Positions 1-55,823 of a DNA stretch of 55,823 nucleotides are shown here, in pieces. This DNA comes from Alphaproteobacteria bacterium (GTDB lineage Bacteria; Pseudomonadota; Alphaproteobacteria; Rhodobacterales; Rhodobacteraceae), in NCBI GenBank assembly GCA_030424645.1, contig JAUHWP010000007.1:1-55823 (forward strand), given 5' to 3'. The notes beneath the pieces were generated by a model that was not told the origin of the DNA, ran no database searches, and was given only the letters and a program-made list of their open reading frames with translations. Made by a program: the position numbers and the translations under genes. Position 1 is the first letter of the stretch. Each line of letters starts with the position of its first letter.

Positions 1-203
1 CCGAAGCAACCCTGCGTCCCGGTGCGCGGGTGCTGTCGCCGCCGTTTATGGAAATCCGTCAGGCGATGGGGATCGTGCGAGGGCGGCCCGACGCCGCGGC
101 GGCCCTTGGTCATTTCATCCGTGATCTGGCCCGCACGGGGGTGATTGGTGATATTCTGGAGCGCCACGGTCTGGCCCGGTCATGCGCCCTGATCCCGCAA
201 TGA
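1..203 (+). CDS. C-terminal fragment of a probable solute-binding protein
   Basis: An open frame enters from the window edge (codons start at base 3) and stops with TGA at 201-203, giving the last 66 residues of a protein. The tail (PPFMEIRQAMGIVRG near its start, then a helix ending GDILERHGL) resembles the last helices of family 3 periplasmic amino-acid-type solute-binding proteins or related substrate-binding domains. The rest lies outside the window, so signal peptide and ligand pocket cannot be judged. It converges on guaD with a 24-base gap. The family call is tentative. Confidence 0.45.
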   Translation, partial: EATLRPGARVLSPPFMEIRQAMGIVRGRPDAAAALGHFIRDLARTGVIGDILERHGLARSCALIPQ

Positions 204-227
204 GGTGCCCCCGGATCGGCGGTTGAC

Positions 228-1529
228 TTAGGCAGAACCGGTCGCCGCGCCCGCCACATAGACCTGTTCGACCGCGCGATCGTCGCCCATCATCATCAGC
301 ACGAACAGCTCTTCCGACAGGGTGGTGGCGCGGGCCATTCGCAGGGCCATGGCGTCGGTGGCGGCGGCATTCAGGACCACGACGTCGGCATCCGTGCCGG
401 GAGCCAGCGTGCCGATCCTGTCCTGAAGACCCAGTGCAACGGCGTTACCACGGGTGATCCAGTGGAAAGCGCGGAGCGGATGCAGCGACTGGCCCTGCAA
501 TTGCAGGATCTTGTAGCCTTCGTTCAGGGTTTGCAGCATGGAGTAACTGGTGCCTGCGCCCACATCGGTGGCAATCGCGTTGGTGATGCCGCGCGCCCGC
601 AGACCAGCGTCGTCAAACAACCCGCTGCCCAGAAACAGGTTCGAGGTCGGGCAGAACACCGGATGGGCGCCGGTCTCGACCAGCGCGTCGATCTCGCGCG
701 GTTTCAGGTGGATCGAATGGCCCAGCAGCATCTTCGGGCCAAGCAGGCCGTAGGATTGATAGACATCCAGATAATCGCGCGCTTCGGGGTAAAGCTCGGC
801 GGTATAGGCGATCTCGTCATGGTTTTCGGACAGGTGGGTCTGGACGTAGCACTCGGGATGTTCCTGCACCAATGCCTGCGCCATTTCCATCTGCGCGGGG
901 GTCGAGGTGATGGCGAAACGGGGGGTGATCGCATACAGCCCGCGCCCCTTGCCATGCCACGTGTCAATCAGCGCCTTGGTGTCGTCATATGAGGATTGCG
1001 GCGTATCGCGCAGCCCATCGGGGGCGTTGCGGTCCATCATCACCTTACCGCCGATCATGCACATGTTGCGGCGGGCGGCTTCGGTAAAGAACGCATCGGC
1101 CGAGGTCTTGTGGACCGAACAATAGGCCACCGCCGTGGTGGTGCCATGCGCGGTGATCTGGTCATAGAACCTGCCTGCCATCGCCGCACTGTGATCGGGA
1201 TCGGCAAACTCGGTTTCCGCGGGGAAGGTATAGGTGTTCAACCAGTCCAGAAGCTGTGCCCCCCAGGATGCAATCACCTGCACCTGCGGGAAATGGATAT
1301 GGGTGTCGATGAACCCGGCCATCAGCAGGTGGGGGCGGTGGTCGATGACCTGCGCCTCTATGGCCTGGGCGCTGACCGTGGCATGGTCGCCCGACGCGAT
1401 GATCAGCCCGTCCGCGATCAGGATCGCGCCATCCTCGTGATACTCATAGGCATGGGTGTCGTCAGGGCCAAGTGGTTCGGCGGTGAAGCTGAGCGTGCGG
1501 CCACGCAGAAGGGTTTGCGGCGAAGTCAT
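228..1529 (-). CDS. guaD: Guanine deaminase
   Basis: This 433-residue amidohydrolase should convert guanine to xanthine and ammonia in the cytoplasm, feeding the xanthine dehydrogenase encoded in the same locus. Visible metal and active-site motifs are GFIDTHIHFPQ near residue 75 (HxH zinc ligands), THLSENHDE in the middle, GHSIHL, and ATDVGAG near residue 320, all typical of GuaD. An upstream in-frame start at 1628 would add 33 residues and overlap the permease gene. I prefer the ATG at 1527-1529 because the product then begins at the usual N-terminus (MTSPQTLLRG). A strong terminator hairpin lies just before this start, so guaD may be expressed by read-through or be uncoupled from the rest of the operon. 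Confidence 0.93.
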   Translation of the reverse strand: MTSPQTLLRGRTLSFTAEPLGPDDTHAYEYHEDGAILIADGLIIASGDHATVSAQAIEAQVIDHRPHLLMAGFIDTHIHFPQVQVIASWGAQLLDWLNTYTFPAETEFADPDHSAAMAGRFYDQITAHGTTTAVAYCSVHKTSADAFFTEAARRNMCMIGGKVMMDRNAPDGLRDTPQSSYDDTKALIDTWHGKGRGLYAITPRFAITSTPAQMEMAQALVQEHPECYVQTHLSENHDEIAYTAELYPEARDYLDVYQSYGLLGPKMLLGHSIHLKPREIDALVETGAHPVFCPTSNLFLGSGLFDDAGLRARGITNAIATDVGAGTSYSMLQTLNEGYKILQLQGQSLHPLRAFHWITRGNAVALGLQDRIGTLAPGTDADVVVLNAAATDAMALRMARATTLSEELFVLMMMGDDRAVEQVYVAGAATGSA

Positions 1530-1545
1530 TGATGTGTCCGTTCGT

Positions 1546-1576
1546 AAAAAGGCACAGGACGCAAGGCGCCCTGTGC
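1546..1576 (-). terminator. Intrinsic terminator between permease and guaD
   Basis: Read on the minus strand, arms GCACAGG and CCTGTGC (1552-1558 and 1570-1576) extend inward through G-U, C-G, G-C and C-G pairs to an 11-pair stem with a CTT loop. The stem is followed by CTTTTT (1551-1546). This is a good rho-independent terminator, placed 17 bases before the guaD start codon and about 25 bases after the permease stop. Confidence 0.8.
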
Positions 1577-1599
1577 TGAGTTTGGGCGAAAGGGAGGAT

Positions 1600-3183
1600 C
1601 TATTCGCCCGGCGTTGGGTGCGGGTCATCCGTCGGCAGGTTTTCGTTCACCAGGTCGCCTTCCTTGTGGAACTGCGGATAGATGAACAGGAAAGCTGCCG
1701 CGATTAGGTAGCCCATGCTGACGCCGCTGAAGCTGGGCCAGTGCAGGCTGGCCGAGTGGATGATGCCGACCAGCGACATGCCGAAGGCAGCGAGCGCAAA
1801 GCCACCGGCGTTGCGGAACCGTCCGTCAATCACGCTGGCCACGATGGCGCCCCAGATCAGGCCGGTCAGAATGGCCCCCTGGCTGAGGGCCAGATGGCCT
1901 TCGAAATGCGCGCCTTGTTGCAAGAGCGCGGCGGTCAGCGCCTCGTCCCCCAGTTGCGGCAGGCCTTCGACCCCGGTGGCGCCAAGCGCGCCCATCAGCG
2001 ATCCCCACTTGGTGACAAGGAAGGACGACACATGCGGCATCATCGCGATGGTCACGGCAGCCATATGCTCGGTTTTCACGGAATGCGCCGTGTTGGTGAT
2101 CAGGCTCAGCGCCACGAAAACCAGAACCGGTGCGGCGGCGGCCACGGGGATCAGGTTGTTCAGGAAGGCAAGCAGCCCGAAGAACGCCGCGAAGGGAATG
2201 ACCAGACCGACCGCGATGATATAGCCCGAATGCGCCCCCATCCGCTTGTAAGCCGGGTGGCCGATATAGGCGGTGGTGGGGAAGGGCGAGCCAAAGACCG
2301 CGCCGATCATCGTGCCGACGCCATCCGTCACCTGACAGGTCGCGACCGGGTAGTGGTCGCCTGCCGCCTCGGCGCTTTCGACGTTGTTCATGGTTTCGAT
2401 GAAGTTGTAGATCTGCACCGGCACCAGAACCAGAAACAGCTCGGGATTGGCAAACAGGTGCTGGATGCCTGCGATCAGGTCGCCGATATAAGGAACGGGG
2501 GGATAGAAGCCCACGCCGTCGAAACTGACCGAAGCCTTGCCCATGGCCAGAGCCACGACGGTGCCGACGATCAACGCCAGAAGACCGGCGGGGATGTTGA
2601 AGGGCAGGCGGAAGCGCCCGACCAGGCCCCACAGGATGATGATCATCGAGGCAAAGCCGATGAACGGGTCTTCGAACACGGTGGCCAGCGGCACGGTGCC
2701 GATGAACACCAGCGCGATGCCGCACAAAGTGCCCAACATGCCCGCGCGGGGTGTCACGCGTTTCAGCCACGGGCCAACGATGGCGCCAAGGCCTGCGACG
2801 ATGCCGCCCATGAAGCCCGCGCCGATGCCCACCTGCCACGCAAGGGTTGCGTCATTGGTGGACCAGTAGATTGGGCCAATCACGCCGAACAGATAGACGA
2901 ACATCACGGGGGTCGAGATGCCATAGGGCAGGGCAGTCACGTCCCGCCCGTGCCGTGCGGCGGCGCGTTTGGCCAGCCAGGTATAGACCGCCACACCGGC
3001 CATGATCGCCACGGCGGCGCCGGGCAGGATGCGGCCGAACACGATTTCGGCAGGCATGTTGAACACGAACTGGCAAACCCCTGCCAGCACGATCAGGTTG
3101 ATCAGGTTGTCGGTGAACAGCGCCCAGAACGCGCTGAAGTCATTGCGCGCAAAAAGCTTGTAGTTATACGTTGTCCCGTCCAT
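1600..3183 (-). CDS. NCS2-family purine (xanthine/uracil-type) permease
   Basis: This 527-residue integral membrane protein has about 12-14 hydrophobic segments across its length. Motifs include LPYGISTP near residue 85 and a QIYNFIETMNNVESAEAAGD stretch near residues 258-277, which resembles the substrate-binding segment (NxExxxA) of nucleobase transporters of the NCS2/AzgA group. Its position between xdhC and guaD points to import of a purine base such as xanthine, hypoxanthine or guanine by proton symport. A strong GAGGAGGAG ribosome-binding site precedes the ATG at 3181-3183. Which purine is preferred cannot be read from the sequence. Confidence 0.88.
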   Translation of the reverse strand: MDGTTYNYKLFARNDFSAFWALFTDNLINLIVLAGVCQFVFNMPAEIVFGRILPGAAVAIMAGVAVYTWLAKRAAARHGRDVTALPYGISTPVMFVYLFGVIGPIYWSTNDATLAWQVGIGAGFMGGIVAGLGAIVGPWLKRVTPRAGMLGTLCGIALVFIGTVPLATVFEDPFIGFASMIIILWGLVGRFRLPFNIPAGLLALIVGTVVALAMGKASVSFDGVGFYPPVPYIGDLIAGIQHLFANPELFLVLVPVQIYNFIETMNNVESAEAAGDHYPVATCQVTDGVGTMIGAVFGSPFPTTAYIGHPAYKRMGAHSGYIIAVGLVIPFAAFFGLLAFLNNLIPVAAAAPVLVFVALSLITNTAHSVKTEHMAAVTIAMMPHVSSFLVTKWGSLMGALGATGVEGLPQLGDEALTAALLQQGAHFEGHLALSQGAILTGLIWGAIVASVIDGRFRNAGGFALAAFGMSLVGIIHSASLHWPSFSGVSMGYLIAAAFLFIYPQFHKEGDLVNENLPTDDPHPTPGE

Positions 3184-3210
3184 GACGGTCTCCTCCTCTG
3201 TGACCTGTGG

Positions 3211-4107
3211 TCAGTCACGCGCCTGACGGGCGGTGCTGTCCTTTCGGTCTGATTGATTGCCCGTGATGGGCGCTCCCATATCCCATTGCTGGGGGTTTGC
3301 GGCAGTTTCAGAGGTCAAATCAGCGATCACTTCCGCCGCCACGAAGGCCGCGATGACGCTGGGCCGCTTGTCGCGGCTGCCGCTTGCCCCGATGGGGCAA
3401 ATCAAGTGTTCGGTGCTGTGATCGTCGCCATGCTGCCGGACCCAGTTGCGAAACTTGGCGCGTTTGGTGGCGGACCCGATCATGCCGACATAGGCCGCAT
3501 CGCCCTTTTCCAGCGCGGCAAGCGTCAGCAGGAAATCCAGCGCGTGGTCATGCGTCAGCACGACAAAGGCGCTGCCGGCAGGCGCGTTGGTGATGTCCAC
3601 TTCGGGAATCACGCTGAGGCGTGTTTCCACATCAGCGCAGCACTGGGCCAGTTCCGCCTCGCGGCTGTCGATCAGGATGCAGCGAACCGGCATATGCTGG
3701 AACAAATCGGCCAGCGCCCGGCCCACGTGACCCGCGCCCATGACATAGACATGCGGTAAATCCGCCGCCTGATCTCGCGCCCGCACCAGCGCGTCACGCT
3801 TGTCGGCCCGGCGCATCCGCGCCAGCGACAGCTCAACCCGTCCCCCGCAACACTGGCCGATTTCGGGGCCAAGCGGCACGTCCAGGTCAAGGTTCAGAAC
3901 GCTACCGTTCAGCATATCGCGGGCGCGGTCGATGGCGATGAATTCCAACTGCCCGCCGCCGATGGTGCCCCACAGGTGATCCCGCGTCACGAACATCTCG
4001 GTCCCTTCGTTGCGCGGGGACGAGCCGCGCACGCGGGTCAGGGTCACGCGAATGACCGGCCCGTTCAGGGACAGAAAGTCGGACAGGGTGCGCACGGGGT
4101 GGGCCAT
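3211..4107 (-). CDS. xdhC: Xanthine dehydrogenase accessory protein XdhC
   Basis: XdhC proteins bind molybdenum cofactor, promote its sulfuration and insert it into the XdhB subunit. This 298-residue protein shows the N-terminal XdhC/CoxI segment (RGSSPRNEGTEMFV, then GTIGGGQLE near residues 47-55) and a C-terminal Rossmann-like domain beginning VYVMGAGHVGRAL near residue 118. The conserved tail segments YVGMIGSATKR and CPIGASGSRDKRP are also present. It starts 3 bases after the xdhB stop and precedes the permease, so it is translated as part of the same operon. Confidence 0.95.
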   Translation of the reverse strand: MAHPVRTLSDFLSLNGPVIRVTLTRVRGSSPRNEGTEMFVTRDHLWGTIGGGQLEFIAIDRARDMLNGSVLNLDLDVPLGPEIGQCCGGRVELSLARMRRADKRDALVRARDQAADLPHVYVMGAGHVGRALADLFQHMPVRCILIDSREAELAQCCADVETRLSVIPEVDITNAPAGSAFVVLTHDHALDFLLTLAALEKGDAAYVGMIGSATKRAKFRNWVRQHGDDHSTEHLICPIGASGSRDKRPSVIAAFVAAEVIADLTSETAANPQQWDMGAPITGNQSDRKDSTARQARD

Positions 4108-4110
4108 GGG

Positions 4111-6429
4111 TCAGCCCGCCGCTTTCAGGCGTTCGACGGCCATCAGCACACGTTCGGGCGTGGCAGGGGCATCCAGACGTGGGCAGTTGCGATAATCGGC
4201 GACCGAGGCGACGGCCATCGACAGTGCTTCGAACACAGAAATGCCCAGCATGAAGGGCGGCTCACCCACCGCTTTCGACCGCTTGATCGTCAACTCGCGA
4301 TTTTCCGACCAGTCGGCCAGCTTCACGTTGAATTCGCGCGGCCGGTCAGAGGCCAGCGGGATCTTGTAGGTCGACGGCGCGTGGGTGCGCAAACGGCCTG
4401 CATCGTCCCACCACAGCTCTTCCGTGGTCAGCCAGCCCATGCCCTGAATGAACGCGCCTTCGACCTGGCCCTTGTCCAGCACCGGGTTCAGCGACCGGCC
4501 CACATCATGCAGGATGTCGGTGCGGTCCACCCGGTATTCGCCGGTCAGCGTGTCGATCGTGACCTCGGAACAGGCCGCGCCATAGGCGTAGTAATAGAAG
4601 GGCCGCCCCTTGCCCGATGCACGGTCCCAGTGAATTTTCGGCGTTTTGTAGAAGCCCGCGGCGGAAAGCTGAACCCGCGCCATATAGGCCTGTTTGATAA
4701 AGGCGTCGAAGGTCAAAACCTCGTCCCCGATGTGCACCTGATTGGGTTCGAATTGCACGGCGTCGGGGGCGACGTTCCATTTCTCGGCGGCAAAGTCGAC
4801 CAGCCGCGCCTTGATCTGTTCAACCGCATTCAGCGCAGCCATGCCGTTCAGGTCGGTGCCCGACGACGCGGCGGTGGCGGATGTGTTCGGCACTTTCTCG
4901 GTCGTCGTCTTGGTGATCTTGATCCGGCTGATGTCGACCTGAAACGCCTCGGCCACGACCTGCGCGACCTTGGTGTTGAGCCCCTGCCCCATTTCGGTGC
5001 CGCCATGGTTCAGGTGGATCGAGCCGTCGTTATAGACATGCACCAGCGCGCCCGCCTGATTATACCATGTCGCGGTGAACGAGATGCCGAACTTGACCGG
5101 CGTCAGCGCGATGCCCTTCTTCAGAACGCGCGAGGTGGCGTTGAAGTCGAGGATCGCCTTGCGCCGCGCGCGGTAGTCGGCGCTGTCCTCCAACTCGCCC
5201 ACCAGACGGTCCAGTATGTTATCCTCGACCGCCTGATGATAGGGGGTCAGGTCGCGACCCTTGCCGCCATAGAAATTGGCCTTGCGCACATCCAGCGGGT
5301 CTTGCCCGGTGGCGAAGGCGATTTCTTCGATGATGCGTTCGGCGGCGATCACCCCTTGCGGGCCGCCAAAGCCGCGAAACGCGGTGTTCGAGACCGTGTT
5401 GGTCTTCATCGGATGGCTGACCAGCCGCACATTCGGGTAAAAATAGGCGTTGTCGGCATGAAACAGGGCGCGGTCCGTGACCGGGCCGGACAGGTCCGAC
5501 GTATAGCCACAGCGCGCGGCAAAGGTGCCGTCCACAGCCTCGATCCGGCCCGCGTCATCAAACGCCACATCATAGTCGATCACGAAATCATGCCGCTTGC
5601 CGGTGGCGGTCATATCCTGATCGCGGTCGGGGCGGATCTTCACCGCACGGCCCCATTTCTTGGCGGCCATTGCGGCGACCACACAGAACAGGTTCATCTG
5701 GCTTTCCTTGCCGCCAAACCCGCCGCCCATCCGGCGCACGTTCACCGTGACCGCGTTCGAGGGCACGCCAAGCACATGGGCGACCATATGCTGTGCCTCG
5801 CTCGGGTGCTGGGTGGAACAATGGACGACCACGTCGTCATCCTCGCCGGGGATGGCGAAGGCGATATGGCCTTCCAGATACATGTGGTCCTGTCCGCCCA
5901 CTTCCATCCGGCCCTTGATGCGGTTGGTGGCTTTGGCGAAGGCCGGGTCCACCGCGCCGCGCTCCAGCTTCAGGGGCGCGGTGACATGGGGATAGCCCGC
6001 ATCCTGCGCGGCAATCGGGTCCAGCGCGTGGGGCAGCACCTCGCAGTCGACCTTGACCAGTTCAGCGGCCCGGCGCGCAGCGTCGCGGGTTTCGGCAATG
6101 ACGGCAAACAGGGGTTGGCCGTGGAACTGGATCTTGTCGGTGGGAAACACCGGCTCGTCATTCTGGCCGGTGGGGCTGATGTCGTTATGCCCCGGAATAT
6201 CGGCGGCGGTCAGCACACCGACAACACCGGGGGCGGCGCGCACGGCGTCAAGGTCGAGGCTGCGGATCGTGGCATGGGCCACGTCCGACACGCCCAGATA
6301 GGCGTGCAGGGTGCCCACGGGTTCGACGATATCGTCGGTATAGTCGGCCGCGCCTGTGACATGTTTGGTGGCACTGTCATGGATGCGGTCGGTATGGGCG
6401 GCGCCACGGATGGATACATTGTCTTTCAT
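4111..6429 (-). CDS. xdhB: Xanthine dehydrogenase, molybdopterin-binding subunit
   Basis: This is the large subunit of a bacterial XdhAB xanthine dehydrogenase, which oxidises hypoxanthine and xanthine to urate. The 772-residue protein begins with the aldehyde-oxidase a/b hammerhead domain (about residues 15-130) followed by the Mo-cofactor domain. Visible motifs are GGGFGGKESQ, the AFRGFGGPQG loop carrying the substrate-orienting Arg, and AVGEPPFMLG near the C-terminus carrying the catalytic Glu. These match true xanthine dehydrogenases better than the second Mo hydroxylase at 18.9-23.2 kb. It lies 12 bases after xdhA. Confidence 0.96.
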   Translation of the reverse strand: MKDNVSIRGAAHTDRIHDSATKHVTGAADYTDDIVEPVGTLHAYLGVSDVAHATIRSLDLDAVRAAPGVVGVLTAADIPGHNDISPTGQNDEPVFPTDKIQFHGQPLFAVIAETRDAARRAAELVKVDCEVLPHALDPIAAQDAGYPHVTAPLKLERGAVDPAFAKATNRIKGRMEVGGQDHMYLEGHIAFAIPGEDDDVVVHCSTQHPSEAQHMVAHVLGVPSNAVTVNVRRMGGGFGGKESQMNLFCVVAAMAAKKWGRAVKIRPDRDQDMTATGKRHDFVIDYDVAFDDAGRIEAVDGTFAARCGYTSDLSGPVTDRALFHADNAYFYPNVRLVSHPMKTNTVSNTAFRGFGGPQGVIAAERIIEEIAFATGQDPLDVRKANFYGGKGRDLTPYHQAVEDNILDRLVGELEDSADYRARRKAILDFNATSRVLKKGIALTPVKFGISFTATWYNQAGALVHVYNDGSIHLNHGGTEMGQGLNTKVAQVVAEAFQVDISRIKITKTTTEKVPNTSATAASSGTDLNGMAALNAVEQIKARLVDFAAEKWNVAPDAVQFEPNQVHIGDEVLTFDAFIKQAYMARVQLSAAGFYKTPKIHWDRASGKGRPFYYYAYGAACSEVTIDTLTGEYRVDRTDILHDVGRSLNPVLDKGQVEGAFIQGMGWLTTEELWWDDAGRLRTHAPSTYKIPLASDRPREFNVKLADWSENRELTIKRSKAVGEPPFMLGISVFEALSMAVASVADYRNCPRLDAPATPERVLMAVERLKAAG

Positions 6430-6441
6430 ATCGTCAGCTCC

Positions 6442-7905
6442 TTACGCGGTGGCCAGTTGAACGGGGGCACGGGCGGCATCGTCATGGTCCAGAAAGAACC
6501 GGCGCAGAAGGTTCTGGGCCGACAGCATGCGATACTCGGACGATGCGCGCCAATCGGTTAGGGGTTGGAAGTCCTGCGGCAGGGCGGCGGCAGCGGCGTC
6601 AAACGCCGCTTCGCCCCACGCCTGACCCAACAGGGCGGCTTCGGCAGCGGCAGCGCGTTTGGGCGTGGCCGCCATGCCGCCAAAGGCGATGCGCGCGCCG
6701 GTGATCACATTGTCGGTCAGCGTGACGCTGATCCCGACCGCGACCGACGAGATATCCTCGTCCCGCCGCTTGGAAATCTTGTAGGCCGCATCGCGCTGAC
6801 CCGGCGCGGGGCAGGGGACGCGGATGCTTTCGACAAATTCGCCGGGTTTGCGGTCCTGCTTGCCATAGTCGATGAAGAAATCCTGCAACGCCATGGTGCG
6901 GCGGTCGGAGCCATGGCGCAGCGTGACCTCGGCCCCCAGCGCGATCAGCACGGGCGGTGTGTCGCCAATGGGCGAGCCGTTGGCGATGTTGCCGCCAACG
7001 GTGCCCATATTGCGCACCTGCCAACCAGCGATCCGGTCCCAATAGGGGGTCAGATGCGGGAAAATCTCGGCGATGGCGTCCTGACACTCGGTATAGGTGG
7101 CGGTTGCCCCGATGATCAGCGCATCCCCATCCCGGCGTACGGTTTTCATCCCGGTCAGATGACCGATGAACACGGCGGGGCCGATGGGGCGCAGGAATTT
7201 CGTAACCCATAGGCCGACATCGGTGGCACCGGCGACAATGGTTGCCTTGGGGTGGTCCGCCAGAACCTCGGCCAGATCATCCACATCGGCGGGCAAAATG
7301 GCCTGGTTATCGGCGGGGCCGGTGACCACGCGCTGGCCGTCCTGCAAATCACGCAGTTGGGCGATGACCGCCTCGCGTTCGGTGTTCAGATGGTCGGCGG
7401 ACGGGGTGCCATAGCGGCTGACCGCAACCGCGGCGCGGATGATCGGCGCATACCCCGTGCAGCGGCACAGGTTGCCTTGCAGCGCGGTTTCGACCTGCGT
7501 TTCCGTCGGTTCAGGCGTTTCCATCCACAGCGCATAAAGCGACATGACGAAGCCGGGCGTGCAGAAGCCGCACTGGCTGCCATGGTGATCGACCATCGCC
7601 TGTTGCACCGGGTGCAGCCGGCCATCGGGGCCGGACACATGTTCGATCGTGACGACATGGCACCCATCAAGCGACGCAAGGAAACGGATGCAGGCATTCA
7701 CCGGTTCATAGGTCAGACCGTCATCGGCCAACCGCCCCACCAACACGGTGCAGGCCCCGCAATCGCCTTCTGCGCAACCTTCCTTGGTGCCGGTCAGACG
7801 ACGATTGAGGCGCAGGAAGTCCAGAAGCGTCTGATCTGCCGCGACATCCGCAACGGTGACGGGCTGTCCGTTCAGAAGAAAGTGGATATGGCTGCGATAT
7901 GTCAT
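6442..7905 (-). CDS. xdhA: Xanthine dehydrogenase, Fe-S/FAD subunit
   Basis: The small subunit of XdhAB carries two [2Fe-2S] clusters and FAD and passes electrons from the Mo centre to NAD. The 487-residue protein shows CAEGDCGACTV (plant-type cluster) near residue 43, CGFCTPGF and CRCTGY for the second cluster, and an FAD domain from about residue 195 (IVAGATDVGLWV, then NMGTVGGNIANGSPIGD). A start at 7950 is possible, but the ATG at 7903-7905 has AGGAG at the right distance and gives the normal N-terminus MTYRSHIHFLLNG. It is the first gene of the minus-strand purine operon, divergent from a LysR regulator. Confidence 0.96.
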   Translation of the reverse strand: MTYRSHIHFLLNGQPVTVADVAADQTLLDFLRLNRRLTGTKEGCAEGDCGACTVLVGRLADDGLTYEPVNACIRFLASLDGCHVVTIEHVSGPDGRLHPVQQAMVDHHGSQCGFCTPGFVMSLYALWMETPEPTETQVETALQGNLCRCTGYAPIIRAAVAVSRYGTPSADHLNTEREAVIAQLRDLQDGQRVVTGPADNQAILPADVDDLAEVLADHPKATIVAGATDVGLWVTKFLRPIGPAVFIGHLTGMKTVRRDGDALIIGATATYTECQDAIAEIFPHLTPYWDRIAGWQVRNMGTVGGNIANGSPIGDTPPVLIALGAEVTLRHGSDRRTMALQDFFIDYGKQDRKPGEFVESIRVPCPAPGQRDAAYKISKRRDEDISSVAVGISVTLTDNVITGARIAFGGMAATPKRAAAAEAALLGQAWGEAAFDAAAAALPQDFQPLTDWRASSEYRMLSAQNLLRRFFLDHDDAARAPVQLATA

Positions 7906-8000
7906 GGATGCTCCTGAAAAAGCGGGCTGTGGGGGACCAGTTCCCGTCAAGCATAGCGCGGGTTAATGCCATCAAATAGACGCGCAGTCGGTAAAGACTT

Positions 8001-8015
8001 TCAACAGATCGTTGA
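8001..8015. promoter_or_regulatory. Candidate LysR operator in the xdhA/lysR intergenic region
   Basis: TCAAC-AGATC-GTTGA is a perfect 5-base inverted repeat with a 5-base spacer. It lies 58 bases before the regulator start (8074) and 96 bases before the xdhA start (7905) on the other side. This is a typical place for a LysR-type recognition site, but no second copy was found, so the call rests on symmetry and position only. Confidence 0.4.
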
Positions 8016-8073
8016 TAATGAGGGTGGGGCGTGGCACTCTGATCGTGAACCCACACCCAGCGAAGGCCCTTTC

Positions 8074-9033
8074 ATGTCTTATATCGAAAGCCTGCGCGTG
8101 TTCGTGCGCGTGGTTGATCTGGGCAGTATCACGTCGGGCGGGCGCGACCTGCGCCTGACCCCGGCGGTGGCCAGTAAGCGCATCAAGGAATTGGAAAAAC
8201 ATCTTGGCGTGCGGCTGTTCAATCGCACCACGCGGTCCCTGTCCCCGACCGAGGTGGGCAAGCTGTTTTACCACGAGGCCAAGGCGGTTCTGGAAACGGT
8301 GGATATCGCGGAATCGAAGGTCGCCAATTTCTCGCACGCGCCGCGCGGGACGATCCGCGTGACCGCACCACTGGGCGCGGGGCGTCGGATCATTGCGCCA
8401 CTGGTGCCCCGTTTTGTCGAGACATTTCCCGATACACGCGTGCAGATGCGCCTGTCCGATCGCAAGGTGGACATCATGGCGGACGGGTTGGACATCGCCT
8501 TTTTCATTGGCACGCCCAGCGATTCGAACCTGAAGCTGCGCAAGATCCGCGATTGCGACCGGGTTCTGTGTGCCGCGCCGTCATATCTGGCGCAGAACGG
8601 AATGCCACGGACGCCCGATGATCTGCTTACGGGCCGGTTCAATTGTCTGCTGCTCAGATATCCACGCTCGCCCGAGTATTTCTGGGTGCTGCAAACCGAA
8701 AGCGGCACGCGCAAGCTGGAGGTCGCGGGCAAGTATGACGCCGATGACGGTGACGTTCTGACCGCCTGGGCGCTGGATGGGCGTGGCATCGTGAACAAAC
8801 CCCGCTTCGACGTGGCCGACCACTTGCAGGATGGCAGTCTGGTCGAGGTGCTGCCGGAAACACCGCCGGTCCCGACCATTTTCGGCTGCCTGTATCCGCA
8901 CAAGAAGCTGCAAGACCCGAAAATCCGCCTGTTCGTCGATTTCGTGATCGAACACAGCAAACCGCTGTTGGGGGAGCCACGGAGCGGAAAGGCACCGTCG
9001 GCCACCCGCCCAACAGGCACGGAACGGACTTAG
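8074..9033 (+). CDS. LysR-family transcriptional regulator
   Basis: This 319-residue protein has an N-terminal winged helix-turn-helix (about residues 1-60: SLRVFVRVVDLGS, then RIKELEKHLGVRLFNRTTR) and a C-terminal periplasmic-binding-protein-like effector domain. The effector domain resembles the CrgA/AphB-like LysR subgroup. An upstream in-frame start exists at 7966, but the ATG at 8074 gives the standard LysR N-terminus. The gene is transcribed divergently from xdhA with a 168-base gap holding a dyad, so it probably controls the purine operon. The effector is unknown; a purine or urate would be the natural guess. Confidence 0.9.
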   Translation: MSYIESLRVFVRVVDLGSITSGGRDLRLTPAVASKRIKELEKHLGVRLFNRTTRSLSPTEVGKLFYHEAKAVLETVDIAESKVANFSHAPRGTIRVTAPLGAGRRIIAPLVPRFVETFPDTRVQMRLSDRKVDIMADGLDIAFFIGTPSDSNLKLRKIRDCDRVLCAAPSYLAQNGMPRTPDDLLTGRFNCLLLRYPRSPEYFWVLQTESGTRKLEVAGKYDADDGDVLTAWALDGRGIVNKPRFDVADHLQDGSLVEVLPETPPVPTIFGCLYPHKKLQDPKIRLFVDFVIEHSKPLLGEPRSGKAPSATRPTGTERT

Positions 9034-9060
9034 CCATCCTGCCTGAACCAACGGCCTGTT

Positions 9061-10092
9061 TCAGATTTGCGTCCGTTGATCGGCATCGCCCATGGAGATC
9101 AGAACGGGCGATGTTTTTTGCCGTTCCCTGAAGTCCGGCTTTGAAACTAGGCCGCGCCACCCGCCCAGCAACAGGCTTTGGGCCGTCGCACCCCCGAGCG
9201 TTGTTCCGGGGCCCAGAACAATGACGAGGTCGGGCATGAATTCGCGGGCAGCGGTCTGGATCGCTTTGGTGAAATCATAGGTCTCAACAACCTGATGGCC
9301 CAAGGTGTAATCGTATAGCGAAGACAACGGGTTTGATTTCGGATACCAGACATAGCCACGCCCATCGACAAGTGGGATATCCGGTTGCCGGAACAGACCG
9401 GCATCCAACACTGACCGGCCCTTTTCGGCCACCGGTGCCTGCAAACGAGAATGAAAGGCCGCGTGGTTTGGAAGGCGCATCGGAAAGCGGTCCTGCACTC
9501 TGGGCATGGCTGCCTCGAAAGCGGCAAGTCCGTTTTCATTGCCTGCCAGAACCAGCAGACCACCCAGGTTGATCGAAACGCTCAGGTCGTGATCAACGCG
9601 GGTGTCGATCTCGGCAACCTTTTGCAGGATCGTTTCGCGGACACCTGGCGCCGGAAACCAGTTTTCGTCCACAAAGGGATAAACAAGCTGGCCGCCAATC
9701 AGGCTTTTCTGCATCAACCTGCCCATCGTGTTGACGATCTCAAAACCGCCGATTGGCGAAACGGCACCGGCGCAGGCAAGCGCGGTATACCAGCCCATCG
9801 AATTGCCGGTCACGGCGACAATGTCGATCTGCGTGCGGTCGATTGACAGGAAATCGGCATAGCCGCAGGCATAGATCAGCGGCGAGGCATTGTCGCCAGC
9901 GGTATGTTTGGCGCCGGAGAACCGGGCGGCGCCGTCGAGGTCCGAAACAGGCGTCTGCTTCCGATCCTGCCGAAAGCGGTCGAATGTCGCCAACAAGCCG
10001 GATCGCGCCGCGTGGTGGGTTTTCAAGTATCCTAGCTCGGTTCGGTTGTAGGTTCCGCGACCCGGCGCGACGACAATGGCGGTTTTCTTCAT
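9061..10092 (-). CDS. Acyltransferase-fold protein (malonyl-CoA:ACP transacylase-like)
   Basis: The 343-residue protein starts with MKKTAIVVAPGRGTYNR and carries GNSMGWYTALA near residue 105, a variant of the GHSxG nucleophile elbow of FabD/PKS acyltransferases, plus AGNENGL further on. It is therefore an FabD-fold protein, although its substrate and partner carrier are not evident. Its ATG at 10092-10090 overlaps the stop of the upstream E1 gene (ATGA), so the two are translationally coupled and probably act together. The Asn in place of His before the nucleophile is unusual. It converges on lysR with a 27-base gap. Confidence 0.7.
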   Translation of the reverse strand: MKKTAIVVAPGRGTYNRTELGYLKTHHAARSGLLATFDRFRQDRKQTPVSDLDGAARFSGAKHTAGDNASPLIYACGYADFLSIDRTQIDIVAVTGNSMGWYTALACAGAVSPIGGFEIVNTMGRLMQKSLIGGQLVYPFVDENWFPAPGVRETILQKVAEIDTRVDHDLSVSINLGGLLVLAGNENGLAAFEAAMPRVQDRFPMRLPNHAAFHSRLQAPVAEKGRSVLDAGLFRQPDIPLVDGRGYVWYPKSNPLSSLYDYTLGHQVVETYDFTKAIQTAAREFMPDLVIVLGPGTTLGGATAQSLLLGGWRGLVSKPDFRERQKTSPVLISMGDADQRTQI

Positions 10093-12272
10093 TTCGAGTT
10101 CCAGAGCTTTCTGGCCGCAGCAGCAATGCTGGCGCGTGACGGCATGGTTGACGCATAGGCCGGGCCGGTCGGGATAAAGCTGTCCTCGGCGGCAAGACGG
10201 GCGTGCGGCAGTTCGGTTTCTTCGTAGAGCAGCGCCATGAGCGCCTCGGATTGGCCGCCGGTGCCCCGGCACTCGTCCACGATCAGCACCTTTCGGACAC
10301 CGTCCAAGGCTTTCAGCAGGCCGTCTTTCGGAAGCGGCGCAAGCCAGCGCAGGTCGATAATGCGGGCCTCGATCCCGTCATGCTGCAGATCGGTTGCGGC
10401 CTGATTGGAAAGGAACCGCCCGTTGCCATAGGTCACGATTGCAAGCGGGCCGTCGCCTTCGACCCCGACCTGGCCCAATGGAATCTGCAGGTCTGGCGAG
10501 GGATATTGCGACAGCCAGCCGTCGTCCTTCTCCGCCATCAGATCGCGGGTGTGATAAAGCGCAATCGGTTCGATCATCACGACGACCCGCTGTTCTTCGC
10601 GTGCCAGCCGGACACATTCGCGCAGCATCATCGCGGCCTCGTCGCCCCGCGACGGGCAGGCAATGACAACGCCCGGAATGTCGCGCAGAACGGCAAGTGA
10701 GTTGTCGTTGTGGAAATGTCCGCCAAACCCCTTCTGATAGCCAAGCCCGGCGATCCGCAACACCATAGGGTTGGTGAACTGGCCGTTCGAAAAGAATGAC
10801 AGCGTCGCGGCCTCGCCCCGGATCTGGTCTTCTGCATTGTGCAGATAGGCCAGGAACTGGATTTCCGGGATGGGAACAAAGCCGTTATGCGCCAGCCCAA
10901 TCGCCAGCCCAAGGATGGATTGTTCGTCCAGCAGGGTGTCGATCACACGGTCGGGACCATGTCGATCAATCAGCTTTTGCGTGACGCCATACACCCCACC
11001 CTTGCGGCCCACGTCTTCGCCCATGATGACGATTTCGGGATGTTCGATCATCAGATCGGTCAGCGCCCAGTTCAAGAGCCTGGCCATGGGCTGCGACGAT
11101 GTCTGCTGCCTGGCTTCCGCGCCGAAGGCCGCGGCGCGATTTCGGTTATCCGGGCCGTTCGTCGGTGTGAGCACGCGTTTTGGCGGGATGATCGAGGCCA
11201 TGACCTGCCCAGCCGTCTGCAAACGCGGTCGGGTGACGGCCTCGGCTGCGACGCGGGTGCAGCGGTCTTCGGTCTCCTGATAGATATCCAGCACCTCGTT
11301 CGCCGTCAGGATGTCCGCGTCGATCAACAGCCGCGCGGAATGAAGCAACGGGTCGTCGGCCTCCCAGGCCTCGAAGACCTCTTTTTTAAGATAGGCTTGC
11401 TGAAGGTCCGATCCGGCATGACCGTAAAGCCGAACAAGGCGCAGGTGCAGGAAGGCCGGCTTGCGGCGTGTGCGGACATATTCGGCCGCTTCCTGCGTGA
11501 CGCGGTACGTGTCGTAGATGTCGAGCCCGTCGGCGCAGAAATACTTCAGCCCCGGCCGGGTTGAAAAGCTGTTCCCGATCCAGCCTGCGGGCGTCGGAGT
11601 GGAGATGCCTATACCATTATCCTCGCATACGAAAAGAAGCGGCAGCGGGACGGATTGCACGGATGTCCAGCACGCAGTGTTGATCGCACCCTGAGCCGTC
11701 GAATGGTTGGCGGACGCATCCCCGAAGGAGCACATGACAAGCGCATCGGATGGCAGGACCCGGCCTTCTATCCGGTGGCGCTTTGCCAGGCCCACGGAAT
11801 AGGCCGCGCCCACAGCCTTGGGAAGGTGACTGGCGATTGTCGAGGTCTGCGGCGGAATGTTCAGCGCGCGCGCGCCAAGCACCTTGTGCCGCCCGCCCGA
11901 GATCGGATCCTCGATGGAGGTCGCGAAGCTCAGCAGCATATCCCATGTCGGCGTGGTGCCGGGAACCTGGCCTGACCGCATGGTTTGGAACGCCCCATCC
12001 CGATAATGCAGAAATGCCATGTCGGTCGGGCGCAGGGCCTGTGCCACGGCTGCCATTCCCTCGTGCCCTGAAGACCCGATGGTATAAAACCCCTGTCCCT
12101 CGGCCTGCATCTTTCGCGAACGCCTGTCGAGGTTTCGCGAAAGGCACTGAGCCCGGAAAATCGCTACGGCATCTTCTTCGGAAAGCGGGCCCTGCGGTGG
12201 CTGCCCTGCCGGAAAGCTTCCGGTTTGCAGGCATTTTCGAAAGGCGTGATCAACGATGTCTGCTCTGTCCAT
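10089..12272 (-). CDS. Fused alpha/beta E1 component of a TPP-dependent 2-oxoacid dehydrogenase
   Basis: This 727-residue protein joins the two E1 chains normally encoded separately. Residues about 30-370 match the alpha (TPP-binding) chain, with the thiamine motif starting CSFGDASANHST and ending CEDNGIGIS. Residues about 400-727 match the beta chain (IVIMGEDVGRKGGVYGVT, later GNGRFLSNQAA and DLRWLAPLPKD). The family decarboxylates branched-chain or other 2-oxo acids and passes the acyl group to a lipoyl E2. No E2 or E3 gene is in the window. It lies 9 bases after gcdH and overlaps the acyltransferase-like gene by ATGA. The actual substrate is unknown. Confidence 0.85.
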   Translation of the reverse strand: MDRADIVDHAFRKCLQTGSFPAGQPPQGPLSEEDAVAIFRAQCLSRNLDRRSRKMQAEGQGFYTIGSSGHEGMAAVAQALRPTDMAFLHYRDGAFQTMRSGQVPGTTPTWDMLLSFATSIEDPISGGRHKVLGARALNIPPQTSTIASHLPKAVGAAYSVGLAKRHRIEGRVLPSDALVMCSFGDASANHSTAQGAINTACWTSVQSVPLPLLFVCEDNGIGISTPTPAGWIGNSFSTRPGLKYFCADGLDIYDTYRVTQEAAEYVRTRRKPAFLHLRLVRLYGHAGSDLQQAYLKKEVFEAWEADDPLLHSARLLIDADILTANEVLDIYQETEDRCTRVAAEAVTRPRLQTAGQVMASIIPPKRVLTPTNGPDNRNRAAAFGAEARQQTSSQPMARLLNWALTDLMIEHPEIVIMGEDVGRKGGVYGVTQKLIDRHGPDRVIDTLLDEQSILGLAIGLAHNGFVPIPEIQFLAYLHNAEDQIRGEAATLSFFSNGQFTNPMVLRIAGLGYQKGFGGHFHNDNSLAVLRDIPGVVIACPSRGDEAAMMLRECVRLAREEQRVVVMIEPIALYHTRDLMAEKDDGWLSQYPSPDLQIPLGQVGVEGDGPLAIVTYGNGRFLSNQAATDLQHDGIEARIIDLRWLAPLPKDGLLKALDGVRKVLIVDECRGTGGQSEALMALLYEETELPHARLAAEDSFIPTGPAYASTMPSRASIAAAARKLWNSK

Positions 12273-12281
12273 GCTTCACCC

Positions 12282-13490
12282 TCAGAAGAACGCCTGCAAC
12301 CCGGTTTGGGCGCGTCCCAGGATCAGGGCGTGCACGTCGTGGGTGCCTTCATATGTGTTCACCGTTTCAAGGTTGACCATGTGGCGGATCACGTGGAACT
12401 CCTGGCTGATCCCGTTGCCGCCGTGCATGTCGCGGGCGTGGCGGGCGATCTCCAGCGCCTTGCCGCAATTGTTGCGCTTGATCAGGCTCACCATTTCGGG
12501 CGCGGCGCGGGCGTCGTCCATCAGGCGGCCGACGCGCAGTGCGGCCTGCAGGCCCAGGGTGATCTCGGTCTGCATGTTGGCCAGCTTCAGCTGGAACAGT
12601 TGCATCTGCGCCAGCGGCTTGCCGAACTGCCTGCGATCCAGCCCGTATTGGCGCGCGGCGTGCCAGCAGGCCTCGGCCGCCCCCATCGCGCCCCAGGCAA
12701 TGCCGTAACGCGCGCGGTTCAGGCAGCCGAACGGGCCTTTCAGCCCTTCGACATTCGGCAGAAGCGCGTCTTCCGATACCTCGACATTGTCCATCACGAT
12801 CTCGCCGGTGATCGAGGCGCGCAGGGATTGCTTGCCCTCGATCTTCGGCGCGGACAGCCCCTTGGCGCCCTTCTCAAGCACGAAACCCTTGATCTTGCCG
12901 CCATGGGCATCCGATTTGGCCCAGACCACGAAGACATCGGCAATCGGCGCGTTCGAGATCCACATCTTGGTCCCGTTCAGCACATAGCCGCCATCCACTT
13001 TCTTGGCCGTGGTCTTCATGCTGCCGGGGTCCGATCCCGCATCAGGCTCGGTCAGCCCGAAACAGCCGATCCATTCGCCTGCCGCCAGCTTGGGCAGGTA
13101 TTTCTTGCGCTGCGCGTCGGTGCCATAGGCATAGATCGGATACATCACCAGGGACGACTGCACCGACATCATCGAGCGATAGCCGCTGTCGACCCGCTCG
13201 ACCTCGCGCGCGACCAGCCCATAGGTCACATAGCCCGCGCCCAGCCCGCCATACTCCTCGGGAATGGTGGTGCCCAGTAGGCCCATCTGACCCATCTCGG
13301 CAAAGATCGCGGGGTCGGTTTCTTCCCGGGCGAAGGCCTCCGTGACGCGGGGTTGCAGTTTCTCCTGCGCGTAGGCGCGGGCGGCATCTCGAATCATTCT
13401 TTCGTCTTCGGCGAAATCACCCTCGATCAGGAATGGATCCTCCCAATTGAAACTTGCAAGGGCAGGGGCGCTTTTCGGGCTTGGTTTCAT
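12282..13490 (-). CDS. gcdH: Glutaryl-CoA dehydrogenase (acyl-CoA dehydrogenase family)
   Basis: This 402-residue flavoenzyme should oxidise and decarboxylate glutaryl-CoA to crotonyl-CoA. It begins with [14 protein letters not shown], the hallmark start of GcdH. It then shows [16 protein letters not shown] (FAD/substrate region), [18 protein letters not shown], the [12 protein letters not shown]-type segment, and a [15 protein letters not shown] tail whose Glu is the catalytic base. A GTG at 13502 is in frame, but that GTG forms part of the GTGGAG ribosome-binding sequence for the ATG at 13490. It heads a minus-strand operon with the fused E1 and the acyltransferase-like gene, and is divergent from the PreA-like operon across a region holding a MarR-type site. 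Confidence 0.93.
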
Positions 13491-13525
13491 TGGATTCTCC
13501 ACGGGGAAAATGAGGGATTGATATT

Positions 13526-13541
13526 AGGACGTATACTCCCT
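13526..13541 (+). promoter_or_regulatory. Candidate MarR site and -10 upstream of the PreA-like operon
   Basis: GTATACTCCCT (13531-13541) matches the repeated motif GYATACTYCCT. The 5' flank (ATTAGGAC) is less conserved than in the other copies. TATACT at 13532-13537 could also be a -10 hexamer. The site is 93 bases before the PreA-like start and about 36 bases before the gcdH start on the other strand, so it could affect both operons. Confidence 0.55.
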
Positions 13542-13633
13542 ATAGTTTGTTGTCAAAGAGAAACTGCTCAGCCGGTGCGTCCTGCGTGTTGGGTGATCGT
13601 CCCAGGCAAGAGATATGACCAAGGAGACATAAT

Positions 13634-14974
13634 ATGGCCGACATGAGCTTGGACTTCTGTGGAGTGAAGTTCAAAAACCCGGTGGTCATCGCATCGCTCG
13701 AGACGACCAACAGCCCGGACCTGATGAAGCAGTGTTTCGACTATGGTGCCTCTGGCGCAATCATCAAAACCCTTACCGATATCGAAGACATGGCGCGTCT
13801 GACGCAGAACTCGAAATACTGCGTCATGAATTCCAAGGGCGATATCATCCGGGGCAAGGCCGCGCGGGATTTCGTGTTCTACAGCCGGTCTGGGTATTCA
13901 AGCACGTATTACAAGGATTGGGTGCCCGATCTGATTGAAACGCAGAAATACGCCGCAGAGCGGGGCGCCCATCTGATTGGCAGCGCGGGCGCAAAGGACG
14001 TCAACGGCTGGAAAGACATTTGTCGGACCATAGAAGATTGCGGTTTGCCGATGGTGGAGTTGAATTTCGGCTGTCCGCACCCCGCGATGATGCCTGGCGT
14101 TCATGGCGGGTCCATGATCGGTCAGGAACCGGAAGTTGCCTTTGAAGTGACACGGCAAGTGTGTGAATCCGTCGATATCCCTGTTGTGGTCAAATTGACG
14201 CCGGACCAGTCCAAGCCACTTGAAATCGCGGCAGCCGTCAAAGACGCAGGTGCCGCTGCTGTCACCGCGATCAACCGCCACACCGGGTTTGTCGTGGACA
14301 TCGAAACCGGCCAGCCCCGCATCGGTGGCCCGGCCGGGATCGGCGGAACGTGGGTCAAGCCGCTGTCGCTTCGGTGGGTTCATAAAATTCACGAAGAACT
14401 TGGGATGCCGATCACCGGCTCGAACGGGATCTTTGATCATAGAGACATCATCGAGTTTATCATGGCCGGGTCGAGCATCGTGCAGGTCGGCTCGATCCTG
14501 ATGGTCAAGGGTATCAAATGGCTTCCGAAAATGATCGAAGGCGTGGAAACCTTCATGGACGAGCACGGATATAATTCGGTCGATGAAATGATCGGGATCG
14601 CGTCCAAAGGCTCGGTCAAGGACTATTCCGAACAGTTTTCGAAAAACCGGGTGCATGCCATCGTAAACGATGAAACCTGCAAGAACCCGACCTGCAATAT
14701 CTGTGTTCAGGTCTGTTTCTACGAGGCTTTGTCGCAAAACCCCGAAGGCAAGATTGATGTGCACACGGATAATTGCATCGGTTGCGAGCTGTGTCTGGAT
14801 GTGTGTCCGTTCGATTCCATCGAAATGAAGGAAACGGCCGCTGCGCAGTTCGATCAGGGCTATTTCAACATTCCCGACGGCGTCTTTGAGCACGACAAGT
14901 TCAAGACCAATCGCAACAACATGGACACGATCCGACGGGACAGCCCGAAATTCAACAAAGAACCTGCCGAATAG
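13634..14974 (+). CDS. PreA-like dihydropyrimidine dehydrogenase-family reductase with two [4Fe-4S] clusters
   Basis: The 446-residue protein has a DHODH/PreA-type FMN barrel (about residues 1-310; KNPVVIASLETTN, NFGCPHPAMMPG, VVVKLTPD, GSNGIFDHRD) and a C-terminal ferredoxin domain. The cluster cysteines are at about 349, 354, 357, 361 and 381, 384, 387, 391 (CIGCELCLDVCP). PreA and mammalian DPD reduce the uracil ring; here the substrate loop differs. The segment before GQEPE reads GGSMI, so the catalytic Cys of DPD (LACGQDPE) appears absent. This suggests reduction of another conjugated ring or alkene. The neighbouring ferredoxin and ferredoxin reductase are plausible electron donors. An AGGAGA site precedes the ATG. 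It is the first gene of the plus-strand catabolic operon. Confidence 0.8.
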   Translation: MADMSLDFCGVKFKNPVVIASLETTNSPDLMKQCFDYGASGAIIKTLTDIEDMARLTQNSKYCVMNSKGDIIRGKAARDFVFYSRSGYSSTYYKDWVPDLIETQKYAAERGAHLIGSAGAKDVNGWKDICRTIEDCGLPMVELNFGCPHPAMMPGVHGGSMIGQEPEVAFEVTRQVCESVDIPVVVKLTPDQSKPLEIAAAVKDAGAAAVTAINRHTGFVVDIETGQPRIGGPAGIGGTWVKPLSLRWVHKIHEELGMPITGSNGIFDHRDIIEFIMAGSSIVQVGSILMVKGIKWLPKMIEGVETFMDEHGYNSVDEMIGIASKGSVKDYSEQFSKNRVHAIVNDETCKNPTCNICVQVCFYEALSQNPEGKIDVHTDNCIGCELCLDVCPFDSIEMKETAAAQFDQGYFNIPDGVFEHDKFKTNRNNMDTIRRDSPKFNKEPAE

Positions 14975-14984
14975 GGAGACCAAA

Positions 14985-15362
14985 ATGGCTGTAAACAAAG
15001 AACACCGCGAGTTCTATCAACTCGACATGAACGAAGGCTGGGAAACCCCTCCTGGTTATCCGAGCGGGATCAAGCAGAAGATCCTGTCCGGGCATCTGGA
15101 CATGGAAAACCGCCAGGGCGGATGGACCCGGCTGCTGAAGTTCGAGCCGGGCACCTATACGACCGTGCCTTTCGAACACGATTACTGGGAAGAAGTCTTC
15201 GTGATCGAGGGCGACATGTGGGTTGGCAATGAAGGCAACGAGGGTGGCGAACGCTTCGGCCCGTTCACCTATTGTGTGCGTCCGCCGCATGTTGCCCATG
15301 GGCCTTTCCGGACCGAGGAAGGCTGCCTGCTGCTGGAGCAGCACTACTACGATCCTCAGTAA
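14985..15362 (+). CDS. Small cupin-domain protein
   Basis: This is a 125-residue single-domain protein with the cupin pattern GTYTTVPFEHDYWEEVFVIEG (about residues 57-77, carrying His/Glu metal ligands) and a second motif around PPHVAHGPFRTEEG. A GGGAG ribosome-binding site precedes the ATG at 14985; an earlier in-frame ATG would lie inside the upstream gene. Such cupins act as metal-dependent dioxygenases, isomerases, or accessory/sensor proteins; the length does not distinguish these. It sits 10 bases after the PreA-like gene, which argues for a role on the same substrate. There is no signal peptide. Confidence 0.75.
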   Translation: MAVNKEHREFYQLDMNEGWETPPGYPSGIKQKILSGHLDMENRQGGWTRLLKFEPGTYTTVPFEHDYWEEVFVIEGDMWVGNEGNEGGERFGPFTYCVRPPHVAHGPFRTEEGCLLLEQHYYDPQ

Positions 15363-15372
15363 GACTTGCGGA

Positions 15373-15391
15373 CCGGGGCGGTCAGCCCCGG
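15373..15391 (+). other. Intra-operon hairpin before the amidase
   Basis: Arms CCGGGGC and GCCCCGG flank a 5-base loop: a perfect 7-base stem in the 50-base gap between cupin and amidase. No T-run follows, so it is more likely an mRNA-stability or partial attenuation element than a terminator. Confidence 0.4.
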
Positions 15392-15412
15392 CCATAACGG
15401 GAGGCAGGCGGA

Positions 15413-16759
15413 TTGATCCAGAATATCACTGATTTGTCGCGCAAGCTGCGCAGTGGAAAATTGCGTAGTCGCGATCTTGTAGAAGAGTCGTTTGCCGCGA
15501 TAGATGCGGCAGGCGCGGACGGCACGAAGGTCTTCCTTTCGACCTACAAGGACGCAGCGCGGGCACAGGCAGATTGGGTCGATAGCGGGCGTCAGGCCGG
15601 AGTGGCTTTGCCGCCTTATGCCGGCATTCCGATTGCCATCAAAGACCTGTTTGACGTGCAAGGCGAAGTTACCCGTGCCGGGTCGCGGGTTCTGGACGAG
15701 AATAGCCCGGCCGACCGCGATGCGGATATCGTGACGAACCTGCGCCGGGCGGGTTTCGTAATCGTCGGCAAGAACAACATGACCGAGTTTGCATATTCGG
15801 GCCTGGGTGTGAACGCACATTTCGGCACACCGGCAAACCCCTGCGATACCGAAACGCCGCGTGTTCCCGGCGGATCGTCTTCGGGGGCAGCCGTGGCGGT
15901 AAACCGGAAGATGGTTCCGGCAGCCATCGGAACGGATACCGGCGGCTCTTGCCGTATTCCGGCGGCATTTTGTGGAACCATCGGCTTCAAGCCGACATCG
16001 ACGCGTGTATCCAGACGCGGGGCTGTGCCGCTTTCGCAGACGCTGGATTGTATCGGACCGTTCGCCACCAGCGTGTCCTGCGCCGCGGTGCTTGATTCAG
16101 TTCTGTCCGGCGGGCAGGGCGACGATGTCGACTCCTTCCCCGAGGGTGGGATCAGGTTGGGTGTGCTTGGCGGATATGTGACAGAAAAAATGGACGAAAT
16201 CGTCGCGGGCGCCTATCAGGATGCGCTGACGCGTTTGTCACATCGGGGTGTGCGCCTTACGCCGTTGGACATTCCGCAACTGTCGCGTTTGCCGGAAATC
16301 AACAGCAAGGGTGGCTTGGTCGGCGCGGATGCGTATGCGTGGCACAAGAACCTTCTGGAAGAACGCGCCGACTTTTATGATCCCTGGGTTCGGGACCGAT
16401 TTGCCGCTGGCAGATCCCAGACGGCAGCCGACTATATCGCCGTTGGGCAAGAGCGCAGACACCTGCAGGCGTTGGTCGACGAAAAGCAGGAACAATTCGA
16501 TGCACTGGTTCTGCCGACGGTTCAGATCGTGCCGCCGACGATCGACGAATTGCAGGATCAGGATCATTCGAACGCTGTGAACCTGTTGTGTCTGCGGAAT
16601 ACCGCGGTCGGCAACTTCCTTGACCTGCCAGCGATCTCGATCCCGTGCCATGCCAATGGGTCGTTGCCGGTCGGCCTGATGTTGTTTGGCGTGCGCGGCC
16701 AGGACCGCAGGTTGTTATCCGTGGCGCGCGGGCTGGAACAGGTCATCCGTGGCCGATAA
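15413..16759 (+). CDS. Amidase-signature hydrolase (GatA/AmiE-like)
   Basis: This 448-residue protein of the amidase-signature family hydrolyses a C-N amide bond. The Ser-cisSer-Lys triad is visible as Lys77 (GIPIAIKDLF), Ser155 (PGGSSSGAA) and Ser179 (GTDTGGSCRIPAA), with the 24-residue Ser-Ser spacing usual for the family. The start is a TTG at 15413 with GGGAGG upstream. There is no signal peptide, so it is cytoplasmic. Lying between cupin and DUF2848 genes in a catabolic operon, it is probably a degradation enzyme rather than a tRNA amidotransferase subunit, since no gatC or gatB is near. It could open a lactam-like reduced ring product or remove a carboxamide; the sequence does not decide. 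Confidence 0.88.
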   Translation: MIQNITDLSRKLRSGKLRSRDLVEESFAAIDAAGADGTKVFLSTYKDAARAQADWVDSGRQAGVALPPYAGIPIAIKDLFDVQGEVTRAGSRVLDENSPADRDADIVTNLRRAGFVIVGKNNMTEFAYSGLGVNAHFGTPANPCDTETPRVPGGSSSGAAVAVNRKMVPAAIGTDTGGSCRIPAAFCGTIGFKPTSTRVSRRGAVPLSQTLDCIGPFATSVSCAAVLDSVLSGGQGDDVDSFPEGGIRLGVLGGYVTEKMDEIVAGAYQDALTRLSHRGVRLTPLDIPQLSRLPEINSKGGLVGADAYAWHKNLLEERADFYDPWVRDRFAAGRSQTAADYIAVGQERRHLQALVDEKQEQFDALVLPTVQIVPPTIDELQDQDHSNAVNLLCLRNTAVGNFLDLPAISIPCHANGSLPVGLMLFGVRGQDRRLLSVARGLEQVIRGR

Positions 16760-16774
16760 TCACAGGAAATCAAG

Positions 16775-17473
16775 ATGAAACCATCAATCCAATTCTCAGC
16801 AAAACTGACCAGCAAGGAAGGCAGCGAAGAGGTCGTCCTGACCTTCGACCGTGCCGTGGTTGGTGGGTGGACCGGACGCGACAAGGCGGCATTGCAACAT
16901 CACATTGACGAACTGGCCAAGATCGGGGTGCAGGCACCGGAAAAGACGCCGATGTTCTATCGCGTCGGTGTTTCCCGTTTGACCGGGGCCCAAGCGATTG
17001 AAGTTATTGGCGACGGGTCAAGTGGAGAGGTTGAATATACACTCATCAAACATGCTGGCCGGATTTGGGTCGGCGCGGCATCGGACCATACGGACCGTGT
17101 CTATGAGCACATGGGCATAACGGTCGCCAAGCAGCTTTGTGACAAACCGCTGGCAAGCGAGTTTTGGCCGCTGGAAGAGGTTGAGGGTCATTGGGACCAG
17201 ATCCAGATCCGCTCGTCGATCCGAGAGAACGGCGAAGAGGTTGTGTATCAGGACGGCACCGTGGCCGGGCTGTTATCCCCCCAGGAGCTGCTGGGACATC
17301 TCAGGGACGAAGGCGACGACCTGGTTGAGGGAACCCTGCTGTTCGGCGGAACCTGTGGTGCGATCGGGGGTGTTCGCTACTCGGACCGGTTCAGTCTTGA
17401 GCTTAATGACCCGGTCCTGGGTCGTGCGATCAGTCACAGCTATGATGTCGTTCCCGTCCCGATCAAAGGATAA
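16775..17473 (+). CDS. DUF2848 family protein
   Basis: This 232-residue protein matches my recollection of the DUF2848 family: GGWTGRDKAALQHHIDELA near residue 30, FYRVGVSRLTGA, GEVEYTLI, WVGAASDHTDR, and a tail ending SHSYDVVPVPIKG. The family has no established reaction. Its GTLLFGGTCGAIGG segment is reminiscent of fumarylacetoacetate-hydrolase-like C-terminal domains, so a hydrolase or decarboxylase acting on a small acid is possible. It starts 15 bases after the amidase with AGGAA upstream, and is likely co-transcribed with it. Confidence 0.75.
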   Translation: MKPSIQFSAKLTSKEGSEEVVLTFDRAVVGGWTGRDKAALQHHIDELAKIGVQAPEKTPMFYRVGVSRLTGAQAIEVIGDGSSGEVEYTLIKHAGRIWVGAASDHTDRVYEHMGITVAKQLCDKPLASEFWPLEEVEGHWDQIQIRSSIRENGEEVVYQDGTVAGLLSPQELLGHLRDEGDDLVEGTLLFGGTCGAIGGVRYSDRFSLELNDPVLGRAISHSYDVVPVPIKG

Positions 17474-17492
17474 GGGTTTCTTTTCGGAAATT

Positions 17493-17508
17493 ACGTAGTA
17501 TACTTCCT
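17493..17508 (+). promoter_or_regulatory. Candidate MarR site and -10 upstream of the ferredoxin gene
   Basis: ACGTAGTATACTTCCT matches the repeated motif and contains the palindrome AGTATACT. TATACT at 17499-17504 could act as a -10; transcription would then start near 17511, leaving a short leader that includes AAGGA just before the ferredoxin ATG. It gives the ferredoxin and reductase a second, internal promoter. Confidence 0.65.
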
Positions 17509-17522
17509 AAAAGGAAAGAATC

Positions 17523-18059
17523 ATGACTTACATCGTCACGGAAAACTGCATCAATTGTAAGTATCAGGACTGTGTCACGGTCTGCCCTGTCGACTGTTTT
17601 TACGAAGGGGAGAACTTTCTGGTCATCCACCCGGAAGAGTGCATTGATTGCGGGGTATGCGAACCGGAATGCCCCGCCGACGCGATCAAGCCGGACACGG
17701 AAAGCGGTCTGGACGAATGGTTGGCCATCAACACGAAATATGCCGAGATCTGGCCCAATATCACGGAAATCGGGGATGTTCCGGCAGATGCGGAAGAATG
17801 GAATGGCAAACCGGACAAGGCCGCATTGCTGATCACGGGGGAAGAACCCGCCGCCCCGACCGCGACCAAACCCGTATACGACCCTGGTGCAAAGCCTGAA
17901 TTCGACGGCGGAGAGACCTATGAGGTGGATGGCACACAGCTGGCTGTCGCGCAAAGCGAAGGGCAGGAAACCATCCATCTTGAACCCAGACCGTCACGTG
18001 AACCCGACGGAACCGAGCATGACGGCCTGCGGCTTAAGTCCGGCAAACAGCCCGGCTAG
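17523..18059 (+). CDS. fdxA: FdxA-type 7Fe ferredoxin with a C-terminal extension
   Basis: Residues 1 to about 107 closely follow Azotobacter-type ferredoxin I: Cys9, 12, 17, 21, 25 ([17 protein letters not shown]) and Cys40, 43, 46, 50 ([12 protein letters not shown]), plus WPNITE further on. It should hold one [3Fe-4S] and one [4Fe-4S] cluster. About 70 extra acidic, low-complexity residues follow (from [10 protein letters not shown]), which ordinary FdxA proteins of about 107-112 residues lack. It most likely carries electrons from the ferredoxin reductase encoded 27 bases downstream to the PreA-like reductase. The AAGGA site is 8 bases before the ATG. Confidence 0.88.
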
Positions 18060-18086
18060 GTGAACGAAATTCAACAGGAGATACAG

Positions 18087-18908
18087 ATGACCGCAACTGC
18101 CCCCGCTCCGACAGCGGCCACCTTGCCCGATGGGCAAACCGTATTGAGCGTCAAGCACTGGGACGACCGGTTGTTTTCCTTCCGGGTCGCGCGCCCGGCC
18201 AGCTTTCGGTTCCGCTCGGGCGAGTTCGTGATGATCGGTCTGATGGATGATCCGGACCCCGAAACGGGCAAGCAGAAACCCATCTTGCGCGCCTATTCGA
18301 TCGCATCACCGTTCTGGGATGAAGAGCTGGAGTTCTATTCGATCAAGGTCCAGGACGGACCGCTGACGTCACGGCTTCAGAAGATTCAACCGGGTGATCA
18401 GGTTATCGTCAAAACCAAACCGACCGGGACCCTGGTTCTTGATGCTTTGCTGCCGGGAAAGCGCCTTTGGATGATTTCGACCGGAACCGGGGTTGCGCCG
18501 TTTGCCAGCCTGATGCGTGAGCCGGAAACCTACGAGAAATACGAGCATGTCATCCTGACGCAAACCTGCCGCCTGAACAGCGAACTGGAATACGGTGCGG
18601 ATCTTGAACGCAGGTTGATGGAGGATCCCCTTGTAGGTGAAGACGCGCGTGAAAAATTTGTTCGCTATGCGACAACGACACGGGAAGAGTCGCCAAGGAT
18701 GGGTCGGATCACAGATCTTATGAAGACCGGCAAGCTGTTTGCGGATCTTGGAGTGCCGAAGCTTGACCCGGCCACGGATCGGATCATGATTTGCGGATCC
18801 ATGGGGTTGAACCTGGACCTTAAGGAAATTCTTGAGGCACAAGGCTTTACCGAAGGGGCAAACAGCCGACCCGGTGAATATGTCGTCGAGCGCGCGTTTG
18901 TCGACTAA
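18087..18908 (+). CDS. fpr: Ferredoxin-NADP reductase
   Basis: This 273-residue FAD enzyme of the bacterial Fpr type has the FAD motif RAYSIASP near residue 72, the GTGVAPFASLMREP pyrophosphate/NADP segment near residue 140, CGSMGLNLDLKEIL near residue 236, and a YVVERAFVD C-terminus. It exchanges electrons between NADPH and ferredoxin. A GTG at 18060 is in frame right after the ferredoxin stop, but the ATG at 18087 has AGGAG well placed (CAGGAGATACAG). It is the last plus-strand gene of this operon, converging with the Mo-hydroxylase operon. Confidence 0.9.
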   Translation: MTATAPAPTAATLPDGQTVLSVKHWDDRLFSFRVARPASFRFRSGEFVMIGLMDDPDPETGKQKPILRAYSIASPFWDEELEFYSIKVQDGPLTSRLQKIQPGDQVIVKTKPTGTLVLDALLPGKRLWMISTGTGVAPFASLMREPETYEKYEHVILTQTCRLNSELEYGADLERRLMEDPLVGEDAREKFVRYATTTREESPRMGRITDLMKTGKLFADLGVPKLDPATDRIMICGSMGLNLDLKEILEAQGFTEGANSRPGEYVVERAFVD

Positions 18909-18920
18909 GGCTGCGTGACC

Positions 18921-18939
18921 GGCCCCGGTTTCCGGGGGC
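18921..18939. terminator. Candidate hairpin between convergent operons
   Basis: CCCCGG-TTT-CCGGGG (18923-18937) lies in the 40-base gap between the converging ferredoxin reductase and CoxG-fusion genes. The stem is 6 G/C pairs and there is no T-run, so termination is uncertain. Confidence 0.35.
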
Positions 18940-18948
18940 GTGGCGCGC

Positions 18949-20067
18949 TTACGATTTGCTTCGTTTGAACCACGATTTGATCACTGCAAGGATAAGGGAA
19001 AACGCACTTATCTTGTGGTCAGACGAGGCGGTGCCGCCCGAAAGCACCGAATTGCAGTTTGCCACGAACCTTTGCAGCAGGAAATCCACGAAACCGGTCA
19101 CAAGCTCGGGTCGATTGAACTGTGCAAGGACGCCCTGAATGTTGAAACGGAACTTCACATCCACGGTCGAAGTGTTTTCGGTCTTCTCGACAATATCATA
19201 ATGAAGCTCGCCCCGGACCTTGGATTGACCGTTCTTGTCCGCACCGCTGCCCGACAGGTGGCCGTTCCGGGATTGCGGGTTGTTTGCATAGGTGCCCTGG
19301 CCGCCGAAACGGGCCTTGATCGGGCCGAAGGACACTTCGACCGTGCCGGAAAACGTATCTTCGGACACGTCCGAAACCGAAGCACCGGGGACGCAAGACG
19401 CGACACGGGACACATCGGAAAACAGCCCCCAAACCTTGTCGACGGGGTGGTTCAGATCGAAGCTGCGGGTGATGACCGTCCAGTCCTTGTCCTGCACAAC
19501 AGATCCGGCAGTTGCAGGCGCTGGCGCTGCGCCAGAGACCTCGTCGGGTTCGAACGGCGTGAAGACTGCACGCCGAACGTCGTCGGTTCGGGGGTGAGCG
19601 GTCGCGTCAATTTGCGACCCGACATCCAATATGGCTGCAACGATGCCCTGATACCCCGTGCATCTGCAAATATTGCCGCTGAGCTCGTGGCGAACCAGCT
19701 TTTCATCCGGGTTCGGGAAGCGGGTCAGGATATCACGGGATGTTGCCAACATGCCCGGGGTGCAGAACCCGCACTGCAAAGCGTGATGGCGCGAAAATGC
19801 TTCGGTGAGCATTTGCCCAAGCGGATCGTCACCGCCTTCGATCGTCTGGATGGTGGCGCCGTCGCAGTGACCGGCGAAGGTGATGCAGGACCGCACCGGG
19901 CGTCCATCCATCATGACGGTGCAAGCCCCGCATACACCCTGTTCACACCCTAAATGCGTGCCGGTCAGGTGAAGGTGGTCGCGCAGCACCTCGGCAAGCT
20001 GGGTGCGCGGTGGAACGGTCGCTGTCAGTTCCTCGCCATTGACGGTTATGCAAATTGTCTCAGTCAT
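18949..20067 (-). CDS. Mo-hydroxylase [2Fe-2S] subunit fused to a CoxG/SRPBCC domain
   Basis: Residues 1-160 form a CoxS-type iron-sulfur subunit: Cys41, 46, 49, 61 (GCEQGVCGACTV) for the plant-type cluster and Cys99, 102, 134, 136 (CGFCTPG, CRCTGY) for the second. After a linker, residues about 196-340 form a CoxG-like SRPBCC domain (NHPVDKVWGLFSDVS, CVPGAS, VSFGPIKARFGGQGT). A hydrophobic then basic tail follows (residues 352-372). CoxG is normally a separate protein that tethers CO dehydrogenase to the membrane and has been linked to quinone. The fusion suggests direct electron delivery to the membrane. The ATG at 20067 overlaps the FAD-subunit stop by 8 bases; a start at 20172 is unlikely. 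Confidence 0.88.
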   Translation of the reverse strand: MTETICITVNGEELTATVPPRTQLAEVLRDHLHLTGTHLGCEQGVCGACTVMMDGRPVRSCITFAGHCDGATIQTIEGGDDPLGQMLTEAFSRHHALQCGFCTPGMLATSRDILTRFPNPDEKLVRHELSGNICRCTGYQGIVAAILDVGSQIDATAHPRTDDVRRAVFTPFEPDEVSGAAPAPATAGSVVQDKDWTVITRSFDLNHPVDKVWGLFSDVSRVASCVPGASVSDVSEDTFSGTVEVSFGPIKARFGGQGTYANNPQSRNGHLSGSGADKNGQSKVRGELHYDIVEKTENTSTVDVKFRFNIQGVLAQFNRPELVTGFVDFLLQRFVANCNSVLSGGTASSDHKISAFSLILAVIKSWFKRSKS

Positions 20068-20893
20068 GGTTGAGCGCCTGTTTGGTGCACCGTTGAAGGG
20101 CAACGGCGAGAAGGTGTTGCTTGACCCGATCAAGACCGGGTGCAAGCCGTTCAAGTTCGGTTTTGATGACATCCTTGCCGGGAACTTCTCCGGTTGTCGC
20201 GATCTGCTGGCTGAGAGGAACCGATATGATCGGCGCCCCGGCCGTCGCGCCGAACACCACGCGTGAATACCGTTTCACCGGATCGGCAACCCAGGCCGCT
20301 ATGGCATCCGCGAATTCACCCACTTTTCGGCATGTTTTGTAATAGCCCCAGACAGCCGACGGACTGTATCGCGGCACGATGACGGATGTGACGATTTCAT
20401 CGCTGTTCACCTCGGTCCGATAGGCGCCGTGCATGAAGCGGGTCATATCGACATCGCGCGTATCGCCCTTGGCAGACACGATGCGGACAGTTGCGCCAAG
20501 CGCTGTCAGGGCGGTTATCCAATCCGCTGCGGGATCGGCGTGGCACAGGCTTCCGCCAATCGTGCCACGGTTGCGCACGGGGCGATAGGCAATACCGCGG
20601 GCAACATGGCGCATCATACCGTCAATGGGTTCCGGCAAAGAGCCGTCTTCGAATTCTGCGTGGCGCAAAGCGGCGCCGAATTCGATAAAGTCCGCGCCTT
20701 CGTCAACCACGCGCAGTTCGGACAAACCGGCAATGCTGATAATTTTCTCAGGCCTGGCAAGCCTGAGGTTCAACATCGGCCCAAGTGATTGTCCGCCTGC
20801 CATTATTTTCGTGTCTTCGCCTGGATCACGAAGCATCCGTGTCGCTTCGGCAAGCGTTTCGGGTTGTGCAAACTGAAATCCGACGGGTTTCAT
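20060..20893 (-). CDS. Mo-hydroxylase FAD-binding subunit (CoxM-like)
   Basis: This is a 277-residue FAD subunit of the xanthine oxidase family. The N-terminus KPVGFQFAQPETLAEA and AGGQSLGPMLNLRLARPE (residues about 33-50) bind FAD, and NRGTIGGSLCHADPAAD (about residues 108-124) is the second FAD loop. It transfers electrons between the Fe-S clusters and the acceptor. Its ATG overlaps the stop of the Mo subunit gene (ATGA at 20893-20890), and its own stop overlaps the Fe-S/CoxG gene, giving a tightly coupled L-M-S order. Confidence 0.92.
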   Translation of the reverse strand: MKPVGFQFAQPETLAEATRMLRDPGEDTKIMAGGQSLGPMLNLRLARPEKIISIAGLSELRVVDEGADFIEFGAALRHAEFEDGSLPEPIDGMMRHVARGIAYRPVRNRGTIGGSLCHADPAADWITALTALGATVRIVSAKGDTRDVDMTRFMHGAYRTEVNSDEIVTSVIVPRYSPSAVWGYYKTCRKVGEFADAIAAWVADPVKRYSRVVFGATAGAPIISVPLSQQIATTGEVPGKDVIKTELERLAPGLDRVKQHLLAVALQRCTKQALNHD

Positions 20894-23235
20894 CCGGCGA
20901 CCTCCTTTTGGTGGTCGGCGTCGATGATCGCGGACAGAATCTTGTGGGGCGTGGCGGGAAGCTCGTTGATCTCGACCCCAAGAGGTTCGAGCGCATCATT
21001 GATCGCATTCAATACCGCCCCGCCGGGGGCAATTGCGGCCCCTTCTCCGACACCTTTGATCCCGTGCCGGGTATAGGGCGAAGGCGTTTCGCTGTGCCCC
21101 AGACGAAAATGCGGCAGTTCGGCGGGGCCGGGCAGGATATAGTCGGCAAGGGTGGATGTGAGCGGCTGGCCGCTTGGATCATACAGCACTTCTTCGAACA
21201 ATGCCGTTCCGATACCCTGGGCCGCCCCGCCATATGTTTGCCCTTCAAGGATCATTGGATTTACGCGCCGACCGCAATCTTCGAAAACGTAATAGTCTTC
21301 GAAAGAAACCTTGCCCGTTTCCGCATCGACTTCGACGATGGCGGCGTGGGTGGCATAGGTGAAAACACCAGTGTCGATATCGGGCTTGTATCCCTGGGTG
21401 ACTTCCAGCCCGGCGGTATCCACATCTTCGTCCAGCTGGTCCGGGCGCAGATACCAGGCGCGGGCTATGTCTGCGAAATCGACGCTGGCCGCGCCGCGCC
21501 AGGCCTTGCCGCCTTTCAGGGTTACGTCTTCGGCGTCGCATTGCAGCAGATGCGCCGCATGGACCCTGATCCGCGCGGCCAGTTCTTCGGCGGCCTTCGA
21601 TACCGCGCCACCGGCCATGACCATTCCGCGCGAGGCATACGCACCGGTCGAGTAGGGGGTCATGCCGGTATCGCCCATCACGACATTGATCTTGCTGATG
21701 TCCACGGTGAGCCATTCGCTTGCGACCTGGCCAATCGTGGTTTCCAACCCCTGACCGAAACTATGATTGCCCGAGCGGACCTCGACCGAGCCGGAGGGCG
21801 TGAGTTTCACCATGGCCTGTTCGTATCCCGGCACCAGCGGCAGCCCCCAAGAGGCAAAAACTTTCGTGCCGTGCGCCGATTGTTCCGTGAAGGTTCCGAA
21901 GCCCAGACCAAGAAAGCGCCCCTGTGCGCGTGCTTCTTTCTGCCTTTTGCGGAAGGCTTCAAGCCCAATTGCCTTGGTGGCTTCCGAGATACTGTGCTGA
22001 TAGTCGCCACTGTCATAGAACTTGCCCGTAACATTCGTATAGGGCATGGCGGAACCGGGAACGAGGTTCTCGCGCCTGACATCTGCGGGTTCCCGACCAA
22101 CCGCACGGGCGATGGCGTCGATTGTCAGTTCCATGGCAAAACAGACACCCGGACGTGCGACCCCCCGATACGGCGTGAACCCCGGTTTGTTGGTCGCGAC
22201 CGAGTAGGTTTTGCAGCGGTATCCTTCCAGGGCGTAGGGGCCTGGAAGGTTGCCGCCCGCCTGCGCGGCTTCCAGGCAGGCGGTAAATGGCCAGACAGAA
22301 TAGGCGCCAACATCAACGGTGATTTCTGCATCAAGCCCCAGCAATTTGCCGCGATCGTCGGCATAGGCTTTGATCTTGTAATGGTGCTGGCGCGTGTTTG
22401 CACCGGCAACCAGATGCTCTCGCCGATCCTCGACCCAGCGCACCGGTCGCCTAAGCTTCCGCGCCACCCAGGAAACCGAAAGCTCTTCAGGTTGCAGCAC
22501 GCATTTATATCCGAACCCACCGCCAACATCAGGTGCGATGACGCGCACTTGGCCCTGATCCATCTGCAGATACTGGGCGACGCCCGTTCGGATCAGATGG
22601 GGCACCTGAGTAGACGTGTAAACGACCAGTTGGCCTGCTTTTTCATCCCAATGGCTGAGCGTTCCCTTGCCTTCCATCGGGTTCATACATTGGCGGGCCG
22701 TGTTGTATTCACGTTCAATGACGACCGTTGCGTTCTTTTCGGCGAATGCCATATCTCCGTCGAAGGTCGTGGTCAGAAAGAGGTTGTCATCCCAGTCGTC
22801 GTGCACAAGCGGCGCGTCTTTCGATTTGGCATCCGCCGCGTTGACCAATGGGGGCAGGGGGTCGATATCAACAACCACCTGGTCCGCGATATCTTCGGCC
22901 TCGGCGCGTGTCGGGGCAACGCAGATTGCAATACATTCGCCCACGAAACGAACCTTGTCCTTTGCAAGCGGATAGTGTTCCGAGGCCTTGTAGCCGGGCA
23001 GCGACGATTCCGGCCTGATCGGCAGCACGTCGGTCAGATCCGACGCCGTGAACACGCGATCCTTGTATTTCGCTGGAACTGTGACGGATTTCAGACGGCC
23101 ATGTGCCAAGGGGCTGCGAACATATGCGGCTTCGAGCAGCCTTGGGAATTTAAGATCCCCGACAAACCTGGCCTGGCCGCTGAGTAATCTCGCGTCTTCC
23201 TTTCTGGCAACGCGTGCTCCAATTCCAGTTCCCAC
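20890..23235 (-). CDS. Mo-hydroxylase molybdopterin-binding large subunit (CoxL-like)
   Basis: This 781-residue Mo-cofactor subunit is the first gene of a minus-strand operon. It starts GIGARVARKEDARLLSGQARFVGD, as CoxL-like proteins do. Motifs include VGGGFGYKC, RPVRWVEDRREHL, and the substrate loop PYRGVARPGVCF. The C-terminal KGVGEGAAIAPG carries the catalytic Glu. The loop is not the Cys-bearing loop of CO dehydrogenase (family AYRCSFR), so CO is an unlikely substrate. The enzyme probably hydroxylates an aromatic or N-heterocyclic ring carbon or an aldehyde. Neighbouring ring-reductase, amidase and importer genes favour an N-heterocycle, but this is inference. Confidence 0.9.
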   Translation of the reverse strand: MGTGIGARVARKEDARLLSGQARFVGDLKFPRLLEAAYVRSPLAHGRLKSVTVPAKYKDRVFTASDLTDVLPIRPESSLPGYKASEHYPLAKDKVRFVGECIAICVAPTRAEAEDIADQVVVDIDPLPPLVNAADAKSKDAPLVHDDWDDNLFLTTTFDGDMAFAEKNATVVIEREYNTARQCMNPMEGKGTLSHWDEKAGQLVVYTSTQVPHLIRTGVAQYLQMDQGQVRVIAPDVGGGFGYKCVLQPEELSVSWVARKLRRPVRWVEDRREHLVAGANTRQHHYKIKAYADDRGKLLGLDAEITVDVGAYSVWPFTACLEAAQAGGNLPGPYALEGYRCKTYSVATNKPGFTPYRGVARPGVCFAMELTIDAIARAVGREPADVRRENLVPGSAMPYTNVTGKFYDSGDYQHSISEATKAIGLEAFRKRQKEARAQGRFLGLGFGTFTEQSAHGTKVFASWGLPLVPGYEQAMVKLTPSGSVEVRSGNHSFGQGLETTIGQVASEWLTVDISKINVVMGDTGMTPYSTGAYASRGMVMAGGAVSKAAEELAARIRVHAAHLLQCDAEDVTLKGGKAWRGAASVDFADIARAWYLRPDQLDEDVDTAGLEVTQGYKPDIDTGVFTYATHAAIVEVDAETGKVSFEDYYVFEDCGRRVNPMILEGQTYGGAAQGIGTALFEEVLYDPSGQPLTSTLADYILPGPAELPHFRLGHSETPSPYTRHGIKGVGEGAAIAPGGAVLNAINDALEPLGVEINELPATPHKILSAIIDADHQKEVAG

Positions 23236-23304
23236 TTCGCAACTCCATCCCGGTCGATTTTCTTGTCTGTTTTGACATAAACTTCAGAGGCGCGTAACAT
23301 AGTT

Positions 23305-23324
23305 TAAGCAGTATACTACGTTTT
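23305..23324 (-). promoter_or_regulatory. Candidate MarR site upstream of the Mo-hydroxylase operon
   Basis: On the minus strand this reads AAAACGTAGTATACTGCTTA, matching the repeated motif with palindromic core AGTATACT. It lies about 75 bases before the large-subunit start codon (23235), in the divergent region shared with marR. Confidence 0.65.
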
Positions 23325-23357
23325 GCAAGTCTCTAGACAATGGATGGATGTGCACCG

Positions 23358-23377
23358 AACATAGCATACGTCCTTTT
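23358..23377 (+). promoter_or_regulatory. Candidate MarR autoregulatory site
   Basis: AACATAGCATACGTCCTTTT matches AACGTAGCATACTCCCT at most positions. It lies about 27 bases before the marR start codon, where bound regulator would block its own transcription. It is the most divergent of the intergenic copies. Confidence 0.5.
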
Positions 23378-23403
23378 GACACCGGCCAACGAGCGGAAAT
23401 GGA

Positions 23404-23919
23404 ATGAAAGAAAAAAAAGAAAGCGCTTTGCAGGAAACAAAGAACAAATCGCTTAAGAACCGCAAGTTTCGCGAGCTTTGGAACCGTCCGGGATACCTGA
23501 TCCGCAGGCTGCACCAGATTCATCTGGGACTGTTTGCGGAAGAGTGCAGGGATGAAGATGTAACGCCCGTTCAGTTTGGTATGCTTTCGGTTTTGGCCAG
23601 TGGCGTTGAGATGGACCAACTTACCCTGTCAACCTCGGTCGGTGTCGACCGGGTCAGCGGTGCCGATGTCATCAAACGGCTTGAACGGCGCGGGCTTTTG
23701 CAAAGAAATCGTTCCGAAATCGACAGGCGCGCGCGCGTGATCAGCATCACACCGCAAGGTGTTGAATTTGTCGAGAATGTCCGCCCGAAGATGGCGCGGG
23801 CGCAGGCCAAGCTGGTTGCCCCGCTGACAGAGGCAGAGCTTGCAGAGTTAGAGCGAATCCTGAAGAAACTGATTGAGGCGAACAATGACGCCAGTCGGGC
23901 ACCGCTTGGCGTCAACTGA
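23404..23919 (+). CDS. MarR-family transcriptional regulator
   Basis: This 171-residue protein has the MarR winged helix: recognition region LTLSTSVGVDRVSGADVIKRL and wing EIDRRARVISITPQG, flanked by N- and C-terminal dimer helices. The very N-terminus is rich in Lys and Glu. It sits between the divergent Mo-hydroxylase operon and the liv operon, and the motif found before each of the surrounding operons is the likely binding site. MarR proteins of catabolic clusters are usually repressors released by the substrate or a CoA-linked intermediate; the ligand here is unknown. Sequence around it is noticeably richer in A/T than the rest of the window. Confidence 0.92.
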   Translation: MKEKKESALQETKNKSLKNRKFRELWNRPGYLIRRLHQIHLGLFAEECRDEDVTPVQFGMLSVLASGVEMDQLTLSTSVGVDRVSGADVIKRLERRGLLQRNRSEIDRRARVISITPQGVEFVENVRPKMARAQAKLVAPLTEAELAELERILKKLIEANNDASRAPLGVN

Positions 23920-23974
23920 ACTATGAAACAATTCCAAAGAACAAGGCATTCTGTGGCGAGGTTTCAGAAAAGCG

Positions 23975-24011
23975 TTTACGTGTGAAAAAAAACGTAGCAT
24001 ACTCCCTAAAA
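23975..24011 (+). promoter_or_regulatory. Candidate liv promoter overlapping a MarR site
   Basis: TTTACG (23975-23980), 17 bases, then CATACT (23998-24003) form a reasonable sigma-70-like pair. The second element is embedded in ACGTAGCATACTCCCTAAAA (23992-24011), the best-conserved copy of the repeated motif. Regulator bound here would cover the -10 of the importer operon. Confidence 0.6.
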
Positions 24012-24097
24012 AAAGATGGGAGGTACTTGCCTGTGAACAATAGCAAGCAATGCCGGAGCGCCAGCCGCTTCGCAGCGAGCCATGGAGAGCGGGGTCA

Positions 24098-24961
24098 ATG
24101 ACGCTCATTGCTCAGTATTTCGTGACGGGGATCGTAACAGGGTGTTTCCTGATCCTCGCGACCATAGGCTTTTCACTAACGCGGCGTGTTGAGGGTTTTC
24201 TGAATATCGCACATGCCGAGATGCTGGGTGTGTCAGCCTTCATTGCATGGGGTCTGAACACTCAGGCCGGGTGGCCATTGCTGCCAGCCGCGGTCGTTGC
24301 AATCGTTGCAACCGCGTTTCTTGGGTTGTTCATTGGCCGTCTTGTCTACGATCCGATCAGACATCTTGGGCCGGCCGTATTGCTGATCAGTTCCGTGGGT
24401 GTTGCCTATGTCATCGGTGGCGCCATTGACGGGATTGTGGGCACTGGCATCCGGTCGCTGGATATCCCCCTGGCGACGACTTACAAATTCTTTGGCGTCA
24501 GAATAACCGACTATCAGATGATCGTTGTCGGGTTGGCTGCGTTGACAGGGATTTCGCTGGCACTTTTCCTGAACAAGACGAAAACGGGGCTTGCGATCCG
24601 GGCGATGGCGGACAACCCGGCGCTGGCCGCGTCGCGCGGCATTGACGTGCAAAAGACCTCTCGTGCCACCTGGCTGGTCGCGTCGGGTCTGGCCGGGTTG
24701 GCAGGCGTCATGCTGGCAATGATCGCAACGCTGTCCACTGACATTGCCTTCCACCAGATCCTGCAGATTCTGGCGGTCGCGATCCTGGCGGGGCTGGGGT
24801 CACTTTACAGCGTGCTTCTGTCCGGCCTGATCGTGGGCGTGGCAATGGATATGTCCGTTTATTGGATTCCAGCCGGATATCGCCCCCTGATCGCGTTTGC
24901 CGTGGTGATTGTTGTCCTTCTGGTCCGTCCCGAAGGTTTGTCGGGCAGGAGCAGGTCATGA
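24098..24961 (+). CDS. Branched-chain-type ABC importer permease (LivH-like)
   Basis: This is a 287-residue inner-membrane permease of the hydrophobic amino acid transport (HAAT) family. It shows the LivH pattern FLNIAHAEMLGVSAFIAW near residue 34, SVGVAYVIGGA in the middle, and the cytoplasmic coupling loop AIRAMADNPALAASRGID. About eight hydrophobic segments are visible. A start at 24050 would add 16 unusual residues, so I chose the ATG at 24098 (MTLIAQYFVTG). It is the first gene of the importer operon, about 180 bases after marR. In this context the cargo is more likely the catabolic substrate than leucine. Confidence 0.9.
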   Translation: MTLIAQYFVTGIVTGCFLILATIGFSLTRRVEGFLNIAHAEMLGVSAFIAWGLNTQAGWPLLPAAVVAIVATAFLGLFIGRLVYDPIRHLGPAVLLISSVGVAYVIGGAIDGIVGTGIRSLDIPLATTYKFFGVRITDYQMIVVGLAALTGISLALFLNKTKTGLAIRAMADNPALAASRGIDVQKTSRATWLVASGLAGLAGVMLAMIATLSTDIAFHQILQILAVAILAGLGSLYSVLLSGLIVGVAMDMSVYWIPAGYRPLIAFAVVIVVLLVRPEGLSGRSRS

Positions 24962-25884
24962 ATATCGAGCAACTTCTTCTGACCGTCCTGACATATGGGT
25001 GCCTGTATTCGGTGATGACCGTCTGCCTGAACCTGCAATATGCACGCGGCGGCATGATCAATTTCGGCACCGTCGCCTATTTTGCGGCAGGCGCGTATGC
25101 CTATGCCATTTTCACGCAGGAACCGCCCCAGGGCCTGGACCAGTATCTGTTTGGATTTAATGCACCATGGTGGATCGGCCTGATCGCAGCGGGCGTCGCA
25201 TCGCTGTTGTTTGCTGTTATCACGGGTTGGCCGACGCTGCGGTTGAGGGGCGAGTATCTGGCATTGACGACTTTTGCGTTTGCGGAAGTGCTGCATTCTT
25301 TCCTGTTGAACGAGCGCCGCATCGGGAATGGCAGCGTTGGGCTGACGAATGTCAATCGGCCGGACTTCTCGGTGATAGGATTGTCCGAAAACTATGCTTT
25401 CATGCTGGCGGCTGTTCTGTTGTTGATCCTGACGTCGCTGTTGTGCCGTCGACTTCTTGCGTCACCTTATGGGCGGGCTGTCGATGCCGTGCGCGACGAT
25501 GAGGTTGCCGCCGAGGCGGTCGGCAAGGATGTGCATCGCCTGCGGTTCGAAATCTTCGTCATCTCTGCCGTTCCAATTGGCTTTGCCGGCGCGCTTTACG
25601 CGATGATTACGACCTTGGTCAGCCCGGATCTGTTCACCGCCGAAGTGACGTTCTTTGTCTGGATCGCGCTGGTTCTGGGCGGAGAGCACACGATCAAGGG
25701 CGTTATTCTGGGCACGCTTGCCCTGGTCGCGTTCGAAGAGGTCGTGCGCTCGCTGCATTTCGAAACGGTGCGCGCCGCCGAGATCGCAGCCTCGGTCGAA
25801 CACATGATGACCGGTGTGATCTTTGTCATGATCTTGCGCTGGCAGCCCTTCACCCGATTTGCCAAGAAGGGAGTGGAAGCATGA
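24958..25884 (+). CDS. Branched-chain-type ABC importer permease (LivM-like)
   Basis: This 308-residue second permease of the HAAT importer shows LQYARGGMINFGTVAYFAAGAYAY (the LivM N-terminal pattern, about residues 22-45), RLRGEYLALTTFAFAE near residue 100 and the coupling loop AVRDDEVAAEAVGKD near residue 178. The ATG overlaps the livH-like stop (ATGA at 24958-24961) and has GGAG upstream, so an upstream start at 24862 inside the previous gene is rejected. It pairs with the LivH-like protein to form the membrane channel. Confidence 0.92.
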   Translation: MNIEQLLLTVLTYGCLYSVMTVCLNLQYARGGMINFGTVAYFAAGAYAYAIFTQEPPQGLDQYLFGFNAPWWIGLIAAGVASLLFAVITGWPTLRLRGEYLALTTFAFAEVLHSFLLNERRIGNGSVGLTNVNRPDFSVIGLSENYAFMLAAVLLLILTSLLCRRLLASPYGRAVDAVRDDEVAAEAVGKDVHRLRFEIFVISAVPIGFAGALYAMITTLVSPDLFTAEVTFFVWIALVLGGEHTIKGVILGTLALVAFEEVVRSLHFETVRAAEIAASVEHMMTGVIFVMILRWQPFTRFAKKGVEA

Positions 25885-26654
25885 GTTCCGATCTGCTTGT
25901 CGTTGAGAATCTGAGAAAACAGTTTGGCGGCCTGAAGGCGGTCGGCGGTGACAGCGGGTTGAGCTTTCAGGTCAAAGAAGGGTCCTTTGTTGGTTTGATC
26001 GGTCCCAATGGGGCAGGGAAGTCGACGACCTTCAACCTGATTTCAGGCGTTCTGGAGCCGACGGCGGGGCGGGTGATGCTTGCCGGGACCGATCTGGCGA
26101 ATGTGCGGTCATCCGACATCGCCTCATTGGGGCTTGGCAGAACATTCCAGACCCCGCGTGCCTTCATGTCGTTGAGTGTGCTTGACAATGTTCTGGTCGG
26201 GGCGAAATCGCCCGGCGAAAACCTGCGGTCCGTGCTGTTTGGCGGATGGCGCAGCAGCGAGCCGGACCTGGTCGAAAAGGCCAAGGCTGCGCTGGCCAGG
26301 GTGGGGCTTGAGAACCGCGTCAGGGAAACCGTATCCAACCTGTCGGGCGGCGAATTGCGGATGCTTGAAGTCGCACGCCAACTGATCCGCGACCCCAGGA
26401 TCCTGTTGCTGGACGAACCCACGGCCGGGGTCGACCCGAGCCTGCAAGGCAAGCTGAGCAAGATCCTTGTGGACCTGCACAAAGAAGGGCGCACATTGAT
26501 CGTGGTCGAGCACAATCTGCACTTTCTGTTCAGCATCGCAGACCAGATCATCGTGTTGCAGCAAGGCGAGCTGCTGTCCAGCGGAACACCGCAGGACATC
26601 AAGACCGATCCCAAAGTGGTCGCGGCCTATCTGGGAGGCGAACATGCAGCTTGA
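25881..26654 (+). CDS. ABC importer ATP-binding protein (LivG-like)
   Basis: This 257-residue ATPase has Walker A GPNGAGKST near residue 46, the LivG-type LGLGRTFQTPRAFMSL segment, signature LSGGELRMLEVAR, and Walker B RILLLDEPTAGVDP. It energises the LivH/LivM-like channel from the cytoplasmic face. The ATG overlaps the stop of the preceding permease gene (ATGA), and its own end overlaps the next ATPase gene by 11 bases. Confidence 0.93.
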   Translation: MSSDLLVVENLRKQFGGLKAVGGDSGLSFQVKEGSFVGLIGPNGAGKSTTFNLISGVLEPTAGRVMLAGTDLANVRSSDIASLGLGRTFQTPRAFMSLSVLDNVLVGAKSPGENLRSVLFGGWRSSEPDLVEKAKAALARVGLENRVRETVSNLSGGELRMLEVARQLIRDPRILLLDEPTAGVDPSLQGKLSKILVDLHKEGRTLIVVEHNLHFLFSIADQIIVLQQGELLSSGTPQDIKTDPKVVAAYLGGEHAA

Positions 26655-27351
26655 AGTCAAGGGTCTGAAATCCGGCTATGGAAAGGTGCAGATCCTGCAC
26701 GGGATCGACCTGACGGTTCCTTCGGGCAAGATTACCACTGTTCTGGGTGCAAACGGCGCGGGCAAAAGCACGCTGATGAAGACCATTGCCGGGCATCTGC
26801 CGGTGATGGAAGGCGAAGTCGTGCATAACGGTCAGAATCTGAATGGAATCGGTCCGCTGCATGTTTGCATGGCGGGCGTCGGTCTGGTGCCGCAGGATGC
26901 CAACGTGTTTGCGGAATTGTCGGTGCGCGATAACCTGCATGCGTCTGCTGCTGCGTTTGAAGGCGCAGAGGAAAGGATTGTGGAAGTCCTGAAGAGATTT
27001 CCAATTTTGCAGGAACGCGCCAACCAGCTGGCATCGACACTCTCTGGTGGCGAGCGTCAAACTCTTGCGATTGCGACGGCCCTGGTTGCAGGGCCGGACA
27101 TCCTTTTGCTGGATGAGCCCACGGCTGGACTGGCCCCGATCTTTGTGGACCGCATCGTAGGCTGGATCGAGGAACTCGCCCAGGATGGGACCGGTATTGC
27201 ATGGGTCGTTGAACAGAACCCAGAGAAAATCCTCGCGATCTCCGAAGACGCGCATGTCCTGGATGCAGGGCGGGTCACGGATGTCCTTGAAAGCAAAACT
27301 CTTCTCGAACCGGGCCGTCTGGAAGAGGTCTTATTACAGGTCCACGCCTAG
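26644..27351 (+). CDS. ABC importer ATP-binding protein (LivF-like)
   Basis: This 235-residue second ATPase of the importer has Walker A GANGAGKSTLMK near residue 37, the LivF-type GVGLVPQDANVFAELSVRDNL, signature LSGGERQTLAIATAL, and Walker B DILLLDEPTAGLAP. It forms the heterodimeric motor with the LivG-like protein. It begins 11 bases before the livG-like stop, indicating translational coupling. Confidence 0.93.
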   Translation: MQLEVKGLKSGYGKVQILHGIDLTVPSGKITTVLGANGAGKSTLMKTIAGHLPVMEGEVVHNGQNLNGIGPLHVCMAGVGLVPQDANVFAELSVRDNLHASAAAFEGAEERIVEVLKRFPILQERANQLASTLSGGERQTLAIATALVAGPDILLLDEPTAGLAPIFVDRIVGWIEELAQDGTGIAWVVEQNPEKILAISEDAHVLDAGRVTDVLESKTLLEPGRLEEVLLQVHA

Positions 27352-27377
27352 GGAAAATTCACAACATGGAGGTGAAC

Positions 27378-28595
27378 ATGAAACCCAAGCCAAAACGTAG
27401 TATGCTCCTCAAGGGGTTAATCGCATCGACTGCAATGGTCGCCACGTCCATGGCCGCCACCGCAGAAGACGTCACTGTCGGCGTGCTGGTTCCGCTGACC
27501 GGTGAACTTGGCGAGTTCGGGAAAATTGTTGCCGGTGGCGTCGAACTTGGCGCCAACGAGATCAACGCGGCGGGCGGCACCGCCTGCGGCAATATTCGAC
27601 TGGTTGTTGCCGATACCGGGGGCAACCCTGAAGTCGGCATCCGCGAAGCGTCAAAGATGATCGAATCCGAAAACGCGGTGGCGATCCTTGGTCCCACATC
27701 GGGGGTTATGGTGGCGCTGGTCGATCTTGCAAAACGGACCAAGACCGTGACGATGTCGCCATACGCGGGAACGATCACATTGAACGAACTTGGCGGTGAT
27801 TACGTCTTTCGCACCGTTTCTTCGGATCTGGGCGACGGGGCGGCATCGGGCCTTTGGCTGAAGGACCGGGGTTACAAGAGCGTCGCATTCCTTGTTCAAA
27901 ACGAAGAGTCGACCATTTCCCCGGCCCAGGTCGCGCGCACAACCCTGGAAGAGGCTGGCATCGAGCTGACCGATTTCGTTGTATATAACCCCGGACAGCC
28001 TTCCTATCAGGCCGAACTGATCTCGGTTCTGGCCAATGAGCCTGAGGCCATCTATCTGGCGGGTGGCCAGGAATCCGGCGTGACCGTGATCAAGGAGGCC
28101 ACGTCAGGCGGGTTTGAAGGTGAATGGTTGTTTACGGCCGACCTGGCCGTGCCCGAAATCTTCGATGCAGCCGGAGCCGACCTTCTGAACGGCCGCGCCT
28201 ATGTGGAGTTTGCCGACGCCGACAACTCGTTGCCCGAGTATAAGGCGTTCGAAGCCCTGCATCAGGAAAAGGCGGGTGGGGACCCCGGACCGTTTGCCGC
28301 CAACTCGTTCGATATGATCAACCTGGTTGCTCTTTCACTGGAGGCAAGCGGGGTGTGTTCTGGCGAAGGCATCAACTCTGTCATTCGTGATGTGTCCGAT
28401 GGCGGTGAGGCCGTTTCGTCATTTGCTGACGGCAAGGCGGCGTTGGCTGAAGGTAAGGACATCAACTATGAAGGTGCATCCGGCCCCCTGATCTTCGATG
28501 AGAGTGGCACGGTCGCCGGCGCATACACCATCCAAAAAGCTGAAGGCGGCGCGTGGGTCAACGAAGAATTCTATCCTGCGAGCGCCTTCGAATAA
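27378..28595 (+). CDS. Periplasmic substrate-binding protein (LivK-like)
   Basis: This 405-residue receptor captures the importer's cargo in the periplasm. Residues 1-30 are a Sec signal peptide (KPKPKR basic start, hydrophobic core, likely cleavage after AATA before EDVTVGV). The mature domain shows VGVLVPLTGELGEFGK and GANEINAAGG, as in type I HAAT receptors. An ATG at 27366 is in frame, but its GGAGG is the ribosome-binding site for the ATG at 27378. The ligand cannot be read off. A copy of the MarR motif lies at its 5' end (27392-27410). Confidence 0.92.
   Translation: MKPKPKRSMLLKGLIASTAMVATSMAATAEDVTVGVLVPLTGELGEFGKIVAGGVELGANEINAAGGTACGNIRLVVADTGGNPEVGIREASKMIESENAVAILGPTSGVMVALVDLAKRTKTVTMSPYAGTITLNELGGDYVFRTVSSDLGDGAASGLWLKDRGYKSVAFLVQNEESTISPAQVARTTLEEAGIELTDFVVYNPGQPSYQAELISVLANEPEAIYLAGGQESGVTVIKEATSGGFEGEWLFTADLAVPEIFDAAGADLLNGRAYVEFADADNSLPEYKAFEALHQEKAGGDPGPFAANSFDMINLVALSLEASGVCSGEGINSVIRDVSDGGEAVSSFADGKAALAEGKDINYEGASGPLIFDESGTVAGAYTIQKAEGGAWVNEEFYPASAFE
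27392..27410 (+). promoter_or_regulatory. MarR-like motif inside the binding-protein gene start
   Basis: AAAACGTAGTATGCTCCTC matches the repeated motif apart from two or three bases and begins 14 bases inside the coding sequence. It could boost or block livK separately, or be chance in Lys/Arg/Ser/Met codons. Confidence 0.3.
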
Positions 28596-28617
28596 CCAAC
28601 ATCCTATCCCCTTGAAC

Positions 28618-28648
28618 GGCCTTGGCGAGCAATCGCCGAGGCCTTTTT
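28618..28648 (+). terminator. Intrinsic terminator of the importer operon
   Basis: GGCCTTGGCGA-GCAA-TCGCCGAGGCC (11 pairs, one G-U) is followed by TTTTT. It lies 23 bases after the binding-protein stop and closes the MarR-linked block. Confidence 0.93.
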
Positions 28649-28872
28649 CATCGTCGGCAATAGCGTGAGGATCCATCATGGGACGTCCCGTCTTGATGAT
28701 ACGAGATACTGTTTGCGTAGAGTGGAAAAGCCGTGACGTGGAAATGGGGATGTATCAGTTAGGTATTTAACATAAGACGGATTATGCGCTTCTAGTATCG
28801 CTCAGGGAGCGCGCTACCCTGAAGTGCGACTCCTATTAGAAAACAATATGTTATCTAATAGGAGACCATGGC
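28649..28872. other. A/T-richer spacer with the left edge of an IS30 remnant
   Basis: No gene is convincing here. The only 30-codon frame (28678-28770) has no recognisable features. The base composition is lower in G/C than the flanks. From about 28830 the sequence holds a perfect 11-base inverted repeat (CTCCTATTAGA at 28830-28840, TCTAATAGGAG at 28854-28864) that belongs to the transposase leader. A promoter for the 29030 gene may be here or in the remnant, but none stands out. Confidence 0.5.
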
Positions 28873-29001
28873 ATGGGAGCCGTTTACACGCAACTATCAC
28901 TGCAAGAACGCCGTCAAATCGAGGTCTGGTGGCACGCCAAGCTCCCTGTCGCCGAGATGGCAATATACAAAACTCGGACCTGTGCGTATGTTGTGCCCTG
29001 A
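28873..29001 (+). pseudogene. IS30-family transposase, N-terminal remnant
   Basis: The frame starts with ATG after GGAG (28861-28864) and reads GAVYTQLSLQERRQIEVWW, then HAKLPVAEMA. This is the conserved start of IS30-family transposases of roseobacters (YTQLSLxERRxIE). After about 30 residues the similarity ends abruptly, and an unrelated dozen codons run to TGA at 28999-29001. The remaining 300 or so residues, including the DDE catalytic domain, are missing. The ribosome-binding site lies in the right arm of an 11-base hairpin, a known type of control on transposase translation. This is a deletion scar rather than an active element. Confidence 0.72.
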
Positions 29002-29029
29002 ACGTCAGGTGATGATTACGAGGCAGTGA

Positions 29030-31243
29030 GTGGCACGCATAAGAGAAGTTGGCACGCTTTGGATCGGGGGTGCGCTCAGCTGGATGGAGCAGCTTTGCCT
29101 GAAGTCCTTTGTCGACAAGGGGCAGCGTATCACCCTGTTCAGCTATGAAGACATTCCAAACGTGCCCGAAGGTGTCATTTGCCGCGACGGGCGCGAGATC
29201 ATCGACACCGACGATTTCATCAAATACGAGCAGAAGAACAGCTTCGCCCTGTTTGCCGACTGGTTCCGCCTGCACATGATTCACCAATGCCCGGGCATGA
29301 TCTGGGTCGATACCGATGTCTATTGCCACCGGCCAATGGAGTATGACAGCGACTATGTGTTTGGCTTTGAACTGCCCGGAGAGCATCGGGTGAACAACGC
29401 CGTTCTGGGCATGCCATCGGACAGCGATTTGCTGGCCGGAATGCTGGCCTTTACCGACGACCGGTATTCGATCGCGCCGTTCATTGCGAAGAAGAAGCAA
29501 GAGGAATACCGCAAAGCCGCCGAGGCGGGAGAGCCGGTGCATATCACCAGGCAGCCCTGGGGCGTTTGGGGACCCATGATGGTCACGTATTACGTGCACA
29601 AGCTCGGGCTGCAGGATCAGGTGCAACCGATCGACGCGTTCTATCCCGTCAATTTCCGCGCACGGACAGAGTTTCTGCAACCTGCATCCGTGGTCGAGGG
29701 GAAACTGACCGACAACACGACCGCATTGCACCTTTGGGCGTCGAACAAGAAGCAGATCGGGAGCTTTCACCACGGCTTGCCGCCGGTCGGATCGTATCTT
29801 GATAAGCTGGTGAAACGGCATGATATCGTTGCCCCCCTCGCCCCGGTCAAAGCACGCGGCAACCTGACATTCGACACCGGGCTTCTGGACCATCTGGATG
29901 TGTCAAAGGTCGGTTCGGTGGCTGATATCAGCGGGGGTGCGAAAGGTCTGACGCTGGCACTTTATCACAAGCACGATTGCGACGTTTACCTGGTCAGCGC
30001 GGATCCGAAAGGCCAGATCACCAGGGATCATCCCGACTGGATCGCCCCCTATCGGGCGTTTCTGGAACAAAACGGCGTGCCGGGTGATCGTATCCACCTG
30101 GTCGATACCGACAAGGCCCAACGGCAGGTGGATATATTGTGCAACCTGAACGGGTTCGGTTCGGCTTACAAGGTCAGGTTTCTTGAGCCATTCCTGTCAC
30201 GGATGATGCACTCCGACAGCCGGATGGTCATGGACATCAAGAAAGGTTCGGGCGCGTTTCCGTTTCTGCGGGCGTTTGGCGAGAATGAAACCATTTCAAC
30301 CTTCGATCTGGATGGCAAAAGCATCACCCGCATCTGCTTCACCCCGACCCCGCCCGCCATCAGCGACAATGACGAAGGTTGGGCCGAAATCGCCACCACC
30401 CTTGCCGGTGCGGACGGGTTCTTCCGCATGGGGCCGGAAGGGCATTCCTTCGTCTATACCCCGCGCAGCAAGGGCACATTGGTGGTCACGTTCGACAATC
30501 TTGATATCACGATGACCAAGCGCGCGGACCGGCGGCCCTGGGGCTTTTCCTTTATCGAGCAACAGGGATGGTCGATGCTGGGTGTGCTGGCAGGCGGCTG
30601 GACATGGTATCGCAACCAATGGGTCTGCGATCAGTTCGACGACCTGCGTGACAGCGGTTTTTTCGACCAGTTCGACCGGGTGGTGTTTTACGGCGCGTCG
30701 ATGGGTGGCTATGCGGCGGCGGTCTTCAGCGCCGCCGTCCCCGGCAGCGATGTGATCGCCATCAGCCCGCAATCCACCTTGGACAAGACCGTCGTGCCGT
30801 GGGAGACACGCTACAAGGTCGCGTGGGACCGTGACTTCAGCGGAAAATACGGCGATGCGGCGACTGCTTCGCAAAACGCCGGCACGGTCTATATCCTCTA
30901 TGATCCGTATGAAGTGCTGGACAGCAAACATGTCGCCCGGTTCACCGGTGACAACGTGGTCAAGCTCCGCGCGCCCTTGCTGGGGCATCGGCTGGGATCA
31001 TCCCTGAACCAGATGGGCATTCTGACCCCGATCATCCTGAGCGCGCTGCAAGGCCGCCTGAGCGCGCGCGATTACTATCAACACCTGCGCAAACGCCGCA
31101 CCTTCCCGCGTTATCAGAAAGAACTGTTCGAACGGCTGCGCAAGAAAGGACACACGCAACTGGCCCGTCAACTGGGCGAGTATGTTCTGGCCCGCAACCC
31201 CAACCGGAAAATTCGACTGGCCATGAAAGAGCTGGGGTCCTAG
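29030..31243 (+). CDS. Three-part protein: DXD glycosyltransferase, Rossmann-like middle, alpha/beta-hydrolase-like end
   Basis: The 737-residue protein starts at GTG 29030, right after the IS30 remnant. Residues 1 to about 250 resemble capsule-type DXD glycosyltransferases (LWIGGALSWMEQLCLKSF, FADWFRLHMI, WVDTDVYC with Asp94-Thr-Asp96). Residues about 290-430 look like a degenerate class I methyltransferase or Rossmann unit (GSVADISGGAKGLTLALY). Residues about 440-690 resemble an alpha/beta hydrolase with nucleophile elbow FYGASMGGYAA (Ser557) and SPQSTLD. There is no signal peptide, so it is cytoplasmic. It probably transfers a sugar in surface-polymer or glycoconjugate synthesis while the hydrolase-like part adds or removes an acyl group. 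I do not recognise this exact architecture. Confidence 0.6.
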   Translation: MARIREVGTLWIGGALSWMEQLCLKSFVDKGQRITLFSYEDIPNVPEGVICRDGREIIDTDDFIKYEQKNSFALFADWFRLHMIHQCPGMIWVDTDVYCHRPMEYDSDYVFGFELPGEHRVNNAVLGMPSDSDLLAGMLAFTDDRYSIAPFIAKKKQEEYRKAAEAGEPVHITRQPWGVWGPMMVTYYVHKLGLQDQVQPIDAFYPVNFRARTEFLQPASVVEGKLTDNTTALHLWASNKKQIGSFHHGLPPVGSYLDKLVKRHDIVAPLAPVKARGNLTFDTGLLDHLDVSKVGSVADISGGAKGLTLALYHKHDCDVYLVSADPKGQITRDHPDWIAPYRAFLEQNGVPGDRIHLVDTDKAQRQVDILCNLNGFGSAYKVRFLEPFLSRMMHSDSRMVMDIKKGSGAFPFLRAFGENETISTFDLDGKSITRICFTPTPPAISDNDEGWAEIATTLAGADGFFRMGPEGHSFVYTPRSKGTLVVTFDNLDITMTKRADRRPWGFSFIEQQGWSMLGVLAGGWTWYRNQWVCDQFDDLRDSGFFDQFDRVVFYGASMGGYAAAVFSAAVPGSDVIAISPQSTLDKTVVPWETRYKVAWDRDFSGKYGDAATASQNAGTVYILYDPYEVLDSKHVARFTGDNVVKLRAPLLGHRLGSSLNQMGILTPIILSALQGRLSARDYYQHLRKRRTFPRYQKELFERLRKKGHTQLARQLGEYVLARNPNRKIRLAMKELGS

Positions 31244-31272
31244 GCGTTCCGTGATCACCAGGTCAGAACGCC
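31243..31272 (+). other. Possible attenuator hairpin after the fusion gene
   Basis: Arms GGCGTTC and GAACGCC surround a 16-base loop that itself contains the palindrome GTGATCAC; CTTTC follows. It begins within the stop codon of the 29030 gene. It could reduce read-through into the next gene, but there is no proper T-run. Confidence 0.3.
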
Positions 31273-31306
31273 CTTTCGCCTCAATATTCTTGATAGGCTG
31301 AAACAC

Positions 31307-32020
31307 ATGATGCTAGTTTGCGCGAAATTCGGTGATGAAGCGTATCAGTTGTCGCCACAACCTATGAACAAGGATGATATCGTGGCCAGAATCGACCTCA
31401 AGAAAGTCAAAGGTGATCGCTACTACGGCAAGACTGCCCGCAACTACGAAGAAATTCGGGCAAAGCAGCCGTGGTGGAATGTCGAGCAAAAGGAAATGCA
31501 GAAGCTGCTGGACATGCTGCCCGCGAAATTGAAAGTGGTGGATATTCCGTTCGGAACAGGCCGGTTCGTGCCCTATTATCTGGAACGCGGATACGAGGTG
31601 CATGGGCTGGACGCGTCGGATGCGATGCTGGAAACGGCCCGGACCATCCTTGGCGACCAGTATGATCAATGCACCACCACCACGGGGTTTTCGACCGATC
31701 TGCCGTATGAGGACGGTCAATTCGACCTGCTTGTCAGCACACGATTCCTGCGCGACATCATCACCTTCAAAGATGTGAAAACAACGATGGCAGAGTTTGC
31801 CCGTGTGACATCGCGATATGTCATTTTGCAGCTTGGCGTCAAAAACACCGAACCGTTCGAGATGCCCCCCGAGGACGAAAAAATGAGCAGCCGGATGTCG
31901 TGGGACCAAACTGTCGCATTTCTGGCGGATTACGGCTTCAAGGTTCTTGCCGCACCCAAGGTGAAAGGCACCAAGGACAACAGTTCAGAGATCAGACATA
32001 TCCTGTGCGAAAAGGTCTGA
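31307..32020 (+). CDS. Class I SAM-dependent methyltransferase
   Basis: This 237-residue protein carries motif I VVDIPFGTGRFVPYY near residue 78, then GYEVHGLDASDAMLETA (acidic residue binding the SAM ribose), the motif IV-like FDLLVSTRFLRDI, and a C-terminal ILCEKV strand. This is a methyltransferase of the UbiE/type 11 group. The start is uncertain: the ATG at 31307 or the in-frame ATG at 31364 (MNKDDIVARIDLKK), neither with a strong ribosome-binding site. It is followed after 3 bases by the kinase-like gene, so it belongs to the same operon. The acceptor is unknown. Confidence 0.82.
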   Translation: MMLVCAKFGDEAYQLSPQPMNKDDIVARIDLKKVKGDRYYGKTARNYEEIRAKQPWWNVEQKEMQKLLDMLPAKLKVVDIPFGTGRFVPYYLERGYEVHGLDASDAMLETARTILGDQYDQCTTTTGFSTDLPYEDGQFDLLVSTRFLRDIITFKDVKTTMAEFARVTSRYVILQLGVKNTEPFEMPPEDEKMSSRMSWDQTVAFLADYGFKVLAAPKVKGTKDNSSEIRHILCEKV

Positions 32021-32023
32021 CGG

Positions 32024-32764
32024 GTGTTTGTCGAATTGCTGGGACTGCCTGCCTCGGGCAAATCGACTTTGTTCAAGGCCTGTAAAAGCTCTTTGACGAT
32101 GTCGGGGCGCAGTGTGGGATCAGCGGCCGATCTGGACACCAAAGACACCAGCCTGCCAGGCTATTTCCGACGCAACCCCGTCACAAGGGCGTTGTATCGC
32201 AGCGAACAGTTGCGGTCAGAATACCCGGAATGCGTGGAACTGATCGACAGGACCTCATCCGGGCAACAGAACGCCCGCGCCCTGCTCTATTCATCGCTTG
32301 TCCGCCAACTGATCTGTGCGGCGAACCCAGATGCGTTCGAGGTTGTAATGATCGACGAAGGCGGTATTCACCGATTTATTCATTTGCTGGTCAACAGCTC
32401 ACCGTCGCATGACGATCTTCTGGACAGGTATTGCGATCTGGCCCCCCTACCCGATGCGGTTGTTTATCTGAAACTTGATCCGGCGGTCAGCCACAAACGT
32501 GCTTTGGCACGGCTGGCACAAAGGGACGGGGGAAAACAGCCCCTGGAACAGCTTGAGCGGCGCATAAACGCGGCACATGGCGGGGCGGAGGTGCTTCGGT
32601 TGCGTGCCGACCTGATGGAGCGCGCCCTTGAACGGATCAGGGCAAAAGGGTGTGAAATCATACGCGTTGATGCCACAGATGAACCTGTGAAAGTCGGAAA
32701 CACGGTAAGCGGTGTCTTGAATGATGCCCTGTCGCACAAGCAGCAAAACAAGAAGAGCAGCTAG
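32024..32764 (+). CDS. P-loop kinase-like protein
   Basis: This 246-residue protein starts with GTG at 32024 and has Walker A GLPASGKST at residues 7-15, a Walker B-like VVMIDEGGI near residue 107, and a lid-like Arg-rich helix (HKRALARLAQRDGG) near residue 155. It resembles thymidylate or adenylylsulfate-type kinases in layout, but no specific family is evident. Substrates could be a sugar, nucleotide or small polar metabolite. Its start 3 bases after the methyltransferase stop, and 3 bases before the next gene, marks a tight operon. Confidence 0.7.
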   Translation: MFVELLGLPASGKSTLFKACKSSLTMSGRSVGSAADLDTKDTSLPGYFRRNPVTRALYRSEQLRSEYPECVELIDRTSSGQQNARALLYSSLVRQLICAANPDAFEVVMIDEGGIHRFIHLLVNSSPSHDDLLDRYCDLAPLPDAVVYLKLDPAVSHKRALARLAQRDGGKQPLEQLERRINAAHGGAEVLRLRADLMERALERIRAKGCEIIRVDATDEPVKVGNTVSGVLNDALSHKQQNKKSS

Positions 32765-32767
32765 CGG

Positions 32768-34387
32768 ATGACCCATTCCCCCATCGCCATCGAACTTTGC
32801 AGGTCTGCGAATGTCGATTTTGCGTGGACGTTTCGATATCAGTATATGATCGGTCCCGACCGGCTTGATCTTCCGGGTTTCGTGGTGCGGGACGTGGGGG
32901 CGCATTACATTCATATCGGGCGCGATCTGCGCTGCGGCGACCTGGTGGACGGACAGGGCCAGAATGTCGGGGTTGTTCTGGGCATCGCTGTCGATCATGA
33001 CGGTGCCTTGCCGCCAGAGGTTCTGCCCAGCTTGATAAAGGATGCAACTGCGCCGGGTGCCCGTGATCTGTTCGAAGACTATCTGTCACGTCTTGCCGGG
33101 CGTTATGCCATTGTCATCAAACTGGAAGGTCAGACATTTTTCTATTGCGATCCGGTCGGGATGATCGGGGCGGTTTATGCACCGGAAACGCGCCGCATCG
33201 GGGCGTCGCTGGGCTTGTGCATTGATCGCCCGATCGTTGACCACCCTTTGTATGACCACGATGAAATCGCGCAGGGTCATGGCACCTATGGCCTGTCGCA
33301 CACGCGCGACATGTATGTTCATCGGATGAACGCCAGCCACCGGTTCGATCTGGATGGGTTCTGTCACGCGCGTTTCTGGCCGCGCGCCGACGACACATTT
33401 GACGCAACGCCGGATCAGTATGGCGATCTTTATGACGAGATGATTGCCGCCGAGCGCAAGATCATCGGGCGGATGACGCAGATTGGCGAAACCTCGATGC
33501 CGTTGACCGGAGGCAATGACAGTCGCATCCTGTTGGCGCTGACCGCCCCCGAAGACAGGAAGAAGGTCACGCAGTTCTTTTCGCACATCAATACCTATGC
33601 AAACCGGCGCGATTCTGTGATCGGGACGGCCTTGTGCCAGGCTGCCGGGCTTTCGAACGAAGTCCATGACCGCAAGAAGATCTCGGTCAAAAGATATGTC
33701 GGACGGCTGGCGGCAAGGTCGTATGAGATCGCCTGCGGAATGGCCGGTCCGGCCCCGAAAGAGATCACCAACGGCCTGTTCCAAAGTGTCAGGGAAGGCG
33801 CAATTGTCATGCGGGGCCATCAGTGCAACATTTTGCGCGGGCAGTACCTGACCACCGCTGATCCCCGGAAATGGAGCGAGCCAGCCTGGCATATCCGAAT
33901 GATGCGCTTGGTCGGTAACAACAAGTTCAACCCAGAAGTCGCGACACAGTTTACACCTGATTTCATGCGATATTACAAAGACCTGCCGGGAAATGCCAAG
34001 ATACGGTCGGCAGATTTCATCTTCTTCGAAACGCTTGTGCCGGCCGCACTTGGGATGCTGTTTCCGGGGCAGTCCCATGCGTTCTATCTGTCGCCGTTCA
34101 ACAGTCGGCGTCTGGTTCAGCTGTGCATGATGCCCGATACGGCATACCGGCTGTCCAATGCGACGACCAATGACCTGATCCTGCGGGCTGCACCAGAGAT
34201 ATTCACCGTCCCCTATTCATACGAGATTCCGCCTGACATGCACGATACGGACGAGAGTTTCGCCGGGCGAGACCAGCGCTGCGACGCATCGAAGAAACGG
34301 TATTCCGGGATCTTCAAAGAAGCGGCGCCGGATGTTGTTGCTCAACGCTTCGCCCCCCCGGCCTTGACGGCTGGGCAAGAGGAGTGA
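32768..34387 (+). CDS. Asparagine-synthase-like protein lacking the glutaminase Cys
   Basis: In the 539-residue protein, residues about 1-200 look like a degraded class II glutamine amidotransferase domain (GRYAIVIKLEGQTFFYCDPVGM), but there is no Cys2 at the N-terminus (MTHSP). Residues about 220-480 form a PP-loop ATPase domain with PLTGGNDSRILLAL at residues 246-259, close to the SGGxDS of AsnB. It could use ammonia or an amine to form an amide, or cyclise a substrate as beta-lactam-synthetase-type relatives do. It follows the kinase gene by 3 bases. A product-forming role in a small biosynthetic pathway or glycan amidation is plausible but not proven. Confidence 0.7.
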   Translation: MTHSPIAIELCRSANVDFAWTFRYQYMIGPDRLDLPGFVVRDVGAHYIHIGRDLRCGDLVDGQGQNVGVVLGIAVDHDGALPPEVLPSLIKDATAPGARDLFEDYLSRLAGRYAIVIKLEGQTFFYCDPVGMIGAVYAPETRRIGASLGLCIDRPIVDHPLYDHDEIAQGHGTYGLSHTRDMYVHRMNASHRFDLDGFCHARFWPRADDTFDATPDQYGDLYDEMIAAERKIIGRMTQIGETSMPLTGGNDSRILLALTAPEDRKKVTQFFSHINTYANRRDSVIGTALCQAAGLSNEVHDRKKISVKRYVGRLAARSYEIACGMAGPAPKEITNGLFQSVREGAIVMRGHQCNILRGQYLTTADPRKWSEPAWHIRMMRLVGNNKFNPEVATQFTPDFMRYYKDLPGNAKIRSADFIFFETLVPAALGMLFPGQSHAFYLSPFNSRRLVQLCMMPDTAYRLSNATTNDLILRAAPEIFTVPYSYEIPPDMHDTDESFAGRDQRCDASKKRYSGIFKEAAPDVVAQRFAPPALTAGQEE

Positions 34388-34398
34388 CGCGGTTCAGG

Positions 34399-34421
34399 GT
34401 CAGGCGGGACCGCGGCCTGAC
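34399..34421. terminator. Candidate hairpin between converging genes
   Basis: GTCAGGC and GCCTGAC pair across a 9-base loop in the 56-base gap between the Asn-synthase-like gene and the GT2 gene. There is no T-run in either direction; possibly a shared bidirectional terminator. Confidence 0.35.
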
Positions 34422-34443
34422 TTCGAAACGCGTCGGCGGATTG

Positions 34444-36687
34444 TCACCCCTTGTCCTGCTTCACCGTGAAAAACCACTTGGCACCGGGGTCGCGGTTCAC
34501 CACCTCGTCGGGGACCGAGTCCGGGCCTGACAGAAACACGTTCGATCCGAAATGGCTGTGCATCAGCGACAGTTTCTGCAGGCGCTCTCCGGTCAGGTCG
34601 GCATAGAAGTTGGCGTATTTCTCGGTGGCCTTCAGCTCGGCGATCTTGGCCTTGTGGCATGTCACGGAATGGGCATGCGCCGCCGCTATGTCGGGATCGG
34701 CCATCAAGCGGGCCAGTTCGGCCTTCATCATCGGCACACGTTTCTGGATAGACAGGTCCTGATCCGCGTTGTTGTTCATTCTGAACCAATAGGCCAACCC
34801 CTGATCCCGATCCACATGGTTCACCCGCCCGCGATCCCGTTTGACCAGGAAGCTTTCGGCGGACCGCACGGCATAGTGGTTAAGCTGCACAAGATCATAG
34901 CCGAACGTGTCGATCGTCGAGCGCCAGCCATTGCGGAACATCGTTTTGGGCAAGGGTCTGCCAGACCCGTTCACCCAGTTGATCCGTTCCCACAGTTGCG
35001 GCTTCAGCCCCTTCGGGCGGTGAACGCCAAGCTTGTTGAAGATGCCGACATTGCGAAACAAGGTCTTGAACCCCCATGCCTGATGGGGTTTGCGCACGAG
35101 CTCGGGCGCACAGCGCCGGAACTGTTCGGTGATGGGTGTATCGGAATAGTCATGGATGTCGGCATTGCCGAACAGGCGCCATGTCATCGAGATCATGTTG
35201 GCGTCAGGCACAGCGGCAAACAAGGCATCCAGTGTTCCGTCCCCGGTCTTGATGTTCACGAACTCGTCCACATCAATACAGGCCACCCAGGTTGCGTCTT
35301 TGATCAGGTCTTCGTCCTCGGCCGCTTGCAGGGCGGCGTGCTGGGGCTTCAGATCGGACGTGCGGAACGGGTTTTCACGGTGTTGCAGGATGCCCTTTGC
35401 CTGCAACAGCATCAACATCGTGTCGGTGCCGTCGGTGCAATCGTTCGTGTAGATGATGAAGTCGTCAAACCCGATGGCCCGGTGATAGGCGATCCATTCA
35501 AGGATGAATGGCCCTTCGTTCTTCATGGTGCTGACAATGACGCAGCGCCCCCGCCCCGTCAGTTTTGAAGTGTCGAAGTCGATTTCGGGCATACGGACGG
35601 GCTTGTGTCCGAACAGGGTTCCGGCCGCCTCAATCAGCGGGTCATGTTCGATCAATGATGTTTTGGGAACGATCCTGGACACGGACTCGGTCGGGTGGCG
35701 AATGGCCATGTAGCGGAAGAAACCGCGTGTGCGTGTCGGATCGGGTTGCACATTGCCGATCCGCACCAGACGCCAGATCGCATCGTCGGGCGCATGAGCG
35801 GGGGCGATGCACCATCGTTGGCGTCCGCCGCGCGCATCGAACTGGACGCAGATGTGATCGCCGAACCCGATCTGTGCGTTTGGCCGAACCCGCCACGGAT
35901 AACATTGTCGACCCACCAGAGCGATCAGACCGTTTTCAGCCGAAACGGCTGTGTCGAAGACGTTCACGGGGCTGGCAGGGATCAGGTCGAACACGTCGAT
36001 ATTGGCGACGGCGCGTGCCTTGTCCAGAAACCGCCGGCGCAGGATCTCATAGATCGTCAAAGCCCCGAGCGGACTTCGCCACGCATCGGCAGGCGGGATA
36101 TCCATGCGATCCTTGCCCGGTGCGCCGGGAACGCAATAGGGGTGGGCTTCCTGGGGCAAGCCGGGCTTGCCAAGCGGCACGTCGCTGCTAACCAGCACGA
36201 CCTTACAGGCGGTTTCCAGCTTTTCCAGACCTTCGCGCAACTCGGTCGAGAACGCCCTGTCCGCACCCGGTTCGGCACGGTCGATGATAACGGCAGACTG
36301 CATGTCTTGGTGACGGATATGATAATCCAGCCATTCCAGCACGATATGCGCAGGCTCGCCGTTACGTTCTGCCACGAAGGCGTTCGTGTCTTGCAGGTAA
36401 TCGGTTTCGACCTCGGCAGGGGTCAGGTTGACGCTCTGGCCCCTGATGGAGAACGATGCCGGCACCAAGGGTGGCACCGCGTATGTCAGAAAGGTGGCGC
36501 CTCCGACCGCGTTCAGGGACAGCATCCGGGATTTGGCCGGGGGAACGATCTGCTCGCCCGTCACCTCCTGATCGAAGAAAAGCGTGATTTCGCGCCGTTG
36601 GTCGTTTTGGTATTCAACCGCATCCAGCAGCGTAACCTGGTCAAGCACGCGGCTTGCGAGTCGTCGCTCTACCAGCTTCGCGTTCAT
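34444..36687 (-). CDS. Two-module glycosyltransferase family 2 protein
   Basis: In this 747-residue protein the C-terminal half is a Glyco_tranf_2_4-type transferase: STMKNEGPFILEWIAYHRAIG near residue 388, TNDCTDGTD, and CIDVDEFVNI near residue 470 with an Asp-x-Asp metal motif. The N-terminal half looks like a diverged copy (HIVLEWLDYHIRHQDMQSAVIIDR near residue 115) without a clear DxD. The tail contains a long helix rich in Lys and Ala. It is likely cytoplasmic and acts in surface-glycan assembly with the 29030 protein. It is on the opposite strand to the other four cluster genes and converges with the Asn-synthase-like gene. Confidence 0.72.
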   Translation of the reverse strand: MNAKLVERRLASRVLDQVTLLDAVEYQNDQRREITLFFDQEVTGEQIVPPAKSRMLSLNAVGGATFLTYAVPPLVPASFSIRGQSVNLTPAEVETDYLQDTNAFVAERNGEPAHIVLEWLDYHIRHQDMQSAVIIDRAEPGADRAFSTELREGLEKLETACKVVLVSSDVPLGKPGLPQEAHPYCVPGAPGKDRMDIPPADAWRSPLGALTIYEILRRRFLDKARAVANIDVFDLIPASPVNVFDTAVSAENGLIALVGRQCYPWRVRPNAQIGFGDHICVQFDARGGRQRWCIAPAHAPDDAIWRLVRIGNVQPDPTRTRGFFRYMAIRHPTESVSRIVPKTSLIEHDPLIEAAGTLFGHKPVRMPEIDFDTSKLTGRGRCVIVSTMKNEGPFILEWIAYHRAIGFDDFIIYTNDCTDGTDTMLMLLQAKGILQHRENPFRTSDLKPQHAALQAAEDEDLIKDATWVACIDVDEFVNIKTGDGTLDALFAAVPDANMISMTWRLFGNADIHDYSDTPITEQFRRCAPELVRKPHQAWGFKTLFRNVGIFNKLGVHRPKGLKPQLWERINWVNGSGRPLPKTMFRNGWRSTIDTFGYDLVQLNHYAVRSAESFLVKRDRGRVNHVDRDQGLAYWFRMNNNADQDLSIQKRVPMMKAELARLMADPDIAAAHAHSVTCHKAKIAELKATEKYANFYADLTGERLQKLSLMHSHFGSNVFLSGPDSVPDEVVNRDPGAKWFFTVKQDKG

Positions 36688-36928
36688 ATGCTTAAGCCCC
36701 TGCCTCGATACTGCCGTGGATGACCATATTGCTTCGAAACAGCGTATGGCGGCGATTCATCAGGTTCAAGCGGATGCAGTGTGTCAGCATGATGCAAGGC
36801 ATGACACGAAGGCGGGCCGGGGCCAAGCGGATAACTGCCAATGATGTAAAACCGGTGGTGACTGTTTGCCGATGCAGCTAGTGTGGAATTAAGCGAGGCG
36901 ACCGGTCAGCAGCAGGAAGGGAACCACG

Positions 36929-38728
36929 GTGCAAATATCCGCAGTTAAAGCGCTGGTATTGCTTCTGTTTCTGTGTATTGGGCCGACCTCTCCTGCGTTC
37001 GCGCTGGACACTGTCGATTTCTCCGTTGCCGGGTCTGACGACGACCTTGAGGATGCGCTGAAAGGCGCCTCTTTGGTGTTGGCGGCGGAACGGGACGCCG
37101 AGAAGGATACCCGCGATGTCTTTGCCGCCGCGCTGGCGGAATACGGGCAGCTGGTGCAGGCGCTTTATGCAAACGGCTATTACGGCGGGGTGGTGCGCGT
37201 GCGTGTGGACGGGCGCGAGGCCGCGCAGATCCCGCCCTTCGATGTGCCCCCCGCGATCCGGTGGATCGAAGTATCGGTCGATCCCGGCAGGCAGTTCCGG
37301 TTCGGCACGGCGCAGGCCGCACCGCTTGCCCCCGGCACCGACATGCCCGACGGGTTTCGCGCGGGCGAGGTGGCGAAAAGCGTGACCGTGCAACAGGCGG
37401 TGGATGCTGCCGTTCTGGGCTGGCGCGAGGCGGGATATGCCAAGGTCGCCCTGTCGGATCAGAGGATCACCGCCAACCATGCCGGTGCGGAACTGTCGGC
37501 ATCGCTGAGGTTCGCACCGGGGCCGAAGGTGCGGTTCGGCACCTTGCGTCAGACGACCGAAAGCGCCGTGCGGTCGGATCGTATCGCCCGCATTGCGGGT
37601 TTTCCGGCAGGCCAGGTGTTTTCGCCGGACGATCTGGAAACCGTGGCCAAGCGCTTGCGCCGCACCGGCGCGTTTTCATCCGTCACCCTGACCGAGGCCG
37701 AAACGCTTGGGCCGGGCAACACGCTGGATATCGGGCTGGCACTGGTCGATGAAGAGCCGCGCCGCTTTGGGTTCGGGGCCGAGCTTGCATCGTTCGAGGG
37801 GCTGCAACTGACCGCCTTCTGGCTGCATCGCAACATGTTTGGCGGGGCCGAGCGGTTTCGTGTGGATGGCGAGGTATCGGGCATCGGTGGTCAGCATGGC
37901 GGCATTGATTATCATCTGGACGCGCGGCTGGATCAGCCCGCAACCTTCGGCCCGGACACCAATGCCTTCGTGTTCGGCAGCCTCGCCTATGACGACGAGC
38001 CGGGCTATATCTCGCGCAGCGCCAGCCTGGGCGGCGGGGTGAAGCGCATCTTCTCGGACACGCTTGAGGCCGAGTTCGGTGCGGCGCTTCTGTATTCCGA
38101 AACCACCGATGTGCTGGGCGACCGTCGGTTCTTCCTGTTTGCGCTACCCTCATCCCTGACCTGGGACCGGCGCAACGACAAGCTGGATGCAACGCGCGGC
38201 ACCTATCTGAAGGCCGAGGCGATCCCGTTCATCTCGGTCGATACCGGTGGCACGGGGGCCTGGCTTTACGGCGACGGGCGGGCCTATCGCGGCTTCGGGG
38301 CCGAGGATCGGTTCGTGATCGCCGGGCGGGTGCAGGTCGGGTCGGTCATGGCGGGCGACAGCGGCGACATTCCCCCCGATTACCTGTTCTATTCCGGCGG
38401 GGGCGGCACCGTGCGCGGACAGCCCTATCAGTCGTTGGGCCTGAATGCAGGCGGGGGCGAGATCACCGGCGGGCAATCCTTCGTCAGCCTGTCGGCCGAG
38501 CTGCGCGCCCAGATTACCGACAAGATCGGCGTGGTCGGTTTTGTCGATGCAGGCCATGTGGCCGGGGGCAGCCTGTTTGACGGTCAGGGCAACTGGCACA
38601 CGGGCGGCGGGATCGGCGTGCGCTATAAGACCCCCATCGGGCCTTTGCGGCTGGATGTGGCCGGCCCCATATCGGGGGATACCGGCGACGGCGTGCAGAT
38701 TTACATCGGAATCGGGCAAGCGTTTTGA
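36929..38728 (+). CDS. tamA: Outer-membrane assembly protein TamA (BamA/Omp85 family)
   Basis: This 599-residue protein has a Sec signal peptide (VKALVLLLFLCIG core, likely cleavage after PAFA). POTRA-like domains follow up to about residue 270 (YANGYYGGVVRVRVDG, VTVQQAVDAAVLGWREAGYAKV, FSPDDLETVAKRLRRTGAFSSV). A 16-strand-type barrel fills the C-terminal half and ends in GIGQAF, with the terminal Phe of outer-membrane proteins. It should work with TamB in inserting proteins or lipids into the outer membrane. The start is GTG 36929 behind AGGAAGGG. The stop overlaps the tamB start. Confidence 0.93.
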   Translation: MQISAVKALVLLLFLCIGPTSPAFALDTVDFSVAGSDDDLEDALKGASLVLAAERDAEKDTRDVFAAALAEYGQLVQALYANGYYGGVVRVRVDGREAAQIPPFDVPPAIRWIEVSVDPGRQFRFGTAQAAPLAPGTDMPDGFRAGEVAKSVTVQQAVDAAVLGWREAGYAKVALSDQRITANHAGAELSASLRFAPGPKVRFGTLRQTTESAVRSDRIARIAGFPAGQVFSPDDLETVAKRLRRTGAFSSVTLTEAETLGPGNTLDIGLALVDEEPRRFGFGAELASFEGLQLTAFWLHRNMFGGAERFRVDGEVSGIGGQHGGIDYHLDARLDQPATFGPDTNAFVFGSLAYDDEPGYISRSASLGGGVKRIFSDTLEAEFGAALLYSETTDVLGDRRFFLFALPSSLTWDRRNDKLDATRGTYLKAEAIPFISVDTGGTGAWLYGDGRAYRGFGAEDRFVIAGRVQVGSVMAGDSGDIPPDYLFYSGGGGTVRGQPYQSLGLNAGGGEITGGQSFVSLSAELRAQITDKIGVVGFVDAGHVAGGSLFDGQGNWHTGGGIGVRYKTPIGPLRLDVAGPISGDTGDGVQIYIGIGQAF

Positions 38729-41700
38729 AGGTCCTGCTTCGCATAATGACCGTGGTGTTTTCACTGGTCTGGTCGGGATATGCCTTGGCGCAGGCCGAAG
38801 AGACCGAACAGGATGATCGCGGTTATCTTCAGGCCCTTCTGGAAGACAACCTGTCGGATGTCGGCCGCGATATTCGCATCATCGGGTTTCAGGGTGCGTT
38901 CAGTTCGCAAGCCACGGTCGACCAGATCACCGTTGCGGATGACGAGGGGATATGGCTGACGCTGAACGATCTTGTCCTGTCCTGGACCCGCTCCAGCCTG
39001 TTGCGCGGGGCGATCAATATCGACCAGATCACGGCCAGGGGAATCATCATCGCGCGCAGGCCCGTCCCGGTGGATGGTGGTGCCCCCGCGCCCGAGGCAT
39101 CCGGTTTTTCCCTGCCCGAGCTTCCGGTTTCGATCGAGATCGGGGTGATCAGGGCAGACCGGGTGGAGATTGCACAACCCGTCATCGGGGAAGCCGCCGT
39201 GGTGCGTCTGGAAGGTTCGGCCAGCCTGTCGGGTGGCGAAGGCACCGCCGGGCTGACGATCGAGCGGACCGACGGACCGCGCGGGTCATTGGCGTTCGAC
39301 GGAAGCTATAGCAATCTCACCCAGTTGCTGGATCTGGCCTTCGCGGTCGAGGAAGGAGAGGATGGCATTGCTGCAAACCTGCTCGACCTGCCGGGCCGCC
39401 CTTCGGTCGCGCTGAGCGTCGAGGGCACCGGCCCGCTATCGGACTTCGTGGCGGATATCGACCTGGCCACCGATGGTGCGCCGCGTCTGACCGGGCAGGT
39501 TGAAATGCAGGACGAGGTCGACGATGCGGCGTCGACCCCCGACACGCCGGTGATGCTGAAGCGGTTCACTGCGCAGCTTTCCGGTGACATCGCACCGGTG
39601 TTCCTGCCCGATTACCGCGACTTCTTCGGGGACAACGTCGCGCTGAACGCGGTCGGGCGGCGGTATGCCGATGGCGCGCTGGATCTGGAAACACTTGAGC
39701 TGACCACCGAAGCGCTGACCCTTCAGGGCGATCTGTCCCTGTCGTCGGGCGGCTGGCCCGAACGGTTCAGGCTGCAAGGCAAACTGGCGCATGAGGACGG
39801 GGCGCCGGTCGTGTTGCCCGTGGGCGGCACCAGGACAGAAGTCGATGCCGTAGACCTTGCCATCGGCTATGATGCCGAAAATGGCGAGGCATGGCAGGCC
39901 GATTTCACCCTGAAATCCCTGGCCCGTGACGATCTGGCGCTGGAAACCGCGATGATCACGGCCACGGGCACCCTGGTGCGGGGTGAAGGCAGCGCGGTGG
40001 GGCGTGTCGATGGCGATGTCCTGCTTGACGTCTTGGGCATTGCGCCGGTTTCCGAAGATCTGGCGCGGGCAATCGGCCCGGCCCTGACCGGCAACCTGTC
40101 TTTTGACTGGCGCGAAGACGCGCCGCTGCACGTCACCGGGATCGACCTTGCCGGAACCGAGTATCAACTGACCGGCAGCCTGTCCGCCGATGATCTGGAA
40201 AGCGGCGTCACCGTCACCACCAACGAGGATTTCGTCCTGACCGCCCGCGACCTGTCGCAATTTGCCGGGCTTGCGGGCACGCCGCTGACCGGGGCGGCCA
40301 CCGTGGCGGTGGATGGCGATGTGAACCTGCTTGGCGGGTCGTTTGACCTGACCATCACCGGCGATGGCGCTGACCTTGGCATCGGCCAGCCCCGGTTCGA
40401 TCCGCTGATCGCGGGGGCCAGCACGCTGGATGTGAAAGCGGTGCGCGATGAAACCGGCACCCGGTTGGAGCGGTTGAACATCACCACCGACCAGACCACC
40501 GCCTCGATCTCGGCTGACCTGAAAACCGATGCCTCGTCGGTGCAGTTCGATCTGCGCATAAAGGACAGTTCGGTTGTCGATCCCGGTCTGTCCGGCCCCG
40601 CGACCGCAAAAGGCACGGCCACCCAGATCAGGGACAGCTGGGCGGTGCGGGCCGATGTGACGGCGCCGGGCGGGGCAGAGGCATCGGTGGACGGCACCGT
40701 GCAGATCACCAGGGACGGGCCGGGTCTGGTCCAGGGCACCCTGACCGCCAGGGCGGCATCGCTGTCGCCCTATGCCCGGTTGGCCGGGCGCCCGGTCTCG
40801 GGTGCAATCGCAGCCACCGCCAAGGGCAGCTATGACCTTGCCACCGGCACGTTTGACGGTGCGGTTGACGGATCGGCCACCAATCTTGCCCTCGGGCAGG
40901 AGGTGCTGGACGGGTTGACCCGCGGGGCCAGCACCTTTAGCGCCCGCGCCCATGGAAATATCGACGAGGTGGTGTTCATCGACGCCCTGTCGATCACCAC
41001 GCCCGAACTGACCGCACAGGCCACCGGGCAAGAGATTGACGGACGTAACACCCTGACCTTCCAGGCCAACCTCAGGGATGTGGGCATCGTGGCGGTTGGC
41101 ATTTCCGGCCCCGGATCGGCCAGCGGCACCGCGACGCTGGTGGATGATCTATGGCAGGTTTCGGCTTCGGCCACCGGGCCGGGTGGTGCGAACGGCACGG
41201 TGAACGGCACGGTGCGGTCGGATGCCAGCAGCGCCAATCTGACACTGAACGGCAGCGCCCCGTTGGAACTGGCCAACCGCTTCATCCAGCCCCGGCTGCT
41301 GACCGGACAGGCCACCTATGATCTGGCGCTGAATGGTCCACTGGCGCTGTCGTCGCTGTCGGGCCGGGTGCAAAGCGCGGGGGCGCGGCTGACGCTGCCG
41401 ACCTTCCGGCAGGCGCTGGATATCCCCAGTGCCACCGCCACCCTGTCAAATGGCCGGGCCGACCTGAATATCGTGGCCTCGGTCGTCAATGGCGGCCAGA
41501 TCACCGCCCGTGGCACGGTCGGGCTTGACGCCCCGTTCCAGGCCGATCTTGAACTGGATGCCAGCCAGGTAACGCTGACCGATGGCAACCTGTTCGACAC
41601 CACCATTAACGGCGCGGCCACGGTGCGCGGGCCGCTGGCTGGCGGGGCGACCCTGCGGGCGGACATGACGCTGGGCCGCACCGAGATCCGTATCTCGGAC

Positions 41701-42525
41701 GTGCCCGCCAGCACGGTGCCCATCCTGGAAGAGCTTCGCCACATCAACGAACCCGCTGCCGCGCGCCAGACCCGTGCCTTTGCCGGGCTGATCGTCGAAA
41801 CAGACCCGAGCGCCGTCGCGACCGCCCGCCCCTATCCGATCGACATCACCCTGCGCGCGCCCAGCCAGATCTTCGTGCGCGGGCGCGGGCTGGACGCCGA
41901 ACTGGGCGGAGAGCTTCGCCTGACCGGCACCAGCGCCGATGTGCAGCCCGTCGGGCAGTTCAATCTGGTCCGGGGACGGCTGGATATTCTGGGTAAACGG
42001 CTGACCCTGACCGAGGGTCGCGTCAGCCTGCGCGGGGCATTCGACCCCTATCTGAGTTTTGCCGCCGTGTCCCAATCCGATGACATCACGGTCAGCATCA
42101 ACGTGGTCGGCCCCGTTTCGGCGCCCGAAGTCACCTTCACCTCGTCCCCTGCCCTGCCCGAGGATGAGGTGCTGGCCCGCCTGCTGTTCGGGCGCAGCAT
42201 CACCGATATTTCCGCCCTTCAGGCCCTGCAACTGGCCGCGGCGGTCAGAACGCTGGCGGGCAAGGGGGGGGACGGGATCGTCGGCAATCTGCGCAAGAAT
42301 TTCGGGCTGGACGATCTGGACCTGACCACCGACGAGGATGGCGAGGCGACGTTGAAGGTCGGCAAATACATCTCGGAGAACATCTATACCGATGTTGCCG
42401 TCGGTGCCGATGGCGATACCGAGATCAACCTGAACCTGACGATCAGCCCGTCCGTCACCGCGCGCGGCACGGTCGGATCGGACGGCGAAAGCACCATCGG
42501 GATCTATTTCGAACGGGATTACTGA
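38725..42525 (+). CDS. tamB: Translocation and assembly module protein TamB (AsmA-like bridge protein)
   Basis: This 1266-residue periplasm-spanning protein has an N-terminal hydrophobic anchor or signal segment (IMTVVFSLVWSGYALAQA). A long repetitive beta-rich body with many TGxA, LSG and VDG motifs follows. The C-terminal DUF490 domain includes GRGLDAELGGELRLTGT near residue 1055 and DEVLARLLFGRSI near residue 1150, and ends GIYFERDY. Long grooves of this type are thought to move lipid or help outer-membrane protein insertion with TamA. The start is TTG at 38725, overlapping the tamA TGA. It converges with nosX with only 8 bases between stops. Confidence 0.93.
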   Translation: MKVLLRIMTVVFSLVWSGYALAQAEETEQDDRGYLQALLEDNLSDVGRDIRIIGFQGAFSSQATVDQITVADDEGIWLTLNDLVLSWTRSSLLRGAINIDQITARGIIIARRPVPVDGGAPAPEASGFSLPELPVSIEIGVIRADRVEIAQPVIGEAAVVRLEGSASLSGGEGTAGLTIERTDGPRGSLAFDGSYSNLTQLLDLAFAVEEGEDGIAANLLDLPGRPSVALSVEGTGPLSDFVADIDLATDGAPRLTGQVEMQDEVDDAASTPDTPVMLKRFTAQLSGDIAPVFLPDYRDFFGDNVALNAVGRRYADGALDLETLELTTEALTLQGDLSLSSGGWPERFRLQGKLAHEDGAPVVLPVGGTRTEVDAVDLAIGYDAENGEAWQADFTLKSLARDDLALETAMITATGTLVRGEGSAVGRVDGDVLLDVLGIAPVSEDLARAIGPALTGNLSFDWREDAPLHVTGIDLAGTEYQLTGSLSADDLESGVTVTTNEDFVLTARDLSQFAGLAGTPLTGAATVAVDGDVNLLGGSFDLTITGDGADLGIGQPRFDPLIAGASTLDVKAVRDETGTRLERLNITTDQTTASISADLKTDASSVQFDLRIKDSSVVDPGLSGPATAKGTATQIRDSWAVRADVTAPGGAEASVDGTVQITRDGPGLVQGTLTARAASLSPYARLAGRPVSGAIAATAKGSYDLATGTFDGAVDGSATNLALGQEVLDGLTRGASTFSARAHGNIDEVVFIDALSITTPELTAQATGQEIDGRNTLTFQANLRDVGIVAVGISGPGSASGTATLVDDLWQVSASATGPGGANGTVNGTVRSDASSANLTLNGSAPLELANRFIQPRLLTGQATYDLALNGPLALSSLSGRVQSAGARLTLPTFRQALDIPSATATLSNGRADLNIVASVVNGGQITARGTVGLDAPFQADLELDASQVTLTDGNLFDTTINGAATVRGPLAGGATLRADMTLGRTEIRISDVPASTVPILEELRHINEPAAARQTRAFAGLIVETDPSAVATARPYPIDITLRAPSQIFVRGRGLDAELGGELRLTGTSADVQPVGQFNLVRGRLDILGKRLTLTEGRVSLRGAFDPYLSFAAVSQSDDITVSINVVGPVSAPEVTFTSSPALPEDEVLARLLFGRSITDISALQALQLAAAVRTLAGKGGDGIVGNLRKNFGLDDLDLTTDEDGEATLKVGKYISENIYTDVAVGADGDTEINLNLTISPSVTARGTVGSDGESTIGIYFERDY

Positions 42526-42533
42526 GCGGCGCG

Positions 42534-43430
42534 TCAGACGCTGGTCATGACCTCGATCTTCGCATCGGGGAATGCCGCGACGATCCTGGCACCCGCGGCA
42601 TCATCCACAAGGCACAAGGCGGTCGACAACCCGTCGGCAATCATCGCCGTCGGGGCCGAGACCGATACGAGCGCTTGCAGCGGTGTGCCGCCGGTCGGGG
42701 ACAGGATGTGCCCCTGCGTGCCGCCGATTTCCATGGCCGTGGGAACCGAGGTCGCAATCGCCCGGTCCGACGCCGTCAGCCGATGCACCAGCGTGCCATC
42801 GGTCTTCGCAACCCCGATGGACCATGGCCCGTTCGGCCCCTGCCCCAGCGCGGCAATCTCGCCCATATCGACCAGCACGTCGCGCAGGCCCTGCCCGCGC
42901 AAAAGCGCGGCGATCCGGTCGGTCACGGCCCCCTGGGCAATGCCGTTCAGGGTCAGCGCGCCGCCTTTCGGCAGGCTGACCTGATGGGCGTCAAAGCCCA
43001 CATTCGACCAGCCCACGACCGCCTTTGCCGCTTCGATGGCGTTGTCGTCCGCTTCGTTTGCAATCGCCAGCCAAAGCGGCTGAACGGTCGGGTCGAACTG
43101 TCCGTCGCTGGCAGCATTCAGGCTGGCGCAGGCGCTGAGCACGTGCAGAAGCTCGGCCGATGGATCGCCAAGCGTGCCAAAGCGGTTCAGGCGCGACAGC
43201 TCGGACTTGTCGCGATAGAGGCTGAAAATATCCTCAAGCCGGTCCAGTTCGGCCTCGACCATCGCGAAGATCGGGTCGGCATCCGCCTGGGCCACGCCCG
43301 CAAGCTGCATCGACACCGGTCCGCCCAACGCATAACCCGTCCAACGGGCAACCGAGGCCGCCGCCCCGCTCGGCACCGCCAGGGCGGCAGCGGAAATGGC
43401 CAGGAAACGACGACGGTTCAGGATGCTCAT
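42534..43430 (-). CDS. nosX: FAD:protein FMN transferase NosX (ApbE family)
   Basis: This 298-residue protein has a Tat-type signal (NRRRFLAISAAALAV) and the ApbE fold: DRLEDIFSLYRDKSELSRLN near residue 70, the KGGALTLNGIAQGAVTDRIAALL segment near residue 160, and the ATSVPTAMEIGGTQGHILSPTGG motif near residue 230. ApbE proteins attach FMN covalently to a Thr in target proteins; the target here is NosR. It is the last gene of the nos cluster, with its ATG overlapping the nosL stop (ATGA). Confidence 0.94.
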   Translation of the reverse strand: MSILNRRRFLAISAAALAVPSGAAASVARWTGYALGGPVSMQLAGVAQADADPIFAMVEAELDRLEDIFSLYRDKSELSRLNRFGTLGDPSAELLHVLSACASLNAASDGQFDPTVQPLWLAIANEADDNAIEAAKAVVGWSNVGFDAHQVSLPKGGALTLNGIAQGAVTDRIAALLRGQGLRDVLVDMGEIAALGQGPNGPWSIGVAKTDGTLVHRLTASDRAIATSVPTAMEIGGTQGHILSPTGGTPLQALVSVSAPTAMIADGLSTALCLVDDAAGARIVAAFPDAKIEVMTSV

Positions 43431-43945
43431 GAAGGTGTCTCCAACCTTTTGTTCAGGTCGACGGCACCCAAGGCGGCATCGTCGGGAATGGTGTCCAGTA
43501 TATGTGTTTCACCGCCATATCGCGCAATGAACACGGTCGCGCTTTCGTCATTGGCGAAGGGCACGATTTCGGGGGCGCCCATACCGCCGGCCACGTCTGC
43601 GCCCACAACATATATCGCATCCGCCGCCGCGATCCAGTTGCCTTTGCCGGGATCGGCCCAACTTTGCGCAACGCCCATGTCGCTGACATAGATTGCGGTG
43701 ATGTCGGCCTCGCGCTCGGGGCTTTTCAGATAGGCCACCATGTCACGCACCTGCGCGAAAAACAGCGGTGCGGGATGGCCGTCCAGATGGATTTGCCCCT
43801 TGGGTCCGCCATGTTCTAGCACGTTCATCTGGCAGAAATAGCTTAGTGCCTGTTCGGTCAGGTCCGCAGGCGGCGGCGGGGCTTTCGCCTCGTCCTCGTT
43901 GCAGGCGACCAGCGCCAGCAGGCTCAGGGCAATCAGGCGTTTCAC
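43427..43945 (-). CDS. nosL: Copper chaperone lipoprotein NosL
   Basis: This 172-residue protein starts with GTG at 43945, overlapping the nosY stop (GTGA). The N-terminus KRLIALSLLALVAC carries a lipobox with Cys16 as the likely lipidated residue. The FCQMNVLEHGGPKGQI segment (CxM plus His) is the NosL copper-binding motif, and the rest matches the NosL fold (ADAIYVVGADVAGGMGAPEIVPF). It delivers copper for NosZ maturation, working with NosDFY. A longer upstream frame to 44380 would run through nosY and is rejected. Confidence 0.93.
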   Translation of the reverse strand: MKRLIALSLLALVACNEDEAKAPPPPADLTEQALSYFCQMNVLEHGGPKGQIHLDGHPAPLFFAQVRDMVAYLKSPEREADITAIYVSDMGVAQSWADPGKGNWIAAADAIYVVGADVAGGMGAPEIVPFANDESATVFIARYGGETHILDTIPDDAALGAVDLNKRLETPS

Positions 43946-44763
43946 GGCTCGACCCTCCGAAACGCGGCGCGGGCCAAGGTGAAGGCCAGAACGGGCCACA
44001 GGACCAGCGACAGGGGTGCCGCCCATGCTGGCAGCGTCTGCGCCGCCCCGACCATGCCCGAGGCCATGGCCACGCCGTCCGAGGCCGCGATGTTCCAGAC
44101 CCGGAACGCATCCGCCGGGTTCGCGACCATCAGCCACGGAAAGATGGATCGTGTGAAATCGCCGCTTCCGTCCATCACCACCGCGCCCAACAGGCCAAGG
44201 TCGTAAAGCACCACGAAGACCAGCCACAGACCTGCCGACAGACCCGCCGCCGCCGTTGCGCTGCGCGACAGGGCGGACACCAGATAGCCAAGCGCCAGAA
44301 ACACCGCACCCAGCAGGATCGACGTGCCAATCAGACGCGCCAGCGCCATCAGGCTTTCGGCCCCTGCCCCGCCAAACCAAGCGGCAATCGCACCCGCAGC
44401 ACCAAACCCGATGGTCATGGCAAAGGCCAGCGCGGCCAGATGGGCGGCAAACTTGCCCAGCAGGATTTCACCCCGCCCGGCGGGATAGGACAGAAGCAGC
44501 GACAGGCTGCCGCGTTCGGCCTCGCCCGCGATGGCGTCAAAGCTGATCATCAGGGCCAGAAGCGGCGCCAGATAGACCGACAGCGTGGTCATCGACGTGA
44601 CCGACACGGTCAACATATCGACCCCCACCGACCCGGTCGGTGCGCTGCCCGCGAAAGTCAGGGCCAGCGCGAACAAAAGCATGATGATGGTCGCCATCAT
44701 CAGCCAGCGATTGCGGCGCAAGATAATCATTTCGGTCGCGGCGATGGACAGGAAGCGGGTCAT
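43942..44763 (-). CDS. nosY: NosY membrane permease of the NosDFY transporter
   Basis: This 273-residue membrane protein has six or so hydrophobic segments (LRRNRWLMMATIIMLLFALAL start, SVYLAPLLALMISFDAIAGE, RGSLSLLLSYPAGRGEILLGKF). The DAIAGEAERGSLSLLLSYP stretch is characteristic of NosY. With NosF it forms the ABC complex that drives NosD in building the copper centre of NosZ. ATGA overlap with nosF and GTGA overlap with nosL show tight coupling. Confidence 0.94.
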   Translation of the reverse strand: MTRFLSIAATEMIILRRNRWLMMATIIMLLFALALTFAGSAPTGSVGVDMLTVSVTSMTTLSVYLAPLLALMISFDAIAGEAERGSLSLLLSYPAGRGEILLGKFAAHLAALAFAMTIGFGAAGAIAAWFGGAGAESLMALARLIGTSILLGAVFLALGYLVSALSRSATAAAGLSAGLWLVFVVLYDLGLLGAVVMDGSGDFTRSIFPWLMVANPADAFRVWNIAASDGVAMASGMVGAAQTLPAWAAPLSLVLWPVLAFTLARAAFRRVEP

Positions 44764-45656
44764 TGCAGCCCCTCCTTGGCGTAATGGCGATACAGGTCTT
44801 CAAGGCGCGGCGGCGTCATCTCGATATCCGCGACCACGTCGCCCATGGCGGCCACATGGCGCAGCTTTTCCATCTTGCGATCCGGTGGGCAGAGGATTTC
44901 GACCGACGCGCCGTTCATCCGGGTGCCGCCGGTTGCCTCGGCGATCTGATCGGCGTGTTCGCCGGTGGCGCGGATGCGCAGGCGCGTGGGCAGACCGGCC
45001 TGCGCCGACAGGTTTGCCAGCGTATCATCCGCCACCTTTACCCCCTTGCGCAGAATGGCGATGCGGTCGGTGCGGGCTTCGACCTCGGTCAGGGCGTGGC
45101 TGGCAATCAGGACGGCGGTGCCGTTGGCCGCCAGCTCGTCAATGATCGCGTAAAGGTCCTGCCGCGAGATCGGGTCAAGCCCGCTGGTCGGTTCGTCCAG
45201 CAGCGCGACTTTCGGGTTGCCCAGAAGCACCTGAGCCAGCCCCAGCCGTTGCCGCATTCCCTTGGAATAAGCCCCGATCCGGCGGTCCATCGCGTCGCCC
45301 AATCCGACGCGGTCCAACAGCCCGGCCACATCGGCCTTCTGCCCGTCCAATCGGGCAAACAACCGAAGCTGCTCGCGCCCGGTCAGGGCCGGGTGAAAGC
45401 TGACCGCTTCGGGCAAATACGCGGTCGTGCGGCGGGCAACCGCACTTCCGGGTTTCGCGTCACCGACGCGAATTTGGCCAGCCGTGAGTGGTGTAAGGCC
45501 AAGAATGGTTTTGATCAGGGTCGATTTGCCCGCCCCGTTATGTCCAAGAAGCGCGACCCGTTCACCGGGCGCGACCCGCAGCGACACGTCATGCAGCACC
45601 GTGGTCTTGCCCCGGTCCTTGCGCACATTGTCGATGATCAGTGCATTATCCGTCAT
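44760..45656 (-). CDS. nosF: NosF ATPase of the NosDFY transporter
   Basis: This 298-residue ABC ATPase has Walker A GHNGAGKSTLIK near residue 38, the ARRTTAYLPEAVSFHPALTG Q-loop region, signature YSKGMRQRLGLAQ, and Walker B KVALLDEPTSGLDP. It powers the NosY membrane component. It overlaps nosD by 11 bases and nosY by ATGA. Confidence 0.95.
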   Translation of the reverse strand: MTDNALIIDNVRKDRGKTTVLHDVSLRVAPGERVALLGHNGAGKSTLIKTILGLTPLTAGQIRVGDAKPGSAVARRTTAYLPEAVSFHPALTGREQLRLFARLDGQKADVAGLLDRVGLGDAMDRRIGAYSKGMRQRLGLAQVLLGNPKVALLDEPTSGLDPISRQDLYAIIDELAANGTAVLIASHALTEVEARTDRIAILRKGVKVADDTLANLSAQAGLPTRLRIRATGEHADQIAEATGGTRMNGASVEILCPPDRKMEKLRHVAAMGDVVADIEMTPPRLEDLYRHYAKEGLQ

Positions 45657-46917
45657 ACGGCACCTTTTCGCTTGCCGCCGGTTTCACGGCGCGCATCAGG
45701 GGGTGAGAGTCGATCACGCCACCGGGCAGAAGCGCCGGGAAAGCGGATTGCGACCAGCGCACAAGCTGCACGGCCGGCGACCCAAGAAGCATTTTGGCAG
45801 CAGGCTGGGTCCACAACACGTGGTCCATGCTGTCATTGGGGCGATAAGGGCTGTCGGCAATCCCGTCGCCGTCCACGTCAAAGGCGGCAAAATCGCTCCA
45901 GTAGTTGCCGCGCCCGTCTTCGGACCACTCCATCCAATCGGTCGAGACATATTTCACCTGCGTCCGGTTGCCGACAAAGCTGTTGCCGACGATGCGGTTG
46001 CGTTCCGACCCCGCCGTGAAGTGGATACCAATATCGCAGCCTTCAAACCAGTTGTCGGTAAAGGTGTTCTTGTTGGCATTATACAGGAAGGTGCAGCGGT
46101 CCGAGGCGTTCTTGACATAGTTGCCCACGAATTCGCTTTCATTGGCATAGTTCAGCATGACGCCGTGGTCGCGGTCGTTGATCGACACGTTGTTCAGCAC
46201 CTTCACATGGGTTGTGAACATCACCGCATAGCCAAGGTGGTTGCCGATCGAGACATTGTCCGACACTTCGCTGCGGTCGGCATACATGTAATGCACGGCA
46301 AAGCGCAGGTCGCGAAACAGGTTGCCCTTGAACAGGTTGCGTTTCGAGGTGTTGACGAAGATCCCGTCGCGCCCGAAGCGGATGTCATTGTCCAAGACCT
46401 GCGCGCCGGGGGCGTTCCAGACGTAAACGCCATTGCCGCGCGAGTTAATGTGGCGGTCCTGGCGACCTTCGATCGTGTTGCCGCGGACGATGCTGTCATT
46501 GGCACCGTGAATGTCCACGCCGTAAAGATTGCCCAGAATCCTGTTGTCTTCGACAATGGCACGCCGGGCCGTCTTGGTCAGCTGCACGCCGCTGTCGATG
46601 GTTTCGTGGCTGCTGCCAGAGCCGACAAGCTCCAGCCCGCGCACGGTAATGTCGTCGCCCGTCACGGTGATCACCGACCCGGTTCCGCCCGCGTCGATCA
46701 CGGCCTTGCCGCGCCCGTCCAGCGTGATCGGGTGGTCCAGCACCACGGGGCCGGCATGGCGGCCCGGTGACAGGACCAGCACATCGCCGGGGGTGGCCCC
46801 GGCGATGGCATTTGCAAGGGCGCCCTTTTCGGCGGGCACGATCACCTCGGCTGCCGACACCAGGGATGTCGTCAGAAGGGTGAACAGCACCGCAAGAAAA
46901 GGACGCAGGTTTCGCAT
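45646..46917 (-). CDS. nosD: NosD periplasmic copper-processing protein
   Basis: This 423-residue protein has a Sec signal peptide (FLAVLFTLLTTSLVSAAE) and a right-handed parallel beta-helix of NosD/CASH repeats (e.g. DSIVRGNTIEG, NLFRDLRFAVHYMYADRSEVSDN, NDRDHGVMLNYANESE). NosD receives copper from NosL and passes it to apo-NosZ in a step coupled to NosFY. The HYMYADRSEV and GNYWSDF motifs are characteristic. It starts 3 bases after the nosZ stop. Confidence 0.95.
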   Translation of the reverse strand: MRNLRPFLAVLFTLLTTSLVSAAEVIVPAEKGALANAIAGATPGDVLVLSPGRHAGPVVLDHPITLDGRGKAVIDAGGTGSVITVTGDDITVRGLELVGSGSSHETIDSGVQLTKTARRAIVEDNRILGNLYGVDIHGANDSIVRGNTIEGRQDRHINSRGNGVYVWNAPGAQVLDNDIRFGRDGIFVNTSKRNLFKGNLFRDLRFAVHYMYADRSEVSDNVSIGNHLGYAVMFTTHVKVLNNVSINDRDHGVMLNYANESEFVGNYVKNASDRCTFLYNANKNTFTDNWFEGCDIGIHFTAGSERNRIVGNSFVGNRTQVKYVSTDWMEWSEDGRGNYWSDFAAFDVDGDGIADSPYRPNDSMDHVLWTQPAAKMLLGSPAVQLVRWSQSAFPALLPGGVIDSHPLMRAVKPAASEKVPYDG

Positions 46918-46920
46918 GGC

Positions 46921-48825
46921 TTACGCTTTCGGTTTCACGAACATCCGGCCGCGCATCTCCATGTGAAGCGCGTGGCAGAACCACTGGCAATAATACCAGT
47001 AAACGCCGGGTTTGGCTGCGGTGAAGGTGACAGACGCTGTCGCCTGCGGCCCGATCTCCATCGCCACACCGTGGTTGTTCAGCGTGAAGCCGTGGGTCAG
47101 GTCGTCAATGTCATCCAGGTTGGTGATGATCACTGTCACCTCGTCCCCTTCGGTCACTTCGAAGGTTTCCAGCGAGAAGGTCGGCGCGTTACTGCTCATG
47201 TAGACACGCACCTTGTTGCCGTCACGAACAACCGTTTCCATCCAGTCGTCGATATTCACACCGTCGGCTTCGGCCTGCGCGCGGGTCTCGGCCCACATCG
47301 GATCGTTGCGATCCCAGACGTCGCGCGGGTTCACGATGTCACGACGCACAATGATGACGTCATGCGGTTCGGCAAAGGTCGGGCCGTCATGTACCACTTT
47401 CATGTCATCGGTCGAGATGTCGATGATCTGCTCGTTCTCGGGTTTCAGCGGACCCACGTTCAGGAACCGGTCTTTCGAGAACTTGTTCAGCGAGATCAGC
47501 CATTTGCCGTCGGCTTCCTTGGTTTCGCCCATGGATGTGTGGTTGTGACCCGGCTGATAATGCACATCGACCTTCGAGATGATCGGATCGACATCGGCAC
47601 CCGCATAGGCTTCGATGGCTTTCGCGATGTCCCATTTCACCATCTGGCTGTCCAGGAACAGCGTGGTATAGGCCATGCCCTTGCCGTCGAACGCGGTGTG
47701 TAGCGGTCCAAGCCCCAGTTCGGGCTCGGCCACCACGCAGGAACGCGGATCGGCATCGCTTTCGAACAGGGCATCCATCTTGGTCACATCCAGCACCGAG
47801 CAGGTCGGCGACAGCTTGCCGTTGACCACAACGTGCTGTTGGTCGGGCGCGGTGTTGATGCCGTGCGGGCTGTTCGGGATCGGAACATAACGGGTGTATT
47901 TCTTGTTCTGACCCTTGCGACCGTCGATCACCTTCACGCCGTTCATCTCGGTGAAGTCACCGGCGGCGATACCCGCTTCGATTTCGGCCAGGTTGAAGAT
48001 GACAACGTGGTCCAGCTCGTTCTCGGTCATCTCGGCCAGGTTCATCCCCATTTCCGAGTTATACGAGGTCGAGAAGGCATATTTACCCTGATAGTCACAG
48101 TCGGTGTTATCAAGGTTGCCCGAGACCATGACCTGCCACGAGATCTCCATCGTGTCGCCGTCCAGCGCGGTGAAGAAGTTCACGTATTGGCTGGGATCAT
48201 CCAGGATCGAGCCGTCATTGACGATCGGTGTTTCGTCTTCGCCGTTGGCAAACACGTAACCGGTGCGCGGGAATTTCTGTGGGCGCAGGCCGTGGATGGC
48301 CTTTGCGTTCGGAATTTCCACGATCTTGTCGGTTTTCATGACGTCGCAACGCACGCGGGCAACGCGGGTGTTGGCCTTGTCGTTCATGAACAGGTAACGA
48401 CCGTCATAGGTGCCGTCGGTGAACGACATGTGCGGGTGGTGAAGGTCGCCGTTGTCATGCACGCGTTTGCCGTTGGCGTTCAGGAACGCCTTGGTTTCGG
48501 GCAGCATCCCGTCTTCGAAGATCTTGATGCTTTCATTGGTCTGGCCCCAGCCGGTGGCCGAGCAACGGTTGAACACCGGCACCCGCATCAGCTCGCGCAT
48601 CGACGGGAAGCCCAGGATGCGCAGTTCGCCGGTCTGACCCGACGACCAGAAGCCGTAATATTCATCCAGCTCACCCGGTTCCAGATTGACGTTGCCCGCC
48701 GCGCGTGCGGGGGTCGCTGTCATCACCGAGCCGCCGATACCGGTGCCGGCGACAACCGCACCCGTGGCGGCAGCCCCCAACATACCCCGGCGGGTCATGG
48801 ATAGGTTGTTGGTTTCGTCAGTCAT
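46921..48825 (-). CDS. nosZ: Nitrous oxide reductase NosZ, clade I
   Basis: This 634-residue periplasmic copper enzyme reduces N2O to N2. A Tat signal ([16 protein letters not shown] near residue 10) marks clade I. The beta-propeller holds the CuZ ligand regions [33 protein letters not shown] and EPHDVI. The C-terminal cupredoxin ends [12 protein letters not shown], giving the CuA ligands Cys613, Cys617, His621 and Met624. The ATG at 48825 has AAGGAGG upstream, so a TTG start at 48843 is rejected. All visible ligands are intact, so the enzyme should be active. Confidence 0.97.
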
Positions 48826-48848
48826 GGTAGTTGCCTCCTTCAAGGAAT

Positions 48849-51029
48849 TTATGACGTCTTGGCATTAGGGTGATTTGCCGGTGGGTTTTTCAGCGGGATA
48901 TTCAGGTCCGCCTTGCCGATCTTCTCGCGTCGCTTCAGCTTGCGGATCACGACCGGGCATTTGTCGGTCGACTGATACAGAACCTGACAATGCAGGCAGT
49001 CGACACACTCGTTCGGGTTAATTTCGCCGGTGGGATGAATGGCCTGAACGGGGCACTCATTGGCACAGGTCTGACACGGGTTGCCGCATTCCTTATAGCG
49101 CCGCAGCCAGTCGAACATGCGGATACGCGCCGGGATCGCCAGGGCACCGCCCAAGGCACACATATACCGGCAATAGAACCGTTCGATGAACAGGTTCGCG
49201 AACAAAAGTGCCAGCGCAAAGACCACGAAGGGCCAGTCGCGCACGAATTTCAGGATGATCGCGGTCTTGAACGGCTCGACCTCGGCGTAGTGTTCAGCCA
49301 TCGAAAGCGACACCATGCTCAGCCCGAACAGACCGAAGAAGATCATGTATTTGATGGGCCACAGGCGTTCGTGCAGACCCCAAGGCAGGGTCCATTGCGG
49401 CACCTTGAACGCGCGCGCGATCCGGTTCGTCAGCTCTTGCAGCGCGCCGAACGGGCACAGCCAGCCGCAATAGGCACCCCGACCCCAGAAGACCAGCGCC
49501 GCGGCGACGGCGAACCACTGGATGAACACCAGCGGGTCCATCAGGAATGCGTCCCAGGTAAATCCGCTGCGCAAACTGTTGATCAGCGCCAACAGGTTCA
49601 CCACCGACAACTGCGCATTGGCATACCAGCCCAGGAAGAACAGCGTGAAGGTCAGGAACCCCATGCGGAACCAGAAGAAGACGCGCGCATTCACGGTGGC
49701 CTGGAACTGGAAGAAGAAGGTTGCGGTCAGCACCAGAAGCATGGCGCCAAGGACGCCGATCTCGACCGTCTTGTCCTTCCAGATGCGTTTCCACAGCATC
49801 GTCTTGGCGGCGGCTTCGTCCTCGGTGCTTTCGACGATGGGCGTGACGGGCGCCGCCGGCAGCAGGTATTGTTCGGGCAGTTTATAGCCCAGATCGAAGG
49901 TCAGGAAGGTCTTGTCCACGGCCCCGACCGCCCGTTGCACCAGAAGTTGCAGGCGGAACGGTTCGGCCGGATCGAACCCGACATCGGCAGGGATCTTGAA
50001 CAGGTCCATCTCGGTGAAGCTGGGGCTGTCGGTGGTGGCCAGCCCACCGATCCTGCGGTGTTGCTTGTCAAAGAACCGGGCCGATTTATCGCCCTGGATC
50101 ATGTGAATGCGGTCGAAGATACCCCCGCGGACATAGCCCGACCCCTTGAAGCTGTAGGCCCCGCGCCCCATCACAAGGATCGCGTGTTCGCCTTCCTCAA
50201 GCCACTGGGTCATGTTCTGATATTCGGCATCGCCCAGCAGCGATTTCCCGATCGAGGGCACCGAGACCAGCGCCATGTGCATGTCGATGAACGTGTCGTC
50301 CGGTTCGCCCTTTTCAGGGCGGCGGATGGCGCGTTCGTCGCCGGTTTCCTCGAACGCGGCGTTGATCTGGCCAACGTCCAGCGTCATGCGGCGGACCGAA
50401 CCGTCACCGGACAGGGTGGACCAGTTGGAAATGGTTTCGTTCGACAGGTCCAGTTCGCGTTTTGGCCCATCGGCCTGCGCGGGCGACAGGCCCCCAAGGC
50501 CCAGACCACGTGCCACCTTGATCCCCGCCCGCACAAGGCTGTCGTCGATCACCATGATGGTCACCGTGGCGCCCGAGATGATGTCCAGATCGTGCGCCGT
50601 GCCGCCGGCGGCCACCTCGGCCTTCAGGTCCAGCCCGGTATAGCCTTCGGTCACTTTGACCATTTCCGAGTTGGGAATGCCGATCAGCACGATCGGCTCG
50701 GAGTGTTTGACCAGCTTTACCCCGGTCAGGACCGCATCGTTATCTATCGCGGCAACAACGTGGATGGGTTTGCCGGAATACCCGGTCGTGCCAACGAAAT
50801 CCGAGGTCAGGAACGCGTAAGCAACCGTTTCGCCGCCTTTCAGGACAGGCGCCACGGGAACGTCGTCGCGGACCGGGCCGAAGGCATCCGCGCCTTCAGC
50901 AAGTTCCGAGGGTGTGATGTCGGGAAGGAAAGTGGCAAGGCTGTCGGCCTTTGCCTCGTCCGCCATGACCCCGGCAAGGATCACGACAATGGCACTGAGC
51001 CAGTGATAGATCGCGCGCTTTACGGTCAC
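48849..51029 (-). CDS. nosR: NosR membrane flavo-iron-sulfur protein
   Basis: This 726-residue protein has an N-terminal signal/anchor and a periplasmic FMN-binding domain with D149-I-I-S-G-A-T155, the flavinylation motif (Thr155 as the FMN site). Several membrane helices from about residue 400 follow, with [11 protein letters not shown] and a polyferredoxin-like [13 protein letters not shown] and CVDCLHC tail. NosR passes electrons toward NosZ and supports nosZ expression. The start is GTG at 51029 with GGAGG upstream, overlapping the stop of the preceding small gene (GTGA). NosX, encoded at the end of the cluster, should attach the FMN. Confidence 0.96.
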
Positions 51030-51496
51030 AGCGCACCTCCGTTTTCTTGGAATAACGCTGTGACCGCGCCTTGGGCGCAGTCATCTTCTGTTGCTTTCGC
51101 AGCCGGAGGGCCACGGGTTTCGGGCCAGGCACGCCTGAACATGACACCAACGGTCTGCGTTTCCAGGCGTTCGCTTCTGGCCGTGGCAGACATCGACGCC
51201 ACATGTATATCGCTGTCGACTGCCAGCGCGGCCATCGACGTGGCGCACATGATGCAGTCAAAGCAATCGTGGCAATCGGCCGGGCCGGGTGCCGATGTAT
51301 CGCTCAGGTCGACCTGCACATATTCCGTGCCGAAATCCGAACAGATCTCGATCCATATGCCATCCGAGGCAAAGCTCATCGACGACGTAAACAGCTGCAA
51401 TATCAGCGCAATGAGGGCACCGGCCAATACACCGCTCTCGGCGGACCGCCGAACGGCCCCCGGAACGATCTTTGACATCTGCCACCCGTGGCGCAT
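51026..51496 (-). CDS. Cys-rich membrane-anchored DUF2946-like protein, first gene of the nos operon
   Basis: This 156-residue protein has one hydrophobic segment (AGALIALILQLFTSSMSFA, about residues 26-44) and then a probably periplasmic part with WIEICSDFGTEY and the cysteine cluster DCHDCFDCIMC. This pattern, ICxxxG followed by CxxC, resembles DUF2946 proteins, which often sit next to copper genes. The cysteines and His could bind copper. It is coupled to nosR by a GTGA overlap and is nearest the FNR/NnrR-type box. The start is either 51496 (AAGGGA upstream) or 51478 (GGTGG upstream). Function is unproven; an auxiliary copper role in NosZ assembly is the reasonable guess. Confidence 0.6.
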   Translation of the reverse strand: MRHGWQMSKIVPGAVRRSAESGVLAGALIALILQLFTSSMSFASDGIWIEICSDFGTEYVQVDLSDTSAPGPADCHDCFDCIMCATSMAALAVDSDIHVASMSATARSERLETQTVGVMFRRAWPETRGPPAAKATEDDCAQGAVTALFQENGGAL

Positions 51497-51528
51497 TGCC
51501 GAATCCCTTTACGCGTTTCAGCCTAGGT

Positions 51529-51551
51529 TGTGCGCCATCGAAAGGCGCACA
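51529..51551. promoter_or_regulatory. 23-base palindrome in the nos promoter region
   Basis: TGTGCGCC (51529-51536) and GGCGCACA (51544-51551) form a perfect 8-base inverted repeat with a 7-base spacer. It lies between the FNR-type box and the first nos gene, about where the -10/-35 spacer should be. It may be an operator for a second regulator or an mRNA hairpin; no T-run follows. Confidence 0.45.
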
Positions 51552-51554
51552 TCC

Positions 51555-51568
51555 TTGACCTAAGTCAT
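51555..51568 (-). promoter_or_regulatory. FNR/NnrR-type box upstream of the nos operon
   Basis: TTGAC-CTAA-GTCAT on the plus strand (minus: ATGAC-TTAG-GTCAA) fits the FNR/NNR-family half-sites TTGAC/T-N4-A/GTCAA with one mismatch. Its centre is about 65 bases from the first start codon, consistent with class II activation and a start site near 51520. NO-responsive NnrR or FnrL would be the expected activator. Confidence 0.65.
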
Positions 51569-51618
51569 GACTCGTCTGAACCAGGGAAACTTTTTACCTA
51601 TTGGTCAGAATTTATAAT

Positions 51619-54600
51619 TTATGCTTTCTGAAGCAACAGCTTATTCAGGACATCACCAATTTGAATGATTGCGGGTTCGGTCATCATGGTAAAGTGATCG
51701 CAATCGAATTCACGAATGTTTATCGGGCCGTCGATATAGCGATCCCAGCCAAGGTCGGGCCCGGCCGCAATGAACAATGTGCCTGCCTTGCGGGCCTTGA
51801 ACAGTGTGACAGCGGCGTCCTGAACCGGTGTGTCATATCTGGTTTGCGCGTCGACAAACGCGTCGGTCATGCGCTGGCCGATCAACTCGTCCGGCAGGCG
51901 GTCGCCTGCGGTCAGGTGCTGCCGGATAAGTTCGGCATTGCGCCGGTCCTCGTCCCGGCCCCGGCGGCGCTCGCGCCAGCCCAGGGCGAATTCCAGATCC
52001 CATTTGCGCGCGGCCCACAGTTTTTGGGCCAGCGACAGGGGCTTGTGCGACATGTGCGGGGCAATCGTATCGAAATAGACCAGCGTTTCGACCTTTTCCC
52101 CCGCGTCGCGCAACTGTCGCATCATCTCATAGGCGACCACGCCGCCGCCGGAATAACCCGACAGCCGATAAGGCCCGACCGGCTGATAATCCCGCACCGC
52201 CCGCAGATAGCGTTCGGCCATGGCTTCGATGGTGTCGTCGACCTCGGCACCGCCATCGGAGCCCAGGGCGCGCAGTCCGACGAAGGGGATGCTGGGGTCA
52301 AGAAAGCCCGCCAGCGGGCGGAAGTTCAGGATGTTCCCCCCGGCCCCGTGGATGCAATAGAACGGCCGCACATATTCCGACCCCTTGGTGATCACCACCA
52401 GCGGGCTCCAAGGTGCAGCCGACGGTTTGCGGCCCTGGTCGGGGGTGTCGGTGGCAGGGATGTCGGAAACCGCGATCCCCGCCTTGTCGCGCACCAGCGC
52501 GGCCAATGTTGCGATGGTCGGCGCTTCGAACAAGGTCGCCAGCGGCAGGGACAGTTCGTATTCCTTGCGGATGCGCCCGAACATGCGCACCGCGCTGAGC
52601 GAATGACCGCCAAGGTCGAAGAAATCATCGTCGGGGCCGACCCCGTCGATGCCAAGGATCTCGCCCCAGATGTCGGCCAGTCGGGCGGCCACCGGGTCGG
52701 CAATCGCACCGCCCGACCCGCTGCGCTTTTCACCGGCCTTCGCGGGTTTGTTCGCTTCGGCCATCGCCAGCGCCACAAGGTCGAGCGAGGTGGGCGACAC
52801 CACCAGGTGCTTTCCCGGATGGTCGAAGGCACGGGCAAAGACGGCGGCGGATTCCCGGTCGCGAATGCCGGTCGCCAGAAGCTGGTCGGTCAGGCGCGGT
52901 GCTTTGCCTTCAACCGACAATTGCGCCCGGTCGATGGCCCGCAGCGCCAGATGTTCGATGACCATCAGGGGCGTGCCATGCTCGTCGGTGATCAGCACAT
53001 CGAAGGCGGCAAAGGCGCCCGGCGTTTCGGCCACCTTGCGTGCCCGGCTGATCACGCGGGTTGGCAGCGGCGCAAAGATTCGCACCCGTTCCGCGGACAT
53101 GGGCGCATAGATCGGGTGATCGCTTGTCAGGTCCAACAGGCCCAGCCCGAATGTCGCGGCCATATCCAGAAGGGCCGGATGCAACGGGTGGGTTGCAACA
53201 TCGTCGGCAAAGGCCGGGGACAGATGAAAATGACCCTCGATCACCTCGGCGTTGCGGCGGGTATCGGTCACGCAATCCCAGCGCGGCCCGAACCCGATCA
53301 GGTCTTCCTGCGTGGCGCGGGCATCGCGCGCAACCGGCAACAGTTCGGTGGTGCGGACCAGATCGTCGGGCAGGGCCTGATCCGGCGTGCGCACGATCCT
53401 GATCCGCATCTGCGCATGATCGGTCATATGCGTGTCGCTGCCCAGCCGGCTTTCGACCTTCAGGTCATAGCCATCCCGCACCGGGTGCAGCGACACCTCC
53501 ATCATGCGCGGCAACCCGTCGCTGAACACCATCGGCTGGGTCAGTGACAGGGCGGTGATTTCGAACGGTTTGCCGTTCAGCACCCGGCGTGCCGCCTCGT
53601 AGGCCAGTTCCATATAGGCGGTGCCGGGCAGAACGGGATGACCGGCCACGACATGTTCGGCCAGCTCCCATGCCCGTTCGGGGTCCAGCAGGCGCCGGAA
53701 GACGATTTTCTGCCCGTCGGTGTCTTCGCGATCACCCAGAATGTTCCGGTCATCGCGGGATTGTGCATGCCCGTAGGCGCGGGCGGCCATGCCGCTGTCG
53801 CGCCACGTGCCCCAGGCAATCGACAGGCCATCCGGGCGTGACGCGGCCAGCGCATCGACCGCCGCGTTGCCCGCGACATAGCCCACCTGCCCCGGTGGTC
53901 CGACCTCGACCGAGGTCGACGAGATCGTGGCGAACACATCCAGGCTGCCTGCGGGCAACAGGCGGTCAAGAAGTGCACCACCCTGCAGTTTCGGGGCCAT
54001 GACCTGCGCGGCATCCGCGGCGGATCGTGCCGCCAGTGGCGCATCGTCCAGAAGGCCCGCCGCATGGATCACACCGTTCAGACCGCCGAAGCGGTCGTGA
54101 ATACGGTCGAGGGCATCGCGCAGTGCGGCGTCGTCCGTCACATCGGCGCCCAGCATCAGAAGCGCGCCCCCGGCGGCGGTAATCTCGGCCTCAAGCACCG
54201 GGTCGGGTTGGGCCGAGCGCGACAGCAGGGCGATATTCGCCCCGGCTGTCCCGGCCAGCCACAGCGCCATCTGGCGCCCGATGCCGCCGGTGCCCCCGGT
54301 GATCAGATAGGTGCCCCCGTGCCGCAGTCGTCGCGGCAGGTTCGCAGCTGTCGGTTCCGGTTGGGGCGCAAGCGCGCGACGGCGCACCAGGCGTTCCCCG
54401 CCGGCCCGCAGCGCCACCAGATCGTCCGGGCTGCTTTGCGCCACTTCGGCCAACAGGTGTGCGGCGCAATCGGCCCCTTCGGGCGGCAGGTCGACAAGCA
54501 CCGCACCAAGCCCCGGCACCTCGCGCGGGGCCGAGCGGGCCACGCCCAGCAATGCCGCGTTGCCTGGAATGACCGGGGTGTCATTCGCAAGCGCGGCGAT

Positions 54601-55823
54601 CTGGCGGGTCGCAAGGCCCAGCCGCGTGCCGGGGGGCACCTCGGCCTGTTGCAACATGCGGGCAAGGTCATAGGCGTTTTCGAACACCTTGCCTCCGGCC
54701 AGCGGCCATAGCGACAGGATGCGCGGCGGCACGTCGCCCAGGGCCTGCCCCAGCAGGTCGTAATCTTCGGCCCTGTCCGGGTTCATCACATACCCGTCGT
54801 CGGTCGCGGCGAACCCGTCGCCCGCCACCACGCGGATCACCTGCGCCCCGGCAGACCGCAGCGTGTCCAGCACCTGCGCCGACAGGGCGTCGTCATTGGC
54901 AAAGACAAGCCATGGCCCCGACAGGTCGGGCGCCAGCCCGGCCCGCGGTGCGGCCCGCCATGTGAGCGTTTCGAACCACATGTCGATGTCGTCAATCCGG
55001 GGAATGGTCAGGGCGTCGTCATCCGCGCGGCCCTCAGCCCCCTTGCCGGGCTCGATCCAATGGCGCTGTTTTTCAAACGCATAGGTGGGCAGCGATACCC
55101 GCTGGCCTGATGTTGCAACGGCGTTCGACCAGTCGATCTGGTGCCCCGCCGCCCACACTCCACCGAAGGCGGCCAGCGCCGCGCCGTATTCATCCGCCGT
55201 ATCCGTCACGGCCGGTGCCGAGGGCAGGATCGCTGCCGCCGGATGCGCGCTGACCGCCGCGCCCACCAACGGGCCAAGGGTCTGGCCGGGTCCGACTTCA
55301 ATCACGATCCGGTTCGGGGCATCCAGGGCGGCGGCCACTGAATCGGTGAAGCGCACGGTGTGACGCAAATGCCGGACCCAGTACTCGGCGCTGGCCAGAT
55401 CGTCCCCGCGCGCCCAGTCCCCGCGCAGCGAGGATACCATGGGCACCACGGGTTGGGTAAACCGAATGCCGTCAAAGCCCGCCCGGAATCGATCGAGCTG
55501 CCCATCCAGCTGGCGCGAATGGGCGGCCACGTCTATGTGGATGCGCCGGGCCTCGATCCCCTTGGCGGCCAGATCGGTCTCGAACGCTTCGATATCGGCC
55601 AGCGGGCCGGACACAACGGTGGTTTCGGCGGTGTTGATCGCCGCAATGTCCAGACCATCGGGCAGGATCGTGCGGGTGTCTTCAACAGGAAGCGGCACGG
55701 TGGTCATGGCGCCGGCCGGGGCGGCATCCATCACCTGCCCGCGCAACGTCACGATGGCCAGCGCATCGGGCAGGGTCATGGTCCCCGCGACCACCGCACC
55801 CGCATATTCGCCGACACTGTGGG
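51619..55823 (-). CDS. Type I polyketide synthase, C-terminal part (AT-KR-DH-ACP-TE), 5' end outside the window
   Basis: The open frame runs off the right edge; 1401 or so residues are visible. At the very edge HSVGEYAGA is the acyltransferase active-site motif (GHSxGE), and the AT runs to about 250 residues in. The order then is: KR with LITGGTGGIGR and ISSTSVEVGPPGQVGYVAGNAA; DH with HVVAGHPVLPG and HPALLDMAA; ACP with DLGGHSLSA; and a thioesterase with CIHGAGGN, GYSGGGVVAYE and a late DCDHFTMM His. The terminal TE would release the chain. A ketosynthase must lie upstream. The KR-before-DH order is unusual for bacterial PKS modules. No terminator was seen before the nos promoter. Confidence 0.9.
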   Translation of the reverse strand, partial: HSVGEYAGAVVAGTMTLPDALAIVTLRGQVMDAAPAGAMTTVPLPVEDTRTILPDGLDIAAINTAETTVVSGPLADIEAFETDLAAKGIEARRIHIDVAAHSRQLDGQLDRFRAGFDGIRFTQPVVPMVSSLRGDWARGDDLASAEYWVRHLRHTVRFTDSVAAALDAPNRIVIEVGPGQTLGPLVGAAVSAHPAAAILPSAPAVTDTADEYGAALAAFGGVWAAGHQIDWSNAVATSGQRVSLPTYAFEKQRHWIEPGKGAEGRADDDALTIPRIDDIDMWFETLTWRAAPRAGLAPDLSGPWLVFANDDALSAQVLDTLRSAGAQVIRVVAGDGFAATDDGYVMNPDRAEDYDLLGQALGDVPPRILSLWPLAGGKVFENAYDLARMLQQAEVPPGTRLGLATRQIAALANDTPVIPGNAALLGVARSAPREVPGLGAVLVDLPPEGADCAAHLLAEVAQSSPDDLVALRAGGERLVRRRALAPQPEPTAANLPRRLRHGGTYLITGGTGGIGRQMALWLAGTAGANIALLSRSAQPDPVLEAEITAAGGALLMLGADVTDDAALRDALDRIHDRFGGLNGVIHAAGLLDDAPLAARSAADAAQVMAPKLQGGALLDRLLPAGSLDVFATISSTSVEVGPPGQVGYVAGNAAVDALAASRPDGLSIAWGTWRDSGMAARAYGHAQSRDDRNILGDREDTDGQKIVFRRLLDPERAWELAEHVVAGHPVLPGTAYMELAYEAARRVLNGKPFEITALSLTQPMVFSDGLPRMMEVSLHPVRDGYDLKVESRLGSDTHMTDHAQMRIRIVRTPDQALPDDLVRTTELLPVARDARATQEDLIGFGPRWDCVTDTRRNAEVIEGHFHLSPAFADDVATHPLHPALLDMAATFGLGLLDLTSDHPIYAPMSAERVRIFAPLPTRVISRARKVAETPGAFAAFDVLITDEHGTPLMVIEHLALRAIDRAQLSVEGKAPRLTDQLLATGIRDRESAAVFARAFDHPGKHLVVSPTSLDLVALAMAEANKPAKAGEKRSGSGGAIADPVAARLADIWGEILGIDGVGPDDDFFDLGGHSLSAVRMFGRIRKEYELSLPLATLFEAPTIATLAALVRDKAGIAVSDIPATDTPDQGRKPSAAPWSPLVVITKGSEYVRPFYCIHGAGGNILNFRPLAGFLDPSIPFVGLRALGSDGGAEVDDTIEAMAERYLRAVRDYQPVGPYRLSGYSGGGVVAYEMMRQLRDAGEKVETLVYFDTIAPHMSHKPLSLAQKLWAARKWDLEFALGWRERRRGRDEDRRNAELIRQHLTAGDRLPDELIGQRMTDAFVDAQTRYDTPVQDAAVTLFKARKAGTLFIAAGPDLGWDRYIDGPINIREFDCDHFTMMTEPAIIQIGDVLNKLLLQKA

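Follow-up and report, generated by a model that had tools for sequence, protein, structure and literature searches.

A conserved gene block with a shared palindromic element in a Rhodobacteraceae genome may encode an aerobic pathway for the reductive breakdown of an N-heteroaromatic carboxylate

A block of genes in a 55,823-nucleotide stretch of a Rhodobacteraceae contig (the stretch as a whole is here called the window) probably serves to break down an N-heteroaromatic carboxylate aerobically by a reductive route, a reading of the gene families to which we give a probability of about 0.6. A Liv importer would take up the substrate, and a CoxLMS-type Mo hydroxylase would add a water-derived oxygen next to the ring nitrogen to give a 2-pyridone-type lactam, its electrons passing to the respiratory chain, perhaps via a CoxG domain. 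In the next step NAD(P)H would supply reducing power, by way of FNR and ferredoxin, to a PreA-like enzyme, which would saturate a conjugated C=C of the lactam with a Cys as proton donor, as DPD does on uracil. Finally, the lactam or enamide would be hydrolysed by an amidase, with an FAH-fold DUF2848 protein assisting. This sequence of import, Mo hydroxylation, ferredoxin-dependent reduction and amidase opening was proposed in an earlier note, and it gains support from the kinship of CoxL, the Cys and pocket of the PreA-like enzyme, and the replacement of the amidase by HyuA in some relatives.

All genes that the earlier note had named between 13634 and 28595 proved to be open frames of the expected families, namely the PreA-like reductase, cupin, amidase, DUF2848 protein, ferredoxin, ferredoxin reductase, Mo hydroxylase and five-gene importer (Table 1). 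The interval also holds a MarR gene, the Mo hydroxylase comprises three subunits, and the importer is of the Liv type, with four of its five genes assigned from translation only. The note had further named a synteny search as a possible refuter of its claim that these parts travel together. All 11 informative relatives (L002-L011, L013) retain the gene order from PreA-like to CoxL, so the block is not a chance assembly and the claim stands. In Defluviimonas denitrificans DSM 18921 (L005) the block is present at least from the PreA-like gene to livH. Locus L018 retains PreA-like, cupin, amidase, DUF2848, FdxA, MarR and CoxL, and its operon includes a gene for a TPP-dependent enzyme from the acetolactate-synthase group. 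A PreA-like gene, 70-73% identical, stands without other block genes, within the sequence available around it, in five Defluviicoccus loci and in L090; its solitary occurrence in at least six loci suggests that the PreA-like enzyme may also work in another setting. Among 195 other genomes of the order, one carries a close PreA-like gene.

Table 1. Genes and palindromic elements of the block and its upstream neighbourhood (window positions).
Feature	Position	Strand	Evidence
FabD-like gene of upstream trio	9061..10272	-	weak TIGR00128, 50 bits, cut-off 261
Fused 2-oxoacid dehydrogenase E1, proposed 2-oxoadipate dehydrogenase	10089..12272	-	PF00676, PF02779, PF02780
Acyl-CoA dehydrogenase, glutaryl-CoA-dehydrogenase-like, proposed downstream step	12282..13502	-	NF045552 237 bits, below cut-off 470
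Palindrome between PreA-like and acyl-CoA dehydrogenase genes	13524..13543		20.3 and 19.2 bits, two strands
PreA-like flavin/Fe-S ring reductase (446 aa)	13634..14974	+	DHO_dh + 4Fe-4S domains
Small metal-type cupin	14985..15362	+	PF12973
Amidase-signature hydrolase, proposed lactam opener	15413..16759	+	PF01425
DUF2848 protein, FAH-type fold, proposed tautomerase/hydrolase of ring-opened product	16775..17473	+	PF11010, E 1.8e-74
Palindrome before ferredoxin	17491..17510		26.2 and 18.1 bits; exact pattern match
FdxA-type ferredoxin, C-terminal extension, proposed electron donor to PreA-like	17523..18059	+	NF045490, 158 bits, cut-off 135
Ferredoxin-NADP reductase-like protein (FNR)	18060..18908	+	NF008178 119.6 bits, below cut-off 390
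[2Fe-2S] subunit fused to CoxG domain (CoxS-CoxG)	18949..20067	-	PF01799, PF00111, PF06240
FAD subunit CoxM	20060..20893	-	PF00941
Molybdopterin subunit CoxL	20890..23235	-	PF02738, PF20256, PF01315
Palindrome between coxL and marR	23304..23323		20.0 and 15.3 bits
MarR-family regulator	23404..23919	+	PF01047
Palindrome before livH	23990..24009		16.2 and 15.3 bits
LivH-type permease	24098..24961	+	translation read; 78-98% identical in 8 relatives
LivM-type permease	24958..25884	+	translation read; 95% in Ruegeria
LivG-type ATPase	25881..26654	+	translation read; 95% in Ruegeria
LivF-type ATPase	26644..27351	+	translation read; 92% in Ruegeria
LivK-type periplasmic binding protein	27366..28595	+	PF13458
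Same element within first codons of livK, one strand only	27393..27409	-	23.7 bits; exact pattern match

The proposal of a single regulon, made earlier from gene content, is now backed by a shared palindrome. This element lies at five places in the window, from 13524 to 27409, all of them at the block, and no further place in the window scores above 11 bits. Across 12 block-carrying genomes the pattern gave 40 matches (31 places) versus 1 for a reversed-pattern control. MarR, or another regulator, may act on four or five promoters through this one palindrome.

The MoCo domains, the FAD domain and both [2Fe-2S] domains of a xanthine-oxidase-family Mo hydroxylase are present, with Pfam matches over cut-offs, and CoxL carries at residue 728 a GVGEG motif whose Glu we take to be the catalytic Glu of this family. 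Among solved structures, quinoline 2-oxidoreductase (1t3q, 494.7 bits) is closest to CoxL, a proximity suggesting that the Mo enzyme may hydroxylate a ring carbon next to N; the top NCBIfam scores of CoxL, all below cut-off, are to CO- and glyceraldehyde-dehydrogenase models. Likewise, FNR, the PreA-like protein, HyuA, HyuB and the acyl-CoA dehydrogenase each fall below curated cut-offs. The enzyme resembles quinoline 2-oxidoreductase and other N-heterocycle hydroxylases of the xanthine-oxidase family in its Mo, FAD and 2Fe-2S subunits and in the kinship of CoxL, but differs from them in the fusion of its small subunit to CoxG and in its setting within a reductive gene block.

The PreA-like reductase has DPD (1gt8) as its closest solved relative and scores 235.5 bits against the NCBIfam PreA model, below the cut-off of 335; DHOD/PreA, Dus and ferredoxin-type families are among the matches listed in profile scans (best 25 of 79 NCBIfam rows). 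Two DPD residues, Cys671, presumably the catalytic proton donor, and Asn668, which we take to belong to the catalytic site as well, are retained in all 16 PreA-like sequences compared. DPD presumably binds uracil through Thr737 and Asn609. At the Thr737 position, on an ungapped reading (the residue after Asn736, where the automatic alignment placed a gap), all 16 PreA-like sequences carry Arg, versus Thr in 8 of 8 ordinary PreA sequences and in DPD. Near the Asn609 position there is an insertion of seven residues, and the alignments differ: in the automatic one, all five beta-proteobacterial sequences have Asn and the remaining 11 have Ala or Pro, whereas the window has Phe in a pairwise one. 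Judged from the Thr737 position, the substrate pocket differs from that of ordinary PreA. The block shares with the reductive pyrimidine pathway (PreAT/DPD) the reductase family, the flavin/Fe-S architecture, the catalytic Cys and the logic of reducing and then hydrolysing, but a domain scan of the block revealed no PreT or dihydropyrimidinase gene, the Thr737 position is Arg, and the same genome has a separate, ordinary PreA on another contig (L058), with neighbours that by eye resemble PreT and dihydropyrimidinase. Elsewhere the genome also has a shorter FdxA-like match to the block's ferredoxin (65%, residues 1-101).

For ring opening, the amidase scores over the cut-off of the NF005460 amidase subfamily, and its motifs IPIAIKD, GGSSSG and GTDTGGS, at 72, 153 and 173, presumably carry the Lys-Ser-Ser catalytic residues. 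The model of the DUF2848 protein (pLDDT 68.6) places it in the FAH fold: FAH-superfamily structures fill the leading rows of both Foldseek (best E 2.8e-5, TM-scores about 0.3-0.5) and VIA (Z up to 9.9, with rmsd 4.1 over 169 aligned residues, against Z 3.1 for the first unrelated rows). Residues E85, E87, D104 and D107 are invariant in 12 sequences and are sequence-level candidates for the Glu-x-Glu...Asp metal site of this superfamily. Among the papers searched, none mentions DUF2848. In all eight beta-proteobacterial loci (L019-L026), HyuA directly follows the PreA-like gene on the same strand in place of the amidase and DUF2848 genes, and HyuB accompanies it in five of the eight. The closest NCBIfam models of HyuA and HyuB are caprolactamase subunits, with scores of 496 bits in L019 and 197 bits in L024 against a cut-off of 1000 each, and the swap therefore points to lactam opening. 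A relative of caprolactamase CapAB (hydantoinase-oxoprolinase family) would thus occupy the ring-opening position there, although these proteins fall below the curated cut-offs and the window has amidase and DUF2848 instead of HyuAB. The cupin model (pLDDT 87) finds TM1459 and KdgF in its first Foldseek rows, suggesting an isomerase or hydratase; the scheme proposed above gives it no step. The earlier note saw no obvious ring-cleaving oxygenase apart from the cupin. Across the compared loci no oxygenase recurred constantly, and the cupin was not found in L019-L026. By eye, L019 and L024 encode TRAP-type binding proteins, which often bind carboxylates.

The functional neighbourhood probably extends upstream of 13634 to 9061, through an acyl-CoA dehydrogenase, a 2-oxoacid dehydrogenase (E1) and a FabD-like gene, for which 9061-10137 has no Pfam match at 1e-5. 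The acyl-CoA dehydrogenase, for which NF045552 is not the top score, also adjoins the PreA-like gene in L009 and L011, and a fragment does so in L002. Relatives of E1 in L099-L101 lie near genes for piperidine-6-carboxylate and saccharopine dehydrogenases, enzymes of the lysine-to-2-oxoadipate route; neither was found in the window's genome (91.6% complete). E1 is present in 10 of 11 genomes of the block-order relatives (no match in the L006 genome) versus 50 of 149 family genomes, and in most other relatives E1 and the lysine genes share a genome. This neighbour suggests 2-oxoadipate as a product. The link between E1 and the block may be incidental, since the trio lies beside the block in only three (the window itself, L009 and L011) of the nine genomes whose upstream sequence reaches 4 kb or more, the tree permits a single event, and genomes G004 and G002, without a close PreA-like gene, keep E1 and miss the two lysine genes.

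Our tentative lead substrate, a possible one short of an even chance, is picolinate, which would be converted to 6-hydroxypicolinate, 1,4,5,6-tetrahydro-6-oxopicolinate, and 2-oxoadipate plus ammonia; from 2-oxoadipate, the adjoining E1 and acyl-CoA dehydrogenase would lead on to glutaryl-CoA and crotonyl-CoA. In the oxidative pic pathway, whose cluster would include a second hydroxylase and a dihydroxypicolinate decarboxylase, 6-hydroxylation of picolinate is followed by further hydroxylation and decarboxylation; the first step would be common to both routes, with reduction proposed here instead, and we set pic apart by its description. More speculative, and in our view doubtful, is the combined picture in which a DPD-type enzyme was recruited in aerobes as a ferredoxin-dependent pyridine-carboxylate reductase, picolinate would reach glutaryl-CoA through 2-oxoadipate free of oxygenases, DUF2848 would tautomerise the enamine or imine left by ring opening, and amidase with DUF2848 would be interchangeable with HyuAB as lactam opener.

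A five-membered N-heterocycle acid (pyrrole or imidazole type) or a pyrimidine acid such as orotate, yielding 2-oxoglutarate or a ureido acid, is an unlikely substrate. It draws on the fact that cupin, amidase and DUF2848 (59-64%, 44-46% and 45-50% identical) are also found together with HpaB-type two-component monooxygenases on plasmids of Thioclava, Roseateles and Caballeronia (L050, L052, L054), in clusters that each contain Liv genes as well as a gene annotated as MarR, and two-component flavin systems include a pyrrole-2-carboxylate monooxygenase (PMC6165268). In those clusters the flavin monooxygenase replaces both the Mo hydroxylase and the PreA-like enzyme, the Liv proteins are just 22-38% identical, and the window's MarR has no match to theirs at 1e-5. 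Against this reading, no ring reduction is required once a pyrrole acid carries a hydroxyl next to N, caprolactamase, the closest HyuAB model, acts on a seven-membered lactam, and the E1 neighbour suggests 2-oxoadipate. Nicotinate seems quite unlikely: 6-hydroxynicotinate would be reduced by the PreA-like enzyme, in place of 6-hydroxynicotinate reductase, to tetrahydro-6-oxonicotinate, and ring opening would lead through glutarate to glutaryl-CoA as in Azorhizobium. The adjoining glutaryl-CoA-dehydrogenase-like gene would suit this scheme, as would the precedent of reduction to THON in aerobes, reported for Azorhizobium and inferred for Bradyrhizobiaceae SG-6C (PMC3511419). The known route (E. 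barkeri, Azorhizobium, Bradyrhizobiaceae) likewise combines hydroxylation, ring reduction and hydrolytic opening, but its cluster, as described in that paper, uses a homologue of the E. barkeri reductase (Hnr; 42% identity), from which we set apart by description the PreA-type enzyme with amidase and DUF2848 or HyuAB. Furthermore, nicotinate would need neither the window's 2-oxoacid dehydrogenase nor the TPP enzyme of L018, and the block has no obvious decarboxylase or semialdehyde dehydrogenase, unless the cupin or DUF2848 serves as one.

Very improbable is a loose gene set in which the Mo enzyme works as a general oxidase of aldehydes or CO, and PreA-like, amidase and DUF2848 take part in other reactions. 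The NCBIfam scores of CoxL and the solitary PreA-like genes lean that way, but quinoline 2-oxidoreductase as best solved relative, the conserved order, the shared palindrome and the lactamase swap argue against it. Least credible is degradation of homarine (N-methylpicolinate), a marine osmolyte. The published homarine operon is reportedly common in marine Rhodobacterales and said to yield N-methylglutamate, whereas the PreA-like gene occurs in 1 of 195 other genomes of the order and the chemistry proposed here would yield an N-methylated C6 acid.

Aerobes are already known to open N-heteroaromatic acids reductively, with another reductase. If the aerobic reductive route proposed here is correct, the DPD/PreA family would gain a new substrate class through a PreA-type version that is mobile and has a shared control element, DUF2848 would receive a fold and a likely role, and the consumption of pyridine acids in air would not require a ring-cleaving oxygenase.

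Every gene that the earlier note had named in its proposed N-heterocycle degradation block proved to be an open reading frame of the assigned family at the assigned position. The ferredoxin scores above the FdxA cut-off and is longer than that model, a shorter ferredoxin match lies elsewhere in the same genome, and a CoxG domain is fused to the small subunit of the Mo hydroxylase.

Coordinates of the block, its surroundings and two related sequences (L-numbers denote loci compared)
Sequence	Feature	Position	Strand
Window	Ordinary purine genes by NCBIfam: guanine deaminase, xdhC, xdhB, xdhA	228-7950	
Window	Stretch with no NCBIfam match	1600-3183	
Window	FabD-like gene	9061-10272	-
Window	Fused 2-oxoacid dehydrogenase E1	10089-12272	-
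Window	Acyl-CoA dehydrogenase, related to glutaryl-CoA dehydrogenase	12282-13502	-
Window	Five palindrome places, all those above 11 bits	13524-27409	
Window	Block: PreA-like, cupin, amidase, DUF2848, ferredoxin, FNR, CoxS-G/CoxM/CoxL, MarR, five Liv genes	13634-28595	
Window	Low-G+C stretch past the importer; ORFs by eye methyltransferase- and surface-polysaccharide-like	28.8-36 kb	
L002, Ruegeria spongiae	Acyl-CoA dehydrogenase gene fragment bordering the block and adjoining a transposase-gene end (by eye)	1-621	
L053, Sulfitobacter plasmid	Large hydantoinase B/oxoprolinase protein, DUF2848 directly after it; TRAP transporter, 'putative hydro-lyase'	611-8630	

Scanning one genome from each of 84,980 species with a PreA-like protein pattern returned 26 loci. 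All 11 informative relatives (L002-L011 and L013) share the order PreA-like, cupin, amidase, DUF2848, ferredoxin, FNR, CoxS-G, CoxM, CoxL, and the synteny search that the earlier note had proposed as a check supports the view that the parts travel together; the sequence of L012, which is outside this count, stops 52 bases past the PreA-like gene. MarR comes next in nine of the 11 and LivH in eight, the available sequence of the remaining loci stopping earlier. Ten carry Rhodobacterales names. The other, L009, is a metagenome-assembled contig labelled Blastopirellula that bears a block otherwise found in Rhodobacterales, and its label is probably a binning error.

More distant versions keep part of this arrangement. 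The Rhodospirillales locus L018 retains PreA-like, cupin, amidase, DUF2848, ferredoxin, MarR and CoxL; here a TPP-dependent enzyme separates DUF2848 from ferredoxin. At L019-L026, from beta-proteobacteria or a bacterium without a lineage name, HyuA shares the strand of the PreA-like gene and comes after it by no more than about 70 bases (8/8), and HyuB is next in five, the other three contigs stopping inside HyuA. At E 1e-10, CoxL is found in five of these eight loci and MarR in seven; FNR is present in L019. L098, which comes from a further genome of the taxonomic order to which L019's genome belongs, has PreA-like, MarR and HyuA. The L024 contig, also metagenome-assembled, is labelled Bordetella parapertussis, a species name that looks doubtful. 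Five Defluviicoccus loci and L090 carry the PreA-like gene with no block partners in 5-21 kb of sequence. These partnerless genes (L014-L017, L027 and L090; 70-73% identical, rest of the block absent) may have another function or belong to a dispersed pathway. L016 has distant HyuA and HyuB (36% and 31%) 6-10 kb upstream of its PreA-like gene, outside the HyuA count.

A close PreA-like gene is rare, being found in one of 195 other genomes sampled from the order. Wider sampling at E 1e-90, with the own or centre genome excluded, gave 0/397 for the phylum, 1/384 for the class and, for the order of L019's genome, 3/299, one of which is the already known L023 genome; the phylum, class and order draws overlap one another and the 195-genome sample. 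Among named plasmids, 176 records match the PreA-like protein, all with less than 60% identity. The block proteins of the window and of Ruegeria spongiae are 85-98% identical, whereas the neighbouring E1 and acyl-CoA dehydrogenase fragment reach 77-78% and the FabD-like protein 59%, which suggests that the block moved recently as one unit. G+C in 1.5-kb windows is 0.60-0.65 before 13.5 kb, 0.53-0.61 at 13.5-36 kb and 0.59-0.70 thereafter, a pattern expected of imported DNA.

The best solved relative of the PreA-like protein is dihydropyrimidine dehydrogenase (DPD), whose numbering we use for residues. Asn668 and Cys671, the latter being the proton donor in DPD, are conserved in all 16 PreA-like sequences compared. 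Directly after Asn736, 16/16 have Arg, where DPD and 8/8 ordinary PreA sequences have Thr. At the Asn609 position, tentatively placed by automatic alignment beside a seven-residue insertion, five beta-proteobacterial sequences have Asn and the other eleven Ala or Pro. The same genome has an ordinary PreA on a different contig, with neighbours that by eye resemble PreT, a dihydropyrimidinase and an amidohydrolase. Because of this separate PreA and the invariant Arg at a pocket position, the PreA-like protein is unlikely to be the uracil enzyme, and we rejected the uracil/thymine pathway for the block. An Arg at the Thr737 position would suit a carboxylate.

Among solved structures CoxL is closest to quinoline 2-oxidoreductase (494.7 bits), followed by a CO dehydrogenase (412.1); its NCBIfam scores are under all cut-offs, with CO- and glyceraldehyde-dehydrogenase as top models. 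The amidase has the amidase-signature motifs, and the beta-proteobacterial version has in its place HyuA/HyuB, closest to caprolactamase subunits though below cut-off. The predicted DUF2848 model (pLDDT 68.6) has an FAH-type fold, with Foldseek matches of best E 2.8e-5 and TM about 0.3-0.5, and a VIA Z of 9.9 (unrelated rows, 3.1). In eight plasmid records hand-picked from 56 DUF2848 matches, DUF2848 has an amidase no more than two genes away in six and adjoins a hydantoinase B/oxoprolinase protein in one; the last record contains an FAD monooxygenase and a cupin. The arrangement on L053 fits a part for DUF2848 in lactam opening. In three of the eight (L050, L052, L054), cupin, amidase and DUF2848 accompany an HpaB-type monooxygenase, a flavin reductase and Liv genes; these sister clusters may serve a different route for an N-heterocycle acid. 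The block's own cupin is modeled as a small cupin closest to TM1459 and KdgF.

The trio of genes directly upstream bears on the end product. Of 11 further loci of the family, inspected around E1 with flanks of about 1.5 kb, eight have the FabD-like gene next to E1 and three the acyl-CoA dehydrogenase. At L099-L101, genes for piperidine-6-carboxylate and saccharopine dehydrogenases are found within roughly 10 kb of E1, a neighbourhood that would correspond to lysine conversion via 2-aminoadipate to 2-oxoadipate. Searches of the window's genome at E 1e-20 and 1e-150 found neither lysine gene, and the trio is retained beside the block despite this. E1 occurs in 10 of the 11 genomes of L002-L011 and L013 versus 50 of 149 family genomes (Fisher p 2.5e-4, relatedness ignored); two of the 50 are the window's own genome and G099, whose identical coordinates show it to be G321, one of the eleven, and the search thresholds differed (1e-60 and 1e-100), with all ten matches at E 0. 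In L009 and L010, FNR and coxS flank an EtfB gene, which would be in keeping with a pathway that includes an acyl-CoA dehydrogenase.

Other observations count against a link between the trio and the block. The adjacency of the two is seen in three genomes only, plus the fragment in L002, and may be a single event. Most other relatives also carry the lysine genes, which would account for their E1; in the genome of L007, the contig bearing the block also holds E1 and the piperidine gene, at a distance of some 10 kb. G004 and G002 have E1 with neither a close reductase nor the lysine genes. In alpha-proteobacteria glutaryl-CoA also serves for biotin (PMC7645780), a further reason for keeping the trio.

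The intergenic regions have a common palindrome around AGTATACT. The pattern RGRAGYATACTNCNTWW gives 40 matches at 31 places in 12 block-carrying genomes, nine palindromes matching on both strands, and its reversed control gives one. It was written after inspecting the regions of seven of the 12 (window, L002, L003, L005, L007, L011, L013), so that its hits in these seven are to some extent built in; the five genomes not used for it (L004, L006, L008, L009, L010) account for 18 of the 40. By coordinates, 39 are on the block-carrying contig, the remaining one being on G320:C2. A matrix built from the sites, two of the 40 from the window, scores the window's five places at 15-26 bits, and four mononucleotide shuffles reach at most 13.0. 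The core resembles a -10 box, and thus part of the conservation may reflect a promoter. MarR is the predicted binder. The sole beta-proteobacterial promoter region inspected, that of L019, has a different palindrome.

We infer every reaction of the following route. The starting compound would be a ring acid with its carboxylate next to the nitrogen; hydroxylation on the other side of the nitrogen, one reduction of the ring and hydrolysis would then yield 2-oxoadipate and ammonia. Since these three steps would lead from picolinate to those products, picolinate is the substrate with the simplest fit. For the MarR and ABC genes we also considered the IAA (iad) pathway and rejected it; that route begins with the Rieske-type dioxygenase IadDE and its reductase IadC (PMC12633357). 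Nicotinate remains a rival substrate. This pyridine acid is already known to be opened reductively, aerobes included (PMC3511419), but that route uses an Hnr-type reductase, whereas the block has a PreA-type enzyme. In the literature covered, mostly outside subscription papers, we found no PreA-type reductive pyridine-acid cluster with this gene content.
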